Shown: piece after piece, positions 1 to 64,000 of the stretch
How positions within the stretch are numbered: the stretch's first letter is position 1
How the letters are laid out: each line of letters opens with the position of its first letter
Assembly: GCA_004124385.1 (NCBI GenBank)
Contig: SCKN01000002.1
Coordinates: 248,001 to 312,000, forward strand
Length of the DNA: 64,000 bases
DNA from: Fidelibacterota bacterium
GTDB lineage: Bacteria; Fidelibacterota; Marinisomatia; Marinisomatales; TCS55
Direction: 5' to 3'
Program-made: the position numbers and the translations under genes
The notes under the pieces: generated by a model
The model's input: the letters and a program-made list of their open reading frames with translations, nothing else
Told to the model about the DNA's origin: nothing
Database searches by the model: none

Positions 1-650
1 CAATGTTCTTGTTTGGCATAATGGGCATCATTCGTTGCAACAAGAGGTAAATCCAATTCCCGAGCCAATTTGGTTATTAATTCAACATTTCGCTTTTCAG
101 CATCAATTCCATGGTTTTGAATTTCCAGATAAAATCGCCCAGGAAACATTTCAGCATATTCTAATGCAGTCGCTTTAGCACCTTCCCAATCATCATTTAA
201 TAATTTTTCAGTCACCTCGCCTTTTAAACATCCGGATGTACAAATCAATCCTTCACTATATAGCTTCAGCAATTCTTTATCTATGCGGGGACGATAATAG
301 AATCCTTCTAAATAACCAATCGTAACCAACTTCATGAGGTTTCGATAGCCGGTATAATTCTGTGCTAATAAAATAAGATGATTATTTCCCCAACCGCCTT
401 CTGCTCGTGGTTTTTTATCAAAACGACTGCCATAGGCTACATAAATCTCGCAACCAATAATGGGTTTTACTCCCGCTTTTTTTGCCGATTTATAATAGGG
501 AACAACACTGAACATATTTCCATGTTCAGTAAGTGCCACCGAATCCATCTTCATGTCATCGATGGTATTCACCAGCGTCTGGACGGTCTGTGCACCGTCT
601 AAAAGACTGTAATCTGAATGGTTATGTAAATGGACGAATTCAGCGGACAT
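1..650 (-). CDS. dnaE: DNA polymerase III subunit alpha, N-terminal part (cut by window edge)
   Basis: This is the amino-terminal ~216 residues of the replicative DNA polymerase III alpha subunit; the rest lies beyond the left edge. Translating the minus strand from the ATG at 650 gives MSAEFVHLHNHSDYSLLDGA, the opening of the PHP domain with its HxH metal-binding signature. It is followed by 'ALTEHGNMF', a conserved 'KPIIGCEIYV' strand and the 'TSGCLKGEV' segment, all typical of DnaE. The family role is template-directed DNA synthesis in the replisome. The start codon overlaps the end of the upstream UbiA gene by 11 bases, so the two are probably cotranscribed. The PHP metal residues visible here look intact. 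The assignment is firm although only about a fifth of the protein is present. Confidence 0.93.
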   Translation of the reverse strand, partial: MSAEFVHLHNHSDYSLLDGAQTVQTLVNTIDDMKMDSVALTEHGNMFSVVPYYKSAKKAGVKPIIGCEIYVAYGSRFDKKPRAEGGWGNNHLILLAQNYTGYRNLMKLVTIGYLEGFYYRPRIDKELLKLYSEGLICTSGCLKGEVTEKLLNDDWEGAKATALEYAEMFPGRFYLEIQNHGIDAEKRNVELITKLARELDLPLVATNDAHYAKQEH

Positions 651-1485
651 AATTATCCATGAAAAATGCCATTAATCCTGCTATTGTACTGAATTTTAAT
701 ACCTCGGAAAATCGTTTAGCCTGCTTAATTGCAGGTCTTTTCAGGAATGAAAATACAATCATTGCCAAAGGAATTTCTACACCTAAAACAAGGACAAGCA
801 AATAAGGGAAACCATAATAATTGTAGAAAAATGGAATGAGTGCTCCGATTCCAATAATAAGAGCTCCAACGTTGACAATTTTAGCTGATTTATTTAATCC
901 GACTTTTACCGGGAACGTGTTTAAGCCCGCTATGGAGTCGCCTTCAATATCAGCCATATCTTTTACTAATTCACGAACAAAAGTGAGCCCAAAGGCTAAA
1001 CATGCCGGAATAATCATCGTCTCTATTTTGCCAAACGCAGCACCGGCAAAAATAAATGATAGGCTTAACATCGCAGCAACAGCTGCATTACCAATTAAAG
1101 GTGTTCCTTTTAGTATTTTACTGTAAATAATCAACGTAGGTAGAGCCAGGCCTATGGCAATAAATGCTGCCCACGGATGCAGTATTAATGCAAAAAGACT
1201 TCCCGCAATAAATAGAATTGTCGAAAGAATATTTGCAGTTTTAATTTTAACAGCACCTGTTACTAAAGGTCGGCGAGGTCTATTAATCATATCTATTTTA
1301 TAATCAACTATGTCATTATAGGCATTTGCGGCTGCATTATAACACACAACAACTAGAATAGTTAACAACAGTGTTTTCGTATCACATATCCCATCCATGA
1401 TACTGGCGCAAACAATCATGGCGAAAGCAGATGTAACAAGGTTAAAAGGGCGTAAAAGTTCTAAATGGTGCCAAAGTGATTTCAT
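640..1485 (-). CDS. UbiA family prenyltransferase (digeranylgeranylglyceryl-phosphate synthase-like)
   Basis: This is an integral membrane prenyltransferase of 281 aa with about eight or nine hydrophobic segments. Both aspartate-rich motifs of the UbiA superfamily are present: NDIVDYKID at residues 57-65 and DMADIEGD at 176-183; these bind the Mg-prenyl diphosphate. The segment after motif 1, 'INRPRRPLVTG', resembles the subgroup annotated as geranylgeranylglycerol-phosphate geranylgeranyltransferase, the enzyme that adds the second ether chain in archaeal lipids. Homologues of this subgroup are known in FCB bacteria, but the substrate cannot be fixed from sequence, and a quinone or other polyprenyl acceptor is possible. 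It overlaps prmC by 4 bases (ATGA) and dnaE by 11 bases, within the rpmE-to-dnaE run. Confidence 0.82.
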   Translation of the reverse strand: MKSLWHHLELLRPFNLVTSAFAMIVCASIMDGICDTKTLLLTILVVVCYNAAANAYNDIVDYKIDMINRPRRPLVTGAVKIKTANILSTILFIAGSLFALILHPWAAFIAIGLALPTLIIYSKILKGTPLIGNAAVAAMLSLSFIFAGAAFGKIETMIIPACLAFGLTFVRELVKDMADIEGDSIAGLNTFPVKVGLNKSAKIVNVGALIIGIGALIPFFYNYYGFPYLLVLVLGVEIPLAMIVFSFLKRPAIKQAKRFSEVLKFSTIAGLMAFFMDNYVR

Positions 1486-2345
1486 ATTATTTTTACCTTT
1501 AGAATACGGTCATCCCCATTAAAATCTGCAATAAGTTCTTTATTAGTAAACTGATTAATATCAAAACATGCACTGACATTTTGAGGATGCTCTCCCAGTC
1601 CTACTTCCATAATTAACCAACCACCTGAATGAACCCATTTTTTAGCCATGTTAGATAAATGTCTGTAAAATGTTAACCCATCTTTATGATCCGTTAATGC
1701 CAGTTCTGGCTCATAATCACGGACCTCTGTCATAAGTATATCCATCTCATTTATTGGAATATACGGTGGATTCATGAGTAAACAATCGTATACGGGTTCA
1801 ACAGGTGTGAACTGCAAAAAATCTGTCTGTAAAAATTGGACATTTGTTATTTTATTTAATGCTGCATTTTCTTCAGCTATTGCTAAAGCACCACCGGATA
1901 TATCCAAGCCAAGTACTGATGCAGATGAAATTTCTGCTGCCACTGAAATTGCAATACACCCAGAGCCTGTTCCTATATCCACAACGTGTGGTTTGTCAAA
2001 TTCCTGTAGCGAGTGAATGGCGACATCTACCAGACGTTCCGTTTCTGGGCGAGGAGTTAAAACAGATGAATTTAGATTAAAACGGTGGCCGTAAAACTCT
2101 GTCCAACCGGCTATATATTGGGCAGGTTCACCATTAATACGCCTTCTGATCCAATCTTGCAGTAATTCACATTGGGTTGGGGAAAGTTCGTTTTCTTGAA
2201 AATATAATTCAAATTTAGAACAATTTAATAAAGAGGATAAAAGCCATTCAGCTTCTCTGGTGTTCTCTTCCATAGTTAGTGAAAGTTCTGCAGCTGACCA
2301 TTTCAGCCAGTTATTGATGTGGCCGTCTTGGGGGATTGCAGACAT
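1482..2345 (-). CDS. prmC: peptide chain release factor N5-glutamine methyltransferase
   Basis: PrmC/HemK methylates the glutamine of the GGQ motif in release factors, using S-adenosylmethionine. The 287-aa protein has a helical N-terminal domain (about 1-95) with the 'PRPETE' motif at 98-103. The Rossmann methyltransferase domain follows, with the SAM loop DIGTGSGCIAIS at 123-134 and the substrate-binding NPPYIP motif at 192-197. The gene begins directly after the stop of prfA, which encodes its substrate RF1, the classic bacterial arrangement. Length and motifs are normal for the family. Confidence 0.95.
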   Translation of the reverse strand: MSAIPQDGHINNWLKWSAAELSLTMEENTREAEWLLSSLLNCSKFELYFQENELSPTQCELLQDWIRRRINGEPAQYIAGWTEFYGHRFNLNSSVLTPRPETERLVDVAIHSLQEFDKPHVVDIGTGSGCIAISVAAEISSASVLGLDISGGALAIAEENAALNKITNVQFLQTDFLQFTPVEPVYDCLLMNPPYIPINEMDILMTEVRDYEPELALTDHKDGLTFYRHLSNMAKKWVHSGGWLIMEVGLGEHPQNVSACFDINQFTNKELIADFNGDDRILKVKII

Positions 2346-3407
2346 TTAATCGCCAGCCAGTTGTTCCTGCTGATCTGCCAATTTCAATTGTTCAATTAAT
2401 TCAGCTATATCCCCGTCCATCACACTTTCAAGATTATAAGCAGTATAGTTAATTCTGTGATCCGTAATTCTTCCTTGGGGGAAATTGTATGTACGAATCT
2501 TTGCCGATCTGTCTCCAGTTGAAACCATCGATTTCCGGGCAGATGCACGCTCATGAGCTAATCGATCTTGTTCTTGTGCTAATAATCTTGAACGCAATAC
2601 TTTCATGCCAAGCAAACGATTTTGATGCTGCGATTTTTCATCCTGACAAGAGACAACTAATCCAGTTGGTAAATGTGTAATTCGAATAGCTGATTCAGTT
2701 TTATTTACATGCTGACCACCGGCGCCGCTAGCTCTAAAAGTATCAATTTTCAAATCGCCTTCATTTATTTCAATTTCTGCTTCTTCTGCTTCAGGAAGAA
2801 TAGCCACCGTTGCAGCTGAAGTATGTACTCTTCCACCAGCTTCAGTCTTAGGAACTCGTTGTACACGATGAACGCCACTCTCATATTTCATAAGGCCATA
2901 TGCACCTTTTCCTATAACAGAAAATATGATTTCTTTATATCCACCGATACCAGTATCATTCATTTGCATAATTTCTCTTTTCCAGTTATTACGCTCTGCA
3001 AATCGAGTATATAGCCTAAAAAGATCTGCAGCGAATAAAGCTGCTTCATCGCCACCTGTTCCTGCCCGTATTTCAACAATGGTATTTTTATCATCATTGG
3101 GGTCTTTTGGAATAAGCATGATTTTTAATTCTTCTTCTAAATCGATCTTTTTATCTTTCAATTCTAAAATTTCTTCCTGGGCCATTTCTTTTAGTTCAGC
3201 ATCATCCCCATCAATAATTTCTTGATCATCTGCAATATGCTGTAGTATCACTAAATATTGTTGACCTTTGAGCACAACAGGAGCCAATTGACTGTGTTCC
3301 TGGGCTGTTACTTTTAACTTATTATGATCATTCATAACATCGGGATCTGCTAATATATTGCCCAATTCTTCATGGCGGGCAATGACAGTCTTTATCTTCT
3401 CTTTCAC
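2346..3407 (-). CDS. prfA: peptide chain release factor 1
   Basis: RF1 reads UAA and UAG stop codons on the ribosome and triggers peptide release. The 353-aa protein has the usual N-terminal helical domain and the '[11 protein letters not shown]' segment at 117-127. The PxT stop-codon recognition tripeptide appears as PKT at 186-188, in the context '[17 protein letters not shown]'. The catalytic GGQ is at 230-232 in '[15 protein letters not shown]'. The middle residue of the PxT tripeptide is lysine rather than the alanine of E. coli. The ATG overlaps the stop of the DUF1385 gene by 4 bases, and prmC follows without a gap. Confidence 0.96.
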
Positions 3408-4366
3408 CCGATAGCCTCTGCAGTATATTCTTTGCCAACCATATCATCATACTTTTCCCCAAAAGCATTTTGCAAAGCAGTTATGGCCACCTCCACCATT
3501 TCATCTTCTGGCGGCTGTGTTGTAATTCGCTGCAGCCATAATCCAGGAGCCCTTAATGCGCGAAAGAGTAATAAGTCCCCTTTGCGTGCCGTTAGTTTAA
3601 TGATTTCGTAAGAGATACCAGCCACAAGAGGCATTAAAGGCAAATGAAAAGCAAGGCGGTGAAAAATAGTTATATCCCCAAAAATAGCCATTACAATTGT
3701 GTCTATCATGGCAAATACAAGAATAGCTGACAATAATACAATAAACATAAAACTGGTTCCGCAGCGGGGATGATATGTAGAAAATGATTGAGCATTATCT
3801 ATGGTTACTTCTTTTCCAGACTCAAAATTGAACACAACACGATGCTCCGCACCATGGTATCTAAATAAGCGTTTAACATCTTTCATCAAAGAAATAGCTA
3901 ACAAATACAATATGAAAAAGGTTATGCGAAAGAATCCGGAAACTAGGTTAAAGGCCAATGCTTCCCTTTCAATATCCATTAGCCATGCGGTTAGTGCCAA
4001 AGGGGCGACCATAAACATTCCAACGGCTAATGAAACAGCAAACAATGTTGAAAAGAAATTGGCAAGTTTCCCAGGTTGATTTTCTGCTTCATCAGGAAAA
4101 GCAATTTCCGCTGACCATTGCAAAGTCTTCATACCCATTTTCATTGATTCAAATAAAGCCATCATGCCCCGCAGGATGGGTCTTTTCCAGAAACTTGATG
4201 TTTGTACTTTTGAAGTGAAATCATATTTGTCCACGTGCACTTTACCTTCAGGATCGCGAACTGCTGTTGCATACGCTCCCGGTACACGCATCATAACGCC
4301 TTCTATAACGGCTTGGCCGCCTACAAGGATCGATGGTTTCATTAGAGTTAGAAGTAGATGTTTCAT
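3404..4366 (-). CDS. DUF1385 family membrane protein
   Basis: This is a 320-aa membrane protein of the DUF1385 (YqhQ-like) family, whose biochemical function is not established. The signature '[20 protein letters not shown]' lies near the N-terminus, and '[16 protein letters not shown]' and '[12 protein letters not shown]' lie in the middle. Hydrophobic segments at roughly 85-125, 140-165 and 205-255 indicate several membrane passes. DUF1385 genes are commonly found between rpmE and prfA, exactly as here. An internal ATG at 4342 ([10 protein letters not shown]) fits the usual N-terminus of the family better and may be the true start; neither ATG has a clear Shine-Dalgarno sequence. Confidence 0.88.
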
Positions 4367-4376
4367 AGATAAAAAA

Positions 4377-4413
4377 ATGGCCCTAAAAAGGACGGACCTA
4401 TTCTCGGAGCCAT
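4377..4413 (-). terminator. probable intrinsic terminator or attenuator after rpmE
   Basis: On the minus strand, ATGGCTC and GGGCCAT can pair as a seven-base stem with one G-T wobble, and a run of seven T follows directly. It sits between rpmE and the DUF1385 gene. Because the downstream genes run in the same direction it would be a partial terminator that reduces expression of prfA relative to rpmE. The loop is long (about 20 bases), which lowers my confidence. Confidence 0.4.
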
Positions 4414-4432
4414 TATTTAATTGTTAAAATAG

Positions 4433-4639
4433 TTACTGAGCTGCTTTGCCGTATTTCACATTAAATTTTTCTATACGTCCAGCAGTATCTATCAGTTTCT
4501 GCTTTCCAGAAAAGAATGGATGGCAGACTGAACAGATCTCAATCCGTTGATCACCCAAAGTACTGTATACTTCGAATGTATGACCACATGCACAATGCAC
4601 GTTGCCAAGTTTATAATCGGGATGTATTCCCTGTTTCAT
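4433..4639 (-). CDS. rpmE: 50S ribosomal protein L31 (zinc-binding type)
   Basis: L31 is a 68-aa protein of the large ribosomal subunit that bridges toward the small subunit. The N-terminus [10 protein letters not shown] is typical of the family. Four cysteines (C16, C18, C36, C39) mark it as the zinc-binding C+ form rather than the zinc-free paralogue. The region '[20 protein letters not shown]' is the conserved C-terminal part. A Shine-Dalgarno-like AAAGGAG lies just upstream of the ATG. It heads the run rpmE, DUF1385, prfA, prmC, UbiA, dnaE. Confidence 0.96.
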
Positions 4640-4652
4640 AATAAAACTCCTT

Positions 4653-5864
4653 TTATGTCAATTTTTCTAAAGCGTTTGCCACTTTCGACAAACCACGTTT
4701 AATCGTCTCTTTATCAGTGGCACACGAAAATCTTATATGCCCTGGTGCACCAAAACCATCTCCAGGCACCGTGACTACAGACTCTGAATTTAATATATAA
4801 TCACTCAGGTCGAAAGAATCCTGAATAACTTTTCCATTTACTTTTTTCCCTAAATACTCAGAAAAATTTGGAAAAGTATAAAACGCGCCTCCGGGTACAG
4901 CACATGACACTCCAGGAATATCATTCAATAGCTTTACCATTAAATCCCGCCGTTCTTTGAATTGCAAACGCATTTCCTCTACGGGCCGCTGATCACCAGT
5001 TAACGCTGCAATGGCGGCTCGCTGACCGATGGAATTTGCACAGGAGGTTGCCTGTCCCTGAAGTTTACTCATGGCCTCGATAATAGTTTGATCTCCCGCC
5101 GCATAACCAATACGCCATCCTGTCATTGCGTATGTTTTAGAAAGACTCATGCATGTGATGACTCGAGCACCAATATTATGGTCACGATTAAGCTTTTCAG
5201 TGCTTATAAATTCACCATCAAATATCAGACGTTCATAACATTCATCTGAAATAATAGTCCAATCATGCAATGCGGCTATTTTTAACAAACGGATTAAAGC
5301 TTCTTCCCCCCACACTCCGCCAGTTGGATTTGAGGGTGAGTTGACAATCACACCTTTTATTGCAGAGGTAATCTTATTTTCAAGATCTTCAAAATCTGCT
5401 TCAAATTGCTTATCTGGGAGAGTATTAACTAATACGGGTTCTGCATCTGCAAGGCGAACAAATTCAGGGAAAGACACCCAGTACGGAGAAAAGACAACCA
5501 CTTCATCCCCTTTATCAAATAACGCTTGGCAGGCATTATACAAGCTTTGTTTTTCTCCATTAGAAACGAGGATTTCAGTTGGTCTATATTCTAACTTATT
5601 TTCACGTTTCAATTTTTCACAAATAGCTTGGCGAAGTTCTATCATACCCGGACCGGCTGTATATTTTGTATAACCATCATCCATAGCTGCTTTACCGGCC
5701 GCAATAATGTGTTCCGGAGTATTAAAATCAGGTTCACCGACACTGAAATTAATAACATCAATTCCTTGAGATCTCATATCGGCTGCTTTTGAAGCCATCT
5801 CCAGAGTAAACGATGGCTTAACCCGTTCTACTCGGGACGCTAATTTTACAGTTTTTGACTTCAT
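4653..5864 (-). CDS. aspC: pyridoxal-phosphate aminotransferase, aspartate aminotransferase type
   Basis: This is a fold-type I PLP enzyme of 403 aa, most similar in motifs to bacterial aspartate aminotransferases of the Thermus/Bacillus kind (subgroup 1-gamma). The PLP lysine is K243 in '[15 protein letters not shown]'. The cofactor-binding NPTG is at 179-182, with '[12 protein letters not shown]' (D207, Y210) and the C-terminal substrate arginine in '[12 protein letters not shown]'. It interconverts aspartate and oxaloacetate with 2-oxoglutarate and glutamate; some relatives also use prephenate, which sequence alone does not exclude. The start codon directly follows the stop of the Cas6b-like gene, so the two are probably cotranscribed. 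Confidence 0.87.
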
Positions 5865-6848
5865 TTACAGCTCATGCTGCATTTTGTGAAATTCTGGACT
5901 ATTGAATTTGTTTTCTTCCGGCGACTTCTTTTCTTTTTTAACTCGTTTGGGGGGGTTAGTTACGGGTTGTTTATCTTCTTCGATTTCAAATTCCTCTGAA
6001 AGCACTTTTTTAGTGCTCTTTTTTGGTTTACTTCTTTTTACTTTATGCCTTTTGGGTTTGGGGACATCTTCAACAGATACACCTTCAAGATCTGATTCAG
6101 CTAATAAGGTAGATTCTAACTCATCTCCACCAGCATCTTCCAAACTGCCTTCATCAAACGAAAATGATTTCGGATTAAACATCCCATAGACTGCGCCATA
6201 ACCGCGCGTAATACCATTCCCGATACCTAAATAATTTGGTAAAAGAAAATTGGTTCTAAATTCACCTGAAAAAGCACCCCAATTACGTTCATCTACTGGT
6301 TTTGGAAACAGAGAGGTTAAGTTCACTTTTGTAAATATTTTTTCTTGGAGTTCAATTCCCATTTCCCGAGCTAAAAAGACGATATTTTGACCGAGCAATC
6401 GATTCAAAAATCCAATGCGTTCCATATTGTTCAAAATTCGATAACGACTTCCTGTCATCTGATTAAGAGCAACCCATGGAGTTAATAATCGATAGCGAAT
6501 TAATCGTCCAACGGGCCTGAACTGGTCATCCTTTGTGTCTACTTCCGTGTCAAATACTTGAAAAGTAATATTTCCAAAATCTAAAATATCTAATCTTTCA
6601 GTCAATTCGATTATTGGATCTACACCTTCATTTATTCCAACCATATATATCTGCTCATTCAAAATCTTGATTTGAACACGTGGGTATAAAAATCGATTTC
6701 TATAGGTACCATCCATCATAGGTACAATCTCTAAATCAGAATACTGACGCATAAAAACGCCTTTAACCTGATAGGGAGTTTTTCTAACGGGTTTATCTGT
6801 TATAATCCGAGCAATTGTTGTCCGAATTGGTGGACCACTATATTCCAT
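5865..6848 (-). CDS. Cas6b-like RAMP protein with charged C-terminal tail, no CRISPR context
   Basis: The first ~225 of 327 residues follow the layout of Cas6b, the CRISPR RNA endonuclease common in type I-B systems. An N-terminal ferredoxin-like half contains 'VKGVFMRQYSDLEIVP', 'FLYPRVQIKI' and 'YMVGINEG'. A C-terminal half has 'YRLLTPWVALNQ' (120-130), 'NIVFLAREMGIELQ' and the glycine-rich RNA-binding loop 'LPNYLGIGNGITRGYGAVY' (203-221). Cas6b active-site histidines normally lie in a segment like 'LLHNH' before the 'YRYP.iQYK' strand; here that place reads 'EIVPMM', and no histidine occurs in residues 1-225. Residues 226-327 form a low-complexity tail, first acidic, then rich in lysine and proline. 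The gene lies 63 bases after rho and abuts aspC. I see no repeats or other cas genes. RNA binding is likely; cleavage is doubtful. The family match is from memory of the motifs. Confidence 0.75.
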   Translation of the reverse strand: MEYSGPPIRTTIARIITDKPVRKTPYQVKGVFMRQYSDLEIVPMMDGTYRNRFLYPRVQIKILNEQIYMVGINEGVDPIIELTERLDILDFGNITFQVFDTEVDTKDDQFRPVGRLIRYRLLTPWVALNQMTGSRYRILNNMERIGFLNRLLGQNIVFLAREMGIELQEKIFTKVNLTSLFPKPVDERNWGAFSGEFRTNFLLPNYLGIGNGITRGYGAVYGMFNPKSFSFDEGSLEDAGGDELESTLLAESDLEGVSVEDVPKPKRHKVKRSKPKKSTKKVLSEEFEIEEDKQPVTNPPKRVKKEKKSPEENKFNSPEFHKMQHEL

Positions 6849-6911
6849 ATATATACCTCTTGCACACTTTTTTATAATTAAAGGCGCTACTCCTTCCAGG
6901 GGAAATTAAGC

Positions 6912-8159
6912 TTACTGGCTCATTGTTTCCATAAATTCTTCATTAGACTTTGTGCGCTTCATTCTCGATATTAAAAACTCCATAGCTTCAATAACATTCA
7001 TTTCGTTTAGCAGTTTTCGTAAAATCCACATCCTGGCTAATATTTTTTTATCCAATAATAATTCTTCTTTTCTAGTACCTGAACGCACAATATCAAACGA
7101 AGGATAAATCCTGCGATCGCTCAAACGTCTATCCAAGACGAGTTCCATATTTCCAGTTCCTTTAAATTCTTCAAAGATAACTTCGTCCATACGGCTACCA
7201 GTATCAATAAGAGCTGTGGCAATAATTGTTAGACTGCCACTTTCTATAGTATTCCGAGCTGCCCCAAAGAATTGTTTTGGCTTTTTCAACGCATTGGCAT
7301 CTACACCACCGGAAAGAATTTTTCCGCTATGAGGAATCACAGCATTATGAGCTCGACCTAAACGTGTTAAACTATCCAACAAAATAACTACATCGTCGCC
7401 ATATTCCACCATGCGTTTTGCTTTCTGTAAAACCATATCAGCAACAGCAACGTGCCGTTCCGGTGGCTCATCAAATGTTGAACTCACAACTTCAGCTTCA
7501 ACTTGGCGTTTCATATCCGTAACTTCTTCTGGTCGCTCATCGATAAGTAAAATGATTAATTTAACTTTCGGATGATTTTTTAAAAGTGAATTAGCTATTT
7601 TCTGCAATAATATCGTTTTACCTGTCTTAGGCTGGGCAACGATTAAGCCGCGTTGACCTTTACCTATAGGTGATATAAAATCCATAATACGAGTTGACAT
7701 GTCTTTTGAGTCTGATTCAAGATTGAATTTTACTTCAGGGTAAAGGGGTGTCAAATTATCGAAAAGAATAACCTGTTTGACATGGTCCGGACTTTTATCA
7801 TTTACTGTTTCCACTTTTAACAAGGCATAAAACCGTTCTTTATCTTTCGGGTGACGAATCTGCCCATAAACAGAATGGCCTGTCCGTAAACCAAACCGTT
7901 TGATTTGAGACGGGCTGACATAAATATCATCAGGTCCAGGTAAATAATTGAAATCGGGACTACGTAAAAAACCATAGCCTTCCTTTAATACTTCCAAGAC
8001 ACCTTTGGCATTCAAAATACCTTCTTTTTCATTTTGTGTTTCCAGTATTTTGACAATTAACTCCTGTTTATTTAAACCGGAATAGCCTGGGATGTCCAAT
8101 TCCCGGGCTTTTGTTACCAATTCTTTAATGTTCATTGAGTGTACTTGATTAATGTCCAT
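6912..8159 (-). CDS. rho: transcription termination factor Rho
   Basis: Rho is a hexameric RNA-dependent ATPase that ends transcription. The 415-aa protein has the N-terminal Rho_N helix bundle (about 9-45), the cold-shock-like RNA-binding domain with '[23 protein letters not shown]' as its core, and the RecA-like motor. The Walker A motif is QPKTGKT (176-182), the Walker B strand is '[16 protein letters not shown]', and '[20 protein letters not shown]' is the Q/R-loop region. There is no long insertion between domains, unlike many Bacteroidota Rho proteins. A GGAG sequence 11 bases before the ATG at 8159 supports this start over the internal ATG at codon 9. The Cas6b-like gene follows after 63 bases. 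Confidence 0.96.
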
Positions 8160-8261
8160 ATATAGATAGCTCCAATAAATTATGTACTAATTGAATTTTA
8201 AATTTGTCTAAAAAATGTGATGGCCCTGCGGGAGCAAGTGCCTTTGATGCTAGAAATTACC

Positions 8262-9512
8262 CTAAATCACACCAGAGTCAAAGGAAAATTGAAAATGCTT
8301 AAAAACGGCTTCTGCAATATAATGAGAGCCAAAAATGATACCTGATTGGTCGTTGTCTAGATATGATGTGAAACCCTTAATATCGTCCAATGGTGTTGCC
8401 ATAATTCCGTGAGTATTTAATTTCATTGATAATTTGTTTGCTCTCATTAATAATCCATTTTTATCATCCATAACAAAAAGTGTTTCAAATTGGTTATAGA
8501 GGCAACTAACGATTAATTCCAGTTTTTTATCTTTTTTTAAAGCAAATAAGCCTATAGGTTTCTTTCCAAATATATTAGTGTATGTTTTCAGGGCAGCCTT
8601 AATCCCTTGCGCATTATGTGCAACATCGTATATCACAAAAGGATCTCTGGATAAAACCTGAAATCGGCCTGGCCAAGAAGCCTTTTCTATTCCGACTTTA
8701 ATAGCTTCCTCTTTAACAGAAAAACCTATTTCCCTTACGGCTTCAATAGCCACGGATGCATTCTGTGCTTGATGTTCACCCATTAAGGATAAATGATACT
8801 CTACTTCCTCGTGTAAAAAATACGTGCCGTCAACTGTTACTGTACTCTTTTTTGGTGGTTTAATAAACTTTACCTGTGTTTGCATTTCTAATGCTTTTTC
8901 TACTAATACTTCTTTTACAATTTTTTCCTGATAGCCGCTTATAACAGAGATGTTTTCTTTGATGATACCTGCTTTTTCTTGAGCAATGGATTTTAGATTA
9001 TTTCCTAATAAATCACAATGATCCATTCCTATCGGTGTAATTACAGATATTTCAGGTATAATAACATTGGTAGAATCCAGACGACCACCTAATCCTGTTT
9101 CTATGACAGCTATATCAACATTTTCTTGTTCAAAGTACCAAAAAGCCATAGCAGTTGTTGTTTCGAAGAACGTACTCTCAATGCGTTTTATATCGTCAGA
9201 ATACACTTGCATGAACTCAACAATTTTCTCATTACAAATTGGCACTCCATTCACTCTAATACGTTCATTAAACTGCACAAGATGGGGAGAAGTATAGAGT
9301 CCAACTTTTAATCCTGAAGATCGTAAGATTGAATCAATAAACGCTGCGGTTGATCCTTTCCCATTTGTCCCTGCCAGGTGGATGAATTTTAATCGTTGGT
9401 GTGGATTGGAGCAGGTATCAAGCAGTTGAAACGTATGCTCTAGCCCTGTTTTAATCCCCAAGCGCTGTAATTTGAATAAATCCTGAAGAAGTGTCTGAAA
9501 ATCAGATTTCAT
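8262..9512 (-). CDS. folC: bifunctional folylpolyglutamate / dihydrofolate synthase
   Basis: FolC adds glutamate to dihydropteroate and then to folates in an ATP-dependent reaction. The protein is about 416 aa from the ATG at 9512. The P-loop is GTNGKGST near residue 50, followed by 'YTSPHLVQFNERI' and 'VIETGLGGRLDSTNVI'; 'ITPIGMDHCDLLGNNLKSIA' and 'YDVAHNAQGIKAAL' are further Mur-ligase/FolC signatures. A longer reading from an ATG at 9542 exists, but it would overlap murI by 41 bases. The shorter start (MKSDFQTLLQDLFKL) matches the family N-terminus and leaves an 11-base overlap. Confidence 0.92.
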   Translation of the reverse strand: MKSDFQTLLQDLFKLQRLGIKTGLEHTFQLLDTCSNPHQRLKFIHLAGTNGKGSTAAFIDSILRSSGLKVGLYTSPHLVQFNERIRVNGVPICNEKIVEFMQVYSDDIKRIESTFFETTTAMAFWYFEQENVDIAVIETGLGGRLDSTNVIIPEISVITPIGMDHCDLLGNNLKSIAQEKAGIIKENISVISGYQEKIVKEVLVEKALEMQTQVKFIKPPKKSTVTVDGTYFLHEEVEYHLSLMGEHQAQNASVAIEAVREIGFSVKEEAIKVGIEKASWPGRFQVLSRDPFVIYDVAHNAQGIKAALKTYTNIFGKKPIGLFALKKDKKLELIVSCLYNQFETLFVMDDKNGLLMRANKLSMKLNTHGIMATPLDDIKGFTSYLDNDQSGIIFGSHYIAEAVFKHFQFSFDSGVI

Positions 9513-10305
9513 GTACGGTTTGAACATGGTCCATGGGGGCACCTAAAAATCGCTGACCTACTAATTCAAAGCGCATGGGGATATCAGTGACAAAACAAGA
9601 CAGCGTTCCCAGTTCATTGCAATTATTAAGTTGATTTATTTCCAACAGCTTGACCTTAATTGCCCTAGCTACAGCGGCGGCTGAATCAATTAATACTGTC
9701 CCATTACTAACCTGTTTTGATATAACATCTTTTAAAAGAGGATAATGTGTACATCCCAAAATAAGTGTATCAATTTTTTTATCATTTAATGGAGAGATAT
9801 AATGTTTCACAATTGCATTTACGACATCACCGGCCAGCCAGCCCTCTTCAGCTAATGGAACCAATAATGGACATGCATGGGAAATTGTTTGGATATCTTT
9901 GTTTATTCTAATTAATGCTATTTCATACGCTTTTGAAGAAATGGTCGCCACGGTTCCAATAATACCAATATTATTATTATTAGTTGCTTTAACGGCCTCA
10001 TCAGCGCCCGGATCAATAACTCCAATGACGGGTATAGACGTGTTAGACTGTAACTCATTTAACGCTAACGCTGATGCTGTATTACAGGCCACTACAATCA
10101 ATTTTGCATCATTTTTAATCAAAAAGTGTGTGATTTCTCTTGAATATTCCTGGATTAATTCCTGGCTTTTATTACCATATGGTACTCTGGCAGTATCGCC
10201 AAAATAAACAATGGATTCGTTTGGCAAAATATTTCGAAGGGCTTTGACTACAGTCAAACCTCCTAATCCAGAATCAAAAACTCCGATGGGCCTTAAATCT
10301 GCCAT
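9502..10305 (-). CDS. murI: glutamate racemase
   Basis: MurI converts L-glutamate to the D-glutamate needed for peptidoglycan. The 267-aa protein shows the family signature 'IGVFDSGLGGLTVVKAL' and 'VYFGDTARVPYG'. The two catalytic cysteines are present: C74 in 'VVACNTASALAL' and C185 in 'LILGCTHYPLL'. The start codon shares one base with the stop of the upstream amidase gene (TAATG). Grouping with an N-acetylmuramoyl-L-alanine amidase makes a small cell-wall cluster. Confidence 0.95.
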   Translation of the reverse strand: MADLRPIGVFDSGLGGLTVVKALRNILPNESIVYFGDTARVPYGNKSQELIQEYSREITHFLIKNDAKLIVVACNTASALALNELQSNTSIPVIGVIDPGADEAVKATNNNNIGIIGTVATISSKAYEIALIRINKDIQTISHACPLLVPLAEEGWLAGDVVNAIVKHYISPLNDKKIDTLILGCTHYPLLKDVISKQVSNGTVLIDSAAAVARAIKVKLLEINQLNNCNELGTLSCFVTDIPMRFELVGQRFLGAPMDHVQTVHEI

Positions 10306-11792
10306 TATCCTTCAACCAATAATTTTTCGCGATGAGAACGAAATTTTACAATGGCACTAAAAATTCCTTCTGCAATCTTTTGACGGTAAGAGGCCTGCTT
10401 TAATAGCTTTTCTTCTGTTGGGTTTGAAAGAAATCCTGTTTCAATTAATACATTTGGCATACTAGCGCCGATCAAAACAACAAAACCCGCCTGTTTAACA
10501 CCTCGATTGGGAGAATCTAACCGATTACCCAATTCAACCTGAATCATCGCAGCTAGTTCCTCGCTTTCCTTCATAAACATTGATTGCGCCATTGTTGCCA
10601 TAATCAAATTTTCACCCGTTAATTCTTTATATTTATCTCCGCTATGCTCTTCAAGTTTTATTACAGCATTTTCACGTGAGGCCAATGCAATTGCATCGTC
10701 TGATTTCCCCTGTTTGAGTAAGTACGATTCAAATCCTCTTGCAGCTCGGTTGGGATTGCTGTTTACATGAATACTGACAAATATTTTCCCATTACTTTCA
10801 TTGGCAATTTTTGTACGTTTCCAAAGAGGAATAAAAATATCTTCTTCCCGGGTATATACTACATTTATATTGGTTTTCTTCTCTAAAAGCAAACCTAGAC
10901 GTTTACTTATATCCAACACAATATCTTTTTCTCTCGTACCGCTTTTCCCAACCGTCCCCCCATCCTTTCCACCGTGACCAGCATCCAGCACAACTGTGTC
11001 TAGTCGCCATCGCTTTCGTAAAAGGCGAATACGGTCTGCACTTTTATCAAAAGGTGTTCTTAGCGTAATAATAATTGCATTCGGATCCGAACTTTGAAAT
11101 ACTTCATGACCAATTATTCCTGAACGTAAACGAATGGCAATTTGTGCTGATTCTGCAAATTGATAAGCTGTCACTTTTGCCACAACTCCTCGGGCATCTG
11201 TTTTATTGATTTGCGTTGTATCAACTATACCGTTTTGAACTGTTAAATAAAACCATCCGTTTGGATGTTCAAAAGAACTGATATGTCCAGCCACAAACTG
11301 CTCTCGTGTATAAAGTGTTAAAATTGTGCCATTAATCTTTTGTTCAATTTCCAGTTCAGTTATATTGAATTCCACCGCATCAATATCCAGACGCTGTTTA
11401 ATGGGATCATAGGTCAAGCCAGGTAAAACCGTTTGTTTTAAGATTCTGAAAATCGAAACTGCCGGTAGAAAAATATCACCACCACTCGCCTTGGCATAGA
11501 CAGGCATATGAAATACTTCTTCATCTACAAGTACAAAACTGGAATTACTGGAAATTTTTATTCGTGTATCTGAAAAATACAGAACCATTTTCATGCGTTC
11601 TTTATTCACATAAGGCAGTCTGGAAGTCAAAACTCTGGAAAGATCTGTAGCTGATACATATAGAGCTTTCGTATTGTCCAACACTTGTAATTCATTTTCT
11701 TTTTGATCCGCACTATTTACAACTAAAATTGTTGCAGAAATGTTTGTGCTCAAAAGTAATGAAATAAATATGATTTTATAATATCTAAACAT
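10305..11792 (-). CDS. N-acetylmuramoyl-L-alanine amidase (Amidase_3) with N-terminal stalk domain
   Basis: This exported amidase cleaves the bond between muramic acid and the stem peptide and would act in cell separation or wall turnover. An N-terminal signal peptide spans about residues 1-20. Residues 24-140 resemble the copper-amine-oxidase-N1-like 'stalk' domain (for example 'LYVSATDLSRVL' and 'DIFLPAVSIFRIL'), and about 145-245 may be an AMIN domain. The zinc-dependent catalytic domain starts at 'VVLDAGHGGKDGG' (267-279), continues with 'SIHVNSNPN' and ends with 'VLIETGFLSNPTEE', supplying the zinc histidines and catalytic glutamate. At 495 aa it is typical of the AmiA/B/C type. murI follows with a one-base overlap. 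Confidence 0.9.
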   Translation of the reverse strand: MFRYYKIIFISLLLSTNISATILVVNSADQKENELQVLDNTKALYVSATDLSRVLTSRLPYVNKERMKMVLYFSDTRIKISSNSSFVLVDEEVFHMPVYAKASGGDIFLPAVSIFRILKQTVLPGLTYDPIKQRLDIDAVEFNITELEIEQKINGTILTLYTREQFVAGHISSFEHPNGWFYLTVQNGIVDTTQINKTDARGVVAKVTAYQFAESAQIAIRLRSGIIGHEVFQSSDPNAIIITLRTPFDKSADRIRLLRKRWRLDTVVLDAGHGGKDGGTVGKSGTREKDIVLDISKRLGLLLEKKTNINVVYTREEDIFIPLWKRTKIANESNGKIFVSIHVNSNPNRAARGFESYLLKQGKSDDAIALASRENAVIKLEEHSGDKYKELTGENLIMATMAQSMFMKESEELAAMIQVELGNRLDSPNRGVKQAGFVVLIGASMPNVLIETGFLSNPTEEKLLKQASYRQKIAEGIFSAIVKFRSHREKLLVEG

Positions 11793-11841
11793 AAGCTACA
11801 AATTATTCTATTAATGTTAATCGTGGCAATGGAATGATACG

Positions 11842-13635
11842 CTAGAAATTTATTTGAATTGCTAACGCATACGACTGCTTTGCTGTTCCATTAAATCGTA
11901 TTGAATTCCAAGAAGAGCGCCATCTCATATATAATCGGTAATTATTATTAGGTTTGATTTGAACCCTAAAACCTAATAATTGTTTATTTTGTGAAATAGC
12001 TACACTTCTCATTTCCCCGGGAAGATTCAAATCCCAAAAATAAACTCGTCCATTAAAATCATCAATTTGTGCTGCAATCCAACTCCCCCTGATTGCAAAT
12101 TGTTGAATCTTCCAATTAAATTGCGTTTCAAACCCCACTCCTTTAGATTCATTATTATATGACGTTGAATTTACTTGCCAACGTATATCAAAATATTTAG
12201 TCGCTTTATATTTATAAGATCCTTTAGTTGTGGTGCGAGAAATATCATAATCAATATTATTTGGAAAATACATTTGGGTCGTATTCAATTGATTGCTTTT
12301 TCTTAATTGAGCATGGATAAGATGTTTATTGTAGCGCCATTGCCAACGTATACCTGATTCATATTTAATATTATTATTCGTTAAAAAAGAGTTGTCTACA
12401 ATTTTTTCCACCATGTCAGTGTATAAAAATATTACATGTTTTCCATATTTCAATTGTACATTTTGAAATATTCCTTTTTCTCCATCGTTTTGCCCCTGCC
12501 ACTCAGCAAATGGTTGTGTTCTATATGTTCTAAAATGAGCTGGGTAATGGCGTATTGAAAGAAGATATTTTAGTAACTTGTTTTTAAATATGACACCTCC
12601 TAGAAAGGCAACTTTTTTATTAGTGTTCAATGCGCTCTCACCGAACCAATACCACTCATTCCAATTACCTGATGTAAAAATGGATACGGATTGACGTTGA
12701 ATATTCTCACCTGTATTATCAATTACATTTTGTGAATTGATTATTAGACCTAAATGATTAGAGTGAAAATTATTATTCCACATAACAGTAGCTGAATATT
12801 CTAATAACTGGTTTTGAATGAATAAGTCGCCGGGGGTTACATGAATACCCGTTTTATCTAATTTAATTTCATTTTCATTCAAAGAACCATCTTGATAGGT
12901 CCTGCCAAGAGAAAATGTAAATTTCCCATAGTCGGTTTGCCAATCACCCCCCAATCCTCGCGTGCTCCAATATTCATTACTTGATCGATATCCTGTTATA
13001 CCTTTTCCCTGCCGTGGTAATGAATTTAGCGTTGCAAATCCCTTATGCGCCGAACTTGTACGCCACGATATTAAACCATAGCCTCCAACCAGCTGGTGAT
13101 CTCCGGCTATTAAATTCATTTTCGTAGAATTCCACTTTAAATAAATACTATTGTGATCGGATATGTTTTGTTCTCCAGGGTCTTTTTCCAACAGTATTCC
13201 ATATTCAAAATTTTCTAAACTCCCAATGGCGCGCCAGTCATGGCGAACACCATTATGAAATGATATTTTTTCCTTAATCAATAATTTCAATGGTGCATAA
13301 TTAATGATATTAATACTATTAATTAGAAAGCGAACTGCTGTAGATAATTCTTCATTTGATTTCAGACTTTCAATATCTTTCGAACTACTAATATTTTTCA
13401 AATCAGATAAAGATAAAACAGATATATCAGTTAAAATCATTAAAGCATCTGCGTTTGACACCGGAGTGTGTATTAATTGTTGAATACTATTTAAATCTTC
13501 TTCGGGGATTGTGGATTCAGCATCATACCCCAATAAAGTAAACCATTCTTCAACAGAATGAATTTTATCAGTGGAGGGAGAACCCCACACCAAACCAGTG
13601 AGATAGATCCAAATAACTATGTGTTGAAACTGCAT
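11842..13635 (-). CDS. putative outer-membrane beta-barrel protein
   Basis: This is a 597-aa exported protein with a signal peptide ('IVIWIYLTGLVWG', residues 6-18). A small helical region (20-110) contains repeated short helices ('ISVLSLSDLKNISSSKDIESL'), reminiscent of helix-hairpin-helix units seen in some FCB outer-membrane proteins, but I cannot confirm this. From about residue 130 onward it is alternating, aromatic-rich beta strands ending in an aromatic-hydrophobic strand (ALAIQINF), the usual signature of a barrel. Function is unknown. Its first 68 bases overlap the end of the preceding barrel gene in another frame, so the two are likely coupled. Confidence 0.7.
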   Translation of the reverse strand: MQFQHIVIWIYLTGLVWGSPSTDKIHSVEEWFTLLGYDAESTIPEEDLNSIQQLIHTPVSNADALMILTDISVLSLSDLKNISSSKDIESLKSNEELSTAVRFLINSINIINYAPLKLLIKEKISFHNGVRHDWRAIGSLENFEYGILLEKDPGEQNISDHNSIYLKWNSTKMNLIAGDHQLVGGYGLISWRTSSAHKGFATLNSLPRQGKGITGYRSSNEYWSTRGLGGDWQTDYGKFTFSLGRTYQDGSLNENEIKLDKTGIHVTPGDLFIQNQLLEYSATVMWNNNFHSNHLGLIINSQNVIDNTGENIQRQSVSIFTSGNWNEWYWFGESALNTNKKVAFLGGVIFKNKLLKYLLSIRHYPAHFRTYRTQPFAEWQGQNDGEKGIFQNVQLKYGKHVIFLYTDMVEKIVDNSFLTNNNIKYESGIRWQWRYNKHLIHAQLRKSNQLNTTQMYFPNNIDYDISRTTTKGSYKYKATKYFDIRWQVNSTSYNNESKGVGFETQFNWKIQQFAIRGSWIAAQIDDFNGRVYFWDLNLPGEMRSVAISQNKQLLGFRVQIKPNNNYRLYMRWRSSWNSIRFNGTAKQSYALAIQINF

Positions 13636-14431
13636 AATTTATTTTTATATGTTTAAAAAGTATTTCAAAACCTGCGGTTGTTTGCCCGGGAGATGAAGCA
13701 TGTCCCGCATGAATAGTTGCCCAAGGTAAAAGTTTGAATTGCCCACCCATTTTTAATCTGCTTTCATACAAAGTATCCTGTTCCCATTCAATAACAACTG
13801 TTGCATATTGTATAGGATTAAAGACCAAGGCAGAGACTATGATTTGTGGTATTTCATCTTTGGATACTCCTACTGCAGGGCTATTTAAATTTCGCCAACT
13901 ACCGAGCCACTGCAAAGATTTATCTAGTTTTATTCTCCATCCGAGATTCAGCCCCCAACTACTTGCTTGACCATAATTTTTAATTTGTAAATCATAATAC
14001 ATCAGTCCGATGCCGATATTTAATTTTTCCGATACACGTTTACCCATAACCATGCCCCAGATAGTTTCGCTGTATAGTTTATCGCCAAAAAAACTAGCTC
14101 CAATTGCAAAATAAAGTTTTTTATTTAAATATGGTTGAGCTAATACAGCGCTATGATGCTGAAGTCGTTTAAGTCCAAACCTTCTCCCTGAAACTATACC
14201 TATATTTCTTACCTGAAAAGATGTAACACTTGCCGGATCAGCAAAGATGCCTATTGCATTTGCTTGAACATTGATAAAAAGTAAGCCAGATCCAACAGCA
14301 ACGGGATTGGAAGGGTAATGTTCAAAAGCTGAAAACAGGTGAGCGCTAATAGACACCACACTAATAAATATTATTCCAGCCTTTTGTAATGGAATCTTGA
14401 TTGCTTTTAGGTCTCTCACGGAAAGCAACAT
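13568..14431 (-). CDS. PorV/UPF0164-like outer-membrane barrel protein
   Basis: This 287-aa protein begins with a hydrophobic export segment ('IIFISVVSISAHLFSA'). It continues with 'NAIGIFADPASV', the common pattern of PorV/PorQ/UPF0164 barrels in which a short Asn/Ala-rich motif precedes the first strands. About ten amphipathic strands follow, and the ending 'HSYLDLSHWFGVGFSLH' is typical of the last strands of this family. PorV-type proteins are outer-membrane shuttles of the T9SS in Bacteroidota, but a general porin-like role is also possible. It is the first gene of the run after a strong terminator. The next gene starts inside its 3' end. Confidence 0.68.
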   Translation of the reverse strand: MLLSVRDLKAIKIPLQKAGIIFISVVSISAHLFSAFEHYPSNPVAVGSGLLFINVQANAIGIFADPASVTSFQVRNIGIVSGRRFGLKRLQHHSAVLAQPYLNKKLYFAIGASFFGDKLYSETIWGMVMGKRVSEKLNIGIGLMYYDLQIKNYGQASSWGLNLGWRIKLDKSLQWLGSWRNLNSPAVGVSKDEIPQIIVSALVFNPIQYATVVIEWEQDTLYESRLKMGGQFKLLPWATIHAGHASSPGQTTAGFEILFKHIKINYAVSTHSYLDLSHWFGVGFSLH

Positions 14432-14493
14432 AGCAGATTAAAGAAGATGAATACAATATAAATTATAGGAATGGAGATGTGGGACTGTATAAA

Positions 14494-14524
14494 CAAATGC
14501 GCCCCGACAAGCGGGGCGCATTTG
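14494..14524. terminator. strong bidirectional intrinsic terminator
   Basis: A perfect 13-base inverted repeat (CAAATGCGCCCCG and CGGGGCGCATTTG) around a five-base loop forms a very stable GC-rich hairpin with short A/T flanks on both sides. It separates the two small membrane-protein genes from the downstream barrel genes on the minus strand. Confidence 0.85.
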
Positions 14525-14550
14525 TAAGTTAAATGGATATTGGTTGTGGA

Positions 14551-14763
14551 TTACTTTTTGGATTGCATAGCTACAAGAAAAATCAGTGCTAACAGGCCAG
14601 CAAGACCTGCATCACCGAATTGTCCCATAACTCTACCAACTCCAGCAATCACGCCAAATGGATCGTCAAATAAAATACCTATGACGATGCCGAGGACCAC
14701 CAGCGTTTTCAGCAGGTCGGTTAATTTGGCTATCCATTCATTTACGTTGTCGAAAGCACTCAT
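14551..14763 (-). CDS. small hydrophobic protein, paralogue of the gene at 14843
   Basis: This 70-aa protein has an amphipathic N-terminal helix ('VNEWIAKLTDLLKT'), a hydrophobic segment ('LVVLGIVIGILF') and a second hydrophobic C-terminal segment ('GLAGLLALIFLVAM') with a short basic end. A good Shine-Dalgarno sequence (AGGAGG) sits five to eight bases before the ATG, so it is very likely translated. It aligns with the neighbouring 68-aa protein across the shared FDP/DPFG and G-LAGLLAL-FLV-M motifs. I recognise no named family; a membrane-inserted peptide such as a holin-like, bacteriocin-like or structural membrane protein is conceivable but not shown. Confidence 0.75.
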   Translation of the reverse strand: MSAFDNVNEWIAKLTDLLKTLVVLGIVIGILFDDPFGVIAGVGRVMGQFGDAGLAGLLALIFLVAMQSKK

Positions 14764-14792
14764 ATTTCCTCCTATGATGACGTTAACAGGAT

Positions 14793-14824
14793 ACAGGGTT
14801 CCAGTTTTTCAAAAGGAACCCTGT
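14793..14824 (-). promoter_or_regulatory. RNA hairpin between the two small membrane-protein genes
   Basis: A perfect 10-base inverted repeat (ACAGGGTTCC and GGAACCCTGT) lies between the paralogous genes. It is nested inside a second inverted repeat (AACAGGAT and ATCCTGTT) that spans about 14785-14840. On the transcribed minus strand no T-run follows, so it is not a simple terminator; it may stabilise the upstream message or control the downstream gene. The role is inferred. Confidence 0.55.
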
Positions 14825-14842
14825 TTTTTGTCATCCTGTTAA

Positions 14843-15049
14843 TTATGCCATTGATACGAGAAATAGCAGTGCCAATAGACCGGCCAATCCGCCATCTAAG
14901 AATGTATTTACTAGATCGACTATACCACCGACAGGATCAAATCCCGTTGAGTATAGAATGTTAGCAAACACAAAGAATACGATTAAGCCTTTAACAAGAC
15001 TTACGATTCCAGATATGACGCTATTGACAGTTGAACTCACATCAGCCAT
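14843..15049 (-). CDS. small hydrophobic protein, paralogue of the gene at 14551
   Basis: This 68-aa protein begins at the ATG at 15049, which has a GGAGG Shine-Dalgarno sequence seven bases upstream; a longer reading from 15091 has no such support. It has an N-terminal amphipathic stretch, a strongly hydrophobic helix ('LIVFFVFANILY'), an FDPVGGIV turn and a C-terminal helix 'GGLAGLLALLFLVSM'. The layout repeats that of the next gene downstream, indicating tandem duplication. Function unknown; no Pfam family recognised. Confidence 0.75.
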   Translation of the reverse strand: MADVSSTVNSVISGIVSLVKGLIVFFVFANILYSTGFDPVGGIVDLVNTFLDGGLAGLLALLFLVSMA

Positions 15050-15224
15050 GATGTTCCTCCTTGGTTTGGTTATTGATAAAAACGGAGACACTTCGCCCCC
15101 GTTATTGTATGTATTCTCTCTTTAAAATTTGACTTATATATCTTCAAATCGTATGAATTTAAGCACAAATTGATAACTATCAACATTTTTATTATATGGG
15201 TAAAATGTGCATAAAATTACAATT

Positions 15225-16130
15225 TCACCGATGAGAGACTGTCCTTGCGCCTCTAATTGCTGCATCAATGATTTTATATCTGGATAACCAATAACTGCTA
15301 CCCAGGTTACTCATTTTAGATATAAACCACCGTATAATTGAATTAAACAAAAAATACCCTTTTATTGAATTTAACCATCCTCCACCCAACTCTGCTTTAT
15401 ACTGAGGGAATTGCTCTAATAACGAGGGTAGGTTGGTTTTGCCGTAACTGTACATCAAATTGCAAAAATCAATTAATTCTCGGGGATGATGGTGAACGCA
15501 TGACGCAGATGAGGAAAATCGCAGACCCTCTGGATAAGCTTCCCAAAACCGTATCGCCAGTTCTGTGTCTTCCCCGCCATAAGTTGTAATTTTTTCATCA
15601 AAAAGTTCAATAACATCAAAGATGGATCGCTTAACAGATGTGTTGTTAAATAAAAAATATGAAAATGGAATTGGAGAACCTTCACCGATACTACGCGCAC
15701 CTCTGCGGAGGTCATATAAATAGCTATCAAGTTCGTTGGGCGTTTGTTCCGCTGGTAAAAGAGAATCGCCGATAACTCCAAAAATACCCACTTCTCCCAA
15801 CATATCTAAATGGGCATTAATCCATTCGGGTTGGACTGTCATATCGCTATCCAGAAAACAAATGACTTCGCCCGATCCAGCTTTTATACCAGTATTGCGG
15901 GCTACCGATAGGCCTTTGTTTTTTTCCAGATGAATAATTTGAATATGTTGATGGCGAGAAAATGAATCTAATATTCTTCCGGTTGAATCAGATGAACCAT
16001 CATTGACCAAATATATAGAAATTGTATTATCACGATAAGATTGCTTGAGCAAACTATTAACACATCGCTCAACAATATGGGCCACATTATAACAAGGAAC
16101 CACAATATCTATCGTAGGTGCCCAACTCAT
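15225..16130 (-). CDS. glycosyltransferase family 2
   Basis: This 301-aa GT-A fold sugar transferase has 'VNDGSSD' at 42-48 (nucleotide binding) and the DxD metal motif in 'CFLDSDMTV' (residues 91-99). The N-terminal strand 'IDIVVPCYNVAHIVERC' is typical of GT2. No membrane helices are evident, so it probably acts at the inner face of the membrane on a lipid-linked or peripheral acceptor. Its start overlaps the end of the upstream glycosyltransferase by 4 bases. It is the last gene of a five-gene polysaccharide cluster; donor and acceptor sugars cannot be deduced. Confidence 0.88.
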   Translation of the reverse strand: MSWAPTIDIVVPCYNVAHIVERCVNSLLKQSYRDNTISIYLVNDGSSDSTGRILDSFSRHQHIQIIHLEKNKGLSVARNTGIKAGSGEVICFLDSDMTVQPEWINAHLDMLGEVGIFGVIGDSLLPAEQTPNELDSYLYDLRRGARSIGEGSPIPFSYFLFNNTSVKRSIFDVIELFDEKITTYGGEDTELAIRFWEAYPEGLRFSSSASCVHHHPRELIDFCNLMYSYGKTNLPSLLEQFPQYKAELGGGWLNSIKGYFLFNSIIRWFISKMSNLGSSYWLSRYKIIDAAIRGARTVSHR

Positions 16131-17212
16131 GTGAGACCTCGATCTTTATAATAACCGTACAAAATATTTGCAGTATTGTGCATATCATGATATTGAATTA
16201 CCCATTCCCTGCTTCTTTTTTTATACTCCAATATTTTCTCTGGATTTAGAATCAGATTCTCTAATGTTTCTTTTAGTTTATTACTATTTACATTTACAAA
16301 GGGGTGATCGGGAATAAATTTCACATATTCATCCACTAGTTCAGTAACGCAACACAAGCCCATGGATAATGCTTCTACGGAATTCATACCATAACCCCAA
16401 CCACCACGGTTATGAACTTGGTCAATTAAAATATCACAAGACTGCTTAATGCGCAGGGCTTCAGCATGGGGCAAGTTTTCAATTAAAACAAATTCCACAT
16501 TATCTCTTTCAGCTAATTCTTCACAAATGGGAATAATGGTTTCACTGCCTTTATAATAACGATCCGTTGGGCTATGACATATTCTAATAGTATCATTCAT
16601 ATTGAAAACAGGTTCATGCTGTCCTGTATCATAAGGCAAAAACAGGTAGTGGATGTCCGGATGTTTCTTTAAAAGATCCAACTCACTGGTTAAATTTAAA
16701 CTGCTTACAGCATCAATGGCTGGTATCACACCCCTTGTGCGAAGATCTTGTCCATGATACGTACACACGATTGGTACCCCGGCTGCGACTAACGTTTTTA
16801 CGAAACGCCCATCACGATAAAATTCCAATCCCCAATCCAAATGAACAATATCATATTTCAGCAAGTTAAATTCTTTTATCACCTGTTCCACCTTAAAGGC
16901 CCATAACCAGTCACGAAATTGAAAATATTTCTTTTCCAAAAATGAATTCGGCTCCCATACAGGCGGATAACCATTTTTTTCTTGATAATCGCCCTCTCTG
17001 CCTCGAGCCAGTTTATAATATTGATGCCGGCCTTTCATATATAATGGATTTGCTTTTACTAATGGTAGGTTTAGGCAAATGCCCCGTTCATAATCGTGTT
17101 TGGTTGGATATAAAGTAACAAAAGTGCATTCATTTCCTCGAGCCTCATGAGCCTCTTTCCAAAGACTTAATGTCCCTACTGTGTTTTCCGGCGCTATGTA
17201 TAATATTTTCAA
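16127..17212 (-). CDS. glycosyltransferase, GT-B fold (group 1-like)
   Basis: This 361-aa protein has a Rossmann N-terminal half (MKILYIAPENTVGTLSLWKE) and a C-terminal donor-binding half with 'GYGMNSVEALSMGLCCVTEL'. The latter matches the E-x7-E region of group 1/GT4-like enzymes. The DIVHLDWG and VPIVCTYHGQD strands are also characteristic. It would transfer a nucleotide-activated sugar during surface glycan assembly. Four-base overlaps with both neighbours show translational coupling. Specificity unknown. Confidence 0.8.
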   Translation of the reverse strand: MKILYIAPENTVGTLSLWKEAHEARGNECTFVTLYPTKHDYERGICLNLPLVKANPLYMKGRHQYYKLARGREGDYQEKNGYPPVWEPNSFLEKKYFQFRDWLWAFKVEQVIKEFNLLKYDIVHLDWGLEFYRDGRFVKTLVAAGVPIVCTYHGQDLRTRGVIPAIDAVSSLNLTSELDLLKKHPDIHYLFLPYDTGQHEPVFNMNDTIRICHSPTDRYYKGSETIIPICEELAERDNVEFVLIENLPHAEALRIKQSCDILIDQVHNRGGWGYGMNSVEALSMGLCCVTELVDEYVKFIPDHPFVNVNSNKLKETLENLILNPEKILEYKKRSREWVIQYHDMHNTANILYGYYKDRGLT

Positions 17213-18315
17213 ATTTCTAGACTTTTATAAATATCCAACAATTTTTTTTCTGCAATCGTCCAATTATAATGATCGGTGATTTTCTTATTGCCTTCTGAAA
17301 TATATCTTTTAAAAAGAGATTCATCCCGGATAACTTTTATAATCCCATCCGCTAAACTTTGGGCGGACCCTGGCTCTACCAATTCTCCTGCCCCATCAAG
17401 AAAGTGACGTACAGGAGGCACATCCGTCGCCACAACGGCACATCCTGCAGCCATATATTCGAATAATTTTGTTGGTGTATTTGTCTTTACTAATGGTGTT
17501 TCCAAAAATGGAATTACACCCACATTTGCATTTCTCATTTCTTCCCAAATAACATCGTGAGATACAGCATCCATTATATCAACATATTCTGACAATTTCA
17601 TTTTTTCAATTTTATCTTTGATTTGCAATAAAAATTTATCCGTACGCGGCGATCCTATAATTCGTAGTCGTGTCTTATTATTAGAATCAAGGACCAGTTT
17701 AAACGCATCAATTAATACAGATATTCCTCTTTCAAAACTTATTTGACCTTGATATAAAATCATAGGGGTGTCTGAAAAAGGGTGGTCTCCAGATATTTTT
17801 TCAAGAGGAGGAAAGTTTTCAACAACAGTTGTTTTTAACCCTTTTTTTTCATAATAATTTTCCCCGAATACTTTATTAGCCAAAATAACGTCATCTACAT
17901 ACATTAAATGAGATAGTTCAAAAAAGGATAGTGATTTATTAATCATTTTTTTCATTAATCCCTTTTTTGACGAAAATGTATCCCACATCTCCCGGAGGTT
18001 TTCATGAACATCATAAATAACTTTTATGCCGTGTTTCTTTTTCATCTGTTTCGCTAGACGTAGCATTTCAAATTCATGAATATGCAATACAGAAGCATCA
18101 TTTATTTTCCCTGATACAAATTGGATATACTTTTTTATTGGGTAGTTTTTTCTCTCTACGTTAATATGTTGAAGATTGTTTTCCGATAAATCCATTTCTC
18201 CATCCCACCGGGTGAAATATCGAATGTCATATCCAGTCTTGAGAAGTGATTTAATTTCTCGATGATAAATGCGTTCATCATCAGGCTTATGTCCGCTGGA
18301 AACAATAATAATCAT
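17209..18315 (-). CDS. glycosyltransferase family 4
   Basis: This 368-aa GT-B glycosyltransferase carries the Glyco_trans_1 signature 'PTKLFEYMAAGCAVVATDVP', containing the conserved glutamates, after 'MILYQGQISFERGISVLIDAF'. The N-terminal half has 'VLHIHEFEMLRLAKQMKK' and 'KVIYDVHENL', as in GT4 enzymes that build capsule or O-antigen. It overlaps the flippase gene and the next glycosyltransferase by 4 bases each. Confidence 0.88.
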   Translation of the reverse strand: MIIIVSSGHKPDDERIYHREIKSLLKTGYDIRYFTRWDGEMDLSENNLQHINVERKNYPIKKYIQFVSGKINDASVLHIHEFEMLRLAKQMKKKHGIKVIYDVHENLREMWDTFSSKKGLMKKMINKSLSFFELSHLMYVDDVILANKVFGENYYEKKGLKTTVVENFPPLEKISGDHPFSDTPMILYQGQISFERGISVLIDAFKLVLDSNNKTRLRIIGSPRTDKFLLQIKDKIEKMKLSEYVDIMDAVSHDVIWEEMRNANVGVIPFLETPLVKTNTPTKLFEYMAAGCAVVATDVPPVRHFLDGAGELVEPGSAQSLADGIIKVIRDESLFKRYISEGNKKITDHYNWTIAEKKLLDIYKSLEI

Positions 18316-19739
18316 AACTGTCTCCTAAAAATAAAATTTTGTTCTGTTTTATCTGCAACAATGAAAATCCATAGAATAAAATATCCCGATAGATACATAA
18401 ATTTTATTATCATCGAACCGTCTAAAAATATTGCTCCAATCATTGCAAAAAGAGGGAAAATAATACCAATTCGGCGAAATGGGATTTTATAATCTTTGCG
18501 CGATTTCAGATAAATAGATAAAGCCATTATTGCTTGTGCGCCCATCGTTGCAAGCGCCGCACCCATAACACCATATGTTGGAATGACTAAAATATTTAAT
18601 ACAACATTTGTTATGGCTCCAACAAAACGGAAAAGGGGTATCCATTTTGTTTTTTCTGGTAAATACACAGCTGGAAGCTGTAAAACATAAAGGCCAAAAA
18701 AGAAATAAGCTAAAAATATAACAGGAACAATATTGGTTGCGGACCAAAATGCTTCACCAAAAAAAGAAAAGTCTCCAACGTTAATTTTTACAAGATCATC
18801 TATAATTAATGTAAAGAAAACTGCTACAAAGCCATAAATACCCAAAAAATATGTAATAATTCGAGAAAACATTTCAGGAGCTTGATCGTCTTTTCCTTTT
18901 TTTAGAAAGAATGGAGTCCACCCCATAGTAAAACCCATAACCAATAATAAACCAAACATCCCCAACTTGTATCCAGCAGAATAAATACCAACCGCGGTTG
19001 TCCCAACCATCCACTCTAGTAAATATCTATCTGCCAATTCCATTACCATTGTAAATATTCCAGCAGGAATAAATGGTAGACCAAAATAGAGTATTTTTTT
19101 TAGAAGCGTTTTAGATATATACTTAAAACGTAAACGCTGGTATACGATTGGAAAAGAGAACATCAACATCAAAGTAGACGCAACTATATTCCCATAAAAA
19201 ACACCGATTATTCCCAATTTTGCATAAACAACAAAATAAATATTAAAGGCAATCGTCGTGAAAACATTTACCAGGTTTAAACCAACAAATGCCATTGGGC
19301 GTTCTTCTGTGCGTAAAATAAGCATCGGGAGATTCCAAAGCACATCCATTGCCAAAATAATTGAAATGAGCTGTAAAATATTGCTGTGTGCAGAGTCACC
19401 TATAATATATTGAGAAAGAAATGGAGACAGACCAATTAGTATTGAAGCTAAAATGATACTGGAAAAAAATTGTAAAATCCAAATTGTAGAAAAGACACCG
19501 TGCTTTTCTTTAACATTTTCGGTGATATAAAATTTCATTAATGCCGTATCCATTCCATACCTAAACAATATCAACGTAAATCCTATAAAGGCATATGCCA
19601 GAGAAATAACACCATATTCTTCAGCAGTAAATACATTAGTATAAAGAGGTAAAAGTAGAAATGTGACCAATCGTGTCATAATATGACCAACGCCATAAAT
19701 AACAGATTGGAGCGAAAGTTTTTTTATTTGATCAAACAC
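18312..19739 (-). CDS. polysaccharide flippase (Wzx/MATE-like, oligosaccharide export)
   Basis: This 475-aa protein has about 12-14 hydrophobic segments. Its N-terminal region 'YGVGHIMTRLVTFLLLPLYT' followed by 'EEYGVISLAYAF' is characteristic of the polysaccharide biosynthesis/Wzx family within the MATE/MVF superfamily. It would flip undecaprenyl-linked repeat units across the cytoplasmic membrane. Position among three glycosyltransferases and a FemAB-like gene supports this. No polymerase (Wzy) or chain-length regulator is in the window. Confidence 0.87.
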   Translation of the reverse strand: MFDQIKKLSLQSVIYGVGHIMTRLVTFLLLPLYTNVFTAEEYGVISLAYAFIGFTLILFRYGMDTALMKFYITENVKEKHGVFSTIWILQFFSSIILASILIGLSPFLSQYIIGDSAHSNILQLISIILAMDVLWNLPMLILRTEERPMAFVGLNLVNVFTTIAFNIYFVVYAKLGIIGVFYGNIVASTLMLMFSFPIVYQRLRFKYISKTLLKKILYFGLPFIPAGIFTMVMELADRYLLEWMVGTTAVGIYSAGYKLGMFGLLLVMGFTMGWTPFFLKKGKDDQAPEMFSRIITYFLGIYGFVAVFFTLIIDDLVKINVGDFSFFGEAFWSATNIVPVIFLAYFFFGLYVLQLPAVYLPEKTKWIPLFRFVGAITNVVLNILVIPTYGVMGAALATMGAQAIMALSIYLKSRKDYKIPFRRIGIIFPLFAMIGAIFLDGSMIIKFMYLSGYFILWIFIVADKTEQNFIFRRQL

Positions 19740-19743
19740 AGAT

Positions 19744-20706
19744 TTAAAAAATAATTTCTAGCGTATCTCTGAATTGTCCGCTGGCACCAAAATTTTCCTT
19801 AAAACGAGCTAATCCCATATTGGGTTCTTCATTGACAGTAAAAATGCCAAAGTCAAAAACACTATACTTTTGGGTAATCGCCCATTCAAAAATCTTATAA
19901 AATAATAAATTAATGGGACGAGCTTCCTGATAGTCTTCGTCATGGCTTATGTAGAACGCCAACACTACATTTTCAGTTGCAATAAAGTTTACAACACCAG
20001 CGACCATTTTGTCTTCTATAAATGCACCGAATAAATGGATTTTATCAGGAAATAAATCTTTAAGACGCATAAGTTCACCTATAGAATGGGTGGGTGTTAC
20101 ATTATGACGGATACTCAAATTCTTTTTCAGAATCTCATAGAAGGAATAAAAATCATCCGTTTGTTTTACAACTATTCCCGATTTTTCAGCTTTACGGACG
20201 GCCGTGCGATGGGTGGATTTAAACTTGGTTAAATTTTCATCTATTGATTTCTCCAAAAATAATACACTGGATATTTCTCTCTTTGTGTATTGAAAGTTAT
20301 TTTTCTTAAGTGCAAAATCTATATAATGGGAAAGTCGTTTACTGTAAATCGTGGGGGTTTGTGTTAGTTTAATTCTATCAAAGTTTTCTCTTTTTGAATA
20401 TTCTACCAACTGATTAACCATCTCCATGGCATCTGCAAAAGCTAAATCTTCGGGGACAACAAACGAACCGACTGAAGCACCTGGATGAGATACCAAAGTA
20501 GAACCATTTTCCGTCTCAACAATAGCTGCAGGGAAAACACCAACTAATTTCCCTTTTTTGTAAAACTCTAAACTATGATCATTAAATCGTCCCTCTGGAT
20601 GATAGCTTAAAAATCGACGAGTATGGAACAGGGTGCCATTATTTGCCGAGGAAACGAAGTTATCCCACGCTGAAGAATTGTTATCGAATTGCTTGACCGT
20701 AATCAT
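19744..20706 (-). CDS. FemAB/GNAT-like acyltransferase of the polysaccharide cluster
   Basis: This 320-aa protein has two GNAT-like halves in the style of FemAB/BioF2-type transferases. The N-terminal part has 'FHTRRFLSYHPEGRF' and 'GKLVGVFPAAIVE'; the C-terminal part has 'STHRTAVRKAEKSGIVV', 'KIHLFGAFIEDKMVAGVVNF' and 'VFDFGIFTVNEEPNMGLARFK'. Such enzymes transfer aminoacyl or acyl groups and are frequent in exopolysaccharide loci. The acceptor is unknown. It is the first gene of the cluster, divergent from eno with 117 bases between. Confidence 0.8.
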   Translation of the reverse strand: MITVKQFDNNSSAWDNFVSSANNGTLFHTRRFLSYHPEGRFNDHSLEFYKKGKLVGVFPAAIVETENGSTLVSHPGASVGSFVVPEDLAFADAMEMVNQLVEYSKRENFDRIKLTQTPTIYSKRLSHYIDFALKKNNFQYTKREISSVLFLEKSIDENLTKFKSTHRTAVRKAEKSGIVVKQTDDFYSFYEILKKNLSIRHNVTPTHSIGELMRLKDLFPDKIHLFGAFIEDKMVAGVVNFIATENVVLAFYISHDEDYQEARPINLLFYKIFEWAITQKYSVFDFGIFTVNEEPNMGLARFKENFGASGQFRDTLEIIF

Positions 20707-20820
20707 ATGAAAAAATCAAACGAAAATTAGGGGGAGATGTTTCCATAAACAATTCCTGATTGATTTACATTTGCACCGGTAAAATCGACTCTCTAACTTG
20801 TTTACCTCATTTAAGGATAA

Positions 20821-22103
<1,283 letters not shown>

Positions 22104-22104
<1 letters not shown>

Positions 22105-22451
22105 TGCGGCGTTATTCTTCTATGCAGCGTAAGCGTAAGAAAAACCGTGGCAATCAAGGAATTGAGTTGCAAAAAAAACTGGTCCGTTTTGTTTTAATTT
22201 TGGGTGCAATTGTTTTATTAATCATTTTCTTTTTTGGTGACCATGGTGTCTATCAATTGTATAGATTAAATGCTGAAAAAGCCGAAATACAAAATGCTAT
22301 TACAAATCTTCGAGAAGAAAAACGGCAACTTGGAAATGAAAAAATTCGACTAGAATCAGACTATGAATATATTGAAGAACTTGCCCGTGAGCGTTATCGT
22401 ATGGCCAAACCGGGAGAAAAAGTTTTTAAGGTTGTCCCGAAAGTAGAATAG
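22104..22451 (+). CDS. septum formation initiator, FtsB/DivIC family
   Basis: This 115-aa single-pass membrane protein has a basic N-terminus, one transmembrane helix (about 27-45), a coiled coil ('LNAEKAEIQNAITNLREEKR' and on) and the conserved end 'YEYIEELARERYRMAKPGEK'. FtsB/DivIC binds FtsL and FtsQ in the divisome. It directly follows eno (TAATG overlap), the classic eno-ftsB neighbourhood. Confidence 0.92.
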
Positions 22452-22648
22452 TCTTTATAATATTTAAGGTGGAGGTAATCGAAAAAAGTAACCTTTTAAA
22501 TTTCTTCTAGTTTGTACTTTTTAAATAAACACAGCTTGTTTACGGAGGGAATAACCCCAGAGTAGAAAAAAATGAGTTGATCTTTTATAAGATAATCATA
22601 ACATTAGACATATAATATTCAACGAAGAATTTCCATAAAGATGAAATA

Positions 22649-23974
22649 ATGAGTAAAACAACTATTTTAACAGCGATTATAATAACCATTAATCTTGTCC
22701 AGGTTGCATTGGCTGAAACAATTTGGTCCGAAGATTTTGCAAGTTATTCAGATAACTCTGGATACATAGGATCGGGTTCAGGAGCAGTTACTACAGAAGA
22801 TTACCCAAGCTCTGTTACTAAATGGACTTTAGATGTATCTGCTGCTGCTCTCAGTGCTGATTCTGACTGGTTTATGGTAAATTCTGTATCCTCACAAAAT
22901 CTGTTTGAAACAAGAGACTCTGATGGCGAATGTATATGGACATCTGAATCAATCGCCATTTCTGGATATACAGATGTTGGTATTCAGGTTACTGTAACTG
23001 AAAACGGAACTCTTGAATCAGCTGACTACGTTAAACTTTACTATAAACTCGATAGCGGACCTGAAACTATATTCGAAACTAATGGCGATAATGTTGATGA
23101 TTTTGATGACGGTGTAACGGCAAGCCACTCAAATCTTTCGGGGAGTACGCTACAAATAATAATAAAAACTAAGAATAATGCCACAGACGAGTATTTAAGG
23201 TTTGATGATGTGATGGTAACTGGCATACCCACTGTCACCATAGGGGATGCATCCGCAGATGCCGGTTGGCGTATGCTCTCATTACCAATAACGGGTGGTA
23301 CCGTTGAGGATATCTCTGATGATACACCGGTGCAGGGCATTACCAGCGGTGACGATGCCTCAGCCGAGCCCAACTTTTATATCAATACCGCCTCAACTGG
23401 TGAAGGGACAAATGGCTGGTCTGATCCGACTAATGTGTCCACTGCGTGGGGCGATGGGTTAGGATTTATTTTATTTTTCTTCGATAATACCAGCAACGGC
23501 AGCTCTGTACTTCCTGTTACGCTGGATGTATCCGGTTCAGAACCGGGCAGTGATGTCACGGTCACCCTGTCAGATACATACACACTTGTGGGTAATCCTT
23601 TTGCCTCTAATATCAACTTGGACGATATTTCGGGCGATGACAGTGAAGCTGGTACACAGGATGGTTTGACAAGTCCAATTCACGTTTGGACCGATGGCGT
23701 TGGTACTGATAATTCTGGTTTGTTGACGACATATAACCTTGGTGAAAGTAAAATTATCAGCGCTTGGCAGGGATTTTTTCTGCAAAGGTTTAGCAACTCT
23801 ACATCACAACTTACAATTCCAACATCTGCAAAAACAAGCAGTGCTGCCACTATTTCAATCTTCTCAAAAATGATGATGACAAACAGGCGTACCATTGAAC
23901 TGCGGCTTGATGCGCCGAACGAAAATGCTGATATAGCCAATAAGTTCTACTTCACGGAAGTTTCCCATGAATGA
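22649..23974 (+). CDS. T9SS type-A secreted protein, N-terminal part (gene split by a 4-base duplication)
   Basis: This 441-residue part starts with a signal peptide ('ILTAIIITINLVQVALA', cleavage after about 23) followed by a beta-rich region resembling carbohydrate-binding or choice-of-anchor modules ('WSEDFASY' through 'YLRFDDVMVTG', residues 25-190). A further region has 'AGWRMLSLPITGG' and 'DTYTLVGNPFASNI', recurrent in FCB secreted proteins. The frame ends at 23974, and the rest continues in another frame from 23967. At the junction TGAA occurs twice in tandem; removing one copy restores a continuous reading '...EVSHEDAFDGGK...'. The full protein would be about 670 aa. A TATAAT sequence 33 bases upstream of the ATG may be the -10 element. 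The neighbours are an exosortase module. Confidence 0.8.
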   Translation: MSKTTILTAIIITINLVQVALAETIWSEDFASYSDNSGYIGSGSGAVTTEDYPSSVTKWTLDVSAAALSADSDWFMVNSVSSQNLFETRDSDGECIWTSESIAISGYTDVGIQVTVTENGTLESADYVKLYYKLDSGPETIFETNGDNVDDFDDGVTASHSNLSGSTLQIIIKTKNNATDEYLRFDDVMVTGIPTVTIGDASADAGWRMLSLPITGGTVEDISDDTPVQGITSGDDASAEPNFYINTASTGEGTNGWSDPTNVSTAWGDGLGFILFFFDNTSNGSSVLPVTLDVSGSEPGSDVTVTLSDTYTLVGNPFASNINLDDISGDDSEAGTQDGLTSPIHVWTDGVGTDNSGLLTTYNLGESKIISAWQGFFLQRFSNSTSQLTIPTSAKTSSAATISIFSKMMMTNRRTIELRLDAPNENADIANKFYFTEVSHE

Positions 23975-24674
23975 AGATGCCTTTGACGGGGGCAAACTGC
24001 TGCCCTTGGACGGTAGTCCCAGTCTGGCCTTTATCCAATATTTTGATGAGGAAGAACGACTGTTGGTGCAGGATGCCAGGGCCTACCAGCCGGAAGAAGA
24101 CCAAACCTATGAACTGACCATTCTAGATGCCGGTGTGAGCGGAACGTATCAGATCAGCTGGCCTGTTATGGATAATATACCATCTGATTGGGAAATTACA
24201 CTGACCGATCTGGAGACCGGTGCTGTTGTTAATATGCAGGAAGAAGAATTCTACACATTTTACATTCAAAATCCGATAGGTCAGCTGCAGACCGATCGAC
24301 TGCAACCGGTTACAGTCGATGCAAATGCAGTGTACCGTAATACTGTACCGCCTCGGTTTAGTATAACCATCAGTGGTTTTGCACTTGGTTTTGATAACAA
24401 TTCATTGCCTAATAATTTCGCTCTCTATCCGGCCTATCCTAACCCTTTTAATCCCAGCACGACCATTCGCTTTGATGTTCCTGAAGAGGGGTTCATCACC
24501 ATGAACGTGTATAACATTACCGGCAAACTGGTGGAGACATTAGTCAATGAAATCCTGCCAACAGGCAGTCACAGTATGCAATGGAATCCGGTTAATCTGT
24601 CGTCCGGGGTGTATATTGTGCAGTTAAAAGCGGGAGAGACAGTCTTTAATCAGAAAATAACGTTCATTAAATAA
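23967..24674 (+). CDS. T9SS type-A secreted protein, C-terminal part with sorting domain
   Basis: This 235-residue continuation of the gene at 22649 is displaced by a frameshift. Residues 20-130 are beta sandwich-like ('YELTILDAGVSGTYQISWPV', 'WEITLTDLETGAVV'). The end is a type-A T9SS sorting domain: 'YPNPFNPSTTIRFDVPEEG', then 'VYNITGKLVETLV' and 'SSGVYIVQLKAGETVF' up to the C-terminus. Its nominal ATG overlaps the stop of the first part, so translation by coupling cannot be excluded. However, there is no signal peptide in this part, so a separate product would not be exported. Confidence 0.8.
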   Translation: MNEDAFDGGKLLPLDGSPSLAFIQYFDEEERLLVQDARAYQPEEDQTYELTILDAGVSGTYQISWPVMDNIPSDWEITLTDLETGAVVNMQEEEFYTFYIQNPIGQLQTDRLQPVTVDANAVYRNTVPPRFSITISGFALGFDNNSLPNNFALYPAYPNPFNPSTTIRFDVPEEGFITMNVYNITGKLVETLVNEILPTGSHSMQWNPVNLSSGVYIVQLKAGETVFNQKITFIK

Positions 24675-24686
24675 AGAGGTGAAATC

Positions 24687-24863
24687 ATGAGAAATAAAAT
24701 CGTACAAATCATCGCATTGTCACTACCGCTGATCACAGTTATCACCGCTCAGCCCGATTTCCCCGGCGCTCCAGCTCAGGCACCCATCGGCGGACTTGGA
24801 CTTCTGGCTGCGGCCGGTGGAGCCATGGCATTAAAAAAACTGTATGATAAACATAAAAAGTAG
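24687..24863 (+). CDS. very short exported protein with exosortase-type sorting signal
   Basis: This 58-aa protein has a clear ribosome binding site (AGAGGTG) before the ATG. Residues 1-21 are a signal peptide ending in 'ITAQ'. What is left is about 37 residues: 'PDFPGAPAQAPIGGLGLLAA', a short alanine-rich hydrophobic helix, then a basic tail 'KKLYDKHKK'. A P-I-G-G-L motif, hydrophobic stretch and basic tail form the tripartite layout of PEP-CTERM-like signals, most like the PID-CTERM-type short proteins I associate with Bacteroidota exosortases. The next gene is an exosortase and overlaps it by 20 bases, so it is the probable substrate. Almost nothing is left besides the sorting signal, so its job may be as a small anchored peptide. 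Confidence 0.75.
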   Translation: MRNKIVQIIALSLPLITVITAQPDFPGAPAQAPIGGLGLLAAAGGAMALKKLYDKHKK

Positions 24864-25386
24864 ATTTTCCCCGCTTACATTATTCCTTTTGAAAGCAGGC
24901 GGTGTATATGCTGCCTGGCTGTTGATCTATGATCTCGTTATCCTCCCCGATGGCAGGCTGGACACTTGGCTGAGCATGACAAGCGTAAAACTCGCTGCTG
25001 CAGGATTATCATTTGCGGGCTGGGAAATCGAGACAGCCGGACGTTTTATCGCCTGCACTGGAAATAGAGGCATAGAAATTCAAAACGGCTGTAACGGCAT
25101 GGATCTTTTGGGACTGTATGCAGGTTTTATTATTGCCTACCCCGGCGACCTGAAAAAACGCATGACCTTCATAGCAGCTGGAATTGGGCTGTTATTCGTC
25201 GCCAACGTATTTCGTATTGCTTTTTTCGTCCTTTCCAATCTATACTACCCTAATTACTGGGATCCTGTGCATCATTGGAGTTCGATTGTCTTTTTCTATC
25301 CAATTGTTTTAACATTATGGTATCTATGGACTACCGTGAGCGATCATACCGATATCTTTTCTGGCGCCAGCTTATCATCAGCCTGA
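24844..25386 (+). CDS. exosortase/archaeosortase family transpeptidase
   Basis: This 180-aa membrane protein has about five hydrophobic segments and the exosortase catalytic triad. Cys83 is in 'NGCNGMDLLGLYAGF', Arg124 in 'NVFRIAFF', and His143 or His144 in 'PVHHWSS'. Family members cleave and reattach substrates bearing PEP-CTERM-like tails, coupled to surface glycan export. It is shorter than EpsH-type exosortases, as in the XrtF/XrtX-like forms of Bacteroidota. It overlaps the 58-aa candidate substrate upstream, and a small membrane protein follows. Confidence 0.85.
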   Translation: MINIKSRFSPLTLFLLKAGGVYAAWLLIYDLVILPDGRLDTWLSMTSVKLAAAGLSFAGWEIETAGRFIACTGNRGIEIQNGCNGMDLLGLYAGFIIAYPGDLKKRMTFIAAGIGLLFVANVFRIAFFVLSNLYYPNYWDPVHHWSSIVFFYPIVLTLWYLWTTVSDHTDIFSGASLSSA

Positions 25387-25820
25387 TTGCCATCGGGCTG
25401 GTTTATATATTATTTATTCGTCCAATACAATCCTTTGCTGTTCGAGAATTCATCCTGCCCGCATTTGATTCTTTCATCAAGCCTGACAGTGATATTCTTA
25501 CCACACTAGGAAGGGATGAATTTTTTCTATCATCACTATCAGATTCATTACCAAGAGTAAAAATAGAGTTTCCCTTCAGCGGCTATTTTTGGCTGGCCAT
25601 GTCATTAATCTGGCCCACAAAAAACAAACATTTTCGTCGTATAGTTTGGAATTATAATATGGCACTATTTGTAATTATTCCACTAGCAGCGGTTGGAATT
25701 ATGTATGGGATTACTTGGCTGGCGCCCCTGATAAATGTTCACGATAAAGTGTATAAAGCGCTGTTTTTGATTTTAGGTGTATTAGCAGTTAGAGAAGCAG
25801 ATAAACTGTTAAAAGACTAA
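25326..25820 (+). CDS. exosortase-associated membrane protein
   Basis: This protein of about 164 aa (from the ATG at 25326) has an N-terminal hydrophobic segment ('LIISLIAIGLVYILFI'), a polar middle, and two or three more hydrophobic segments ('YFWLAMSLIWP', 'ALFVIIPLAAVGIMYGITWL', 'ALFLILGVLAV'). It overlaps the exosortase gene by 61 bases, or more if the ATG at 25317 or 25275 is used. Companion membrane proteins of this sort accompany short exosortases in Bacteroidota; I infer a partnership from position and topology, not from a recognised domain. Its stop overlaps the stop of the convergent rhomboid gene by 4 bases. Confidence 0.65.
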   Translation: MDYRERSYRYLFWRQLIISLIAIGLVYILFIRPIQSFAVREFILPAFDSFIKPDSDILTTLGRDEFFLSSLSDSLPRVKIEFPFSGYFWLAMSLIWPTKNKHFRRIVWNYNMALFVIIPLAAVGIMYGITWLAPLINVHDKVYKALFLILGVLAVREADKLLKD

Positions 25821-26641
25821 TCTTTTTTTCTTCCTTGGGAAAAATCTTTGCTTGCTCTATAAAGTAAATCTTTCTCTTCTTCAGTTAGGTTATCATAGCC
25901 CGTTTCGTTTATTTTATCTAGTAATTGATCGACTTCATTTTGCATTTCTATTTTTTTCTGATCCCTTTTACTATTTATTGAAGAACGAAATTCTTCTATT
26001 TGTTTGTGCACAGAAAATCGAAAATCTTTCCAATGCCAATAGTAGCGTAAATAAACAAAACCAATCACCATTCCTGACAAATGAGTTAAATGACTGATAT
26101 TGGTATTATTATTAAATGATGATAAAAAAGCAACAGCTCCCAAAAAGACCACAAACCATTTTACTTTAATTGGAATCATAAAATAGAGATAGACAGTTCG
26201 GTTTGGGAACATCATTCCATATGCTATTAGAATACCATAAATCGCCCCACTGGCGCCTATCAACACAGAATATGACTGACCTGCATTGAATAATAACCAA
26301 ACAAGCCCCGACCCCACACCCGTCAAAAAATAATAACGTAAAAATTGAGTTCTGCCCCAAATAGATTCCATTTCCGAGCCAAACATCCACAAAACAAACA
26401 TGTTGATCAATACATGAAATAAGTCACCATGGATAAACATATATGTTATCGGCTGCCAAATCATGGGCCAGACTGTTTTCGGTGATAATCCAAATATGCC
26501 GGCAAGGTCAATTTGGCTCTTGGCAACAAACCTTAATAGAAACAACCCAACATTTATAATAATAAGAATTTTGATAGCATCTGTAAAATATTTGGGCTTG
26601 AAGGAAAGATTGCCTTGTTCAGATTGAAATTGATATTTCAA
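25817..26641 (-). CDS. rhomboid family intramembrane serine protease
   Basis: This 274-aa protein has six or seven membrane helices. The catalytic serine is Ser131 in 'LIGASGAIYGIL' and the catalytic histidine His187 in 'HLTHLSGM'. The conserved 'HGDLFHVLINMFVLWMFG' segment precedes them. A cytoplasmic tail of about 70 residues, rich in Lys, Glu and Asp, follows the last helix. Rhomboids cleave transmembrane helices of other proteins; the substrate is unknown. It overlaps the upstream hypothetical gene by 4 bases. Confidence 0.92.
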   Translation of the reverse strand: MKYQFQSEQGNLSFKPKYFTDAIKILIIINVGLFLLRFVAKSQIDLAGIFGLSPKTVWPMIWQPITYMFIHGDLFHVLINMFVLWMFGSEMESIWGRTQFLRYYFLTGVGSGLVWLLFNAGQSYSVLIGASGAIYGILIAYGMMFPNRTVYLYFMIPIKVKWFVVFLGAVAFLSSFNNNTNISHLTHLSGMVIGFVYLRYYWHWKDFRFSVHKQIEEFRSSINSKRDQKKIEMQNEVDQLLDKINETGYDNLTEEEKDLLYRASKDFSQGRKKD

Positions 26642-27507
26642 AATAGACCTTCTGCTATTAATTTTTTATACTGTTTTCTATGTTTCATATTAAATATGGG
26701 TGTCATAGCCGATAATGGAGCTTCCGGGATTTTTAATTGCGGCATCGTGTAAAGTTCCAGCTTAATATTCATATTTTGTCTTTGTTTATACATATTAAAA
26801 GTTGTGCTGACAAATAAATGCCTGGGGAGTATCCCATCAATATTTTCAAATCCATACTTGATAAGGCTGTCTCTTATTATTGTTGAGCAACTTCGTGTAA
26901 AAAAACTGAAATCTGCATATTTCTCCGGTTTTTTAGGATTAACAGGTGTTGTATGAATAATATCTAATTCCTCATCCAAAATATTGCTCAATCGCTTTAT
27001 ATCCATACCTCTTATGCGCAATACATGGATTGATCGCATAAAATTACGACCAAATTTATCATAAAATGCTTGCCCGTTTTCGAGAATTTCAAATTTACCA
27101 TTAACTGGTGATGGGGCAAATTCACCTAATGCCGGCCGATAAAAAAATTCTTCCGGTGTCATAATTTCATTTTCATTCAACAAATGGGAAAAATTATAAA
27201 TATGCCCATTCACATTTATGGCGTTATGACCAAATAAGGATGCGGGATACTTTATCAATCGTTCATTATAATAAAAATCAACAATCGGTTCTTCAGATGT
27301 AGGTTCATCCGGCCAAATAAGAATGATCGGTTGAGATGTTTTATAATCCATTTGAGATAATTCCCGCGCACAAACATTTCGGCCCAACCAGTGAGTTAAA
27401 TATCCATCCCAAATTAAGCGCCCTTCAAAAAATGTTTTACCATTGCCTTTAATAAATGCTTGTCCGTTCTCTTTGCACAATTGGCCTTTAATTATATGTT
27501 GTTCCAT
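26638..27507 (-). CDS. hypothetical protein, possibly Lnb_N/DUF4105-like
   Basis: This 289-aa soluble-looking protein has no signal peptide. Residues 1-35 are Gly/Lys-rich ('GNGKTFFEGRLIWDGYLTHW'), an unusual start that could form beta hairpins. A central region 'HVLRIRGMDIKRLSNILDEE' followed by 'SFFTRSCSTIIRDSLIKYGF' recalls the cysteine-containing core of Lnb_N/DUF4105 or permuted papain-like amidases (N/S-C-[ST]-x-L/I-x-D), so it could be a thiol hydrolase; this is a weak resemblance. It sits between rhomboid (4-base overlap) and recO, apparently one transcription unit. Confidence 0.6.
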   Translation of the reverse strand: MEQHIIKGQLCKENGQAFIKGNGKTFFEGRLIWDGYLTHWLGRNVCARELSQMDYKTSQPIILIWPDEPTSEEPIVDFYYNERLIKYPASLFGHNAINVNGHIYNFSHLLNENEIMTPEEFFYRPALGEFAPSPVNGKFEILENGQAFYDKFGRNFMRSIHVLRIRGMDIKRLSNILDEELDIIHTTPVNPKKPEKYADFSFFTRSCSTIIRDSLIKYGFENIDGILPRHLFVSTTFNMYKQRQNMNIKLELYTMPQLKIPEAPLSAMTPIFNMKHRKQYKKLIAEGLF

Positions 27508-27508
27508 A

Positions 27509-28213
27509 TTATGATAGAAGTTGTTTGAGTATTTTTAATGATTTTAAATGGCGGCATGAATCAAAATGATATTCCAGATTTGCAGTTATATAATTACCGA
27601 TAACATGTCTATCCTTGGGTGTAACGCTTTGTTTAGATAATTCCTCTATGAATGAAGGATTATTAATATTCGCATGTATCAAAAATTCGAGAATATTACG
27701 ACTATTAGGACCACCATTTGGATCAGGAAGAACCATCCCTGGAAATTCCCGATCGGGCAAATGAGGTTGAAAACCCAACAATTTCAGTAGTCGTAATTCA
27801 AAATACCAGAAACACAAATTAAAATACTTTTCCTCACGGTGGAAAAAAGATAAAGTGGCTACCAGTTCATCAAACAAATCTTCATGAGTATCATAATCAG
27901 CAATTGTTTTATCAACAAGCTCAACCGTTACAAGTGCGTATGACAATCGTTTCAAATCATCTTGAAAGTGAATCCAGCTTTTTATAAAACTAACTTTTGA
28001 CAGGGTGTGTAAATCACGCATGGGCTTATAATACATGAGAACTTCAAGATAATTTGCCGGTTGAAAATAAGCACTTCTTGGGGATTTTTTTCGCTGTGCA
28101 CCGCGTACCATAATGCTGACTTTGCCATAATTCCGCGTAAAACAATGGGCAATTAGACTAGTGTCACCAAAAGGAAATCGTTTTAAAATAATAGCTGGAG
28201 TTTGAACGATCAT
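27509..28213 (-). CDS. recO: DNA repair protein RecO
   Basis: RecO helps load RecA on gapped DNA in the RecFOR pathway. The 234-aa protein has the N-terminal OB fold 'TPAIILKRFPFGDTSLIAHC' and 'GKVSIMVRGAQRKKS', then the helical C-terminal domain ('CFWYFELRLLKLLGFQPHL'). The four-cysteine zinc finger of many RecO proteins is absent; the region after 'FQPHLPDREF' lacks CxxC pairs. It lies just downstream of proS. Confidence 0.85.
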   Translation of the reverse strand: MIVQTPAIILKRFPFGDTSLIAHCFTRNYGKVSIMVRGAQRKKSPRSAYFQPANYLEVLMYYKPMRDLHTLSKVSFIKSWIHFQDDLKRLSYALVTVELVDKTIADYDTHEDLFDELVATLSFFHREEKYFNLCFWYFELRLLKLLGFQPHLPDREFPGMVLPDPNGGPNSRNILEFLIHANINNPSFIEELSKQSVTPKDRHVIGNYITANLEYHFDSCRHLKSLKILKQLLS

Positions 28214-28228
28214 GATGACCGTTATCGG

Positions 28229-29695
28229 TTAATACGCTTTTGCGTAAATAACTTCGTGTTTGGCGGGCTTACCAGAGTAAATACAGCTTAATCCCTCCGT
28301 TTGTTCATCAAAAGGTATGCAGCGGATGGTTGCTTTCGTTTCGTTTTTAATTGCTGTTTCCGTTACAGCATCTCCATCCCACCCGCAACGAACAAATCCG
28401 CCATTTGAAACAATATCTTTAAATTCATCATAACTGTTGATTGTATGCGTATTCTCATCTCTGAAATTTTTAGCTTGTTCAAACAAGCTTAATTGAATTT
28501 CATCTAATAGGGTTGGGATTTTATTTAATAAATCTTCTTTTCCGATGTTGAACTTTTCATTTGTATCCCTACGCACCAAAACAACTTGATTATTTTCTAC
28601 ATCACGAGGTCCCACTTCCATACGAATAGGAGCTCCCTTCATTTCCCATTCGTTAAATTTGAAACCAGGTGAATTATCCGACCAATCTTCATGCACACGA
28701 ACATTATTTTCCTTTAAACCAAATGTGATTGGCTCTATGAAATCTTTGACCAGTTTTTCATGGTCTTTGTTTCTTGCGATGGGAACAATAACCACTTGAT
28801 AGGGTGCAATTTTTGGTGGAAGGCGTAACCCTTTATCATCACCGTGCACCATGATAACTGCTCCGACCAACCGGGTGCTTATACCCCAACTGGTGGCATA
28901 CACATAGTCCTCTTTATTGTCTTTGGTTTGAAATGTAACATCAAATGCTTTGGCAAAATTCTGCCCAAGATAGTGGGACGTTCCCGCTTGTAATGAACGT
29001 TTGTCTCCCATCATTGCTTCTATACAATATGTTTTTTCTGCTCCTGCAAATTTTTCAGCCTCTGTTTTCAACCCTGTTAATACAGGTATAGCCAGAAAAT
29101 CTTCCGCAAGCTGACGATACAATTCCAAAATTAGTAGCGTTTCTTCTTCAGCTTCTTCTGCTGTTGCGTGAGCAGTGTGGCCTTCCTGCCAAAGAAATTC
29201 TGTGGTTCGTAAAAACAATCTGGTACGCATTTCCCAGCGTACAACATTTACCCATTGATTAATCAAAAGTGGAAGATCACGGTACGACTGAATCCATTTT
29301 TTATACATCGACCAAATTATGGTTTCTGAAGTAGGTCGAATAATAACCTCTTCTTCTAAACGAGATTCCGGATCGACAATAAGGCTCCCATCACTGTCCG
29401 TTTTCAGACGAGTGTGAGTTACAATAGCACATTCTTTGGCAAACCCTTCAATATGTTTTGCTTCCCTAGTAAAAAAGGATTTAGGAATAAACATGGGAAA
29501 ATACGCATTAACATGGCCCGTTTCTTTTATCATGCGGTCAAAAGATTCTTTTATATTATCCCATAAGGCAAAACCGTATGGTTTAATAACCATGGTTCCT
29601 TTTACGGGGCCATAATCAGCCAAGCCTGCTTTTATGACAACGTCTGTATACCAGGTTGAATAATCTTTGGATTGGGGTGTAACACCTTTTGACAT
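28229..29695 (-). CDS. proS: prolyl-tRNA synthetase, archaeal/eukaryotic-like type
   Basis: This class II synthetase charges tRNA-Pro. Motif 2-like 'NQWVNVVRWEMRTRLFLRTTEFLWQEGHTAH' and motif 3-like 'SWGISTRLVGAVIMVHGDDKGLRLPP' are complete. The C-terminal region with 'GFVRCGWDG' and 'GLSCIYSGKPAKHEVIYAKAY' belongs to the ProS type 3 (eukaryote/archaea-like) form that ends in tyrosine; the INS editing domain of the bacterial form is missing. I place the start at the ATG at 29695 (MSKGVTPQSKDYSTWYTDVV, about 488 aa), matching the family; an upstream ATG at 29749 would collide with the divergent gene. Confidence 0.93.
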   Translation of the reverse strand: MSKGVTPQSKDYSTWYTDVVIKAGLADYGPVKGTMVIKPYGFALWDNIKESFDRMIKETGHVNAYFPMFIPKSFFTREAKHIEGFAKECAIVTHTRLKTDSDGSLIVDPESRLEEEVIIRPTSETIIWSMYKKWIQSYRDLPLLINQWVNVVRWEMRTRLFLRTTEFLWQEGHTAHATAEEAEEETLLILELYRQLAEDFLAIPVLTGLKTEAEKFAGAEKTYCIEAMMGDKRSLQAGTSHYLGQNFAKAFDVTFQTKDNKEDYVYATSWGISTRLVGAVIMVHGDDKGLRLPPKIAPYQVVIVPIARNKDHEKLVKDFIEPITFGLKENNVRVHEDWSDNSPGFKFNEWEMKGAPIRMEVGPRDVENNQVVLVRRDTNEKFNIGKEDLLNKIPTLLDEIQLSLFEQAKNFRDENTHTINSYDEFKDIVSNGGFVRCGWDGDAVTETAIKNETKATIRCIPFDEQTEGLSCIYSGKPAKHEVIYAKAY

Positions 29696-29773
29696 ATTGA
29701 TTGTTCTTATAAAATTTGAGGGTGAAATTACCGGGGTTCGTTGGGGCAATCAAACTGTTTGTTCTGGAGTTAT

Positions 29774-30520
29774 ATGATTATCAATGCTGAATTAAAACAT
29801 ATTCGTTCGTTGCACAAGAGCAAAGGTCGCTTAGCCCATGGTCAATATATTATTGAAGGGCGCCGGTTATTTAAAGAAGTAATACTTACAAATGGACCTT
29901 TACATCTGGCCTATTATACGGATACGTTTCAAAATAATTTTCCAACTATGGTTGACGATATTACAAAAATGTGTCCGGCTAAAAAGATAACTGCAGCTGA
30001 AATGAAAACAGTTTCAGCAACGGAAACACCCTCAGGCATTTTGGGCATCTGTATCATTCCTGACTATCAAAAATCAAAAATTATAGTAAAAGAAAATTCG
30101 CTTTTTCTGGACAATATTTCTGACCCGGGAAATATGGGAACACTTTTACGTACAGCTGCATGGTTTGGAATAAACCATATATTTTTAACAAGAGATTGCG
30201 TGGATGTTTATAATCCTAAAGTAGTACGGGGTGGCATGGGAGCTCATTTTAATATCACTGCTAATGTAGACGCGGATATAAAACAATTTACATCAACACA
30301 TTCAATCATTGCCGCTGACCAAGATGGTAAAGATTTAACACACCTTTCACTTTCAACTCCATGGGTGCTGGTATTAGGAAGTGAAGCCCATGGGATTTCT
30401 AAAAATACTCGTGAATACATTAAATACTTTATCGCTATTCCCCGTTTAGGATCAGGAGAATCTTTGAATGTGGCTGTGGCCGGAGGAGTGTTGATATCCA
30501 AGCTGACATCAATCAATTAA
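29774..30520 (+). CDS. TrmH/SpoU family 2'-O-methyltransferase for RNA
   Basis: This 248-aa (from the ATG at 29774) SPOUT methyltransferase acts on rRNA or tRNA ribose. Its three motifs are clear: 'LFLDNISDPGNMGTLLRTAA', 'WVLVLGSEAHGIS' and 'IAIPRLGSGESLNVAVAGGV', which form the knotted SAM site. The N-terminal SpoU substrate-binding region ('HIRSLHKSKGRLAHGQYIIE') is present. A GGAG sequence before 29774 supports this start rather than an upstream in-frame ATG at 29741. Target nucleotide unknown. Confidence 0.9.
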   Translation: MIINAELKHIRSLHKSKGRLAHGQYIIEGRRLFKEVILTNGPLHLAYYTDTFQNNFPTMVDDITKMCPAKKITAAEMKTVSATETPSGILGICIIPDYQKSKIIVKENSLFLDNISDPGNMGTLLRTAAWFGINHIFLTRDCVDVYNPKVVRGGMGAHFNITANVDADIKQFTSTHSIIAADQDGKDLTHLSLSTPWVLVLGSEAHGISKNTREYIKYFIAIPRLGSGESLNVAVAGGVLISKLTSIN

Positions 30521-30524
30521 AAAA

Positions 30525-30548
30525 GCCCCGAAAGTATCGGGGCCTTTT
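30525..30548 (+). terminator. intrinsic terminator after trmH/spoU gene
   Basis: A GCCCCGA/TCGGGGC hairpin with a five-base loop and A-rich upstream and T-rich downstream flanks lies immediately after the stop codon of the methyltransferase gene on the plus strand. Confidence 0.9.
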
Positions 30549-30719
30549 CAAGCGCTGGTTTGAATTATTTTTAGTATAAATAGCGCCCCAAAACATATAT
30601 ATGCTTTACTATCGAAAACAACATAAAATACAAGGAGACTTTGCATTTAGGAAGTCTTGCAGTAATTTTTTGGTATATGAATTCAACGGAAAACGACCCT
30701 TTACCGAGCGAACCCTACA

Positions 30720-31523
30720 ATGAACCGTACTTTAACTACAAAAAATGTTTTTGGAATTGTAATACTGTCAGTGTTTTCAGCGCTGGTGGTAGGTACTGTT
30801 ATTGCCTCCGTGGGATTCATTTACCATCCAGAAAATGATAACCAGGTAACTAATTTTCTGGCTTTGTTTATCGGGCAGGGATTTATGATTGTCCCCCTAC
30901 TTTTATTTTTAATCGCCCGAAAAGAGTCACTTGTTGACCGCTTGCGATTACAGCGCTTATCTTTACCTATCGTTCTTGCAACTCTAGTCCTATCGTTTGG
31001 TATAATAATTGCGGTGGATGAATTTGATCGAATAGCCAGTTTATTATTCACACCCCCGGAATATCTAGATCAATTGGGTTACATGCTCAAGTTCGATTCA
31101 TTCAATATGGCGATATTCTTGATATTCGGAATTGTAATATTAGCACCACTCGGGGAAGAGTTATTATTCAGAGGTTTTCTCCAGCAATTTCTCGAAGAAC
31201 ACTGGCAAGACATCACTCGAGCTATATTAGTAACAAGTTTATTTTTCGCCGTCATTCACTTAAATCCATTTTGGTTAATTCAAATATATTTACTAGGTGT
31301 CCTACTTGGTTATCTCGCTTGGCGAACTGGGTCTATTTGGGCTAGTTTTATCCTCCATGCAGCAAATAATTTGATGGCTTTGTTATTCACAAACTACAAT
31401 GAATCTTTAGATGGCTTCTATACTTGGAATGGCCATGTAGCTCCTTGGATATTACTCCTTGGAATCGGATGTATATATTTTGGTTTTAACTGGTTGAATT
31501 CAATCACGAAGGTACGCTCATGA
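30720..31523 (+). CDS. CPBP family intramembrane metalloprotease
   Basis: This 267-aa protein with about eight hydrophobic segments has the three CPBP (CAAX protease/Abi) motifs: 'GEELLFRGFL' with E146, E147 and R151; 'FFAVIHLNPF' with H180; and 'SFILHAANNLMA' with H213 and N217. Family roles include prenyl-protein processing and bacteriocin self-immunity; the substrate here is unknown. An overlapping frame upstream (from 30676) reads MNSTENDPLPSEPYNEPYF without a stop and would join this frame if one A were removed near 30735, so the true N-terminus may be longer. It heads the run to 36782; mgtE starts 4 bases before its end. Confidence 0.87.
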   Translation: MNRTLTTKNVFGIVILSVFSALVVGTVIASVGFIYHPENDNQVTNFLALFIGQGFMIVPLLLFLIARKESLVDRLRLQRLSLPIVLATLVLSFGIIIAVDEFDRIASLLFTPPEYLDQLGYMLKFDSFNMAIFLIFGIVILAPLGEELLFRGFLQQFLEEHWQDITRAILVTSLFFAVIHLNPFWLIQIYLLGVLLGYLAWRTGSIWASFILHAANNLMALLFTNYNESLDGFYTWNGHVAPWILLLGIGCIYFGFNWLNSITKVRS

Positions 31524-32893
31524 AACAACAAATGTTCGAACGTGAGATTCATGTATTGCGAAATACTTTTCGCCGGCTTTTGCGTCGACACGCCCGCACC
31601 AACTTGATTAAACTTATTGAAAAGACTCACCCTGCGGATATGGCGATGCTTTTCCGATATTTTGTTGATAGTGAGCAAGATCAACTTTTTGCAATGATGC
31701 GTCCCCATGAGCATACCGGTGAATTCATGACAGAGTTGGATGAATCCATCCTGCAAAATCTTTTAGCAGACGTTTCCCCAGATCGTATTGTCGAATTAAT
31801 TGATCCAATTAGCGCCAGTGATCAGGCTGAAATTGTGAATCTTCTTCCGGACGAACAAGCACAAGATGTTATTCATTTATTAAAAAAGGAAGAAGCAGAA
31901 GAGCTTGAAGAAATATTGGCTTATCCTGATGATAGTGCCGGTTCTTTGATGTATACAGATGTATTTACTCTTCATGAAGAAACATCCGCCAAAGAGGCTA
32001 TCTCAGCTCTTCAGCATGAAGATGCTGCAGAAATGGTTTTTTACCTATATGTCACAAATGACGCAAATCAATTAACCGGCATTATTTCTCTGCGTGACTT
32101 AGTAACAACCTCTCCCGATACAATGTTAAAAGATATGATGATCAGGAAAGTGCATACTGTTTATCCTGATACAGATCAGGAAGAAGTTGCACAAATTGTA
32201 TCACAGTATAATTATCTTGCAGTGCCGGTTGTTGACCATGATGAAAATCTTTTAGGTATTGTGACCGTTGATGATGTGGTTGATGTTATTCGAGAAGAAG
32301 CGACTGAAGATTTCTTAAAAATGGCTGGTGTGGGAAAAGATCGGGAAATATTACTGAAATCTTCATGGGAAAATGCAAAAAGCCGCTTTCCGTGGCTGTT
32401 CGCCAGTTGGATAGGAGGTGTTGCGGCTGCAACAATAATCGGGTTATACGAAAACCTTTTAGAAACCACACTAATATTGGCTGCTTTTATTCCTGTTATT
32501 ATTGGTATGGGTGGAAATATCGGCACGCAAACATCTACGATTATTGTTCGCGGATTAGCTACCGGCAGGGTAAATGTGGGCAACAATATGAAAATATTAT
32601 TCAAGGAAATTCGAGTTGGTCTTATTCTAGGACTGCTCTACGGAGTATTGCTGGGACTATTTACTTACACTCGGTTTATGGATTTGTCGCCGTATCTTGG
32701 AATTATTGTTGGATTGAGTATTTCTATTTCTATGTTAATTGCAACAACAATAGGCGCTTTTGTACCACTATTTCTTAACAAACTCGAAATAGATCCCGCA
32801 GTAGCAACCGGCCCTTTTGTTACAACCAGTATTGATATTGTAGGTGTTACCCTTTACTTCCTGATTGCTTCATTTTTCCTTCCTTTGGGATGA
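31520..32893 (+). CDS. mgtE: magnesium transporter MgtE
   Basis: MgtE is a homodimeric, Mg-gated channel for Mg2+ uptake. The 457-aa protein has the N domain (about 15-130, alpha-solenoid 'VELIDPISASDQAEIVNLLP'), two CBS domains ('MYTDVFTLHEETSAKEAISA' and 'VAQIVSQYNYLAVPVVDHDE'), then five membrane helices. The latter include the ion pathway region 'GMGGNIGTQTSTIIVRGLAT' and 'DPAVATGPFVTTSIDIVGV'. The length is standard. It overlaps both neighbours by 4 bases. Confidence 0.95.
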   Translation: MKQQMFEREIHVLRNTFRRLLRRHARTNLIKLIEKTHPADMAMLFRYFVDSEQDQLFAMMRPHEHTGEFMTELDESILQNLLADVSPDRIVELIDPISASDQAEIVNLLPDEQAQDVIHLLKKEEAEELEEILAYPDDSAGSLMYTDVFTLHEETSAKEAISALQHEDAAEMVFYLYVTNDANQLTGIISLRDLVTTSPDTMLKDMMIRKVHTVYPDTDQEEVAQIVSQYNYLAVPVVDHDENLLGIVTVDDVVDVIREEATEDFLKMAGVGKDREILLKSSWENAKSRFPWLFASWIGGVAAATIIGLYENLLETTLILAAFIPVIIGMGGNIGTQTSTIIVRGLATGRVNVGNNMKILFKEIRVGLILGLLYGVLLGLFTYTRFMDLSPYLGIIVGLSISISMLIATTIGAFVPLFLNKLEIDPAVATGPFVTTSIDIVGVTLYFLIASFFLPLG

Positions 32894-33996
32894 ATCTTTT
32901 ATTCTTTGCCCTGACAATCAGTCTGGGTGTTTACATTCTTTTTGTACTCTTTTTTCTTACAGGGTTACGTCGAATCAAAACCAGTGAAAATAATTTTACA
33001 GATTGGCCAACCGTTGCCATTGTAATCGCCGCCAGAAACGAAGAAGAAAATTTGACACATATTCTAGAAGATTTAACTCATCTGGATTATCCAAATGAAT
33101 TGCTGGATATTGTGATTGCCGATGACCGTTCAACAGATAATTCTTGGTCGATGATACAACATTATTCGGAACAATATGAATATATACACGGTGTTCAAAT
33201 AAACGAAAAATCATCAATAATGACACCAAAAAAACATGCATTAACAACAGCAATTGAAAAATCTAAAGGAGAGTATATTTTAACGACAGACGCTGATTGT
33301 CGTATTCCCCGAAGGTGGGTTAAAAGTATGGTTAATTATTTGCATGGCGATGTGGGTATTGTTGTGGGCTCATCCAGTATTGATGCTCAAAAGAACTCAT
33401 CATTTTATCATTATCAACTTGTAGATTTTTTAGCATTAGTGGCGGCAAATGCCGGTGTTATTGGGTGGGGATTTTGTTGGACAGGATCTGGGCAAAACCT
33501 TGCTTATAAGCGAAAATTATTTGAGAAAATAGATGGTTTTAATCCGGTGCGTGAGCGCATTTCAGGTGATGATGTTTATCTGGTTCAAACGATTGGAAAA
33601 AAATATGGGTGTGCATTTAATCAAGATTCCGACAGTTTTATTAAAACCAGACCTTCTTTGTCCATAAGGCAGTTTATAAGTCAGCGCATCCGTTGGTCTT
33701 CTAATTCCAGGCTCGCATCCAAGATTGATCTTTTTTTCCTTTTATTTTTGTTCAATGCATTTGTGATGAATTCAACCATTCTTATGGGTCTTTTTACATC
33801 AAGTGTATATTCAATTCTGCCTATGATTATTGGTCTAAAGTTTGTAGGTGATGCACTTGTGATATATGCAGGTGCGGGCAAATTTCATCTTACTTTTCCA
33901 TCTATCATTTTCATTCTTTGGAGCATCTTACAGCCCTTTTATATACCTTTTATTGGGCTGGCGGGATTAGTAGGCAGGTTCAAATGGAAACCATAA
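32890..33996 (+). CDS. glycosyltransferase family 2, membrane-bound (processive type)
   Basis: This 368-aa protein begins with a membrane helix (about 1-24). A GT-A domain follows, containing 'AIVIAARNEEENL', 'VIADDRSTDNS', the DxD-type 'TTDADCRIPR' and 'FQ/QRIRW' as 'FISQRIRWSSNS'. Two or three C-terminal helices end it ('FLLFLFNAFVMNSTILMGLF'). This layout is that of processive glycosyltransferases such as those making glycolipids or polysaccharides, though product identity is unknown. It is coupled to mgtE upstream and shares TAATG with the next gene. Confidence 0.87.
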   Translation: MNLLFFALTISLGVYILFVLFFLTGLRRIKTSENNFTDWPTVAIVIAARNEEENLTHILEDLTHLDYPNELLDIVIADDRSTDNSWSMIQHYSEQYEYIHGVQINEKSSIMTPKKHALTTAIEKSKGEYILTTDADCRIPRRWVKSMVNYLHGDVGIVVGSSSIDAQKNSSFYHYQLVDFLALVAANAGVIGWGFCWTGSGQNLAYKRKLFEKIDGFNPVRERISGDDVYLVQTIGKKYGCAFNQDSDSFIKTRPSLSIRQFISQRIRWSSNSRLASKIDLFFLLFLFNAFVMNSTILMGLFTSSVYSILPMIIGLKFVGDALVIYAGAGKFHLTFPSIIFILWSILQPFYIPFIGLAGLVGRFKWKP

Positions 33997-34688
33997 TGAA
34001 ACGATTGCTGTATATCCTTTTTTTATGTTTTTGGTTTATCCATGCGCAAGACTACAAAATTACCTTTTTTGGACTGCCCGCTGTGGATGTAAACATGGCT
34101 GTGGATGTAAATAAAATCAATTTTAGCGTCCAAACAGTTGGTTTAATTAATTTAATTTGGCCAACAGAAAATCAATATACCGTTACGTATAATTCCTCCC
34201 ATTTTGGCTTGCTTAATTATGAAAAAAAAATAAAGCAGGGCACAAATAAGTACAAATTAGCTGCAGCTTATTATCCGGAAGACAGTACACTTCATTATGA
34301 GCAAACAACTCTTAAGCGAGTGCCTGAAATACAAACAATATTTACTCTATTGGCTCGTGTACAAAAAGAATCAGTTGAAGCGTTGGATACTAAATGGTTT
34401 CCAATGGATCATGATGGCGAATTGTTTTCTGCGCGATTTCTTTGGGCGGACACAAGCACAATTTCTATAGCAAACAGCACTATTCTTTGTGATCATTACC
34501 GGCTGGACATCAAAGCTCAAGATGATGTAACATCTACACCTGAGCAATCAGACTATTTTATGAATAATATCGTTTCACCAGAAGCTGTTCGCCAAATATG
34601 GGTCGAAAAAAATGGTTTACGCCGAATCATACAGGCAACCGTAAATATTTATGGAATAAAAATTATTGCGAAAATTGATCATGTCTAA
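33996..34688 (+). CDS. exported protein, DUF3108-like
   Basis: This 230-aa protein has a signal peptide ('LLYILFLCFWFIHA', residues 3-16) and a beta-rich body. The pattern 'FFGLPAVDVNMAVDVNKINF', 'YTVTYNSSHFGLLNYEKKI', 'CDHYRLDI' and 'IWVEKNGLRRIIQATVNIYG' fits DUF3108, a periplasmic family of unknown function related to lipoprotein-carrier-like folds. I chose the ATG at 33996, which overlaps the glycosyltransferase stop; an earlier in-frame ATG at 33918 would lie inside that gene. Confidence 0.65.
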   Translation: MKRLLYILFLCFWFIHAQDYKITFFGLPAVDVNMAVDVNKINFSVQTVGLINLIWPTENQYTVTYNSSHFGLLNYEKKIKQGTNKYKLAAAYYPEDSTLHYEQTTLKRVPEIQTIFTLLARVQKESVEALDTKWFPMDHDGELFSARFLWADTSTISIANSTILCDHYRLDIKAQDDVTSTPEQSDYFMNNIVSPEAVRQIWVEKNGLRRIIQATVNIYGIKIIAKIDHV

Positions 34689-35064
34689 AACAGTTTTTTC
34701 CCGCAATTATAAAAAACATATTATTATTTGGCTGTTGATTGCTATTTTTATAGCAGTGGCTCTCAAATTAGGCATTGATGAAAAAATTATTGTGTTTGTA
34801 ACATTGATTTTGGGAGTCTTTACACAGCTATTTGTCGGATTGGGTGCGCTGATTGCGATGATACCTTTTATAGGTCCATTAATCATTAAAGTTTTGGCGA
34901 TTCCTTTTTTCTGGCTTTTGAATGGTTTGGGTTACTTTGTTAGCATAATAGCTATTAAAAAAGGATATTCCGGTGAATTCATGAAATCCCGGGTACTAAC
35001 ACTCGCACTATTAGTTGGTATTGTTGTGGGTTATGTAATTGGACACATTATTCCCTTAAGGTAA
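34681..35064 (+). CDS. small membrane protein, unknown
   Basis: This 127-aa protein (from the ATG at 34681) has four hydrophobic segments ('IIIWLLIAIFIAVALKLGI', 'IIVFVTLILGVFTQLFV', 'ALIAMIPFIGPLIIKVLAIP', 'LTLALLVGIVVGYVIGHI'). No family is recognised. Its start overlaps the DUF3108-like gene by 8 bases and the next gene begins 4 bases after its end, so it is part of the 30720-36782 unit. A role beside the DUF3108-like protein and membrane glycosyltransferase is guesswork. Confidence 0.7.
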   Translation: MSKTVFSRNYKKHIIIWLLIAIFIAVALKLGIDEKIIVFVTLILGVFTQLFVGLGALIAMIPFIGPLIIKVLAIPFFWLLNGLGYFVSIIAIKKGYSGEFMKSRVLTLALLVGIVVGYVIGHIIPLR

Positions 35065-35068
35065 AAAG

Positions 35069-35503
35069 ATGGAAATCCTCATATTGCAAGGTCCCAACAT
35101 TAATCTAATTGGCGTAGAGTCTTCAAAAGTTGGTGAACGGGTAACATTAGATAAAATTAATAAAGGGTTACGTGTCCATTCTCATGGCGTTGACAGTGCA
35201 ATTCAACTTCAATTTTTGCAAACTCACAAAGCAGAAAAAGCTATTTCATTTATTCAGCGGAATCGCAAAAAAGCACAGGGTATTATTTTTGCTCCTGCAG
35301 CATGGGGACTTTATGAATATTCAATTTTAGATACGTTAAAATTATCTGAATTACCCTGCGTTCAAATTTTGTTAGATGAAAATTATGGTTCGTTGGATGA
35401 ATCTGATTCCATTTATACAACTGTATGCAAAGAAACTATTACGGCACATCCCTTCAAAGCGTTCATTGACGCTTTTGATATATTATTAAAACATCTTTCT
35501 TAA
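35069..35503 (+). CDS. type II 3-dehydroquinase-fold protein lacking catalytic residues
   Basis: This 144-aa protein opens with 'EILILQGPNINLIGVESSKV', the hallmark of type II dehydroquinate dehydratase (AroQ), and has its length and order of strands. The residues AroQ uses for catalysis are changed. The YG loop tyrosine is missing ('SSKVGERVTLD'), the NHEG motif reads THKA (52-55), the 'NPGAYTHTS' segment reads 'APAAWGLYE', and the HLSN loop reads 'LLDENYG'. It is therefore probably not a dehydratase. It may bind a ligand or partner in the M23/glycosyltransferase run, or be degenerating. Frame and codon use look intact, so it appears to be maintained. Confidence 0.75.
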   Translation: MEILILQGPNINLIGVESSKVGERVTLDKINKGLRVHSHGVDSAIQLQFLQTHKAEKAISFIQRNRKKAQGIIFAPAAWGLYEYSILDTLKLSELPCVQILLDENYGSLDESDSIYTTVCKETITAHPFKAFIDAFDILLKHLS

Positions 35504-35513
35504 AAAACTACCT

Positions 35514-36782
35514 TTGATCTTTAGAGCAGAATCAAATTATACCCTTGTGCTTACAATCATTGTTTGGATGATTGGTTGTGCGCCACCCCCACCCCAACCA
35601 ATCACACTTCCTAATGCTGTTGCTTCAAAAGACAGCGTCATTGTTGAGCCAGTTGTTCCTCAAGAAATAATATCTGTTATTAGCGATACTGTTGAAATAA
35701 TGAATTTTGACAAAGATACTCTAACAATAGGTGAGGCCGTTAAATCCGTTATTATTGAAACTGTTGCGCCTGTTGCAAAAGAAATTATTGAACCAACGAT
35801 TGTGATTAAAATCATCCCTCAATTAAATACATCAAACGATGGATCTCAAATTACGTTTATTTTACCAGCTGAAATCAGCGCTGAACATCTTCAGTTTATT
35901 GATGAGTCTCTTAACGATATCTCTGAAAAGGCCATACAACATATTTTAAACGATTCTATACAGGACGATTCGTTATCTCATTTAATAAATCACATAATTG
36001 TTAAAGATTATGAATCGAATATCCCGAGTTATGAGTTTGTTTCTGCAGACATTAGTGGCGACTCGCTTATCATTCAATATGAACTGAACAAACCGTTTAT
36101 ACATCAAATAATTAAACCATATTTGGATGCTTACGGATATCCAGAACAAAAATCAATTGTGCCGCTATTCACAAAAGACCATCAACCGCCTACATTTGAA
36201 ACAGTGGCTGATTTATCACTTATTTTACCTTGTGAGGGCATATCCGTCCCTACCCAGGCGTTGTTATTGCCTAACGCCCCAAGGAGCTATAGACATGGAA
36301 TTCATCGTGGTATCGATTTTTACGTAAACTGGGGTTCGCCTGTTCGAGCTGCGGCTGGCGGAACCGTTGTTCGGGCGGATCATCATTATAAAGAATTGCC
36401 GGCGGAATTCAGGAAGAAACTCTTGGCGGAAGCCAAACGATTAGGTCATACTCCATCTGATGTATTTGAACATGCGTTGGTTGGACAAGCAATCTATATT
36501 GACCATGGATTCGATCTTGTGCCTGGTTACAGAGCTTATTCTATTTATGCCCACTTATCTCATATTAATCCAGAAATAATGCCAGGAACAGTTGTTAATG
36601 CTGGAGATTTAATTGGTCTATCGGGAAACAGCGGAACAGAACCCAGTACACTGGGAACGCGTAAAGGCGCTCATCTCCATTGGGAGTTAATTTTACAAGA
36701 TGCCGGGGGAGAATATTATTTGGGGCAGGGCTTCAATAGCAAAGACTTATACAGTCAACTATTAAAAATCTTCAGCGAATAA
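35514..36782 (+). CDS. M23 family metallopeptidase, membrane-anchored or lipoprotein
   Basis: This 422-aa protein is read from a TTG start at 35514, ten bases after the previous gene; no better ATG precedes the export signal 'LVLTIIVWMIGCAPPPP', which has a rough lipobox ending at Cys22. A long variable region (25-240) with Val/Ile/Glu-rich segments leads to the M23 domain. There 'HRGIDFYVNWGSPVRAAAGG' gives H264 and D268, and 'AHLHWELIL' gives the HxH pair at 387-389, the zinc and catalytic residues of LytM-type endopeptidases. It would cut peptidoglycan crosslinks. The end overlaps the convergent PPIase gene by 21 bases. Confidence 0.85.
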   Translation: MIFRAESNYTLVLTIIVWMIGCAPPPPQPITLPNAVASKDSVIVEPVVPQEIISVISDTVEIMNFDKDTLTIGEAVKSVIIETVAPVAKEIIEPTIVIKIIPQLNTSNDGSQITFILPAEISAEHLQFIDESLNDISEKAIQHILNDSIQDDSLSHLINHIIVKDYESNIPSYEFVSADISGDSLIIQYELNKPFIHQIIKPYLDAYGYPEQKSIVPLFTKDHQPPTFETVADLSLILPCEGISVPTQALLLPNAPRSYRHGIHRGIDFYVNWGSPVRAAAGGTVVRADHHYKELPAEFRKKLLAEAKRLGHTPSDVFEHALVGQAIYIDHGFDLVPGYRAYSIYAHLSHINPEIMPGTVVNAGDLIGLSGNSGTEPSTLGTRKGAHLHWELILQDAGGEYYLGQGFNSKDLYSQLLKIFSE

Positions 36783-38048
36783 TTCGCTATTGATTACAAC
36801 ACCATTTTCCAACATAAAACGATTCATAATAATTTCTTTAGTTAAATCTGGGTTTAGCTTTTGCATTTTATCAAAATAGAGGGTGTTTATTTTATGGATA
36901 CTTTTATACTTAATCGTTTTTTCCAGGTCAGGAAATATCTCTCTATTATCTTTATACCATTGTAACATTAGGTGCCTAGCAATAACATCAGAAATTAATT
37001 TATAGAATGAGAATCCTTTATTAACAGATATGTTATTATAAAATGAATAGTTCTCCGTTTCGTTTATTATCCATTCCAATGTTATCTCCGAACCATTTAT
37101 TTTAGCTAAAATATTTGACGTTTCCACTTCTGCCAATCCATCTATTGAAACGCCGGACATGGTATTGATACCATCAATCGTTTTGAGAGAATCCCACGCA
37201 TTGTATAGTTCATCTTGATTAAGTGATACATCATATTTTTCATACAAATTTTCTACAAACTGAATAAAATTTTCTTCCTGATAGCCATATTTCCCTTTTT
37301 TCAGATCTTTAACCATTTTCTCTCTGTCGACTTCTCTTCTGTCTGTTCCAAGCTTTGGAAGTCTATGATCAACTATAATAATATGATAACCAATTGGGGT
37401 TTCTAGGGGCTCGTGTAAATAACCCATGGTTGATGTCCAAATAGCATCGTTGAATTTTTTAGGCATGAGTCCATAATATAATTGACCCATTTCATTCCCT
37501 TTGATTTTTGATACTGTGGATTCACTATATATTGACAATGCTTCTTCATATGTAAGTTCATTTGATAGAAGTCTATTATAAATTACCTCTGCTTTTTTCA
37601 ATGCTTCTTTTTTTGTGCGAGGATTTGTTTTACCAAACGAAAACCGGTGATTGACCGTGACCGCTTTTACATAGATATCCATATTAACAGCATTGACTAT
37701 AAAATCTAATGTACTGTCAGAAATAACAAGTTGATTAAAAATATGCTTTTCAATATTTTTAATTATGAGCTTATTTCTTAATCTATTATTTGCTCCTTCA
37801 TAGGAAAATCCAAATTCATCTAGTTCTTGTTGAGGTATTGATGATAGGATTTTATTTGCTGCATATTTTCTAATAAATGTTTTCTTTTCTTCATTTGAAC
37901 GTTTATTAAAATCACTTTCATCAATAACTGAAAATATATCTTCGAAATAAATTGGTTCACCATCAATAGATGCAACAATCTTGTCCGAACGTGAACAAGA
38001 AACGAGGAGGCAAAAAATGCCAATAGTTATTAAGTGTGGTATCTTCAT
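36762..38048 (-). CDS. parvulin-type peptidylprolyl isomerase lipoprotein
   Basis: This 428-aa lipoprotein has a signal ending in the lipobox 'LLVSC' (Cys18). Residues 24-130 resemble the SurA/PrsA N-terminal chaperone region ('VASIDGEPIYFEDIFSV'). A rotamase core follows at about 140-255, with 'MGQLYYGLMPKKFNDAIWTS' and 'PIGYHIIIVDHRLPK'. A second SurA-like helical part completes the protein. It would aid folding of outer-membrane and secreted proteins, fitting the surface island to the right. It lies at the end of the minus-strand genes, just after a strong hairpin. Confidence 0.82.
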   Translation of the reverse strand: MKIPHLITIGIFCLLVSCSRSDKIVASIDGEPIYFEDIFSVIDESDFNKRSNEEKKTFIRKYAANKILSSIPQQELDEFGFSYEGANNRLRNKLIIKNIEKHIFNQLVISDSTLDFIVNAVNMDIYVKAVTVNHRFSFGKTNPRTKKEALKKAEVIYNRLLSNELTYEEALSIYSESTVSKIKGNEMGQLYYGLMPKKFNDAIWTSTMGYLHEPLETPIGYHIIIVDHRLPKLGTDRREVDREKMVKDLKKGKYGYQEENFIQFVENLYEKYDVSLNQDELYNAWDSLKTIDGINTMSGVSIDGLAEVETSNILAKINGSEITLEWIINETENYSFYNNISVNKGFSFYKLISDVIARHLMLQWYKDNREIFPDLEKTIKYKSIHKINTLYFDKMQKLNPDLTKEIIMNRFMLENGVVINSELFAEDF

Positions 38049-38070
38049 TTTTGAGGGCGGAAAGTTAAAA

Positions 38071-38095
38071 AAAGGGCGGCTAAAAGCCGCCCTTT
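38071..38095 (-). terminator. intrinsic terminator after the frameshifted T9SS cargo gene
   Basis: An almost pure GC stem (AAAGGGCGGC paired with GCCGCCCTTT, ten pairs, five-base loop) is followed on the minus strand by a run of seven T. It ends transcription of the gene at 38127-40492 before the PPIase gene. Confidence 0.92.
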
Positions 38096-38126
38096 TTATA
38101 TCACAATAATCTAAAGTGATGTGAGA

Positions 38127-38447
38127 TTACTTCAAGAGCATCATCTTACCGGTTAAGGCACGATCTTGTGCTTCAATGCGGTAAATGTAAACACCTGATG
38201 CAACCTGTGTACCACGACTATCTAAGCCATTCCATTTGATGGACTGCAGACCAGACTGCAAGATTCCATTGTGGATTGTAGCAACTTCTTCACCCAAAAG
38301 TGAATAAACGGTAACCGTTACATCACTGCGAACATCGAGATTAAACGCAATATTCGTGATGGGGTTGAAGGGGTTTGGATAGTTGCCTTTTAAAGAAAAG
38401 GCATTCGGCGTACCAACTACATCATCATCAATACCTGATGGCTGCAA
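38127..38447 (-). CDS. T9SS cargo protein, C-terminal sorting domain (frameshifted from the gene at 38417)
   Basis: This 106-residue piece contains a short linker and a complete type-A T9SS sorting domain: 'NYPNPFNPITNIAFNLDV', then 'VYSLLGEEVATIHNG' and 'VASGVYIYRIEA' ending in lysine. It has no signal peptide and only a non-ATG start, so it is the 3' part of the gene that begins at 40492. Two single-base insertions, near 38482 and 38446, separate the frames; see the entry for the 5' part. Confidence 0.8.
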   Translation of the reverse strand: MQPSGIDDDVVGTPNAFSLKGNYPNPFNPITNIAFNLDVRSDVTVTVYSLLGEEVATIHNGILQSGLQSIKWNGLDSRGTQVASGVYIYRIEAQDRALTGKMMLLK

Positions 38448-40492
38448 GGCTTTCGTAGGCTTGAATCAACGGACTGGCATCGTGGACGAACAGCTCCAGC
38501 AAGTACATTCCAGTAATATGATGCACCTACCCAGTAATAACTGGGTACAGTATTTAATGCAATAGGATCAAATGCCAAGAAAGCACTTTTTCCGCCATTA
38601 GCTGCTTGTCCATGGATCATGACGTTGTATGTATCAGTCATATCAGGATTACCTAAGGTATCAAGAACTCCGCCATAACCTGTCATATCAACGGTAAATC
38701 CAGCCATTGCATCAACACCGTCAAGCCAGTTACTGCCACCAGTTTCATATGCTGGATCGTAGTTCACAAATAGTGAGTCAGCTACAAAACCGGCCAATGA
38801 ACTTGCATAACCATCAGATCCGGCTACGAGACGGGAAACGCCGCCTTGATCACCAGCTGCCATATAGTTAACATCATTGTATTCATTGTCAATACCGAGA
38901 ATGTCTCTGGCTACACTACCTGGTGATGTTGCACCATTGGTCCAACCAGAACGAAGGCCGAGCCATTCGTCACCAGCGACGATGTATGTTTTGTCGCCGT
39001 CCCACCAGTTTAAAATTTCAACATCATTATGATATAATGGACCTGTACCGCACAACTCAATAATTGTACTGTACATTGCTGTTAATTCATCTACAATACC
39101 GCCATAGCTTGCATCCCAGATATCAAACGGTTCGCCACCCCAGTAGAAATAGAGGTAAGATGAATACGCTATAGTACCATACAGCGCTCCCTGATTATTG
39201 AAAATCAGGTCGTTGCCTGCTGTCGGTGCAAAAATATAGTATGAAGCCATATCGCTACCGGTAGACAAAGCGCCTACATCTGTAGCTGATAATGACCAGT
39301 AGACCATTGAACCGGGAACTTGACCAGGAATTGTTCCTTCCCATGTACCATTTGTTGCATCACCATCGGTCATGCTCATTGAAACAGTGTTGAGGGTTGC
39401 TGTAAGAGAATCCAATTGATAGGATAATATTACGGCTGCAACACCAGCTGCGTCACCACTTGGGTTATCATCAGACACTACAGCAGATACTGTACGGGCG
39501 TCTGTTGATAGGGTTGTTGGCAGGCTTGAAACACTTTCAAACACTGGACCACGGTCACCGGTTAATTCTACTGCGAGCTGATAGTTAAACGCAAAACCAC
39601 GGATATACCAGCCAGTTTCGCCGCCTGTTCCACCACATTCTGCAGAGTAGAATTTCATTGATTTCCACGGATCACTTGCTGCTGGGGCATATTCAAAACC
39701 AATGCCTGGATCTGATCCATCACCGCCTGTACCTGAGTACTGTACGACAATACCAATCCAGTCACCTGATTGAACTTCCATTTCTGAACCAAAATCAGCA
39801 CAAATAATCCAGTTAGAACCAGATCCACCTACATCAATACCGGGATGGTTTGTTGGATCCATTGTGGCTGCGGTAAAACCGTCTGGCCATAAAAGACCCA
39901 TTGTGGGTGTTCCGGGGGGGCCGCTTACTGCAGCTGTGCTTCCCAAAGGATCGGTAGCATTACCAATCATTACTCCGCCGCCGCATGCACCTGCTCCACT
40001 ATTCCATGTGGTTCCTTCTAGTGTAATACCAGAACCATCATCGTATCCAGCAAGCCAACCATCGGCATTTACGGCTCCTTGGTTATACATGGCACCATCT
40101 GATCCTAAAGGATAAGATAGTTTATGCAGTGAAACAGTCAGCTGTTCACCCGTACCCCAGCGATGGACGCGTACATTTACGCCTTTTAAAATACCATCTG
40201 CTTGCATCTGGTGCGCTGTGACCATAACATCACCAGGAGTCATATAGAAATATGCTCCCCATGCATAATCATAGGCCATTGTATCAGGCGTACCACGCCC
40301 ATAACTATGATTACTATAGTTATTTTCATAATTGTATCCAGGCACATTTACAATATCCTGCTCTGAAATTCCCAGGAGTTGATATGAACTCAAATCCTTT
40401 GCGGGAATACCATTGCCGGTACCCAGATCACGGGCACTTATTGGCAAAGCGAGAGAAAGCAAAATACCTAAAGATATTAGCTTGTTACTCAT
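38417..40492 (-). CDS. T9SS cargo protein, N-terminal part (frameshifted)
   Basis: This 691-residue exported protein has the signal peptide 'LISLGILLSLALPISA' and a good ribosome binding site (AAGGAG). It contains Gly/Asn/Asp-rich, beta-sandwich-like regions. The segment 'TLEGTTWNSGAGACGGGV' through 'GIGFEYAPAASDPW' looks like a secreted carbohydrate-binding or lectin-like region, and 'SVARDILGIDNEYNDVNYM' with 'FVADSLFVNYDPAYETGGSN' recalls regions next to secreted C25-type peptidases, without a recognisable catalytic pair. The reading frame ends with an unnatural tail after 'LAGAVRP'. The third frame reads 'DASPLIQAYESL', then the next frame '...QPSGIDDDVVGTPNAF' into the sorting domain. 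Thus two +1 insertions within about 40 bases break the gene. Confidence 0.78.
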   Translation of the reverse strand: MSNKLISLGILLSLALPISARDLGTGNGIPAKDLSSYQLLGISEQDIVNVPGYNYENNYSNHSYGRGTPDTMAYDYAWGAYFYMTPGDVMVTAHQMQADGILKGVNVRVHRWGTGEQLTVSLHKLSYPLGSDGAMYNQGAVNADGWLAGYDDGSGITLEGTTWNSGAGACGGGVMIGNATDPLGSTAAVSGPPGTPTMGLLWPDGFTAATMDPTNHPGIDVGGSGSNWIICADFGSEMEVQSGDWIGIVVQYSGTGGDGSDPGIGFEYAPAASDPWKSMKFYSAECGGTGGETGWYIRGFAFNYQLAVELTGDRGPVFESVSSLPTTLSTDARTVSAVVSDDNPSGDAAGVAAVILSYQLDSLTATLNTVSMSMTDGDATNGTWEGTIPGQVPGSMVYWSLSATDVGALSTGSDMASYYIFAPTAGNDLIFNNQGALYGTIAYSSYLYFYWGGEPFDIWDASYGGIVDELTAMYSTIIELCGTGPLYHNDVEILNWWDGDKTYIVAGDEWLGLRSGWTNGATSPGSVARDILGIDNEYNDVNYMAAGDQGGVSRLVAGSDGYASSLAGFVADSLFVNYDPAYETGGSNWLDGVDAMAGFTVDMTGYGGVLDTLGNPDMTDTYNVMIHGQAANGGKSAFLAFDPIALNTVPSYYWVGASYYWNVLAGAVRPRCQSVDSSLRKPCSHQVLMMM

Positions 40493-40587
40493 GATTACTC
40501 CTTTTTTACTTTTTTTCTTTCTTGCAAGAAAGACGACGACAGATAAACTAATAACCGCCGCTTTTCGTCTTTATTTTTTTCGATTTG

Positions 40588-41682
40588 TTAAAACGCAACC
40601 TTAAAGGTTAGCCATTGTACACCATCGAAATATTCTGCTGTCCTGTAAGCATAATCTACAGACAGCCCCATTCCCGTCAAGCGGGAAAGATCAAGGCCAA
40701 TCCCAAAGGTTGGGCCCCAGATAAATTCTTCAGTACTGTTTTCAAACGCATCATCATCACTATCGTCATCTGTGTCCTGTATCATATCTACGCCGTAAGG
40801 TTCGGGATCAACCCCTATAGCAATACCCGCGCGAAGACTCAACATATTCATCAAACTAATTTCAGCACCTAACCTGATTTCGTCAAAGGAAAAGTTGTTA
40901 TTCAAAAATGAGCCGGCGAATGTTGCTTTGGCGGGGCCAAAATCTATTGGACCATAACCAACGCCGAGCTCAATGGTGGTGGGCAGTTCAAACGCTTGCA
41001 GTACAATCCTTCTGTGTTCAATGGGTGTTCCAGGTTCTGTCCCGGACGGTTGATGAAATTCTTCCAAATCTGATCCGTCAAATTTCATATCCAGACCAAG
41101 ATTACGGATAGATGCACCTAGCTGTAAACCTGTACCTGTACGATATTGAACTCCGGCATCTATTGCTAACCCAAACGCAGAAACACGCATTATCTTTTCA
41201 CTAATCATTTTCATATCAGCGCCAAAGAAAATTCTGTCACTCATTTTTCGGGCAAACATGAAAGACATTGTTATAAAACTGGGGGAATAAATTTCCCCCG
41301 TTCCTTCCGGTTCATCTGTTGTTGTAATGGGTATATCACCAAAATCAACTGACTTAATAGATATGCCAAAAACATTATTACCTAATTTGGCTGCAACAGC
41401 GCCATAATTAAGAGATAAGTCTGCAATCCATTGATTGTTTGAAAAGATAGCTTCACCGCTACCAGAAATATTAGCTAATCCGGCAATATTCCATTCTGCC
41501 GCTTCTAATCCAGATAAGCCAGCCACATAGGCACCAGACAAGGCCGCACCACGAGAGCCTACAGGAATCATGAGTTCCTGTGCCCCTGCGGTTCCACGAC
41601 GACGCTTACTGCCGCCTTCAGCCATACCTACAAAAATAATGGCTATTAAAACTAAAGATATATATTTGCTGTTTCTAATCAT
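40588..41682 (-). CDS. PorV/PorQ-like outer-membrane protein
   Basis: This 364-aa protein has a signal peptide ('ISLVLIAIIFVGMAEG'). A PorV-like opening follows: 'GTAGAQELMIPVGSRGAALSG' is the 'GxxGA.eL.ipvgaR..alGgA' pattern, with 'EAAEWNIAGLAN' in place of the usual 'NPAGLA'. Repeated amphipathic strands end in 'VQWLTFKVAF'. In Bacteroidota PorV carries T9SS cargo from the translocon to the attachment complex. It follows the 1060-aa cargo gene by 16 bases, with its own GGAGAG ribosome binding site. A paralogue occurs at 51296. Confidence 0.82.
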   Translation of the reverse strand: MIRNSKYISLVLIAIIFVGMAEGGSKRRRGTAGAQELMIPVGSRGAALSGAYVAGLSGLEAAEWNIAGLANISGSGEAIFSNNQWIADLSLNYGAVAAKLGNNVFGISIKSVDFGDIPITTTDEPEGTGEIYSPSFITMSFMFARKMSDRIFFGADMKMISEKIMRVSAFGLAIDAGVQYRTGTGLQLGASIRNLGLDMKFDGSDLEEFHQPSGTEPGTPIEHRRIVLQAFELPTTIELGVGYGPIDFGPAKATFAGSFLNNNFSFDEIRLGAEISLMNMLSLRAGIAIGVDPEPYGVDMIQDTDDDSDDDAFENSTEEFIWGPTFGIGLDLSRLTGMGLSVDYAYRTAEYFDGVQWLTFKVAF

Positions 41683-41698
41683 CGTTCTCGCTCTCCTT

Positions 41699-44600
41699 CT
41701 AGTAGACGCTCAAGCGTTCTTCAGGCTGGAACACAGCCAGTTTTAAAATTCGTTCACCAATATCCCTACCATTGCTATCATCCACGTCAATATGGACAAT
41801 ATACATTCCGCTGGCCACAGGAATACCATGATTATTCCTCAAATTCCATTCTGCGCGGCGGTCTTCATCGTTTTCATTTAATATTTCTTTTTCAATCTTC
41901 GTAACCATATCGCCTGCAATTGTAAAAACTCTTATTGTGGTCAGGCCAACACCAAGATTGGAAAAGAAAACTTTTCTATCTTGAGGGTTAGAATCTTCCG
42001 GGTTCTGCCCAAAGTAAGGATTAGGGAAAACAGTAATTAAGTCCAACTGTGCAGCCAGACTACTCTTGTCTGATGCATTTAATCCTTTACCTACAAATGA
42101 GTATACATCTTCTCCCGGAAAAATAGGATTACGAAAACCGAGACTAAATATATTACCTGATTCAAATCGCGATGCAGCTTTATTAAATTGCAACATCCAA
42201 CCAATTTTACTGGCAGTCGAATTATAATCAGCTAACTTTTCTCCTGTATATGCTCTATACAGGGGCATAAAAAATACATTTTTATTAATCTGGTAACTGA
42301 CTGAATCCTCTGACAGACCAAATATTTCTTTTGTGCCTGATACCTGATAAACACAAATATCAATTTGTTGATCGTTTTCTACCGTCCACATTTCAAATGG
42401 CAGCTGTACAGTGTCAATCATAGTTAAATTAGATTTAAACCACGTGCCAATTGATCCATTATCCGTGAAGCGGAATTCAATATCTTTCATTAAATCTGAA
42501 GCTATGGGCATCGCGTCAGGCTGTGCAACAGGTATAGATGTTAAAAAAGAAGCCCACGTTCCATCAGATTTTATTCCTCCAAATATGATTTCAGTATCAA
42601 GGTTATCATCCGCAGTTGTTTCAGCAAACGAATTCGTTATAGGAGCTTCATATGTGGCGTCGCGCGCACCCAATATGAATCCATCAGTAATTTCGACGTT
42701 TTCATAAAATGAAGGCAAGTCTTCAAACGTTAGATCAGAATTTGAATAATCATAATAATCGCTAGTTGCAGGGAACAATAAATCTGACATTATTAACTTA
42801 TTATCATCTGTATCGGTCAAATACCAGTAGTAAGCCGAATCAACCATATCAAACGTAATGGTGTAGTTATGATTCGTCAATTGGTACGGATCAATAACAT
42901 GGGGCAGAAAAACAGCATCAGATAAACCAGTATGGGTAATATTTAATGTATCAGAAAAAAGACTGGCTAACTCGTTACCAAGGCCAGGCCCCCCCGGAAC
43001 AACCGTAATAGCAGTCTGTGGGCTTTCAATGACCCTCTGAGCTGCATCAGGATCATATGCATAAGCTGTAACAGCAAAATAATATTTGCGGTGATTAATT
43101 AATTTTATATTGTTAATAATATCATCCGTTATCTCAATATAATGTTGAATACCAGAGTCCGTTCCGAATTGAGAGGGCAATTCCAGCAATTCACCCGTTT
43201 CTTCATCCAAAGAAAGATCCATAAGCCCTTTTAATCCGTCTACTATATCATAGGTAGCTACGCGCTCCCAAGGTCCTGCAACTGTTTTACCTTGATATAT
43301 ATTATATCCTTGAAAAGAATATCCAGAACAATTATAAGACTCAATCTTCTCACTGCCTTCCTCAAAGGTCAGGATAATTTTATCTTTTAATTGAGAATAT
43401 TCTGTTTGAGGTCCCGGTGGCGAACATACTTCAAAGTTTGCGTCAAAAGCCCCTTGGGCAAAATTGTCAAAATAGAACATTTTAGTTATGGATTTTTTCC
43501 AATTCGAACCAGCTGCAATAATAATAGAGCCAACAATTTCTACTGTATCGCCAACATTCATCGTAAAAGGCCCTGATGTCATTAAATAACGTTTGTCGCC
43601 CATAACGGGGTCTAACCAGCCCGTGCCAGTTACAGGGTTTCCGTCATGGACAAAAACAGAAGGCTCACCAGTCGTAGGGTCAATATATTCCTCACCGGAA
43701 GCGCCAATTAGACCATTCATATAAAGATACGCCTGCTCTGCTGTGTTTGGATCTTGGTATGCTGCAACACCATTAATATATTTAACGAATGATGTGAGAC
43801 CCAGTATCTCTTTATCTGGAACGTTTCTAATATGATAACTGTTTTCCAAAGACCAAGTCAGCATGGAAGCAGTATCGCCCGGTGAATCAACCAACGGTCC
43901 TTGGAAAAAATCTCCGCCAACCGCCGGGACTTCTACGCCATAGTTGGCATCGGGTGTAATATCGTTATAGGTATAACCAACACTCAAATCTACGTCACAC
44001 CCCACCATATCATCGGTAGCGTCACCGACATCATCATCGTGCCACATGGATACATATACACTGTCCAGATCATTGGACCCTTTATTAATCACTACCCAGC
44101 GGATAAATAGAATATTACCCAAGGCTCCCGCCTGGTCAAAACCAAATACAGATGTTTGGAGTTCAACATTCATAGGAGGCGTTCCCCACAAAAATGTATG
44201 TACGGAGGCATCACCGTCATTCATCACATACCAATGAAACATATCGCCTAGTATGTCCGGATGATCCCCATCTTCGATATTATAAAGACCATCGCCGTTT
44301 GCATCCACCCAAGGAGCACCTGCAGCAACGGGCCAATTTTCAAAATCATTTGTTGGAAAATCTCTCCACGTATCTTCCGTAAAAGCATGGGCCCCTTCGA
44401 GAACAGTTACAGGAAGATAGACCCCGGAACTGGCATATGTAGCATAATCATTTTCTAGAAAAAATGTCAATTCTTTTTTATTTATTTCATAAATATGACC
44501 ATCGTTTGTTACGCCATCAATAGAACCAGGTGTGAATTCTACAGTGTATTCAGCTGCGGCTGAACGTAATTCATCTACCCATACATCGCTACCAGCGGCT

Positions 44601-44881
44601 TTTGTTTTACCCGATATCATCCATAAGCCTGCTTGGAATACAGCTGTTTTACCGCTCCCCTTGGGCCATTCCAGCCCTGACTCACTGGATAAATGGTAAC
44701 TAGCAATATCGCCATGATTACCATGGGTTGTGCTTATCTGATTACCATCCCAGATTACGTGCTCTACTGATCCAAGCGCCGATTTAGCAACATGCTCCGG
44801 AGCAGTGCTACGATTATAGGGTTCAACTGCATTTAAAAATGCTGCCAGTATTATCAATGTGAAAATTGTCTTCGTATTCAT
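41699..44881 (-). CDS. large T9SS type-A secreted protein (cassette 1)
   Basis: This protein of about 1060 aa is read from the ATG at 44881, which has AAGGAG nine bases upstream. Residues 1-20 are a signal peptide. The N-terminal region contains 'LSSESGLEWPKGSGKTAVFQ' and 'GLWMISGK', conserved in the paralogue at 52379 ('GMEWPKGSHLYINFASGLWI'). Long beta-rich regions with Asp-rich loops follow ('WVDANGDGLYNIEDGD', probable calcium sites), with fibronectin-like segments around 500-640. The C-terminal domain is a T9SS type-A/FlgD-Ig-like sorting domain: 'VFPNPYFGQNPEDSNPQDRK', 'TIRVFTIAGDMVTKIEKEI' and 'IPVASGMYIVHIDV', closing with 'FQPEERLSVY'. Function unknown; a surface or secreted binding protein working with the adjacent TonB receptor is likely. 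Confidence 0.83.
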   Translation of the reverse strand: MNTKTIFTLIILAAFLNAVEPYNRSTAPEHVAKSALGSVEHVIWDGNQISTTHGNHGDIASYHLSSESGLEWPKGSGKTAVFQAGLWMISGKTKAAGSDVWVDELRSAAAEYTVEFTPGSIDGVTNDGHIYEINKKELTFFLENDYATYASSGVYLPVTVLEGAHAFTEDTWRDFPTNDFENWPVAAGAPWVDANGDGLYNIEDGDHPDILGDMFHWYVMNDGDASVHTFLWGTPPMNVELQTSVFGFDQAGALGNILFIRWVVINKGSNDLDSVYVSMWHDDDVGDATDDMVGCDVDLSVGYTYNDITPDANYGVEVPAVGGDFFQGPLVDSPGDTASMLTWSLENSYHIRNVPDKEILGLTSFVKYINGVAAYQDPNTAEQAYLYMNGLIGASGEEYIDPTTGEPSVFVHDGNPVTGTGWLDPVMGDKRYLMTSGPFTMNVGDTVEIVGSIIIAAGSNWKKSITKMFYFDNFAQGAFDANFEVCSPPGPQTEYSQLKDKIILTFEEGSEKIESYNCSGYSFQGYNIYQGKTVAGPWERVATYDIVDGLKGLMDLSLDEETGELLELPSQFGTDSGIQHYIEITDDIINNIKLINHRKYYFAVTAYAYDPDAAQRVIESPQTAITVVPGGPGLGNELASLFSDTLNITHTGLSDAVFLPHVIDPYQLTNHNYTITFDMVDSAYYWYLTDTDDNKLIMSDLLFPATSDYYDYSNSDLTFEDLPSFYENVEITDGFILGARDATYEAPITNSFAETTADDNLDTEIIFGGIKSDGTWASFLTSIPVAQPDAMPIASDLMKDIEFRFTDNGSIGTWFKSNLTMIDTVQLPFEMWTVENDQQIDICVYQVSGTKEIFGLSEDSVSYQINKNVFFMPLYRAYTGEKLADYNSTASKIGWMLQFNKAASRFESGNIFSLGFRNPIFPGEDVYSFVGKGLNASDKSSLAAQLDLITVFPNPYFGQNPEDSNPQDRKVFFSNLGVGLTTIRVFTIAGDMVTKIEKEILNENDEDRRAEWNLRNNHGIPVASGMYIVHIDVDDSNGRDIGERILKLAVFQPEERLSVY

Positions 44882-44910
44882 ACGAAAAATCTCCTTAACC
44901 ATAATTAATT

Positions 44911-47900
44911 TTATAAATCTACCCGAATACCGAACCGAATTTGTCGAGGTATTGAAAAATTATACGGGTTGGCAAGTTTGCCATTATACAACTGTTCACC
45001 GGATCCTGCACCGCCTATAGCTACATTATTCAGCCAGTTTTCTCCAGAAGGTTCCGTAAGCCAGCTATCGTTATTGGGCATACCTGATGCAGAATACACA
45101 TCTACAATATTTTGCGTATTCAAAACATTTGTTATCCAGATAAATGCGCCTACATCAACACCGGCAACCCGGAAAGTTTTATCCAATTTCAAATCCATAT
45201 TATATGTCCAAGGCATATTTGCTGAATTAAGACCGCCGATCGGATGAGAGGATATTGCTCCAAAAATCGCCGTATATGGCTTTGTTGGTGTATAAGGCAT
45301 TCCGCTACCAAAACGAAATAGCATATTGGCACCTAGATTGTTCATGAATGGAATTTGAGTACGTGCACCGGTGCGGTAATCAACGGAAATATTACCCGTA
45401 TGGCGCTGGTCATAATCTAAAGGTGAAATAAAGGATGGATTATTCCCGCCCTGCCAGGCAATTCTGTACAAACCCGAAGAATTAGATCCGGTACCGCCTG
45501 CCCACGATAAAGTATAATTGGCGTCTACCTGAACATTGCCCAGCCTTCTCGTTTTAAACGAAAGACTTAAACCCTTACTTGTGCCATAATCACCATTTAC
45601 GTACAGAGCATACCCCGTTGGCACGGCGGCTATGTTGCGAATCTGGATATAATCTGATTCTTGCTTGTAAAACAAAGTTGCATCCAATGTAACATCGTTT
45701 GTCAAGTATTGTTTTACACCAATTTCATATTGAACACTGCGAACAGGTTTCAGCTCCGGGTTAGCAGAAATTGTAAAGTTTCCTTGCTGAAGGTTTGAAG
45801 TAAACCGGGCATAACTCAAATACAAGCGGTTGAATTCTGGTTGTTGTAAATACCAACCGTATTGAGCATGAAATACCGTTTTATCTGTAACGGGGAACGC
45901 CAGACCAATCCTGGGGCTGATTTGTTTTGTAGGGTTCGCCAAAACCTGATGAGACAGACCATTGCTATCGTATTCTGTTGGGTCGGGAGAAGTGTATTTC
46001 CCGTCCTCATCCTGATAGACCATTCCTGCAATTGTACCATCTGAAGCAATGACGATATTTGTATTGCCACCTGTAAGCGGATTAAATACTTCAGTAGCAG
46101 GATTTATATAATCGTAACGCAGTCCTAAATTTAGAATTAAATCTTTAATTTCAAACTTATCCTGTATATACAGTGCACCTATAATGGGTTTACGTGCTTT
46201 ATCTGTGCCTTTATTTACTTCTTTTTCACCCGTTACATTATAACCGATGTTTTCAGCATAAGCAGAAACATAAGCTGATGTTTTATAAGTATCAAAGTAG
46301 TCGGCATAATCCCCATCACCATCCCAAATATCCGTTTGATCCTGTAAATAATCCGCAATACCATCACCGGCATAATCCCGGATTAATGCGCCGGCGCTAT
46401 CATTAAACGCAGCATCCCAGCGATATATATCCTGTGTAGGTGAATACGCAGGATTGTTATTAAAATAACGGGAAAGTGAAGATGCCCTGCCCATACGGTA
46501 ATAGCGAACAGTATTATCCGCGTATTCTCCGCCGAACTTGAGCTCATGGTGACCATACTGCCACACCAATGAACCATTTATCATCTGTCGAGATGTATTA
46601 CGCTTCTCATAAGATGTACTTGCTGATCCCGCTAATGAATATTGGACTATTTCTACATGGGGAGATGGTGCGATACCCACGGATGTATACAAAGGGTTTA
46701 TCCAGGTTGTATCATAATTCACCTGCACAAAACTTAAATCTTCATTATCAAGCCAATATGATGTTGTACTGCGAACACCGTTTGAATCCTCATATACCCA
46801 TACGGGGCTTGCATAATCTTCTTTCTTTCCAAATTGGATATAAGGGATTGTTTCATTGGAAACAGTACCATCTTCATACACATACTTGCCAAAACCTTTT
46901 TTAAATACGGGGTCGTGGAGTTCATAGGATTCAGTAGAGTTACTGTACTGCAAATTAAAAAACATTTTATCTACACCGGGGACTGCGCCTGACAATCGGG
47001 TGTGAAATGAATTATAACGGTTATGAGACTGGTTAAAACGCAGTCTTAATCCACCGCTTGAACCTACTTTTTGATCTGTGCTTGCTGTATTATAATAGTC
47101 AAACATTGCTCTACTATGACTGTAATGCGTACGATCGCTACTATAACCATTTATACCCATACGTAGTTTCCATTTAAGACCGGTGACAGGCTGAAGATCC
47201 AAAAGAACATTTCCAATATAAGACATCCTGTCAACACCATTATTGGGTTTCGGCCCATCCCATAACTGTAAATCATTTGCATCAATGGCCAAATAGTCCG
47301 GACCATCGTAAACGCCATTGCCATCAGCGTCCGTAAAGTCTTCACCTTCATCATAGATCGTGTTACCATTGGAATCAACAAATAGCTCGCCATTATCGGG
47401 CAGTCCATTTGCCGGATTAATCTTACCCGTATATTTTGGAAATTGCCCGGTCGTCGGGTAGGCATCGTCCATACTGCTCATTTCTACCGCACCATATAAG
47501 CGAAGCATATTGGTTACCGGTCCGCCTAGAGAGGCTGAAATAAGATTGTAACCATACGAGTAAGCAAAGGGTTGTGGCTCATCAGGACCTGTAGCACCAG
47601 CAGATATGAGAGCATCTGTGATAGTTTCTGCAGATGCCTCTAATCTTGACCCGCCCGTTTTTGTTGTCGTACTTACAATGCCGGCTGTAGCAGAACCATA
47701 TTCGGCCCCAAAACCGCCCGCTTGGTATGACACCTCTTCCAAACTTAGGTTGGGAACGCTTCCTGATCGACTAAGTGTATATGAGTTATTAACCAATACA
47801 CCATCAACATAAAAACCAACCCCATCGGATCTTCCGCCCCGTACGTGCATATTCCCCGAAGCGTCAACTACAACACCTGTTTGAATAGCAGCTACATTTT

Positions 47901-48339
47901 CATAACCTCGAATAGGCATATTTCTTATATCTTCTCCGCGTACAATCCGAACTTCATTGGTAGCATTAATTTCGATAAGGGGCTTTTCAGCAACGACTAT
48001 TATTTCTTTTCCGGCAATTGCTTCAGATGATAGCTCGATTGTATATAAATTTGTTGTAAGATCTTTAGCAACACGCACATTCTCAATCGTGACTTTAGCA
48101 TAGCCAATAAAACTAAACTTTACGCTATATATACCGGGAGGAACATTCAGAATATAAAAATCTCCATTGGAATCTGTAGCGGCTCCCATATTGGTTCCAT
48201 CCAGAATAACATTAACGCCCGGTAATAAATTTCCGTTTGATTTATCTGTTACTGACCCGGCAATTTTTCCTGTCTCACCAGCAAAAAGCATCATTGGGAT
48301 CAATAGAATTGTAAATAGCTTGAGGGTATGTTTTAACAT
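44911..48339 (-). CDS. TonB-dependent receptor with CarboxypepD_reg-like domain (cassette 1)
   Basis: This protein of about 1142 aa is read from the ATG at 48339, preceded by GGAGA seven bases upstream. Residues 1-19 are a signal peptide. A carboxypeptidase-regulatory-like beta sandwich (about 25-110) shows 'ITDKSNGNLLPGVNVILDGT'-type sequence, here 'TDKSNGNLLPGVNVILDGT'. The plug domain contains 'VRGGRSDGVGFYVDGVLVNN' and 'GGFGAEYGSATAGIVSTTTK'. A 22-strand-like barrel fills the rest, ending in 'IPRQIRFGIRVDL'. Asp-rich loops such as 'DADGNGVYDGPDY' suggest calcium or polymer binding. It imports or senses an unknown ligand and lies just upstream of the cargo gene. Confidence 0.88.
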   Translation of the reverse strand: MLKHTLKLFTILLIPMMLFAGETGKIAGSVTDKSNGNLLPGVNVILDGTNMGAATDSNGDFYILNVPPGIYSVKFSFIGYAKVTIENVRVAKDLTTNLYTIELSSEAIAGKEIIVVAEKPLIEINATNEVRIVRGEDIRNMPIRGYENVAAIQTGVVVDASGNMHVRGGRSDGVGFYVDGVLVNNSYTLSRSGSVPNLSLEEVSYQAGGFGAEYGSATAGIVSTTTKTGGSRLEASAETITDALISAGATGPDEPQPFAYSYGYNLISASLGGPVTNMLRLYGAVEMSSMDDAYPTTGQFPKYTGKINPANGLPDNGELFVDSNGNTIYDEGEDFTDADGNGVYDGPDYLAIDANDLQLWDGPKPNNGVDRMSYIGNVLLDLQPVTGLKWKLRMGINGYSSDRTHYSHSRAMFDYYNTASTDQKVGSSGGLRLRFNQSHNRYNSFHTRLSGAVPGVDKMFFNLQYSNSTESYELHDPVFKKGFGKYVYEDGTVSNETIPYIQFGKKEDYASPVWVYEDSNGVRSTTSYWLDNEDLSFVQVNYDTTWINPLYTSVGIAPSPHVEIVQYSLAGSASTSYEKRNTSRQMINGSLVWQYGHHELKFGGEYADNTVRYYRMGRASSLSRYFNNNPAYSPTQDIYRWDAAFNDSAGALIRDYAGDGIADYLQDQTDIWDGDGDYADYFDTYKTSAYVSAYAENIGYNVTGEKEVNKGTDKARKPIIGALYIQDKFEIKDLILNLGLRYDYINPATEVFNPLTGGNTNIVIASDGTIAGMVYQDEDGKYTSPDPTEYDSNGLSHQVLANPTKQISPRIGLAFPVTDKTVFHAQYGWYLQQPEFNRLYLSYARFTSNLQQGNFTISANPELKPVRSVQYEIGVKQYLTNDVTLDATLFYKQESDYIQIRNIAAVPTGYALYVNGDYGTSKGLSLSFKTRRLGNVQVDANYTLSWAGGTGSNSSGLYRIAWQGGNNPSFISPLDYDQRHTGNISVDYRTGARTQIPFMNNLGANMLFRFGSGMPYTPTKPYTAIFGAISSHPIGGLNSANMPWTYNMDLKLDKTFRVAGVDVGAFIWITNVLNTQNIVDVYSASGMPNNDSWLTEPSGENWLNNVAIGGAGSGEQLYNGKLANPYNFSIPRQIRFGIRVDL

Positions 48340-48511
48340 AACCATTCTCCGATTAATTAATTATTTTATTTAATGTCTGGCCGATAAGGACATAAAAGAA
48401 CTCCGCATGTCATAATAACGACCGTGATATTAACTGCTCCTAACTCTACTGACAAGCATAAACAAGAGTTTATACTGTCTTGAGTTAAGTCTGTCTTCAG
48501 CAGAATTTAGG

Positions 48512-50557
48512 TTAATCTGCGAAAGTTTCAAGGATTTTTATTGCATCGGGATTATTTGGATCGAGTTCAAGTATTTTTAATAAAGCAGCTCGCGCCTGGT
48601 CGATGTTGCCACTGTGCTGAAATATAGTAGAAAGGGTGCCGTAAGACGGAATAAATCCAGAATCAATCTCCAACGCTAGGAGTGCGAATTTCTTTGCACT
48701 GTCCCACTTCTTCTCTACGATTGAAACATTGCTCATGTTATGCAGAGCAAAAATATTATCTGGTTCTATTGCTAAACAGGACAAAAAATTAACTTTGGCT
48801 TTACCGGTGTTATTTTGTTTATATAACAAAATTTCTCCTCTATTATTATACGCATTTGCATAATCCGGATCCAAGATAATGGCCTGTGTATATGCAGCAA
48901 AAGCGGCAGAAGCAGAATCTGATAGTATTAGTGTTTGACCAAGATTATTCCAAACAACGGGTATATATGAATAAAAATTTATTGACTTGCGAAAGAAATA
49001 GTTTGCCTGTTCTAGCTTGTCTGATTCCAAATTTAAGATACCCAGCTGTGCATTAGCCAAAACATGGGTTGAATCATATTTTATTGTTTGTTGATACGCT
49101 GATTCTGCTTTTCTCAAATTCCCCAGTAAATGATACGCTCGCGCCAAATGATACCAACCGGAAATATGGTGAACCTTATTGATTAAATTGTTTTCTAATA
49201 ACGAAATTGCCAATTGCAGGTAATCTTTGTGTTCGTGGCGAGATTCATAATATCGTATGTACGCTATTCCTTTTTGTACGTTGGCATCACGATCTGTTTC
49301 AAGAAAGTAATTCGTCAGTTCTTTCGGTTTTTTATAACTGTAGCTTTTGTCCGGTTTTTTGACAATTGTCGATGATTGGCTGATTTGAATTTTATGATCA
49401 GTAAAATTTACATGGGGAATGTCCGCTGTATTACCTTGGGGCATATGACACTGAATACAATCTGCTCCTGGACGATGGTTTGCGACGCTATTGGTCAACG
49501 AAAGGACGTTTAACTCATGGCAGGAAACACAATGCTTATTAAATGAGTGTTGGCTATGGTCTTGGACCGGCACATGTGGGTTATGACAAGTAATACACGT
49601 TAAGGAAGCACTTTCTTTAAAACAGGCGCTTTTGGCTAAACGTTCTGCGTGACTGGCAATACGAAATTCATTGGGATCTGATGAAGAATCCATAAATATA
49701 CTTTTTACATGACTTAAGAGCATTCCCGGGCGAAAATCGCTACTTTGTTTGCCTTGTTTAAATACGCTGATTTCTCCCTGTAAATGACATTGTTGGCAAA
49801 CATCCAATTGTTCTTGAAAGGGGAGGTGCTTGGGATTTACAATTGTATAATCTATTTTCCCCTTTTGGTCATTCATCTTCTCTATTCGGGATTGAACATG
49901 CAACTGACCAGGCCCATGACACCGTTCGCACCCAATTCCATGAGGTAAAGGAGTATTATATTTGTTTTGCGCTAAAGGCTCATAGTCTGTAAAACTATTG
50001 TGGCAGTGCATGCATTTTTCAACAATTGGTCGGGAAAAACGCATATTATTAGAATAATATCCTGGGCTCAAATCCCATTTTTTCTGATCAGAATACCACG
50101 TTAAAGGTAATTCTGTGATAAATCCATTTTGAATAGATAGATACGTACGGTTGTGATTTCCGGAACCGATGATATAATCCACCATCTTACTGCGTTCATA
50201 AATTTTGTCTCCGTTTTGATTTAAACGATATTCTATTTGTACCATTTTATCATTCACGAGTGATGCAGTATAATAAAAATTATTTTTGGCATCATATACA
50301 GGTTCATTATTTTGAAAATCTTCAATGATTTCAGCGCTCTCTGATGGGTAAAAAGAACGCCCCATGCCTGTTTTAATAAAACTATTATATATATCAGGGT
50401 GGCAAGCAGCACATTCTACATCACCTATATATTGCACGGTTGACTTTAAGTTTTTGAATTCAGGGGAAACGGATTCTTTTGATTGTAAAATCTGCATTCC
50501 AAAGATGATAATTAGAATAACGATCAAGTTTATTAAAATATGTTTCACCCGGAACAT
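48512..50557 (-). CDS. seven-haem cytochrome c with C-terminal TPR domain
   Basis: This 681-aa protein has an N-terminal hydrophobic anchor/signal (about 6-22) and seven CxxCH haem-binding motifs beginning at residues 49, 182, 210, 254, 321, 343 and 367 (CAACH, CMHCH, CERCH, CQQCH, CITCH, CVSCH, CIQCH). From about 440 to the end, tetratricopeptide repeats appear ('GWYHLARAYHLLGNLRKAES', 'AYNNRGEILLYK'). Similar cytochrome-TPR proteins occur in bacteria that transfer electrons through the envelope, but the donor and acceptor are not known. No partner oxidoreductase is adjacent. It lies between the two TonB cassettes. Confidence 0.88.
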   Translation of the reverse strand: MFRVKHILINLIVILIIIFGMQILQSKESVSPEFKNLKSTVQYIGDVECAACHPDIYNSFIKTGMGRSFYPSESAEIIEDFQNNEPVYDAKNNFYYTASLVNDKMVQIEYRLNQNGDKIYERSKMVDYIIGSGNHNRTYLSIQNGFITELPLTWYSDQKKWDLSPGYYSNNMRFSRPIVEKCMHCHNSFTDYEPLAQNKYNTPLPHGIGCERCHGPGQLHVQSRIEKMNDQKGKIDYTIVNPKHLPFQEQLDVCQQCHLQGEISVFKQGKQSSDFRPGMLLSHVKSIFMDSSSDPNEFRIASHAERLAKSACFKESASLTCITCHNPHVPVQDHSQHSFNKHCVSCHELNVLSLTNSVANHRPGADCIQCHMPQGNTADIPHVNFTDHKIQISQSSTIVKKPDKSYSYKKPKELTNYFLETDRDANVQKGIAYIRYYESRHEHKDYLQLAISLLENNLINKVHHISGWYHLARAYHLLGNLRKAESAYQQTIKYDSTHVLANAQLGILNLESDKLEQANYFFRKSINFYSYIPVVWNNLGQTLILSDSASAAFAAYTQAIILDPDYANAYNNRGEILLYKQNNTGKAKVNFLSCLAIEPDNIFALHNMSNVSIVEKKWDSAKKFALLALEIDSGFIPSYGTLSTIFQHSGNIDQARAALLKILELDPNNPDAIKILETFAD

Positions 50558-50639
50558 GGCATAAGATAAAAGGGCTGCTTATCTTTAATTTGATTTTTTT
50601 TCCTGATCATAATCAGGAAGTTAATATATTATTTTTTCC

Positions 50640-50894
50640 CTACCAATCATCGCCGTTTTTCCACACAACTGTGTTTAATATAGATACATTTCCAAAATTA
50701 ACAATAGCTCCGCTATAAGTTGAGCTAAATGTTCTATTTCTGAAAAATACACAATTCATAATATCCGCTCTGCTTGTATTGCCAACTATAAATCCACCGC
50801 TAGAAAGAGCGTAACCACCAATAATCGTAAGACCTTCCAATGTGTCTCGATTCATTTTTACCACAGAACCCAGCCCAACATCTGCTCCAAACAA
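50640..50894 (-). pseudogene. remnant copy of the beta-helix lipoprotein gene at 59454
   Basis: This 84-codon frame is a shortened copy of the gene at 59454-60923. Two blocks are almost identical to it at DNA level: 50651-50800 to 59702-59852, and 50801-50914 to about 60288-60402. The intervening parts are missing. Joins fall at short shared sequences (CGCC and CCACCGC), suggesting deletion through microhomology. The downstream end (50616-50654) also matches 59430-59468. It lacks a signal peptide and most of the helix, so I treat it as non-functional. Confidence 0.82.
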
Positions 50895-50911
50895 AGTTAT
50901 TTCCGGAATCG

Positions 50912-51234
50912 TTATCGACCGTTGCTGTTCATTACGTAAAGCTCGGCATTACCATTCCGGTAAGAGACAAAAGCAATTTGCTCTCCGGTTGGAGACCATT
51001 GAGGATTAGAATCCATTGCGGAATCATCTGTGAGCCCGATGGTATTGTTACCGTCAGAATCCACGATATAGATTTCCCGATTCCCGTCTCGATCAGAATG
51101 AAAGACAATCGGTGTTATGTATGAGGTGTCACTTTGATTAGAATGTTTGGTACAGGTGGAAATATTATAATTAATAAAAATATGCCAATAATAATTAAGA
51201 CTGTAAAATGTACCTGTTTTTGGTTAATGCTCAC
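50912..51234 (-). pseudogene. remnant of a TolB/PD40 beta-propeller lipoprotein
   Basis: On the minus strand a GTG at 51234 starts a basic, hydrophobic export-type segment ('QVHFTVLIIIGIFLLIII'). A different frame then continues with 'STCTKHSNQSDTSYITPIVF' and a clear PD40/WD40-like repeat 'HSDRDGNREIYIVDSDGNN', 'SNPQWSPTGEQIAFVSYRNG', 'AELYVMNSNGR', stopped by TAA at 50912. The lipoprotein signal and the propeller are therefore out of frame and the propeller is cut after about two blades. It merges directly into the beta-helix remnant. Too damaged to be functional. Confidence 0.75.
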
Positions 51235-51238
51235 AATA

Positions 51239-51277
51239 GGAAATGGAAAAAGCCCCAAGAGGGCTTTTTCCATTTCC
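51239..51277 (-). terminator. strong hairpin terminator after cassette 2
   Basis: A perfect 17-base inverted repeat (GGAAATGGAAAAAGCCC paired with GGGCTTTTTCCATTTCC) around a five-base loop follows the PorV-like gene. A run of T is inside the 3' arm rather than after it, but the stem is very stable and placed exactly at the end of the minus-strand unit 58795-51296. Confidence 0.78.
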
Positions 51278-51295
51278 TTCTGATTTTAAAATAAT

Positions 51296-52357
51296 TTAGA
51301 AGGCTATCTTAATCGAATAGACCAGGTTATTATCAAAATAATCTACAACTGATCTTTGGGCTACTTCTAAAGAGACAATCATATTTCCGATGGGATAATT
51401 AATTCCTGCTCCAAAAGTAGTGCCAAAATTAGAGCCACCATATTCATCCCAATCACCTTGTTTAATATCGTCCGGTTTTTCATCATCAATGCTTTCAATT
51501 GCTATCGCTCCGCCAATCCATAAAGATGATGTTCCCATGGTAGTATTATATTCACCCCCTAAACGCAGCTGATTATTTGAAAAGCTGTTATTGTTAAAGG
51601 ATGCCATGAGGGAAAGGTTGGGTATGACTTCATAATTTATTGACATATTTAATTCAGCAGGTATTTCAAACCCTTCCGATACAATCTGAAAGCTTTCATT
51701 CTTTGTGCCATCTTCTGATTCATCAGGTGAAAGTTTCTGTTCCAGATCTGATCCTGCATACTGCATTTTGGAACCCAGATTGCTCAGCATGACTCCGATT
51801 TTGACAGGAAGATTAGCGAAACTGTACTGAACACCCATATCTACACCAATACCACTCGCTGTTGTTCGCATAATACGTTCTTGGACATATTTTAAATTCA
51901 CCCCAACACGCATACGGTCAGCCAATGCTTTTGACCATGTAGCGGAGACAGTCATGAAGTCAGGTGAGAATGTTTCACCTGTTCCTTCCGTATTCTCCGC
52001 TGATGTTCTGACAATTTCACCAAAATCAAATGATTTCACGCTAAAGCCAAATACGCCGGATTTACCGGCATTGGCGACAAGTGCAACATAGTTTACCTCT
52101 ATATCCGCGATATAGGACATATTTGTAAACACAGCTTCAAATGATTTATCGAAGTTGGATGCTCCCGCCGGGTTAAAGAATAGTGCATCCACACCACTGA
52201 CAGTTGCAAGATTTGCTCCATTCAAAGCAATGCCATGTGCCCCCACAGGTACAGACAACTGAGTTGCACCGGCAGTGCCCCTTGACTTAATTGTCCCAGC
52301 AAAGGTTGTAGCAAGTAATGCACCCGCAATGATTAGACTTGTGTATTTTGTTTTCAT
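51296..52357 (-). CDS. PorV/PorQ-like outer-membrane protein (cassette 2)
   Basis: This 353-aa paralogue of the gene at 40588 has a signal peptide ('SLIIAGALLATTFAG'), the opening 'GTAGATQLSVPVGAHGIAL' and the PorV-type 'FFNPAGASNF'. A run of amphipathic strands ends in 'VYSIKIAF'. The segments 'FGFSVKSFDFGEIVRTSAEN' and 'MRVGVNLKYVQERIMRTTAS' align with 'FGISIKSVDFGDIPITTTDE' and 'IFFGADMKMISEKIMRVSAF' of the other copy. It is the last gene of cassette 2, 21 bases after the cargo gene. Confidence 0.82.
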   Translation of the reverse strand: MKTKYTSLIIAGALLATTFAGTIKSRGTAGATQLSVPVGAHGIALNGANLATVSGVDALFFNPAGASNFDKSFEAVFTNMSYIADIEVNYVALVANAGKSGVFGFSVKSFDFGEIVRTSAENTEGTGETFSPDFMTVSATWSKALADRMRVGVNLKYVQERIMRTTASGIGVDMGVQYSFANLPVKIGVMLSNLGSKMQYAGSDLEQKLSPDESEDGTKNESFQIVSEGFEIPAELNMSINYEVIPNLSLMASFNNNSFSNNQLRLGGEYNTTMGTSSLWIGGAIAIESIDDEKPDDIKQGDWDEYGGSNFGTTFGAGINYPIGNMIVSLEVAQRSVVDYFDNNLVYSIKIAF

Positions 52358-52378
52358 TATTAATCTCTCCTTTTGCTG

Positions 52379-55300
52379 TTAATAGACATCTATGCGTTCT
52401 TCGGGCTGAACAACAGCTATCTTAAGTAATTTATCTCCCGAAGCAGTTTCAATATGGGCAATATACATTCCGCTAGCAACGGGAATATTGAAGTTATTGG
52501 TTAAATTCCAAACTTCATATTGCGTTCCATCATTGTGAACCATTTTTCTAACCAATTCACCGGCAAGATTGAACACGCGAATTGTCGCTGTCCCGTCTTC
52601 TGGAAGATGTGTAAACGTGACTTGTCTTTCAACAGGTGTTCTCTCTTCCGGGTTGTATGCAAAGTATGGATTTGGCCAGACATTGATTTCTTTTGGATCA
52701 TATGCCACTGTGGCGGTCTTAGCGTTATCTGTATCAATTGTGAAGACATCGCTCAAGGCGTTGGGCTTGGTGGTCACCATCCGGAATATAGTTCCTTCTT
52801 CAGGTATCTCCGCATCGACTACAAATGGATCAGCCTCCACATCGCCACCGTTCCAGTTTGCGAATGTCATGTTCAGCAAAACGACTCTAGTGATCTGACC
52901 AACAGCTGAAAGTGGTAATCCAGGGCCTGTTGCCCATATATAAACACCGCTGGCCATGGGATCAGCGGTAAGGGCAGCTACCATAGCTTCATATCCAGCA
53001 GTACCGGGCGCCCTATCCGCATGCTCCAATACATAAAATCCTTCCATGTACGGATCATTGGTTCCGCCGGAAATTGGGCTGTCATCCTGATACATGTTCC
53101 ATTCGCCATCTTCATTAGAGTCATTGAATATTCCCATCAGCTGAAAATCGTCATCCGGATCATTAACATCACCAATATTCCAGATTTCGAGCGGTGTATC
53201 AACAACCAGATCTGTACCCCTATTAAGCATCTTACTCCCGGTTGCGGTAAAGCGGAACTCATAATCGTCAGGAATTAAATACTGCATACCGCCATCCGGA
53301 TTTCCATATCCTCCGGCATAACGGGTCACGTAAGGGTAGAAATCCTCGTAGTTTTTGTTGGATCCGTTGCTGGTAGTAATAAACCACGTCGAGCCATTAG
53401 TCTGCTGGTTTTCCATATTATCTCGGCCCATACCGGGATAACCATTATAATCGGCTGAAGCGCCGGCATAACCATCGATAGCGCCATCGGCATTATGGGT
53501 AGCGTAGAAGTCCTTGAATTCATTTGGCGGACCACTTACTATTATCTGCAATCCCTCAACGATCGGATTTGCACCGACTCCAACATCGTCTCCGCTCTCC
53601 ATATCTACGCCGCCTTGTATGGGATTACCCGAAACCAGCAGTGTACTGGTGGTGGTGTTGGTCAGGTCCCAGACAAGGGTTGTAGTGTCAGCATTAAAAC
53701 GAAACGAAATTTGATATTCATCACCTGTAATCAATAACGGATCAATGATCACTGCAACAGCTGATCCGTCTGAAGCGCCGACGCTATGCGTGGCGGCGAT
53801 AGACGATGTACCATAACTGGTCACGGGTTCATCTCGCGTGGTTGCGATTTGCGGACGGATAGTTATTATGTTCATCGAACTTTCCAATGTTCTCGGAATT
53901 CCATAGGGATTATATCCATAAGTAGTCACAGCAAAGTAATATGCTCGATTGGTCTTCAGCGGAATTCCACCATTTAAACCATCTGTATCAATTTCAATAC
54001 TCCGTTTGATACCGCTGTCAGAACCAAACTGTACACGGCGATTGATTATTTCACCAAGGGTTGCATCAAATACATCATCGAATATTTCCGTAATTCCATC
54101 AATCAAATCATACGTGGCAACTCGTTTTGCGGCTCCTTGCCCGGATGCGGTTTCTAATTGATAAACATTGTATCCCTGAAAAGTAAATGTAGTATTCTCA
54201 CCTTCGAAAGTGGTGTCAATGTTATCTACTATTTGAATAAATGTATAAGTCGTATCCATCGTAATCGTTGTATCGATTCCAACGATCACTGTATCCGATG
54301 TCACCCCAAATATAATGTCCGTAACCCAGGTTGTATCAAAAGAGACCGGGACGGGGAGTTTATCAATCACATCTAATGCCTCGTAGCTTTCTACTGCATT
54401 CACACCGTCGTCCCAAGTGAGCAAAATAGCATCATTAGATGTACTTACTGCAACATCCGGAGAAATTGGAGAGGCAGGTAACGCAAACTGAATATCGTAT
54501 GCGAGCTGCGCCAATTGATCGACCTCTTTCAATGCTGTAATTGAGGAAAGGGCACTATTACCGCGAGCAATTATCATACCAAAAACGACTTCCTGAGAGT
54601 CCTCAGCTGCAAGTGTAAATGGACCAACGTTCATTAAAAACCGTCGATCGCCTGAAGCATGATCATCTGAATCAACCCAAACGCCATCACCGGCGCCCGT
54701 ATTAAGGTTTGGATCGTCCGGGTGAACAAACTTACCTGCTTCACCTGTTTCAGAGTTAATAAATGGTGAACCATCCCTGAGGTAGCCAGACATATAGTTG
54801 TATGCTTCTTCCGCAGTATTCGGATCAGCATAAACCGGATCGCCATTAATATATTTTGTAAAAGAACTCATTTCGAGGTTTTTATAACCCGGGATAAGCC
54901 TGCCATAGGCAAAAGCTGTATCACCGGCAGATTCCACAATGGGTCCCTGGAAAAAGTCATAACCTATAGCCGGCGGATCTCCACCATAATCAGAATCAGC
55001 GCCATCGTTATAACAAAAACCTAAACTGAGGGTTGTATCGCATCCGACAAAGTCATCCCCTGCATCACCAAGATCGGGGTCTGCCCATAGACCAATAATG
55101 GTCGAATCAACATCCACACCGCTTTTATTGATGATCAACGCTTTAACGAACATCATATCACCAAAAGCGTCCGGTCTATCATATCCCCAAATGGTCATTT
55201 GCAATTCAACGCCCAAAGGCAACGTGTTAAAAATGGAGTGTTGTGCTTGATAGCCATCATTCATCACCCACCAAATCACCTGGTCGCCGATAAATTCCGG

Positions 55301-55825
55301 GTGGTCAAGCCCTGCCGGCAATGGAGTATAAACCCCATCTCCGTCTTCATCTACCCAAGGCGCTCCCAAATCGACTGGCCAGTTCTGGAAATCATCACTT
55401 GCCAGAGGATCTGCTAAATCAGATTTATTTACTATATATAGCTTGTGTTCGGAGGCTCCTTGATCACTCCCCCAAGGTCCGGCCACAAATTCAGGCCCAT
55501 ATTCTGCAACAGCGGTTCGGATTTGACCGTCGACCTTACCTGCAATCCAGAGTCCTGAAGCAAAGTTAATGTAGAGATGGGAACCCTTAGGCCATTCCAT
55601 TCCCGAATGACCTGTAATCCGATGGGATACAAGCATACCATTGTTTTCCAAGTCATCGCGTATTCGATTACCATCAAACTGTCCGGCATCTGCTTTGTAT
55701 AATGGGCCCGGCAAATTTAATCTGCCGCCTCTCTTTTCTCCTATTAACCCTGTGGTCATAATGGAGAAAAGAAAAGAAAAGAATAATATGCTTCTAATCT
55801 GTTTAATAAATAGATTTTTTTTCAT
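52379..55825 (-). CDS. large T9SS type-A secreted protein (cassette 2)
   Basis: This 1148-aa paralogue of the cargo gene in cassette 1 has a signal peptide (about 1-29), 'SGMEWPKGSHLYINFASGLW', calcium-like loops ('WVDEDGDGVYTPLP', 'FNDSNEDGEWNMYQDD') and fibronectin-like regions. A T9SS type-A C-terminal domain has 'VWPNPYFAYNPEERTPVERQ', 'TIRVFNLAGELVRKM' and 'IPVASGMYIAHIETASGD', ending 'QPEERIDVY'. The final motif QPEER(L/I)xVY is shared with cassette 1. It is probably secreted through the T9SS and works with the adjacent TonB receptor; ligand unknown. Confidence 0.83.
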   Translation of the reverse strand: MKKNLFIKQIRSILFFSFLFSIMTTGLIGEKRGGRLNLPGPLYKADAGQFDGNRIRDDLENNGMLVSHRITGHSGMEWPKGSHLYINFASGLWIAGKVDGQIRTAVAEYGPEFVAGPWGSDQGASEHKLYIVNKSDLADPLASDDFQNWPVDLGAPWVDEDGDGVYTPLPAGLDHPEFIGDQVIWWVMNDGYQAQHSIFNTLPLGVELQMTIWGYDRPDAFGDMMFVKALIINKSGVDVDSTIIGLWADPDLGDAGDDFVGCDTTLSLGFCYNDGADSDYGGDPPAIGYDFFQGPIVESAGDTAFAYGRLIPGYKNLEMSSFTKYINGDPVYADPNTAEEAYNYMSGYLRDGSPFINSETGEAGKFVHPDDPNLNTGAGDGVWVDSDDHASGDRRFLMNVGPFTLAAEDSQEVVFGMIIARGNSALSSITALKEVDQLAQLAYDIQFALPASPISPDVAVSTSNDAILLTWDDGVNAVESYEALDVIDKLPVPVSFDTTWVTDIIFGVTSDTVIVGIDTTITMDTTYTFIQIVDNIDTTFEGENTTFTFQGYNVYQLETASGQGAAKRVATYDLIDGITEIFDDVFDATLGEIINRRVQFGSDSGIKRSIEIDTDGLNGGIPLKTNRAYYFAVTTYGYNPYGIPRTLESSMNIITIRPQIATTRDEPVTSYGTSSIAATHSVGASDGSAVAVIIDPLLITGDEYQISFRFNADTTTLVWDLTNTTTSTLLVSGNPIQGGVDMESGDDVGVGANPIVEGLQIIVSGPPNEFKDFYATHNADGAIDGYAGASADYNGYPGMGRDNMENQQTNGSTWFITTSNGSNKNYEDFYPYVTRYAGGYGNPDGGMQYLIPDDYEFRFTATGSKMLNRGTDLVVDTPLEIWNIGDVNDPDDDFQLMGIFNDSNEDGEWNMYQDDSPISGGTNDPYMEGFYVLEHADRAPGTAGYEAMVAALTADPMASGVYIWATGPGLPLSAVGQITRVVLLNMTFANWNGGDVEADPFVVDAEIPEEGTIFRMVTTKPNALSDVFTIDTDNAKTATVAYDPKEINVWPNPYFAYNPEERTPVERQVTFTHLPEDGTATIRVFNLAGELVRKMVHNDGTQYEVWNLTNNFNIPVASGMYIAHIETASGDKLLKIAVVQPEERIDVY

Positions 55826-55849
55826 TTTTGTTACCTCTGTTTATTGAAA

Positions 55850-58795
55850 TTACAGGCTGTACGTTAAACCAACGCGAATCATTCTCGGGCTCTCCCAGCG
55901 GCTGGGATTTTTTAAACGATCTTCGTAAAAGGTCGAGCCTATAACATTCCCCTTAGACCATATTTGTCCCGCAGCTGTTTCAATCCAACCATCTTCTCCC
56001 GTTGAACCTGTTCCCGGATACACATTATTGACATTTTCTGTATTCAGGGCGTTCAGTATAAGAATATAAGCCGATACACCCGTTCCGGCTAAATCAGAGA
56101 GATTGATTCTAATATCCAAGTTTGAAGTCCACGGCTTATAACTGGAGTTTATACCAGCAACAGGCGCGTACCAACCTCGACCAAAAACAGCTGACTGCAT
56201 CACCGATGGCGTATAAGCTGTGCCACTGCCAAATCGATATAAGGCATTAATACCTAAATCAAATAAACCGGCAACTTTACCTGCCTGGTAATCGGCCATA
56301 ATTGATCCCGTATGCCTCTGATCAAAATCAAGCGGATTAATTGATGTTGGATAATCATCACCGATCCAAGCAACATTCCAGTTCGTTTGCGGATCAGAGC
56401 CAGTTCCGTTTGCCCACTGTATTGTGTAGTTCATATCAATTAAAACACCGCGCATCCGGCGCATTTTCAAAGCGGCGGACAGTCCCTTCACCACACCATA
56501 GTCACCATTTTCATACTGGGCCCAACTAAATTTTGCTCCATCAACCGTCGATCCTACGTGATTGGACATAGAGGTATAGTCACGGACTTCCTTATAATAA
56601 CCGGTCAAATCAATGGCCGCAAAATTTCCGAATTGCTGTGCAAAACCAATTTCATATTGCGTTGTTTTTTCCGGTTTTAAACCTCCATTTGGAGATACGG
56701 TGTGATTCCCCTGGCTCAAATTTGCTGCAAAATGAGAATCGGATAAATACAACCTATTCAATATGGGATGCTGGACAAATTTACCATACTGCGCATGCAG
56801 AACTGTTTTATCTGTCACCGGGAATGTGACACCAACTCGTGGCGAAATATACGTATATGAATCCACTGTTTTATACCCTGATGCAACATGATCAATACGA
56901 CCATTATCCGTAAAAATTTCATCCCAGGTTGCCGGAACCTCTGACCCAAAGTCAAAACTGTCATACCGTAAACCGATACTCAATACAAGATCCTCTAACT
57001 CTATCTTATCTTGAATATACGCGCCCATAATCACCGGTTCCCCGGGGGCTGTAGTGCCTGTGCTTGCATCATAACTATCAGCCTCTTTACCTTGTTGATC
57101 ATATCCAATATTCATTGTATATGCATTCCTGTACAACGTATATAACCAGGTCGGATCATTTACATCTTGACCGGACTGGGAAGCCTTGTGATAACCACCG
57201 GCAATTTCCATAGGCTGAGCCAAACGATAGTCCCGAATGGTATGTTTCCGGTATTCAAAACCGGTTTTTATTTCATGACTACCCATTTGATTAAGATAAT
57301 CAGCTTTTGCTCCAATATAACTGATATTATTTATTCGATATTCATCATAGACACTGCCAAAATTAGTAAAATACGCAAAATCCTCTACAGCAAGAGGGTT
57401 TTGACCCCAATCAATTAATGCTTCATTACCGGCAACGTCCAGGTTGCCATAATCCATTATATTGTCTCTATGGCGATTGTCACCATATTCCCGGGCATAG
57501 TTATAATAACTGAGGTTGATTTTTGCAAACGATGTTGAGCCTAACCGCAGAGTAAAATTGGCATACCCGGATTTAGTCGCAGATTCGTACCAAGGAGTAT
57601 TTGCAGAGTTCAAAAGTGTATATGTATAAGGATAATCTCCCTGGCTCATTGTCATACTTTCACCCAGGTCTCCCCGCGAATTTTTCCTGGTAAACGAACC
57701 ACCGGCTTTAACTCTGATCGTTCCCATATCAAAAACTATATTCCCGGTCATTACATCACGAGTTAGCCCGGCATTTTCTTTGGGGCCGTATAAACGTTTA
57801 TAATCAGAATAAATTATAGAGGTGGAATCACTCGTGAAGTCGACCAATACTGTAGCTTCAAGAGGATCAGCTGCGGCGCCTGCAGCAGAATCTCCTTCGG
57901 CTCGCTCTATGGATGGATAGTAAGAAACGGATGGACTTGCATCGTCCATGGTGATGCGTTCAAAACTACCAAAATATCTGATCTTATCTCCTAAAGGACC
58001 GCCCACATCAAAGCTCATCAATTGGTAACCATAGCTATGCAGCTCATCTTTGTCAACGGTTGCAGCAGCTCCAAGATCTGTTACAAATTCAACACCCATG
58101 GAAACTGCTTCACCGCCGGTTCGTGTGGTTGTATTTACCACGCCGCCATTTGAATTTCCAAATTGCGCATCAAAACCGCCGGATTGGAATGAAATCTGCT
58201 CCATAGCGTTCATACTGACCACGCCGGTATTAGAAAGCGTAAAAGGGTTTACAGTATAAACACCATCAACATAATATGCCATATCGCCGCTTCGACTGCC
58301 GCGAACATAAATTTGACCGCCGCTGCTGACCGCACCCGTTTGCAACGCCACTAGGTTTTCAATGCCTCGAAGAGCAATATTTTGGATAATATCTTTATCA
58401 ATTATTCGAGTTGTGTTTGTTGCAGATGTATTAATAATCGGTCTTTCAGCAATAATTTCAACAGCTTCTCCTTCAAGAGCAGCCACTTCTAGTGAAAAAT
58501 CCAGATTTGTTGTTAAATTTTCGGAAACATTCACATTTTTCACAGTAACACTTTTATATCCAATATAATCTACACGAACAGAGTGAGTGCCGACAGGAAC
58601 ATCTAATATGAAATATTTACCATTTTCATCAGAAGCGCTACCATAGGCGCTTCCTACAATAAAAACGTTCGTACCTCCGAGAGGAGATCCTTCTTCATTC
58701 AAAATCGTTCCGGAAACCTTCCCGCTGGATTGAGATAGGAGTATTGTTGGGACAACGACAATTGCCATTGTTATTAAAGTGAGTAGCTTTTTCAT
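55850..58795 (-). CDS. TonB-dependent receptor with CarboxypepD_reg-like domain (cassette 2)
   Basis: This 981-aa outer-membrane receptor has a ribosome binding site (AGAGG) before the ATG and a signal peptide (about 1-21). The carboxypeptidase-regulatory-like domain includes 'GTILNEEGSPLGGTNVFIVG', and the plug has 'YVRGSRSGDMAYYVDGVYTV' and 'GGFDAQFGNSNGGVVNTTTR'. The barrel ends 'SPRMIRVGLTYSL'. It resembles the receptor at 44911 in domain order, plug motifs and C-terminal strand. It is the first gene of cassette 2 and is expressed divergently from the remnant at 59044. Confidence 0.88.
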   Translation of the reverse strand: MKKLLTLITMAIVVVPTILLSQSSGKVSGTILNEEGSPLGGTNVFIVGSAYGSASDENGKYFILDVPVGTHSVRVDYIGYKSVTVKNVNVSENLTTNLDFSLEVAALEGEAVEIIAERPIINTSATNTTRIIDKDIIQNIALRGIENLVALQTGAVSSGGQIYVRGSRSGDMAYYVDGVYTVNPFTLSNTGVVSMNAMEQISFQSGGFDAQFGNSNGGVVNTTTRTGGEAVSMGVEFVTDLGAAATVDKDELHSYGYQLMSFDVGGPLGDKIRYFGSFERITMDDASPSVSYYPSIERAEGDSAAGAAADPLEATVLVDFTSDSTSIIYSDYKRLYGPKENAGLTRDVMTGNIVFDMGTIRVKAGGSFTRKNSRGDLGESMTMSQGDYPYTYTLLNSANTPWYESATKSGYANFTLRLGSTSFAKINLSYYNYAREYGDNRHRDNIMDYGNLDVAGNEALIDWGQNPLAVEDFAYFTNFGSVYDEYRINNISYIGAKADYLNQMGSHEIKTGFEYRKHTIRDYRLAQPMEIAGGYHKASQSGQDVNDPTWLYTLYRNAYTMNIGYDQQGKEADSYDASTGTTAPGEPVIMGAYIQDKIELEDLVLSIGLRYDSFDFGSEVPATWDEIFTDNGRIDHVASGYKTVDSYTYISPRVGVTFPVTDKTVLHAQYGKFVQHPILNRLYLSDSHFAANLSQGNHTVSPNGGLKPEKTTQYEIGFAQQFGNFAAIDLTGYYKEVRDYTSMSNHVGSTVDGAKFSWAQYENGDYGVVKGLSAALKMRRMRGVLIDMNYTIQWANGTGSDPQTNWNVAWIGDDYPTSINPLDFDQRHTGSIMADYQAGKVAGLFDLGINALYRFGSGTAYTPSVMQSAVFGRGWYAPVAGINSSYKPWTSNLDIRINLSDLAGTGVSAYILILNALNTENVNNVYPGTGSTGEDGWIETAAGQIWSKGNVIGSTFYEDRLKNPSRWESPRMIRVGLTYSL

Positions 58796-59043
58796 GAACT
58801 AACCTCTTGTTTTTGTTTAATGATTATAAACCAGTTTTTTATTGGCTTATTAATTATTGTAGTTATTGATCACAAGTAGCCTAACGTAATCAGTGATTCG
58901 TTATCAGCAATTGAAAATAGAAAAAATATTAATATATACCAATTAAATTATTTTTTAATTTTTTTATCCGATTTTTTAAACATGTATAACGTTTGGAATA
59001 TTAAATTTTAGAGGACACATGACACAATGTATTCATTTATTTT

Positions 59044-59472
59044 ATGGTAAAAATATATAAAAGAGTTCATTTTTTCTGTTTATTCGCATTTGTTTTTTGC
59101 CAAACAGGAATTCCTGCAACCGGTAATGTTGTTAATATTCGCACGGGCGTTGGAATCGTTGGTGTGGATTTAACTATTATAAATTCAAACATAGGAACGG
59201 TTACCGATACAGCCGGTTTCTTCAATTTGGAATGGACAGATCATTATCCAATCAGGATTCAAGCATCTCATATTGGTTATGAAATGCGAACTATTGTTGT
59301 GTTAAAACCTGGGAATATATGGATTGGGTTAAATCCAGCTGTTTTAAAAGGCAAAGAAGTCATTGTAGTGGGGGACAGATCCTATAGTGAAAAAGAAGTC
59401 TCCAGCGGTGAAGAGAGTATAAATCTAACGGAAGTTAATATATTATTTTTTCCCTACCAATCATCGCCATAG
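59044..59472 (+). pseudogene. truncated TonB-dependent receptor, N-terminal domain only
   Basis: This 142-codon frame has a signal peptide ('VHFFCLFAFVFCQ') and one carboxypeptidase-regulatory-like domain ('GNVVNIRTGVGIVGVDLTII', 'ASHIGYEMRTIVV') ending in 'GKEVIVVGDRSYSEKEVSSG', which is where the plug domain of a TonB receptor should begin. Instead, after 'INLTEV' at 59430, the sequence runs into the 39-base segment shared with 50616-50654 and into the 3' end of the beta-helix gene. The rest of the receptor is missing. It could still be translated and exported but would lack plug and barrel. Confidence 0.78.
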
Positions 59473-60923
59473 GGCCCGCCATAGATACCCATGTCATTGC
59501 GTGAGCCGTTTGAATTATTATATATGCTATCGGTATTGCCTGCATTTATACATGGAGAATCCGACTGAAGGTGAAAATTCCCATTTGATGGGTTTTCAAA
59601 AAAAGGATCTGTGTTAATATTTCCCGTACCGGACTGCACTCTAAATTCATCGCTGTCAGTATAGGTGGCAGATCGAGGATACAGTCTGTAATCTATTTCA
59701 CCGCCGTTTTTCCACACAACTGTGTTTAATATAGATACATTTCCAAAATTAACAATAGCTCCGCTATAAGTTGAGCTAAATGTTCTATTTCCAAAAAATA
59801 CACAATTCATAATATCCGCTCTGCTTGTATTGCCAACTATAAATCCACCGCCACCGCCGCTTTTATTTTTCTCAAACAAACAATTGGTAACCTCAATAAC
59901 TGCTTTACTATTGATAGCAGCACCAAAACCTTGCGTGTTGTTTCGTTTAAACTTGGTATTGCGCATCACCAACACACCCCCTTCCTGGTGTAATCCGGCG
60001 CCGCTATAGGTTGCGCCCACATACGCTGAATATATATTATTATTATCAATCGTACAGTTTAAAATTTCATTGTTTCCATCTGTTAAAATGCCGCCGCCTT
60101 CCCGCTGGGAATGATTACGGGTAATTCGGCAGGAAATTAATTTCGCATCTTCCTTCAAATATATTCCTCCACCCATTCCGTTTGGGTAAATCTGTATATT
60201 TGCAGTTTCATTGATTACAGCTCTATTTCTCCTGATAATACAATTTTTTATTACTGCAGTTCCTTCAGCAAAAATGCCACCGCCAGAAAGAGCGTAACCA
60301 CCAATAATCGTAAGACCTTCCAATGTGCCGCGATTCATTTTTACCACAGAACCCAGCCCAACATCTGCTCCGAACAAGGTTATTTCCGGAATCGTTATTG
60401 CGCGAATAACCGCATCTTTATCCATGAATTCAAAATGCCCTTGATAAAGGCCCGGATATATTTTTACTGTATCTCCGTCATCAATGAATTTTGAATCAAA
60501 CGCATTTTGTGGATTTTCATAATCGTTTGGCACTCGAAGCGCTTGCACATTTGGAACAATAAGTGGTTCTGAATGGGCAACTATAAACTGATCATCTTTA
60601 TCTACAATCTGCACGCGATATTGAAATGTAGCATCATCGTCTATAGTGTCTGTATAAACTGTGGATAGCGAATCTAAAATTCGAGCACGCTCTTCCCAGA
60701 CCGTACTATCTCCAATAGTAATTGAACGTTCCACGAGAAATTCTTTAAAGTTTTTAATCGTTATATTTGACCATTCAATTGTCACCGCTGTTGGATGGTA
60801 AATTTTTTCACCGTTATAGTCTTGGGTGACTTCAAAAACATCACCCTCTGTTGGTTTGGTGGCAAAGGGAGATTCGCAGGAAAGAAAAATAATGAATAAA
60901 AATAATAGTGAAAAATGTTTCAT
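59454..60923 (-). CDS. right-handed beta-helix (pectate-lyase-like) lipoprotein
   Basis: This 489-aa protein has a lipobox 'FIIFLSC' (Cys16). A fibronectin-III-like domain lies at about 40-130 ('VTIEWSNITIKNFKEFLVER'). A parallel beta-helix follows, with repeated 'GGGI.....I.NC.I..N' units ('GGGIFAEGTAVIKNCIIRRN', 'GGGIYLKEDAKLISCRITRN', 'GGGILTDGNNEILNCTIDNN'). The end 'FHLQSDSPCINAGNTDSIYN' matches the choice-of-anchor or DUF1565-like tail of this fold. It has no lyase residues that I can identify, so it is more likely a surface binding protein than an enzyme. It starts 3 bases after the TonB receptor, so they form a pair. Confidence 0.85.
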   Translation of the reverse strand: MKHFSLLFLFIIFLSCESPFATKPTEGDVFEVTQDYNGEKIYHPTAVTIEWSNITIKNFKEFLVERSITIGDSTVWEERARILDSLSTVYTDTIDDDATFQYRVQIVDKDDQFIVAHSEPLIVPNVQALRVPNDYENPQNAFDSKFIDDGDTVKIYPGLYQGHFEFMDKDAVIRAITIPEITLFGADVGLGSVVKMNRGTLEGLTIIGGYALSGGGIFAEGTAVIKNCIIRRNRAVINETANIQIYPNGMGGGIYLKEDAKLISCRITRNHSQREGGGILTDGNNEILNCTIDNNNIYSAYVGATYSGAGLHQEGGVLVMRNTKFKRNNTQGFGAAINSKAVIEVTNCLFEKNKSGGGGGFIVGNTSRADIMNCVFFGNRTFSSTYSGAIVNFGNVSILNTVVWKNGGEIDYRLYPRSATYTDSDEFRVQSGTGNINTDPFFENPSNGNFHLQSDSPCINAGNTDSIYNNSNGSRNDMGIYGGPYGDDW

Positions 60924-60926
60924 TTT

Positions 60927-63119
60927 CTATAAACTGATTTTAAACGTGATGATTTCCCTATAACGCTCAAAATAATTAAACCCTTCACGGATGCTTTCTT
61001 CAAGTGTCATATCCAATTCTTCTTTAGACATCATGTTCCGCAGGGTATATGATAAACTGCAGTTTACCTTCCATATTTTTTTCTGCAAGGTTATGTTTAA
61101 GTTGGCATTTTCGCGGGGCTTACGCACGCCATCGCCAAAGCCGGCAATATAATAATATTGTTCTCCCTCATTCACATGATCATAACTCATTGTGAGCCAA
61201 CCCAGGTTTAATTCAGCAGTAGATACAAAACGATATTCCGGCTTATTGGGAAAGACCAAAATATTGCTGATGCTCAACCAAGTGCCAGCACTGCTAACAG
61301 AAAACTTGCCATCAAACATAGCCATTTTTAAAGCGGCTTCAAACCCACGAATATCCGCTGTCATATCGTTAAACGGTATAGGTGGACCTTTTTCAACCGG
61401 ACGATACGCAATCTTATTTGTGAAATCATTAATAAAAACACCAAGAATGAGGTTCATTTCTGAAATGGGCAATTCAGTTTGAATATCCATAAATGTCATA
61501 TCCATATTCAATTCCGTGGTAGACAAGTATTCGCGGGTAAGAACTGTATCCATGGCACTATCAAAGACGGCATGGGCAAAACGAAAACGGTCGCTCAATG
61601 TTGGTAATCGAGAATTGTTTCCTTGATTCACAAACAATGAATATCGCAGTTTATTGGTTTGACCATCTACATGTACCCCTAATCGCTTACTGGTAACCAA
61701 AGCAGAAAATTCACTCTTGATTGTTTCCACTGGGAGATTTCCCATGGTATAATAATTATATGTTTCATTGAGAGTTGTTTTAATATTATTAAACCGATAA
61801 CCAAACTCCCAATTAATATGGTCTATAATGGGACTATCGCTTACAATAGCCCAGCGAGAAACAAGAGCGAATGCATTGGTTTTTCTAGACATATCCGCGA
61901 CATGTCTTTCTATAGCGATTTCATCCACATTAAAGTATTTACGATCACCGTTAAAAAACTGTTCTTCAGATTCAATTTGAATTGTATTTTTTATTTCACG
62001 GATCGAAAACCCTTTTGAAGCTTGTAGCATAAGAGAGCCATCATCTAGCAATTCCTTCACGCTCGTAAAATAATTCTGATCCAATTGCCATGCCCGCTGC
62101 CCTACCATAAATGTCCAATCATGCGTATTCAAAATTGAGCCTGAATATTTTCCACTGACCACTTCCAGACCATCGTCTGATGTTACGCTCCCAGATTCGA
62201 ATTCCAATGTTTTGCTTAAATCATACCAGCTTATATCAAACCTTCCAGGCGAAAAACTCAATCCTGCAAACGCATTATTAAAAATGGACGTTGTAACAGT
62301 CCGTCCGCCGAAAGCACGTTTTTTTCCTGTGAAACGACCGCCGATTCCCACTGGCCCAAACACTCCAGTAGCGCCGTATGAAAGATCCATATCATCTGCA
62401 TATGTTTGACCCAGTCCTTCCATAAAATAAATAGAATTATTCACAGCTTTACGACTTTCGATGTTAACAACTCCCCCAATAGCGTCGCTGCCAAACAATG
62501 ATGAGGCGCCCCCTTTTACCACTTGAATCTGTTCTATAGAATTCAAATCAATGAATGACAAATCGGCGACTCCAGTGTTGGAATCGTTAATACGTACGCC
62601 ATCTAAAAACACAGCCACATCTGTAGCGTTGCTACCGCGAATGCTAATAGTCTGTTTTCCGCTATTAGCATATGTCAGCTGCAAGCTGGAAACACGACGT
62701 AAGGCACTGCCAATATCCCGGGCGCCTTGGAGTTCAATAGCTTTAATATCAATTCTATCCACAGCTGAAGCAACATCTAATTCTACTTTTCGCCTTACAC
62801 CCATAACATCAATTTCCTGGCCAACGATTATAGCAGCTATTAGCTTAATGAGTAAAAAACTGTCGCTTTTGACGGTTACAGTTAAAGGGTCATAACCAAT
62901 ATGTGAAATAAATAGTGTAAATGGGAACTGTTGTTTTGTAGAAAAAGTAAAATTGCCTTCTATATCTGAAGCGGCACCTTCGTCGCTACCTGTAATAATA
63001 ACATTTACACCGGCAATCGGTGAACCGTCTTTTTGGTCAACAGTTTTACCTGATATTTCATGAACCTGTGCTATCGTCCAGGAAAATGAAATGAATAAGA
63101 TGGAAATGAATTTGAACAT
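60927..63119 (-). CDS. TonB-dependent receptor (735-aa type)
   Basis: Counted from the ATG at 63119 the receptor is about 730 aa (an earlier ATG at 63134 exists). It has a signal peptide, a CarboxypepD_reg-like domain 'GKTVDQKDGSPIAGVNVIIT', a plug with 'SIRGSNATDVAVFLDGVRIN' and 'VVKGGASSLFGSDAIGGVVN', and a barrel ending 'REIITFKISL'. It is shorter than the SusC-like receptors to the left and closer to vitamin B12/siderophore-type receptors (BtuB-like plug motif), but the ligand is unknown. The next gene, 3 bases away, is the beta-helix lipoprotein, suggesting a functional pair. Confidence 0.87.
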   Translation of the reverse strand: MFKFISILFISFSWTIAQVHEISGKTVDQKDGSPIAGVNVIITGSDEGAASDIEGNFTFSTKQQFPFTLFISHIGYDPLTVTVKSDSFLLIKLIAAIIVGQEIDVMGVRRKVELDVASAVDRIDIKAIELQGARDIGSALRRVSSLQLTYANSGKQTISIRGSNATDVAVFLDGVRINDSNTGVADLSFIDLNSIEQIQVVKGGASSLFGSDAIGGVVNIESRKAVNNSIYFMEGLGQTYADDMDLSYGATGVFGPVGIGGRFTGKKRAFGGRTVTTSIFNNAFAGLSFSPGRFDISWYDLSKTLEFESGSVTSDDGLEVVSGKYSGSILNTHDWTFMVGQRAWQLDQNYFTSVKELLDDGSLMLQASKGFSIREIKNTIQIESEEQFFNGDRKYFNVDEIAIERHVADMSRKTNAFALVSRWAIVSDSPIIDHINWEFGYRFNNIKTTLNETYNYYTMGNLPVETIKSEFSALVTSKRLGVHVDGQTNKLRYSLFVNQGNNSRLPTLSDRFRFAHAVFDSAMDTVLTREYLSTTELNMDMTFMDIQTELPISEMNLILGVFINDFTNKIAYRPVEKGPPIPFNDMTADIRGFEAALKMAMFDGKFSVSSAGTWLSISNILVFPNKPEYRFVSTAELNLGWLTMSYDHVNEGEQYYYIAGFGDGVRKPRENANLNITLQKKIWKVNCSLSYTLRNMMSKEELDMTLEESIREGFNYFERYREIITFKISL

Positions 63120-63206
63120 AATATGATTAAACAATAGAGCGGAAATTAATGTTTTTTATAGGAGAGTCTATTCTATATTTACTATTTAAGTATTTTTTTA
63201 ATGGTT

Positions 63207-63992
63207 CTAAATAAATTCATCTCGTAACCATCCTGTATAATTGTCCATCAATTCCCTGGTGATTCGTCCCACGGTTCCATCACCAATGGTGTTTTTATCC
63301 ACCTTAAGAATAGGGACAACCCCCGAACCACTGTTTGTGAGCAACAGTTCATCAATACCGGCCACATCGCTTATTTTCAATTTACCATAATGTACTGTAA
63401 TCGGGGATTTATCTATAATCATTTGTCTTGTTGTACCGGGCAAAACATCCTTTTTTCTAGTGGTTAGTTTTCCTGTTTTTACCCAAAAAACATTACTTTT
63501 GCTCCCTTCAAACACATTTCCATCTTTATCACACAATATTGCATCAAAACAATTTGCCACTGTTGCTTTTTTGGCGGCTGATAAACATGTATGATAATTG
63601 GTTGTTTTAACTTCCGGCATATTACGTTGCGCTTCAACGGTTATTGCGGAAACTCCTTTATAAATTATAGGGTCCAAATTTAAATGAGACGTATAAACTA
63701 TAAGTTTATCAGGGACTGCTAAAATACGAATACGCTGGTTTGGGGCCGGGAAATTATCGATAACCTTTTCTAGCATCTCAGTTATTTCTATGAATGAATA
63801 CTGAATTTTTAACCCAATTTTTAGTGCTGAAGAAAATAAACGGTTTAAATGAGGTCTAAGAAAAATAAGCTTAAAATCCATTGTGCGCATTGTTTCATAT
63901 AACCCCGCTTCAAATGCAAACCCATCAGACCCAACCTGTAATTCGTCTTGAGTCATTTTTGTCCATACATTATTTATAAGTACATCTATCAT
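63207..63992 (-). CDS. PLP aminotransferase class IV (branched-chain aminotransferase / aminodeoxychorismate lyase type)
   Basis: This 261-aa fold-type IV PLP enzyme has its catalytic lysine at K129 in 'PEVKTTNYHTCLSAAKKA'. Further conserved residues are 'GNVFEGSKSNVFWVKTG' (E162) and 'VLPGTTRQMII', with 'ELLLTNSGSGVVPI' near the end. Members are branched-chain amino-acid aminotransferases, D-amino-acid aminotransferases or 4-amino-4-deoxychorismate lyases; the motifs do not separate these. An AAAG stretch precedes the ATG at the edge of the window, and the true start could in principle lie further upstream. 72 bases separate it from the TonB receptor. Confidence 0.85.
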   Translation of the reverse strand: MIDVLINNVWTKMTQDELQVGSDGFAFEAGLYETMRTMDFKLIFLRPHLNRLFSSALKIGLKIQYSFIEITEMLEKVIDNFPAPNQRIRILAVPDKLIVYTSHLNLDPIIYKGVSAITVEAQRNMPEVKTTNYHTCLSAAKKATVANCFDAILCDKDGNVFEGSKSNVFWVKTGKLTTRKKDVLPGTTRQMIIDKSPITVHYGKLKISDVAGIDELLLTNSGSGVVPILKVDKNTIGDGTVGRITRELMDNYTGWLRDEFI

Positions 63993-64000
63993 CTTTGAAA

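Follow-up and report, generated by a model that had tools for sequence, protein, structure and literature searches.

The window, i.e. the whole 64-kb stretch of DNA analysed here, contains a gene for a Cas6b-like protein directly behind rho and on the same strand, which was designated cas6L (rho-linked Cas6b-like). The genes of the locus are given below.

4653..5864 and neighbours are all on the minus strand:
2346..3407, minus strand: prfA-like gene for peptide chain release factor 1, named by sequence and conserved position alone
3404..4366, minus strand: DUF1385 gene, family match
4433..4639, minus strand: rpmE (ribosomal protein L31), family match
4653..5864, minus strand: aspC-like gene for a class I/II aminotransferase, family match; a common, but not invariant, downstream neighbour of cas6L
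5865..6848, minus strand: cas6L, 327 aa, ATG start, stop codon included
6849..6911, minus strand: gap of 63 bases between rho and cas6L
6912..8159, minus strand: rho, 415 aa, with matches to Rho_N, Rho_RNA_bind and ATP-synt_ab; the invariant upstream neighbour of cas6L
8262..10305, minus strand: folC (Mur-ligase domains) and murI, the remaining genes of the conserved cluster, upstream of rho; family match for folC only

The TAA stop codon of cas6L directly abuts the ATG of the aminotransferase gene. Since no terminator-like site was found on the same strand between rho and cas6L, co-transcription of these two genes appears likely. The original prediction had placed the gene at 5865-6848, 63 bases after rho and next to aspC, in agreement with these coordinates. 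The order murI-folC-rho-aspC-L31-DUF1385-prfA is conserved also in genomes without cas6L. Genes for tRNAs or tmRNA and members of Rfam families were not detected in the 64-kb window.

The assignment to Cas6b had been made from motifs, and all three of them, YPRVQIK, YRLLTPWVALNQ, and GIGNGITRGYG, are present in the protein encoded in the window. Profile searches led to the same result. Pfam Cas6b_C matched the 327-aa protein with E=1e-23 and 84 bits (cut-off 39) and Cas6b_N with E=1.5e-10 and 41.5 bits (cut-off 25), both above the curated cut-offs and thus indicating membership in the Cas6b family. PADLOC also reported Cas6b (5e-39), and a search of NCBIfam gave no match. The only sequence match in the PDB was Cas6b of Methanococcus maripaludis (4z7k, 1.9e-26). 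In an AlphaFold2 model based on 60 homologues, the core reached a pLDDT of about 96, and the protein was mostly of low confidence from about residue 230 onwards. The best PDB matches of this model in Foldseek were the Cas6b structures 4z7k and 4z7l with E-values down to 3.9e-18 (TM 0.78 over the target for 4z7k), followed by the type IV protein Csf5 and other Cas6 proteins. Accordingly, the double RAMP/ferredoxin fold and the C-terminal glycine-rich loop are both found in the predicted structure.

6528..6827, minus strand: N-terminal RAMP/ferredoxin half, residues 8-107, Pfam Cas6b_N, pLDDT mostly 94-98
6189..6506, minus strand: C-terminal RAMP half, residues 115-220, Pfam Cas6b_C and AlphaFold
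6684..6731, minus strand: degenerate catalytic segment EIVPMMDGTYRNRFLY, residues 40-55; His38 of M. maripaludis Cas6b corresponds to Pro43, the His40 column is deleted
6195..6227, minus strand: glycine-rich loop GIGNGITRGYG, residues 208-218; Asn211 replaces the Lys/Arg of CRISPR-type proteins, Arg215 is kept
5868..6170, minus strand: C-terminal tail, residues 227-327, mostly of low confidence or disordered, restricted to the order of the window
5907..6065, minus strand: lysine-rich part of the tail, residues 262-314, pI about 10.1
5874..5906, minus strand: terminal motif FNSPEFHKMQH, family form [FY]N[ST]xx[YFH]HK[KR]QH, predicted short helix

The type I-B Cas6b of M. maripaludis (4z7k/4z7l) is the best relative of known structure both by sequence and by fold, with about 25-27% identity. 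Compared to this protein, Cas6L lacks His38 and His40, has Asn instead of Lys/Arg in the loop, carries an extra lysine-rich tail of 100 residues that ends in a conserved motif, and is encoded behind rho in all cases, without an array or cas genes. The similarity to Csf5, the second-best fold group, is weak and restricted to the fold (14-16% identity), and Csf5 is, unlike Cas6L, the crRNA endonuclease of a type IV effector complex. The loss of the catalytic histidines, the phylum-wide gene arrangement, and the conserved lysine-rich tail of about 100 residues had not been part of the original prediction.

The lineage harboring rho-linked Cas6L is the marine phylum Candidatus Neomarinimicrobiota (Marinimicrobia, SAR406). 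In the family to which the window belongs, the gene was detected in 36 of 40 genomes, including all 16 good ones. Cas6b_C matches were obtained in 113 of 171 genomes of the class and in 130 of 245 genomes of the phylum. In four of the latter (G191, G193, G209, and G218), the match is due to a CRISPR-type protein alone, and the carriers of Cas6L hence number about 126, part of which were inspected locus by locus. In each of the 115 parsed, non-redundant loci of the rho type, cas6L immediately follows rho on the same strand. A locus missed by the parser due to overlapping frames (L198) also has rho in front, and two further loci stop at a contig edge. The gene is therefore found behind rho wherever the contig permits a check, and all other loci, which have no rho neighbor, specify CRISPR-type Cas6b proteins. 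The downstream gene is aspC in 96 of the 115 loci, the L31 gene in four, another gene in eleven, and four loci end there. Of the predicted order rho-Cas6b-aspC, the first adjacency is thus invariant among these loci and the second one varies. In families f22 and f23, rho and cas6L are even the only genes of the cluster staying together.

The same arrangement emerged from a search of 84,980 GTDB species. Among the best 80 of 132 relatives, 77 were of the rho type (76 adjacent to rho, one at a contig end), mostly from Neomarinimicrobiota/Marinimicrobia. The other three, from Methanoculleus, a Thermoplasmatales MAG, and a Desulfobacula MAG, retain the HxH motif and are not located beside rho. Weaker rho-linked forms may yet occur in other phyla. 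Relatives of cas6L hence adjoin rho and not CRISPR arrays, a result which, like the profile matches above the cut-offs, favors the original prediction.

The gene is missing from whole lineages, namely the streamlined family f9 (genomes of 0.4-1 Mb, no listed member with cas6L), f16-f18, f24, f26-f29, and most of f30. In f9, f16, f17, f24, most of f30, and genome G168, rho is directly followed by aspC, and in some other genomes without cas6L by the genes for L31 or DUF1385 or by unrelated genes. Hidden divergent homologues behind rho were not detected in such genomes, neither with an HMM of the family nor by sensitive profile searches. One early gain followed by several clean losses is the simplest reading of this distribution. 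The absence from many lineages also implies that Cas6L is not essential to Rho function. An in-frame fusion to Rho by readthrough was considered as well, but the frames are distributed about as expected by chance, with the same frame in 47 of 115 loci and the other two in 38 and 30. In one MAG (G095; L076 and L077), the complete operon rho-cas6L-aspC is present twice, in versions belonging to different subfamilies, which most likely reflects contamination (5%) rather than duplication.

The match to Cas6b could indicate that Cas6L is an ordinary Cas6b protein maturing CRISPR RNA from arrays located elsewhere in the genome, and Cas1 is indeed found in about 12 of the 126 carriers. However, Cas1 is also present in 19 of 119 genomes without Cas6L, and the presence of Cas6L is therefore not associated with CRISPR, most carriers being free of CRISPR partners. 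The genome of the window (2.09 Mb, 97% complete) gave a single match to Cas6b_N and a single match to Cas6b_C, both in the same gene. No CRISPR array was detected in the 64-kb window or in 1.96 of the 2.09 Mb of this genome, the remaining part of about 0.13 Mb belonging to contigs 9-11. One repeat with three copies reads like repeats in coding sequence and was not considered an array. Profile searches for Cas1, Cas7, and Cas3-HD in this genome were also negative. Linkage to an array or to type I-B effector genes, be it in cis or within the genome, was consequently not found, and the prediction of a Cas6b gene without CRISPR in its vicinity can be extended to the scanned genome. In the class, Cas7 is present in one and Cas3-HD in two of 171 genomes, each along with an additional CRISPR-type Cas6b. 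As a practical consequence, screens of the PADLOC type are liable to call Cas6 in CRISPR-free genomes of this phylum; Cas6L is reported as Cas6/Cas6b with high confidence by PADLOC and not at all by NCBIfam, and CRISPR screens may thus report a false Cas6.

Inspection of the active site yielded further information. His38 and His40 of M. maripaludis Cas6b are the catalytic histidines of this enzyme. In 96 rho-linked proteins, a histidine is found in neither of the two columns, the second being deleted in all 96, while CRISPR-type Cas6b proteins of the phylum with letters at these positions have the first histidine in eight of nine and the second in nine of nine cases. The catalytic HxH of a functional Cas6b endonuclease is therefore retained in the CRISPR-type paralogues and absent from the rho-linked proteins. 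The column in the glycine-rich loop contains N in 90 of 96 rho-linked proteins versus K or R in ten of ten CRISPR-type proteins. These losses of the histidines and of the loop lysine extend to the most divergent families of the clade. Several basic positions are kept (K/R29, R50, K61, R144, and R/K215), and Tyr26, Arg57, Glu162, Asn211, and Thr214 are new and specific to the clade. With the histidines missing throughout, a role of Cas6L as an ordinary Cas6b is already contradicted and hardly conceivable, all the more as several genomes of the phylum possess a second Cas6b of the CRISPR type with histidines, some of them close to type I-B genes or arrays.

Cleavage of RNA by Cas6L appears unlikely on the basis of these sequences. 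Two histidines have been implicated in catalysis by M. maripaludis Cas6b, but Cas6 of Sulfolobus solfataricus, which is free of histidine at this site, still cleaves RNA by means of lysines and arginines (PMC3652601), and the loss of the histidines in Cas6L is thus no proof of lost activity. Sso1437, as this crenarchaeal protein is named, shares with Cas6L the Cas6 fold and the lack of a canonical histidine (PMC3652601), but it is a CRISPR enzyme with catalysis dependent on lysine and arginine, and Cas6L has no CRISPR partner. By analogy, Cas6L could still be an endoribonuclease with a rebuilt, histidine-free site, formed for example by Arg50, Arg57, Lys61, Arg144, and Arg/Lys215, which would process one or a few housekeeping RNAs, the messenger of the rho operon being an example. 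The clade-specific charged residues R57 and E162 and the retained basic positions would fit such an enzyme. Loss of both histidines and the loop lysine across the entire clade speaks against it, as does the lack of an evident substrate, neither an array nor an Rfam RNA being present in the window, and we regard this possibility as quite unlikely. Because the protein has lost the catalytic histidines but retained basic residues and the loop, an RNA-binding role without cleavage is favored. In Cas6 proteins, recognition of RNA and an activity resembling that of chaperones may matter as much as cutting, as has been argued before (PMC3652601).

CRISPR-type Cas6b paralogues are present in a few genomes of the phylum. 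The two that were tested adjoin type I-B genes (Cas3, Cas5, and Cas8b at L062; Cas3 and Cas7 at L090), and the array scan revealed CRISPR arrays beside some of these paralogues. In one genome that also contains the rho-linked form (G049), a divergent Cas6 (L078, 5700-6383) is encoded beside Cas1 and an array of 18 repeats. In an unrooted tree with long branches, CRISPR-type and rho-linked proteins are split by a single branch with support of 99/97. The narrow range of the rho-linked clade, compared to the wide range of Cas6b, suggests that the change proceeded from CRISPR to housekeeping. Pairwise dN/dS values of 0.048-0.085 for cas6L, 0.04-0.12 for aspC, and 0.02-0.046 for rho, where estimable, indicate that cas6L is under strong purifying selection, similar to a neighboring housekeeping gene. 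For the nearest relatives compared with the window, evolutionary rates of the 228-residue core are about as low as those of rho, and those of the tail are higher. These values also bear on the idea that Cas6L is a stand-alone anti-phage factor derived from Cas6b and parked in a housekeeping operon. Cas6 ancestry and the PADLOC match could be taken in its favor, but the single copy at a fixed address, the vertical pattern, and a dN/dS resembling that of housekeeping genes do not match the way in which defence genes turn over, making such a function very improbable.

The terminal motif of the tail was found in 67 of 70 tailed Cas6L proteins. When searched as a DNA pattern, it occurred in 61 of 171 genomes of the class, once in each except for G095, where it is present twice in accordance with two cas6L genes; the reversed pattern as a control gave no match in the 171 genomes. 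A module common to other proteins was not apparent, as each carrying genome has the motif only once, and in the genome of the window it belongs to Cas6L only. With single matches per genome and none in the control, the motif is private to Cas6L and is probably a docking peptide.

Concerning Rho itself, an alignment revealed order-specific changes in lineages with tailed Cas6L, but these follow phylogeny, and a clean signal of co-variation with the presence of Cas6L was not obtained. Rho of most families with tailed Cas6L has K292 and Q296, most other lineages have ALHRPKRFFGAARN, and R and K are found in Rho of the streamlined family f9. As the change at 292 and 296 tracks the phylogeny of the order, it is no evidence for contact between Rho and Cas6L. 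Hfq is a well-known RNA chaperone, and complementarity between Hfq and Cas6L was therefore conceivable. No Hfq (PF17209) was found in any of the 171 genomes of the class, and there is accordingly no contrast to evaluate; this gap might be filled by a different RNA-binding protein, but it is no proof of one. Known RNA targets were likewise not found among Rfam families in the 64-kb window.

A link to Rho-dependent transcription had also been suggested in the original prediction. Gene order points to a possible partnership with Rho, and operon inertia is a serious rival explanation. Cas6L could be an RNA-binding protein unrelated to Rho, acting for example on ribosomes or translation like the products of the L31 and prfA genes, and simply be kept in place by the operon. 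The cluster from murI to prfA is conserved without cas6L too, which implies that the position is partly inherited, and Rho gave no clean signal of co-variation. On the other hand, adjacency to rho survives scattering of the cluster in f22 and f23 and adjacency to aspC does not. A function independent of Rho is considered unlikely, and functional coupling to Rho a possibility, albeit a somewhat doubtful one.

That Cas6L was domesticated outside CRISPR is almost certain from the comparative data. Recruitment from CRISPR had been proposed in the original prediction and gained support from the separate clade, the lost histidines, purifying selection, and the vertical pattern, as well as from an invariant non-CRISPR address and the failure to find other cas genes or arrays in the host genome. 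An RNA-binding protein without histidine-dependent cleavage is the probable outcome of this process. Our best reading as a whole, a domesticated, CRISPR-independent, probably non-cleaving Cas6b that binds cellular transcripts, perhaps along with Rho, is held with modest confidence. The Cas6b paralogue would be made from the rho operon, and its two RAMP halves would still bind RNA, with the histidine-type cutting of Cas6 gone. It may serve as a sequence-selective RNA-binding protein, either a chaperone or a masking protein, for cellular transcripts. In the order of the window, the added lysine-rich tail could provide RNA affinity and the terminal peptide could dock a partner protein. More speculatively, Cas6L might be made together with Rho because both act on the same nascent RNAs, and it might block or mark Rho loading sites or autoregulate rho. 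The most far-reaching scenario, capture by the ancestor of the phylum, loss of catalysis, and conversion to a dedicated Rho partner choosing or blocking Rho loading on nascent transcripts, in short a CRISPR-derived termination factor, is regarded as rather unlikely.

Exaptation of CRISPR components is known mainly from transposons, plasmids, other mobile elements, or defence-like modules. Precedents are solo-Cas4 and further cas components found away from CRISPR loci (PMC5704561; PMC8730458), from which Cas6L differs in being a phylum-wide Cas6 locked into an operon. Reports on Cas6 in a rho operon, on phylum-wide non-CRISPR Cas6, or on this clade were not retrieved in a literature search that had most subscription papers outside its range. 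In the present case, a single cas component seems to have settled, without any guide array, among the vertically inherited core genes of a major marine phylum, where it is linked to the most general terminator of transcription in bacteria, Rho. Cas6L would allow a direct test of whether RNA recognition of the Cas6 type can become cellular regulation.

Follow-up and report, generated by a model that had tools for sequence, protein, structure and literature searches.

A recurrent gene trio of TonB-dependent receptor, T9SS cargo and PorV-like barrel as a candidate surface-uptake module in Fidelibacterota

Results

Two paralogous cassettes of receptor, cargo and barrel genes

The window analysed here, a 64,000-nucleotide stretch of a Fidelibacterota bacterium genome (contig SCKN01000002.1), contains two cassettes in which genes for a TonB-dependent receptor (TBDR), a cargo protein with a type IX secretion system (T9SS) C-terminal domain (CTD) and a PorV-family barrel follow one another in that order, all on the minus strand and with spacings of 8–24 nt. 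In cassette 1, the TBDR (44911..48345, minus strand; 1144 aa) is composed of a CarboxypepD_reg domain, the TonB-box-like stretch EIIVVAEKP, a plug and a barrel. The cargo gene (41699..44902, minus strand) lies 8 nt further on and encodes a signal peptide, a passenger domain with the motif EWPKGS, a middle domain and the CTD; after another 16 nt comes the PorV-like barrel (40588..41682, minus strand; 364 aa). Cassette 2 comprises a TBDR with plug and barrel Pfam models (55850..58795, minus strand; 981 aa), a cargo (52379..55825, minus strand) and a PorV-like barrel (51296..52357, minus strand; 353 aa). The two sets share 37% (cargo), 38% (PorV) and 36% (TBDR) identity by BLASTP. Thus, the two paralogous cassettes of identical order described in the initial annotation are real, and they belong to a larger set of about nine units in the genome. 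The start given there for cassette 1, 48339, is the next in-frame Met of the TBDR gene, and cargos of 1067 and 1148 aa are not the "giant" proteins it described. The features that it had noted in the cargos, namely EWPKGS, DxNGDG/DxDGDG loops and the ends QPEERLSVY and QPEERIDVY, are all present.

Both receptors carry the plug and β-barrel Pfam models above cut-off, the combination that identifies TonB-dependent receptors; scores, all above cut-off, are 82.5 (PF00593), 26.5 (PF07715) and 64.6 bits (PF13715) for TBDR 1, and 85.9 (PF00593), 25.7 (PF07715) and 62.3 bits (PF13620) for TBDR 2. TonB-box-like stretches were seen in most trio TBDRs inspected. The SusC model TIGR04056 (cut-off 368 bits) reaches only 59.3 bits with TBDR 1 and does not list TBDR 2, and the Pfam scan gave no SusD-family match in either window cargo; by these models, the cassettes are not SusCD pairs.

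The cargos share a distinct class of CTD

The CTDs occupy 41699..42043 in cargo 1, ending in LKLAVFQPEERLSVY, and 52379..52711 in cargo 2, ending in LKIAVVQPEERIDVY (both minus strand). Established T9SS tail models fit cargo 1 weakly (TIGR04183, 17.0 bits, cut-off 23; PorU C-term, 23.7 bits; PF18962, cut-off 27, no match), while cargo 2 scores 25.2 bits with TIGR04183 and 18.1 bits with PF18962. The type-A sorting domain proposed for both is therefore borderline, standing for cargo 2 by TIGR04183 and falling short by PF18962 and in cargo 1. The type B markers CHU_C (PF13585, cut-off 27) and PorP/SprF are unlisted at E ≤0.1 for the window cargos and barrels, which are thus not type B by model; with CHU_C, two further trio cargos from this genome score 24.8 and 16.3 bits, below the cut-off. 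A profile made from an alignment of ten trio CTDs (A3), of which the window CTDs are themselves members, gives these two 114.5 (cargo 1) and 117.7 bits (cargo 2) and delimits a distinct class, with 63 matches at 64 bits or more and the next at 46.8 bits. A PorV-family gene lies within 500 nt downstream of 47 of these 63 CTDs, compared to 2 of 87 other CTDs.

None of the ten trio cargos of the genome contains a Pfam family above cut-off. Sub-threshold matches in these proteins are to RIMBP2-like Ig and BNR outside the CTD, and to SbsC C-terminal in the CTD region. In the AlphaFold2 model of cargo 2 (pLDDT 78.9), whose passenger spans residues ~40–660, residues ~40–450 form a super-β-sandwich, and it is this region, and hardly the remaining parts, on which the structure search bears: VIA-align superimposes it on 9ju0 with Z 18.5 (rmsd 3.3, 254 aligned) and on domains of GH15/65/94/116-type enzymes with Z 15–18. 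Enzymes of these families carry a catalytic (α/α)6 barrel. Since the model has no such barrel beside its glycosidase-type super-sandwich, an enzyme assignment for cargo 2 was rejected. The fold of this single passenger allows no more than a tentative guess that the ligand of the module may be a carbohydrate.

The barrels belong to the PorV family

The PorV_fam model NF033709 (cut-off 90) scores 125.4 bits with barrel 1 and 110.2 bits with barrel 2, in agreement with the original assignment of a PorV-like barrel beside each cargo. Neither barrel reaches the cut-offs of the equivalog models for PorV (NF033710, cut-off 250; 35.6 and 48.6 bits) or PorQ (NF033711, cut-off 220; 55.7 and 84.6 bits). 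Barrel 1, which alone was modelled (AlphaFold2, pLDDT 82), has the PorV/FadL-type fold with 14 barrel strands, as counted from the listed strands, and Foldseek ranks first, with E 1.8e-13, PDB 8gl6_F, which is PorV in the T9SS translocon. Structures of FadL, TodX and CymD rank next (E 6e-9 to 1e-7), as might be expected if the barrel were a FadL-type channel for hydrophobic compounds, with a TBDR and a surface binding protein for neighbours and unrelated to cargo export. However, PorV is the top match by both structure and profile, and the barrel is linked to a single CTD class rather than to CTD proteins at large, which makes such a channel improbable.

Recurrence of the trio within the genome, within the phylum and in further FCB genomes

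The order TBDR-cargo-PorV is found at nine places of the 2.09 Mb genome, one of which has a second cargo-PorV pair; being repeated at seven further sites, it is not a product of chance. The genome also encodes the core T9SS, with SprA (729.8 bits, cut-off 200), PorU (591.9 bits, cut-off 420) and one core PorV-type gene. Searching for the trio in Marinimicrobia and other FCB genomes had been set in advance as a test, and the trio recurs in both: 59 of 60 Fidelibacterota/Marinimicrobia genomes contain trio-class CTDs, as do 56 of 99 from the Bacteroidota-side phylum. Two cultured species, Adhaeribacter soli (L106) and Crocinitomix algicola (L168), each have one recognised trio. PorV-family matches number 1–29 per genome (60 genomes). 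Within one passenger family, represented by 77 named loci that were found with the cargo pair as query and hence sampled by cargo and not by PorV, 54 trio-CTD cargos have room on both sides; both TBDR and PorV flank 34 of them, neither flanks 20, and none has a single partner, while 0 of 13 generic-CTD cargos with room have a TBDR or PorV. No account of the TBDR-cargo-PorV module as a unit was found in the literature.

Trio PorVs form their own branch and diverge together with their partners

Among 93 PorV-family genes from 8 genomes, 51 were scored as trio, 2 had only a cargo neighbour, 4 only a TBDR and 36 neither. Of the 51, two encode a second barrel located downstream of a trio PorV, and they are placed elsewhere in a quick tree of the PorV-family rows of these genomes. 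The other 49, including that of cassette 2, group with the four TBDR-only and two cargo-only PorVs in one branch of 55 (SH-aLRT 99) that holds none of the 36 others, and a separate branch contains the core PorVs, with a single row for every one of the 8 genomes. The initial annotation had named a lack of conservation, or PorV-like genes among unrelated neighbours, as evidence against the unit; the trio withstands both tests, and its PorVs branch apart from core PorV. The loop motif G[TS]G[ERK], derived from PEGTGE, occurs in 21 of the 51 trio rows and 0 of the 36 others and is a suggestive, not a diagnostic, marker of trio PorVs.

Within genomes, the distances of TBDR, cargo CTD and PorV correlate (Mantel). 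For PorV and CTD, three genomes gave rho values of 0.64 (p 0.001), 0.54 (p 0.0005) and 0.46 (p 0.006), and the pooled test (n=48) gave 0.52 compared to a null mean of 0.08; the correlation was marginal in genome G009 (p 0.06) and not significant in G053 (p 0.24). Partial correlations with CTD divergence were 0.36 for PorV loops and 0.32 for barrel strands, such that loops are not clearly better. Inheritance as an operon would by itself likewise produce correlated divergence. PorV divergence follows that of the CTD about as well as that of the TBDR, which bears on a further role, in which the barrel would be an assembly factor for the adjacent TBDR, with the cargo a passive neighbour. The analogy would be BamG of the Bacteroidota BAM complex, also a FadL-fold barrel whose outer loops bind a surface protein (PMC12578637, PMC12611786). 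The divergence pattern argues against this role, as does the BamG model NF053685 (cut-off 250), which gives 15.9 bits for barrel 1 and does not list barrel 2, against PorV_fam scores of 125 and 110; we consider it very improbable.

SusD and trio CTDs tend to occur in different genomes

SusD was found in 13 of 60 Fidelibacterota/Marinimicrobia genomes. Whether the trio replaces SusD was examined by counts: across the 99 Bacteroidota-side genomes, SusD and trio-CTD counts show a Spearman correlation of -0.23 (p 0.02), with kinship ignored and the top SusD count entered as at least 21. SusD is absent from 20 of the 31 genomes with at least five trio CTDs, and trio CTDs are absent from 20 of the 25 with at least five SusD. 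Over the 78 genomes having SusD or trio CTD the correlation is -0.65, a value biased by this restriction to genomes with either, and again with kinship ignored.

Discussion

We think it reasonably probable that the cassette is a surface-uptake module, in which cargo exported via SprA is held by its own barrel and serves the TBDR. The trio-class CTD would take the cargo out of the periplasm via the single SprA translocon, at whose lateral opening the neighbouring PorV-like barrel, and not core PorV, would receive the CTD and remain bound. Barrel and cargo would then constitute a membrane-anchored surface protein, which would catch ligand for the adjacent TBDR or act as its lid; import of the ligand by the TBDR would draw on energy from TonB. 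The PorV-like barrel is best read as the cognate shuttle of a surface protein serving a TBDR, in a SusCD-like arrangement whose partner is delivered by the T9SS. Linkage, the CTD class and correlated divergence together lend good support to the dedicated shuttle suggested initially; binding of the CTD by the barrel, anchoring, the complex of cargo and TBDR, and uptake are inferred. Several observations count against the uptake-module reading: of the 63 CTDs of the trio class, 16 are without a PorV-family gene at a distance of up to 500 nt, and 12 are without one up to 2 kb away, two of these 12 lying at contig ends; neither TBDR nor PorV accompanies second copies or passengers of the Crocinitomix type; four PorVs in the 8-genome census adjoin a TBDR with no intervening cargo; and the one SusD of the source genome lies upstream of a trio (L048).

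The barrel is probably a lasting anchor of the cargo, a role no less likely than that of a passing shuttle. A precedent is provided by type B cargo, which is bound and anchored by PorP/SprF barrels (PMC9143113, PMC12618676). Were the barrel a shuttle only, it would pull cargo from SprA for delivery to the shared PorU attachment complex, the CTD would be cleaved and the cargo released or lipid-linked, and the barrel would be absent from the final structure. PorU is encoded in the genome, and core PorV treats type A cargo in this way (PMC10994853). Yet the many generic CTD proteins already have one core PorV, and some ten extra barrels, each tied to one cargo and mostly to one TBDR, suggest a lasting role; we therefore regard the shuttle-only alternative as unlikely, if still to be reckoned with.

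The receptor had also been proposed to supply energy. For export this finds no support, because the T9SS has a motor of its own that powers it (PMC10994853, PMC10202324); a role in uptake is more plausible.

Among the known systems nearest to the proposed module is the type B system of Flavobacterium johnsoniae and Porphyromonas gingivalis, in which a cargo gene is likewise followed by its own small FadL-fold barrel, PorP/SprF, sometimes with PorE, orphan cargos occur, and the barrel has been proposed as shuttle and anchor (PMC12618676, PMC9143113). The trio barrels differ in belonging to the PorV/PorQ family, the models do not place the CTD in type B, and the unit is completed by a TBDR and not by PorE. 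With core PorV and type A cargo (PDB 6h3i, 8gl6; PMC10994853), the trio shares the PorV family and fold, a T9SS-type C-terminal signal, and SprA and PorU in the genome. Whereas many scattered type A cargos share a single core PorV in that system, and PMC12618676 likewise describes type A-like cargo as served by one general PorV, the trio PorVs lie on another branch, far under the PorV equivalog cut-off. SusCD/RagAB and BtuBG, where a TBDR pairs with a surface lipoprotein, resemble the trio in that the two partners are encoded side by side and that paralogous copies are numerous; in the trio, however, the partner is a T9SS cargo without a SusD match and not a lipoprotein, and there is an additional barrel gene. 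In PorU-PorV and PorZ-PorQ of the attachment complex an uncleaved CTD is likewise held by a PorV-family barrel (PMC10202324), but these are single T9SS components and the trio is a repeated module with TBDRs.

The broader claim, for which we see slightly less than an even chance, is that TonB-dependent uptake complexes of this kind are widespread in FCB bacteria, their lid or receptor being a T9SS cargo on a private PorV-like barrel instead of a SusD lipoprotein, with many cognate CTD-barrel pairs and one SprA per cell; this would be a second cognate system beside type B/PorP-SprF. Sampling outside SusD-rich lineages suggests that most FCB genomes there have several to some twenty PorV-cargo pairs, mostly tied to receptors. 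If correct, the module would explain the large expansion of the PorV family, the TBDRs of the nearly SusD-free Fidelibacterota/Marinimicrobia would gain a partner at the cell surface, and shuttle specificity could be studied as paired natural experiments inside one genome. About ten copies of the module are present in these marine bacteria, members of a little-studied group, and related phyla have it too.

The neighbourhood of cassette 1 extends further. Located 3′ of it is a CTD protein (FlgD_ig/Por_Secre_tail; 38127..40492, minus strand) in two overlapping frames of 691 and 106 aa, whose tail scores 39.7 bits with PF13860 and 32.4 bits with PF18962; kin of 757–858 aa adjoin PorV on the 3′ side in L072, L073, L088, L089, L091, L092, L094-L096, L098 and L099. 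The neighbourhood is closed by a PPIC-type peptidyl-prolyl isomerase, probably a lipoprotein (36762..38048, minus strand; PF00639, 48.1 bits), kin of which, at 23–32% identity, are found in 10 of the 77 named loci.

Two paralogous TBDR-cargo-PorV cassettes in the window

Cassettes 1 (48345-40588) and 2 (58795-51296), both on the minus strand, share an identical gene order in which a TonB-dependent receptor (TBDR) is followed by a cargo protein with a T9SS-like C-terminal domain (CTD) and a PorV-family barrel. Cassette 1 has intergenic gaps of 8 and 16 nt; in cassette 2 they are 24 and 21 nt. The cassettes are paralogous, with BLASTP identities of 37% (cargo), 38% (PorV) and 36% (TBDR). Family models support the TBDR and PorV-family assignments in both, and the cargo CTDs gave borderline scores with type A models. 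The PorV-like protein model is a barrel (pLDDT 82) whose top solved-structure match is PorV in the T9SS translocon, and an 11-sequence PorV profile retrieves the PorV chain of 6h3i (E 8e-35).

All ten cargos of the window's genome are connected by BLASTP in the region preceding the CTD. The cargo 2 model (pLDDT 79) contains an N-terminal super-beta-sandwich resembling domains of GH15/65/94/116-type enzymes (Z 15-18.5); PorZ and PorU also appear in its Foldseek list. The predicted fold is a weak hint at carbohydrate.

Several neighboring genes were also noted. The cassette 1 TBDR gene is preceded, at a distance of 166 nt, by that of a multihaem cytochrome c554-type protein with TPRs (48512-50557, minus strand), and four related loci (L089, L091, L094, L096) have a relative (44-45% identity) upstream of their trio. 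Following cassette 1 is a T9SS-cargo gene in two overlapping frames (38127-40492, minus strand; 691 and 106 aa); because its relatives at the same place in related loci have 757-858 aa, a frameshift or assembly error is indicated. Next is a PPIC-type peptidyl-prolyl isomerase with a lipoprotein-like start (36762-38048, minus strand), which 10 of 77 named loci conserve after the cassette 1 neighborhood; the F. johnsoniae T9SS translocon includes a peptidyl-prolyl isomerase subunit too. A 142-aa plus-strand fragment (59044-59472) matches part of a divergent 756-aa TBDR that adjoins cassette 2 in locus L056, with 93% identity across 133 aa, and appears to be what is left of that gene after truncation.

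Trio PorVs form one branch in eight genomes

The PorV_fam model has 16 matches in the window's genome, which is 2.09 Mb in size and 96.8% complete. The trio recurs there at seven more places (L040, L041, L044-L048); a stop interrupts the TBDR in L046, and a second cargo-PorV pair accompanies the trio in L047. At L043 a TBDR and PorV have no cargo between them. Of the other PorV-family genes, one is a 452-aa core PorV adjoining a T9SS-dependent M6-like protein, two form a pair near SprA, and a PorQ-like one follows PriA. SprA exceeds the cut-off in L049, and PorU has one match over the cut-off. The genome's only SusD match, with a TBDR, lies upstream of the L048 trio (L048:15809-19998, minus strand).

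We then compared this genome with seven others: three from its phylum, Adhaeribacter soli, a Rhodothermaceae MAG, Crocinitomix algicola and Marinimicrobia TCS56. Regions surrounding PorV_fam matches were scored, excluding isolated matches below 41 bits. Among 93 PorV-family genes, 51 were scored as trio members, 2 had only a cargo, 4 only a TBDR and 36 neither, and every genome had at least one trio. The initial annotation had read the three genes as a unit; the trio is the rule in the other genomes sampled too. A quick tree places 49 trio PorVs in one branch of 55 (SH-aLRT 99) together with the 4 that have only a TBDR and the 2 that have only a cargo; none of the 36 "neither" genes is in it, and core PorV forms a separate branch with one member from each genome. 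The trio PorVs number 49 rather than 51 because two second barrels sit elsewhere in the tree. These distant PorV/FadL-like barrels (L137:9721, 504 aa; L197:6986, 465 aa) lie directly 3' of the trio PorV in two different genomes.

Cargo-less TBDR-PorV pairs occur in four of the eight genomes. A conserved variant without an intervening cargo, seen in L043, L154, L174 and L186, comprises a ~500-aa protein, a TBDR and a PorV in that order; the PorVs of this variant group in a branch by themselves (support 99), and a ~440-aa NHL-repeat protein follows the PorV in at least L043. For G000, G016 and G009, the same strand carries an orphan trio-class cargo (open frames of 719-754 aa) ~6-9 kb upstream of the pair, and the trio parts may therefore be split rather than missing.

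A cargo CTD class accompanies the PorV neighbor

A trio-class profile built from the ten trio CTDs of the window's genome identified, among its best 150 matches in the eight genomes, 63 CTDs of at least 64 bits, the next score being 46.8 bits. For 47 of these, the 500 nt downstream contain the start of a PorV-family gene (51 if 2 kb is allowed), versus 2 of the 87 lower-scoring CTD matches listed (Fisher p 1e-22, descriptive only since the genomes are related).

A cargo-pair search yielded 77 named loci in Neomarinimicrobiota, Rhodothermales and other Bacteroidota, across which one passenger domain is found with differing C-termini and so provides a natural control. Counting only cargos whose contig leaves room on both sides, TBDR and PorV were both present for 34 of 54 trio-class cargos and both absent for the other 20, none having a single partner, and 0 of 13 generic-CTD cargos had either; 8 cargos running off the contig at the 3' end were left unscored. 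Among the 20 partnerless cargos are the Crocinitomix group, copies from Rhodothermales and second copies situated close to a full trio; such cargos resemble F. johnsoniae orphan type B cargos, which use a common shuttle (PMC12618676).

Within the window's phylum, 59 of 60 genomes carry trio-class CTDs, with a median of 8.5 and a maximum of 21; in Adhaeribacter's phylum, 56 of 99 genomes do. The best-listed match in 20 of those 56 had all three genes in 16 cases (one with altered order, one with an extra gene), TBDR and cargo in 2 and cargo alone in 2. SusD is scarce in the window's phylum (13 of the 60 genomes). Among Bacteroidota-side genomes, those rich in trios and those rich in SusD are mostly not the same ones (raw counts, kinship ignored). 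Both patterns fit a SusCD-like role for the trio.

Correlated divergence and a candidate mechanism

PorV extracts T9SS type A cargo from SprA, its outer loops holding the CTD (PMC10994853); type B cargo has cognate PorP/SprF barrels, which anchor it as well (PMC9143113, PMC12618676); and a review proposes that cognate PorV-like barrels may shield CTDs from PorU (PMC10202324). By analogy, the trio PorV would be the cognate shuttle and anchor of its cargo, and the anchored cargo would work for the TBDR; we infer all steps beyond translation. The trio, like known cognate CTD-barrel pairs, appears from its genes to pair a CTD with a barrel; unlike them, it has the TBDR as a third partner, which is new. 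No description of the trio was found in the literature listings searched, which covered few subscription papers and no preprints.

PorV and CTD distances within genomes correlated in G000 (rho 0.64, p 0.001), G016 (0.54, p 0.0005) and G061 (0.46, p 0.006), with values of 0.46 (p 0.06) in G009 and 0.16 (p 0.24) in G053. Pooled (n=48, shuffles within genomes), the correlations were 0.52 for PorV-CTD, 0.57 for PorV-TBDR and 0.45 for CTD-TBDR (p 0.0005 each), showing joint inheritance of the trio parts. These sequence distances are consistent with, but no proof of, cognate PorV-CTD contact, and neither PorV loops nor strands showed a clear preference for tracking the CTD. The nearest PorV and nearest CTD in another genome came from one trio in 69 of 176 cases (expected 20.6).
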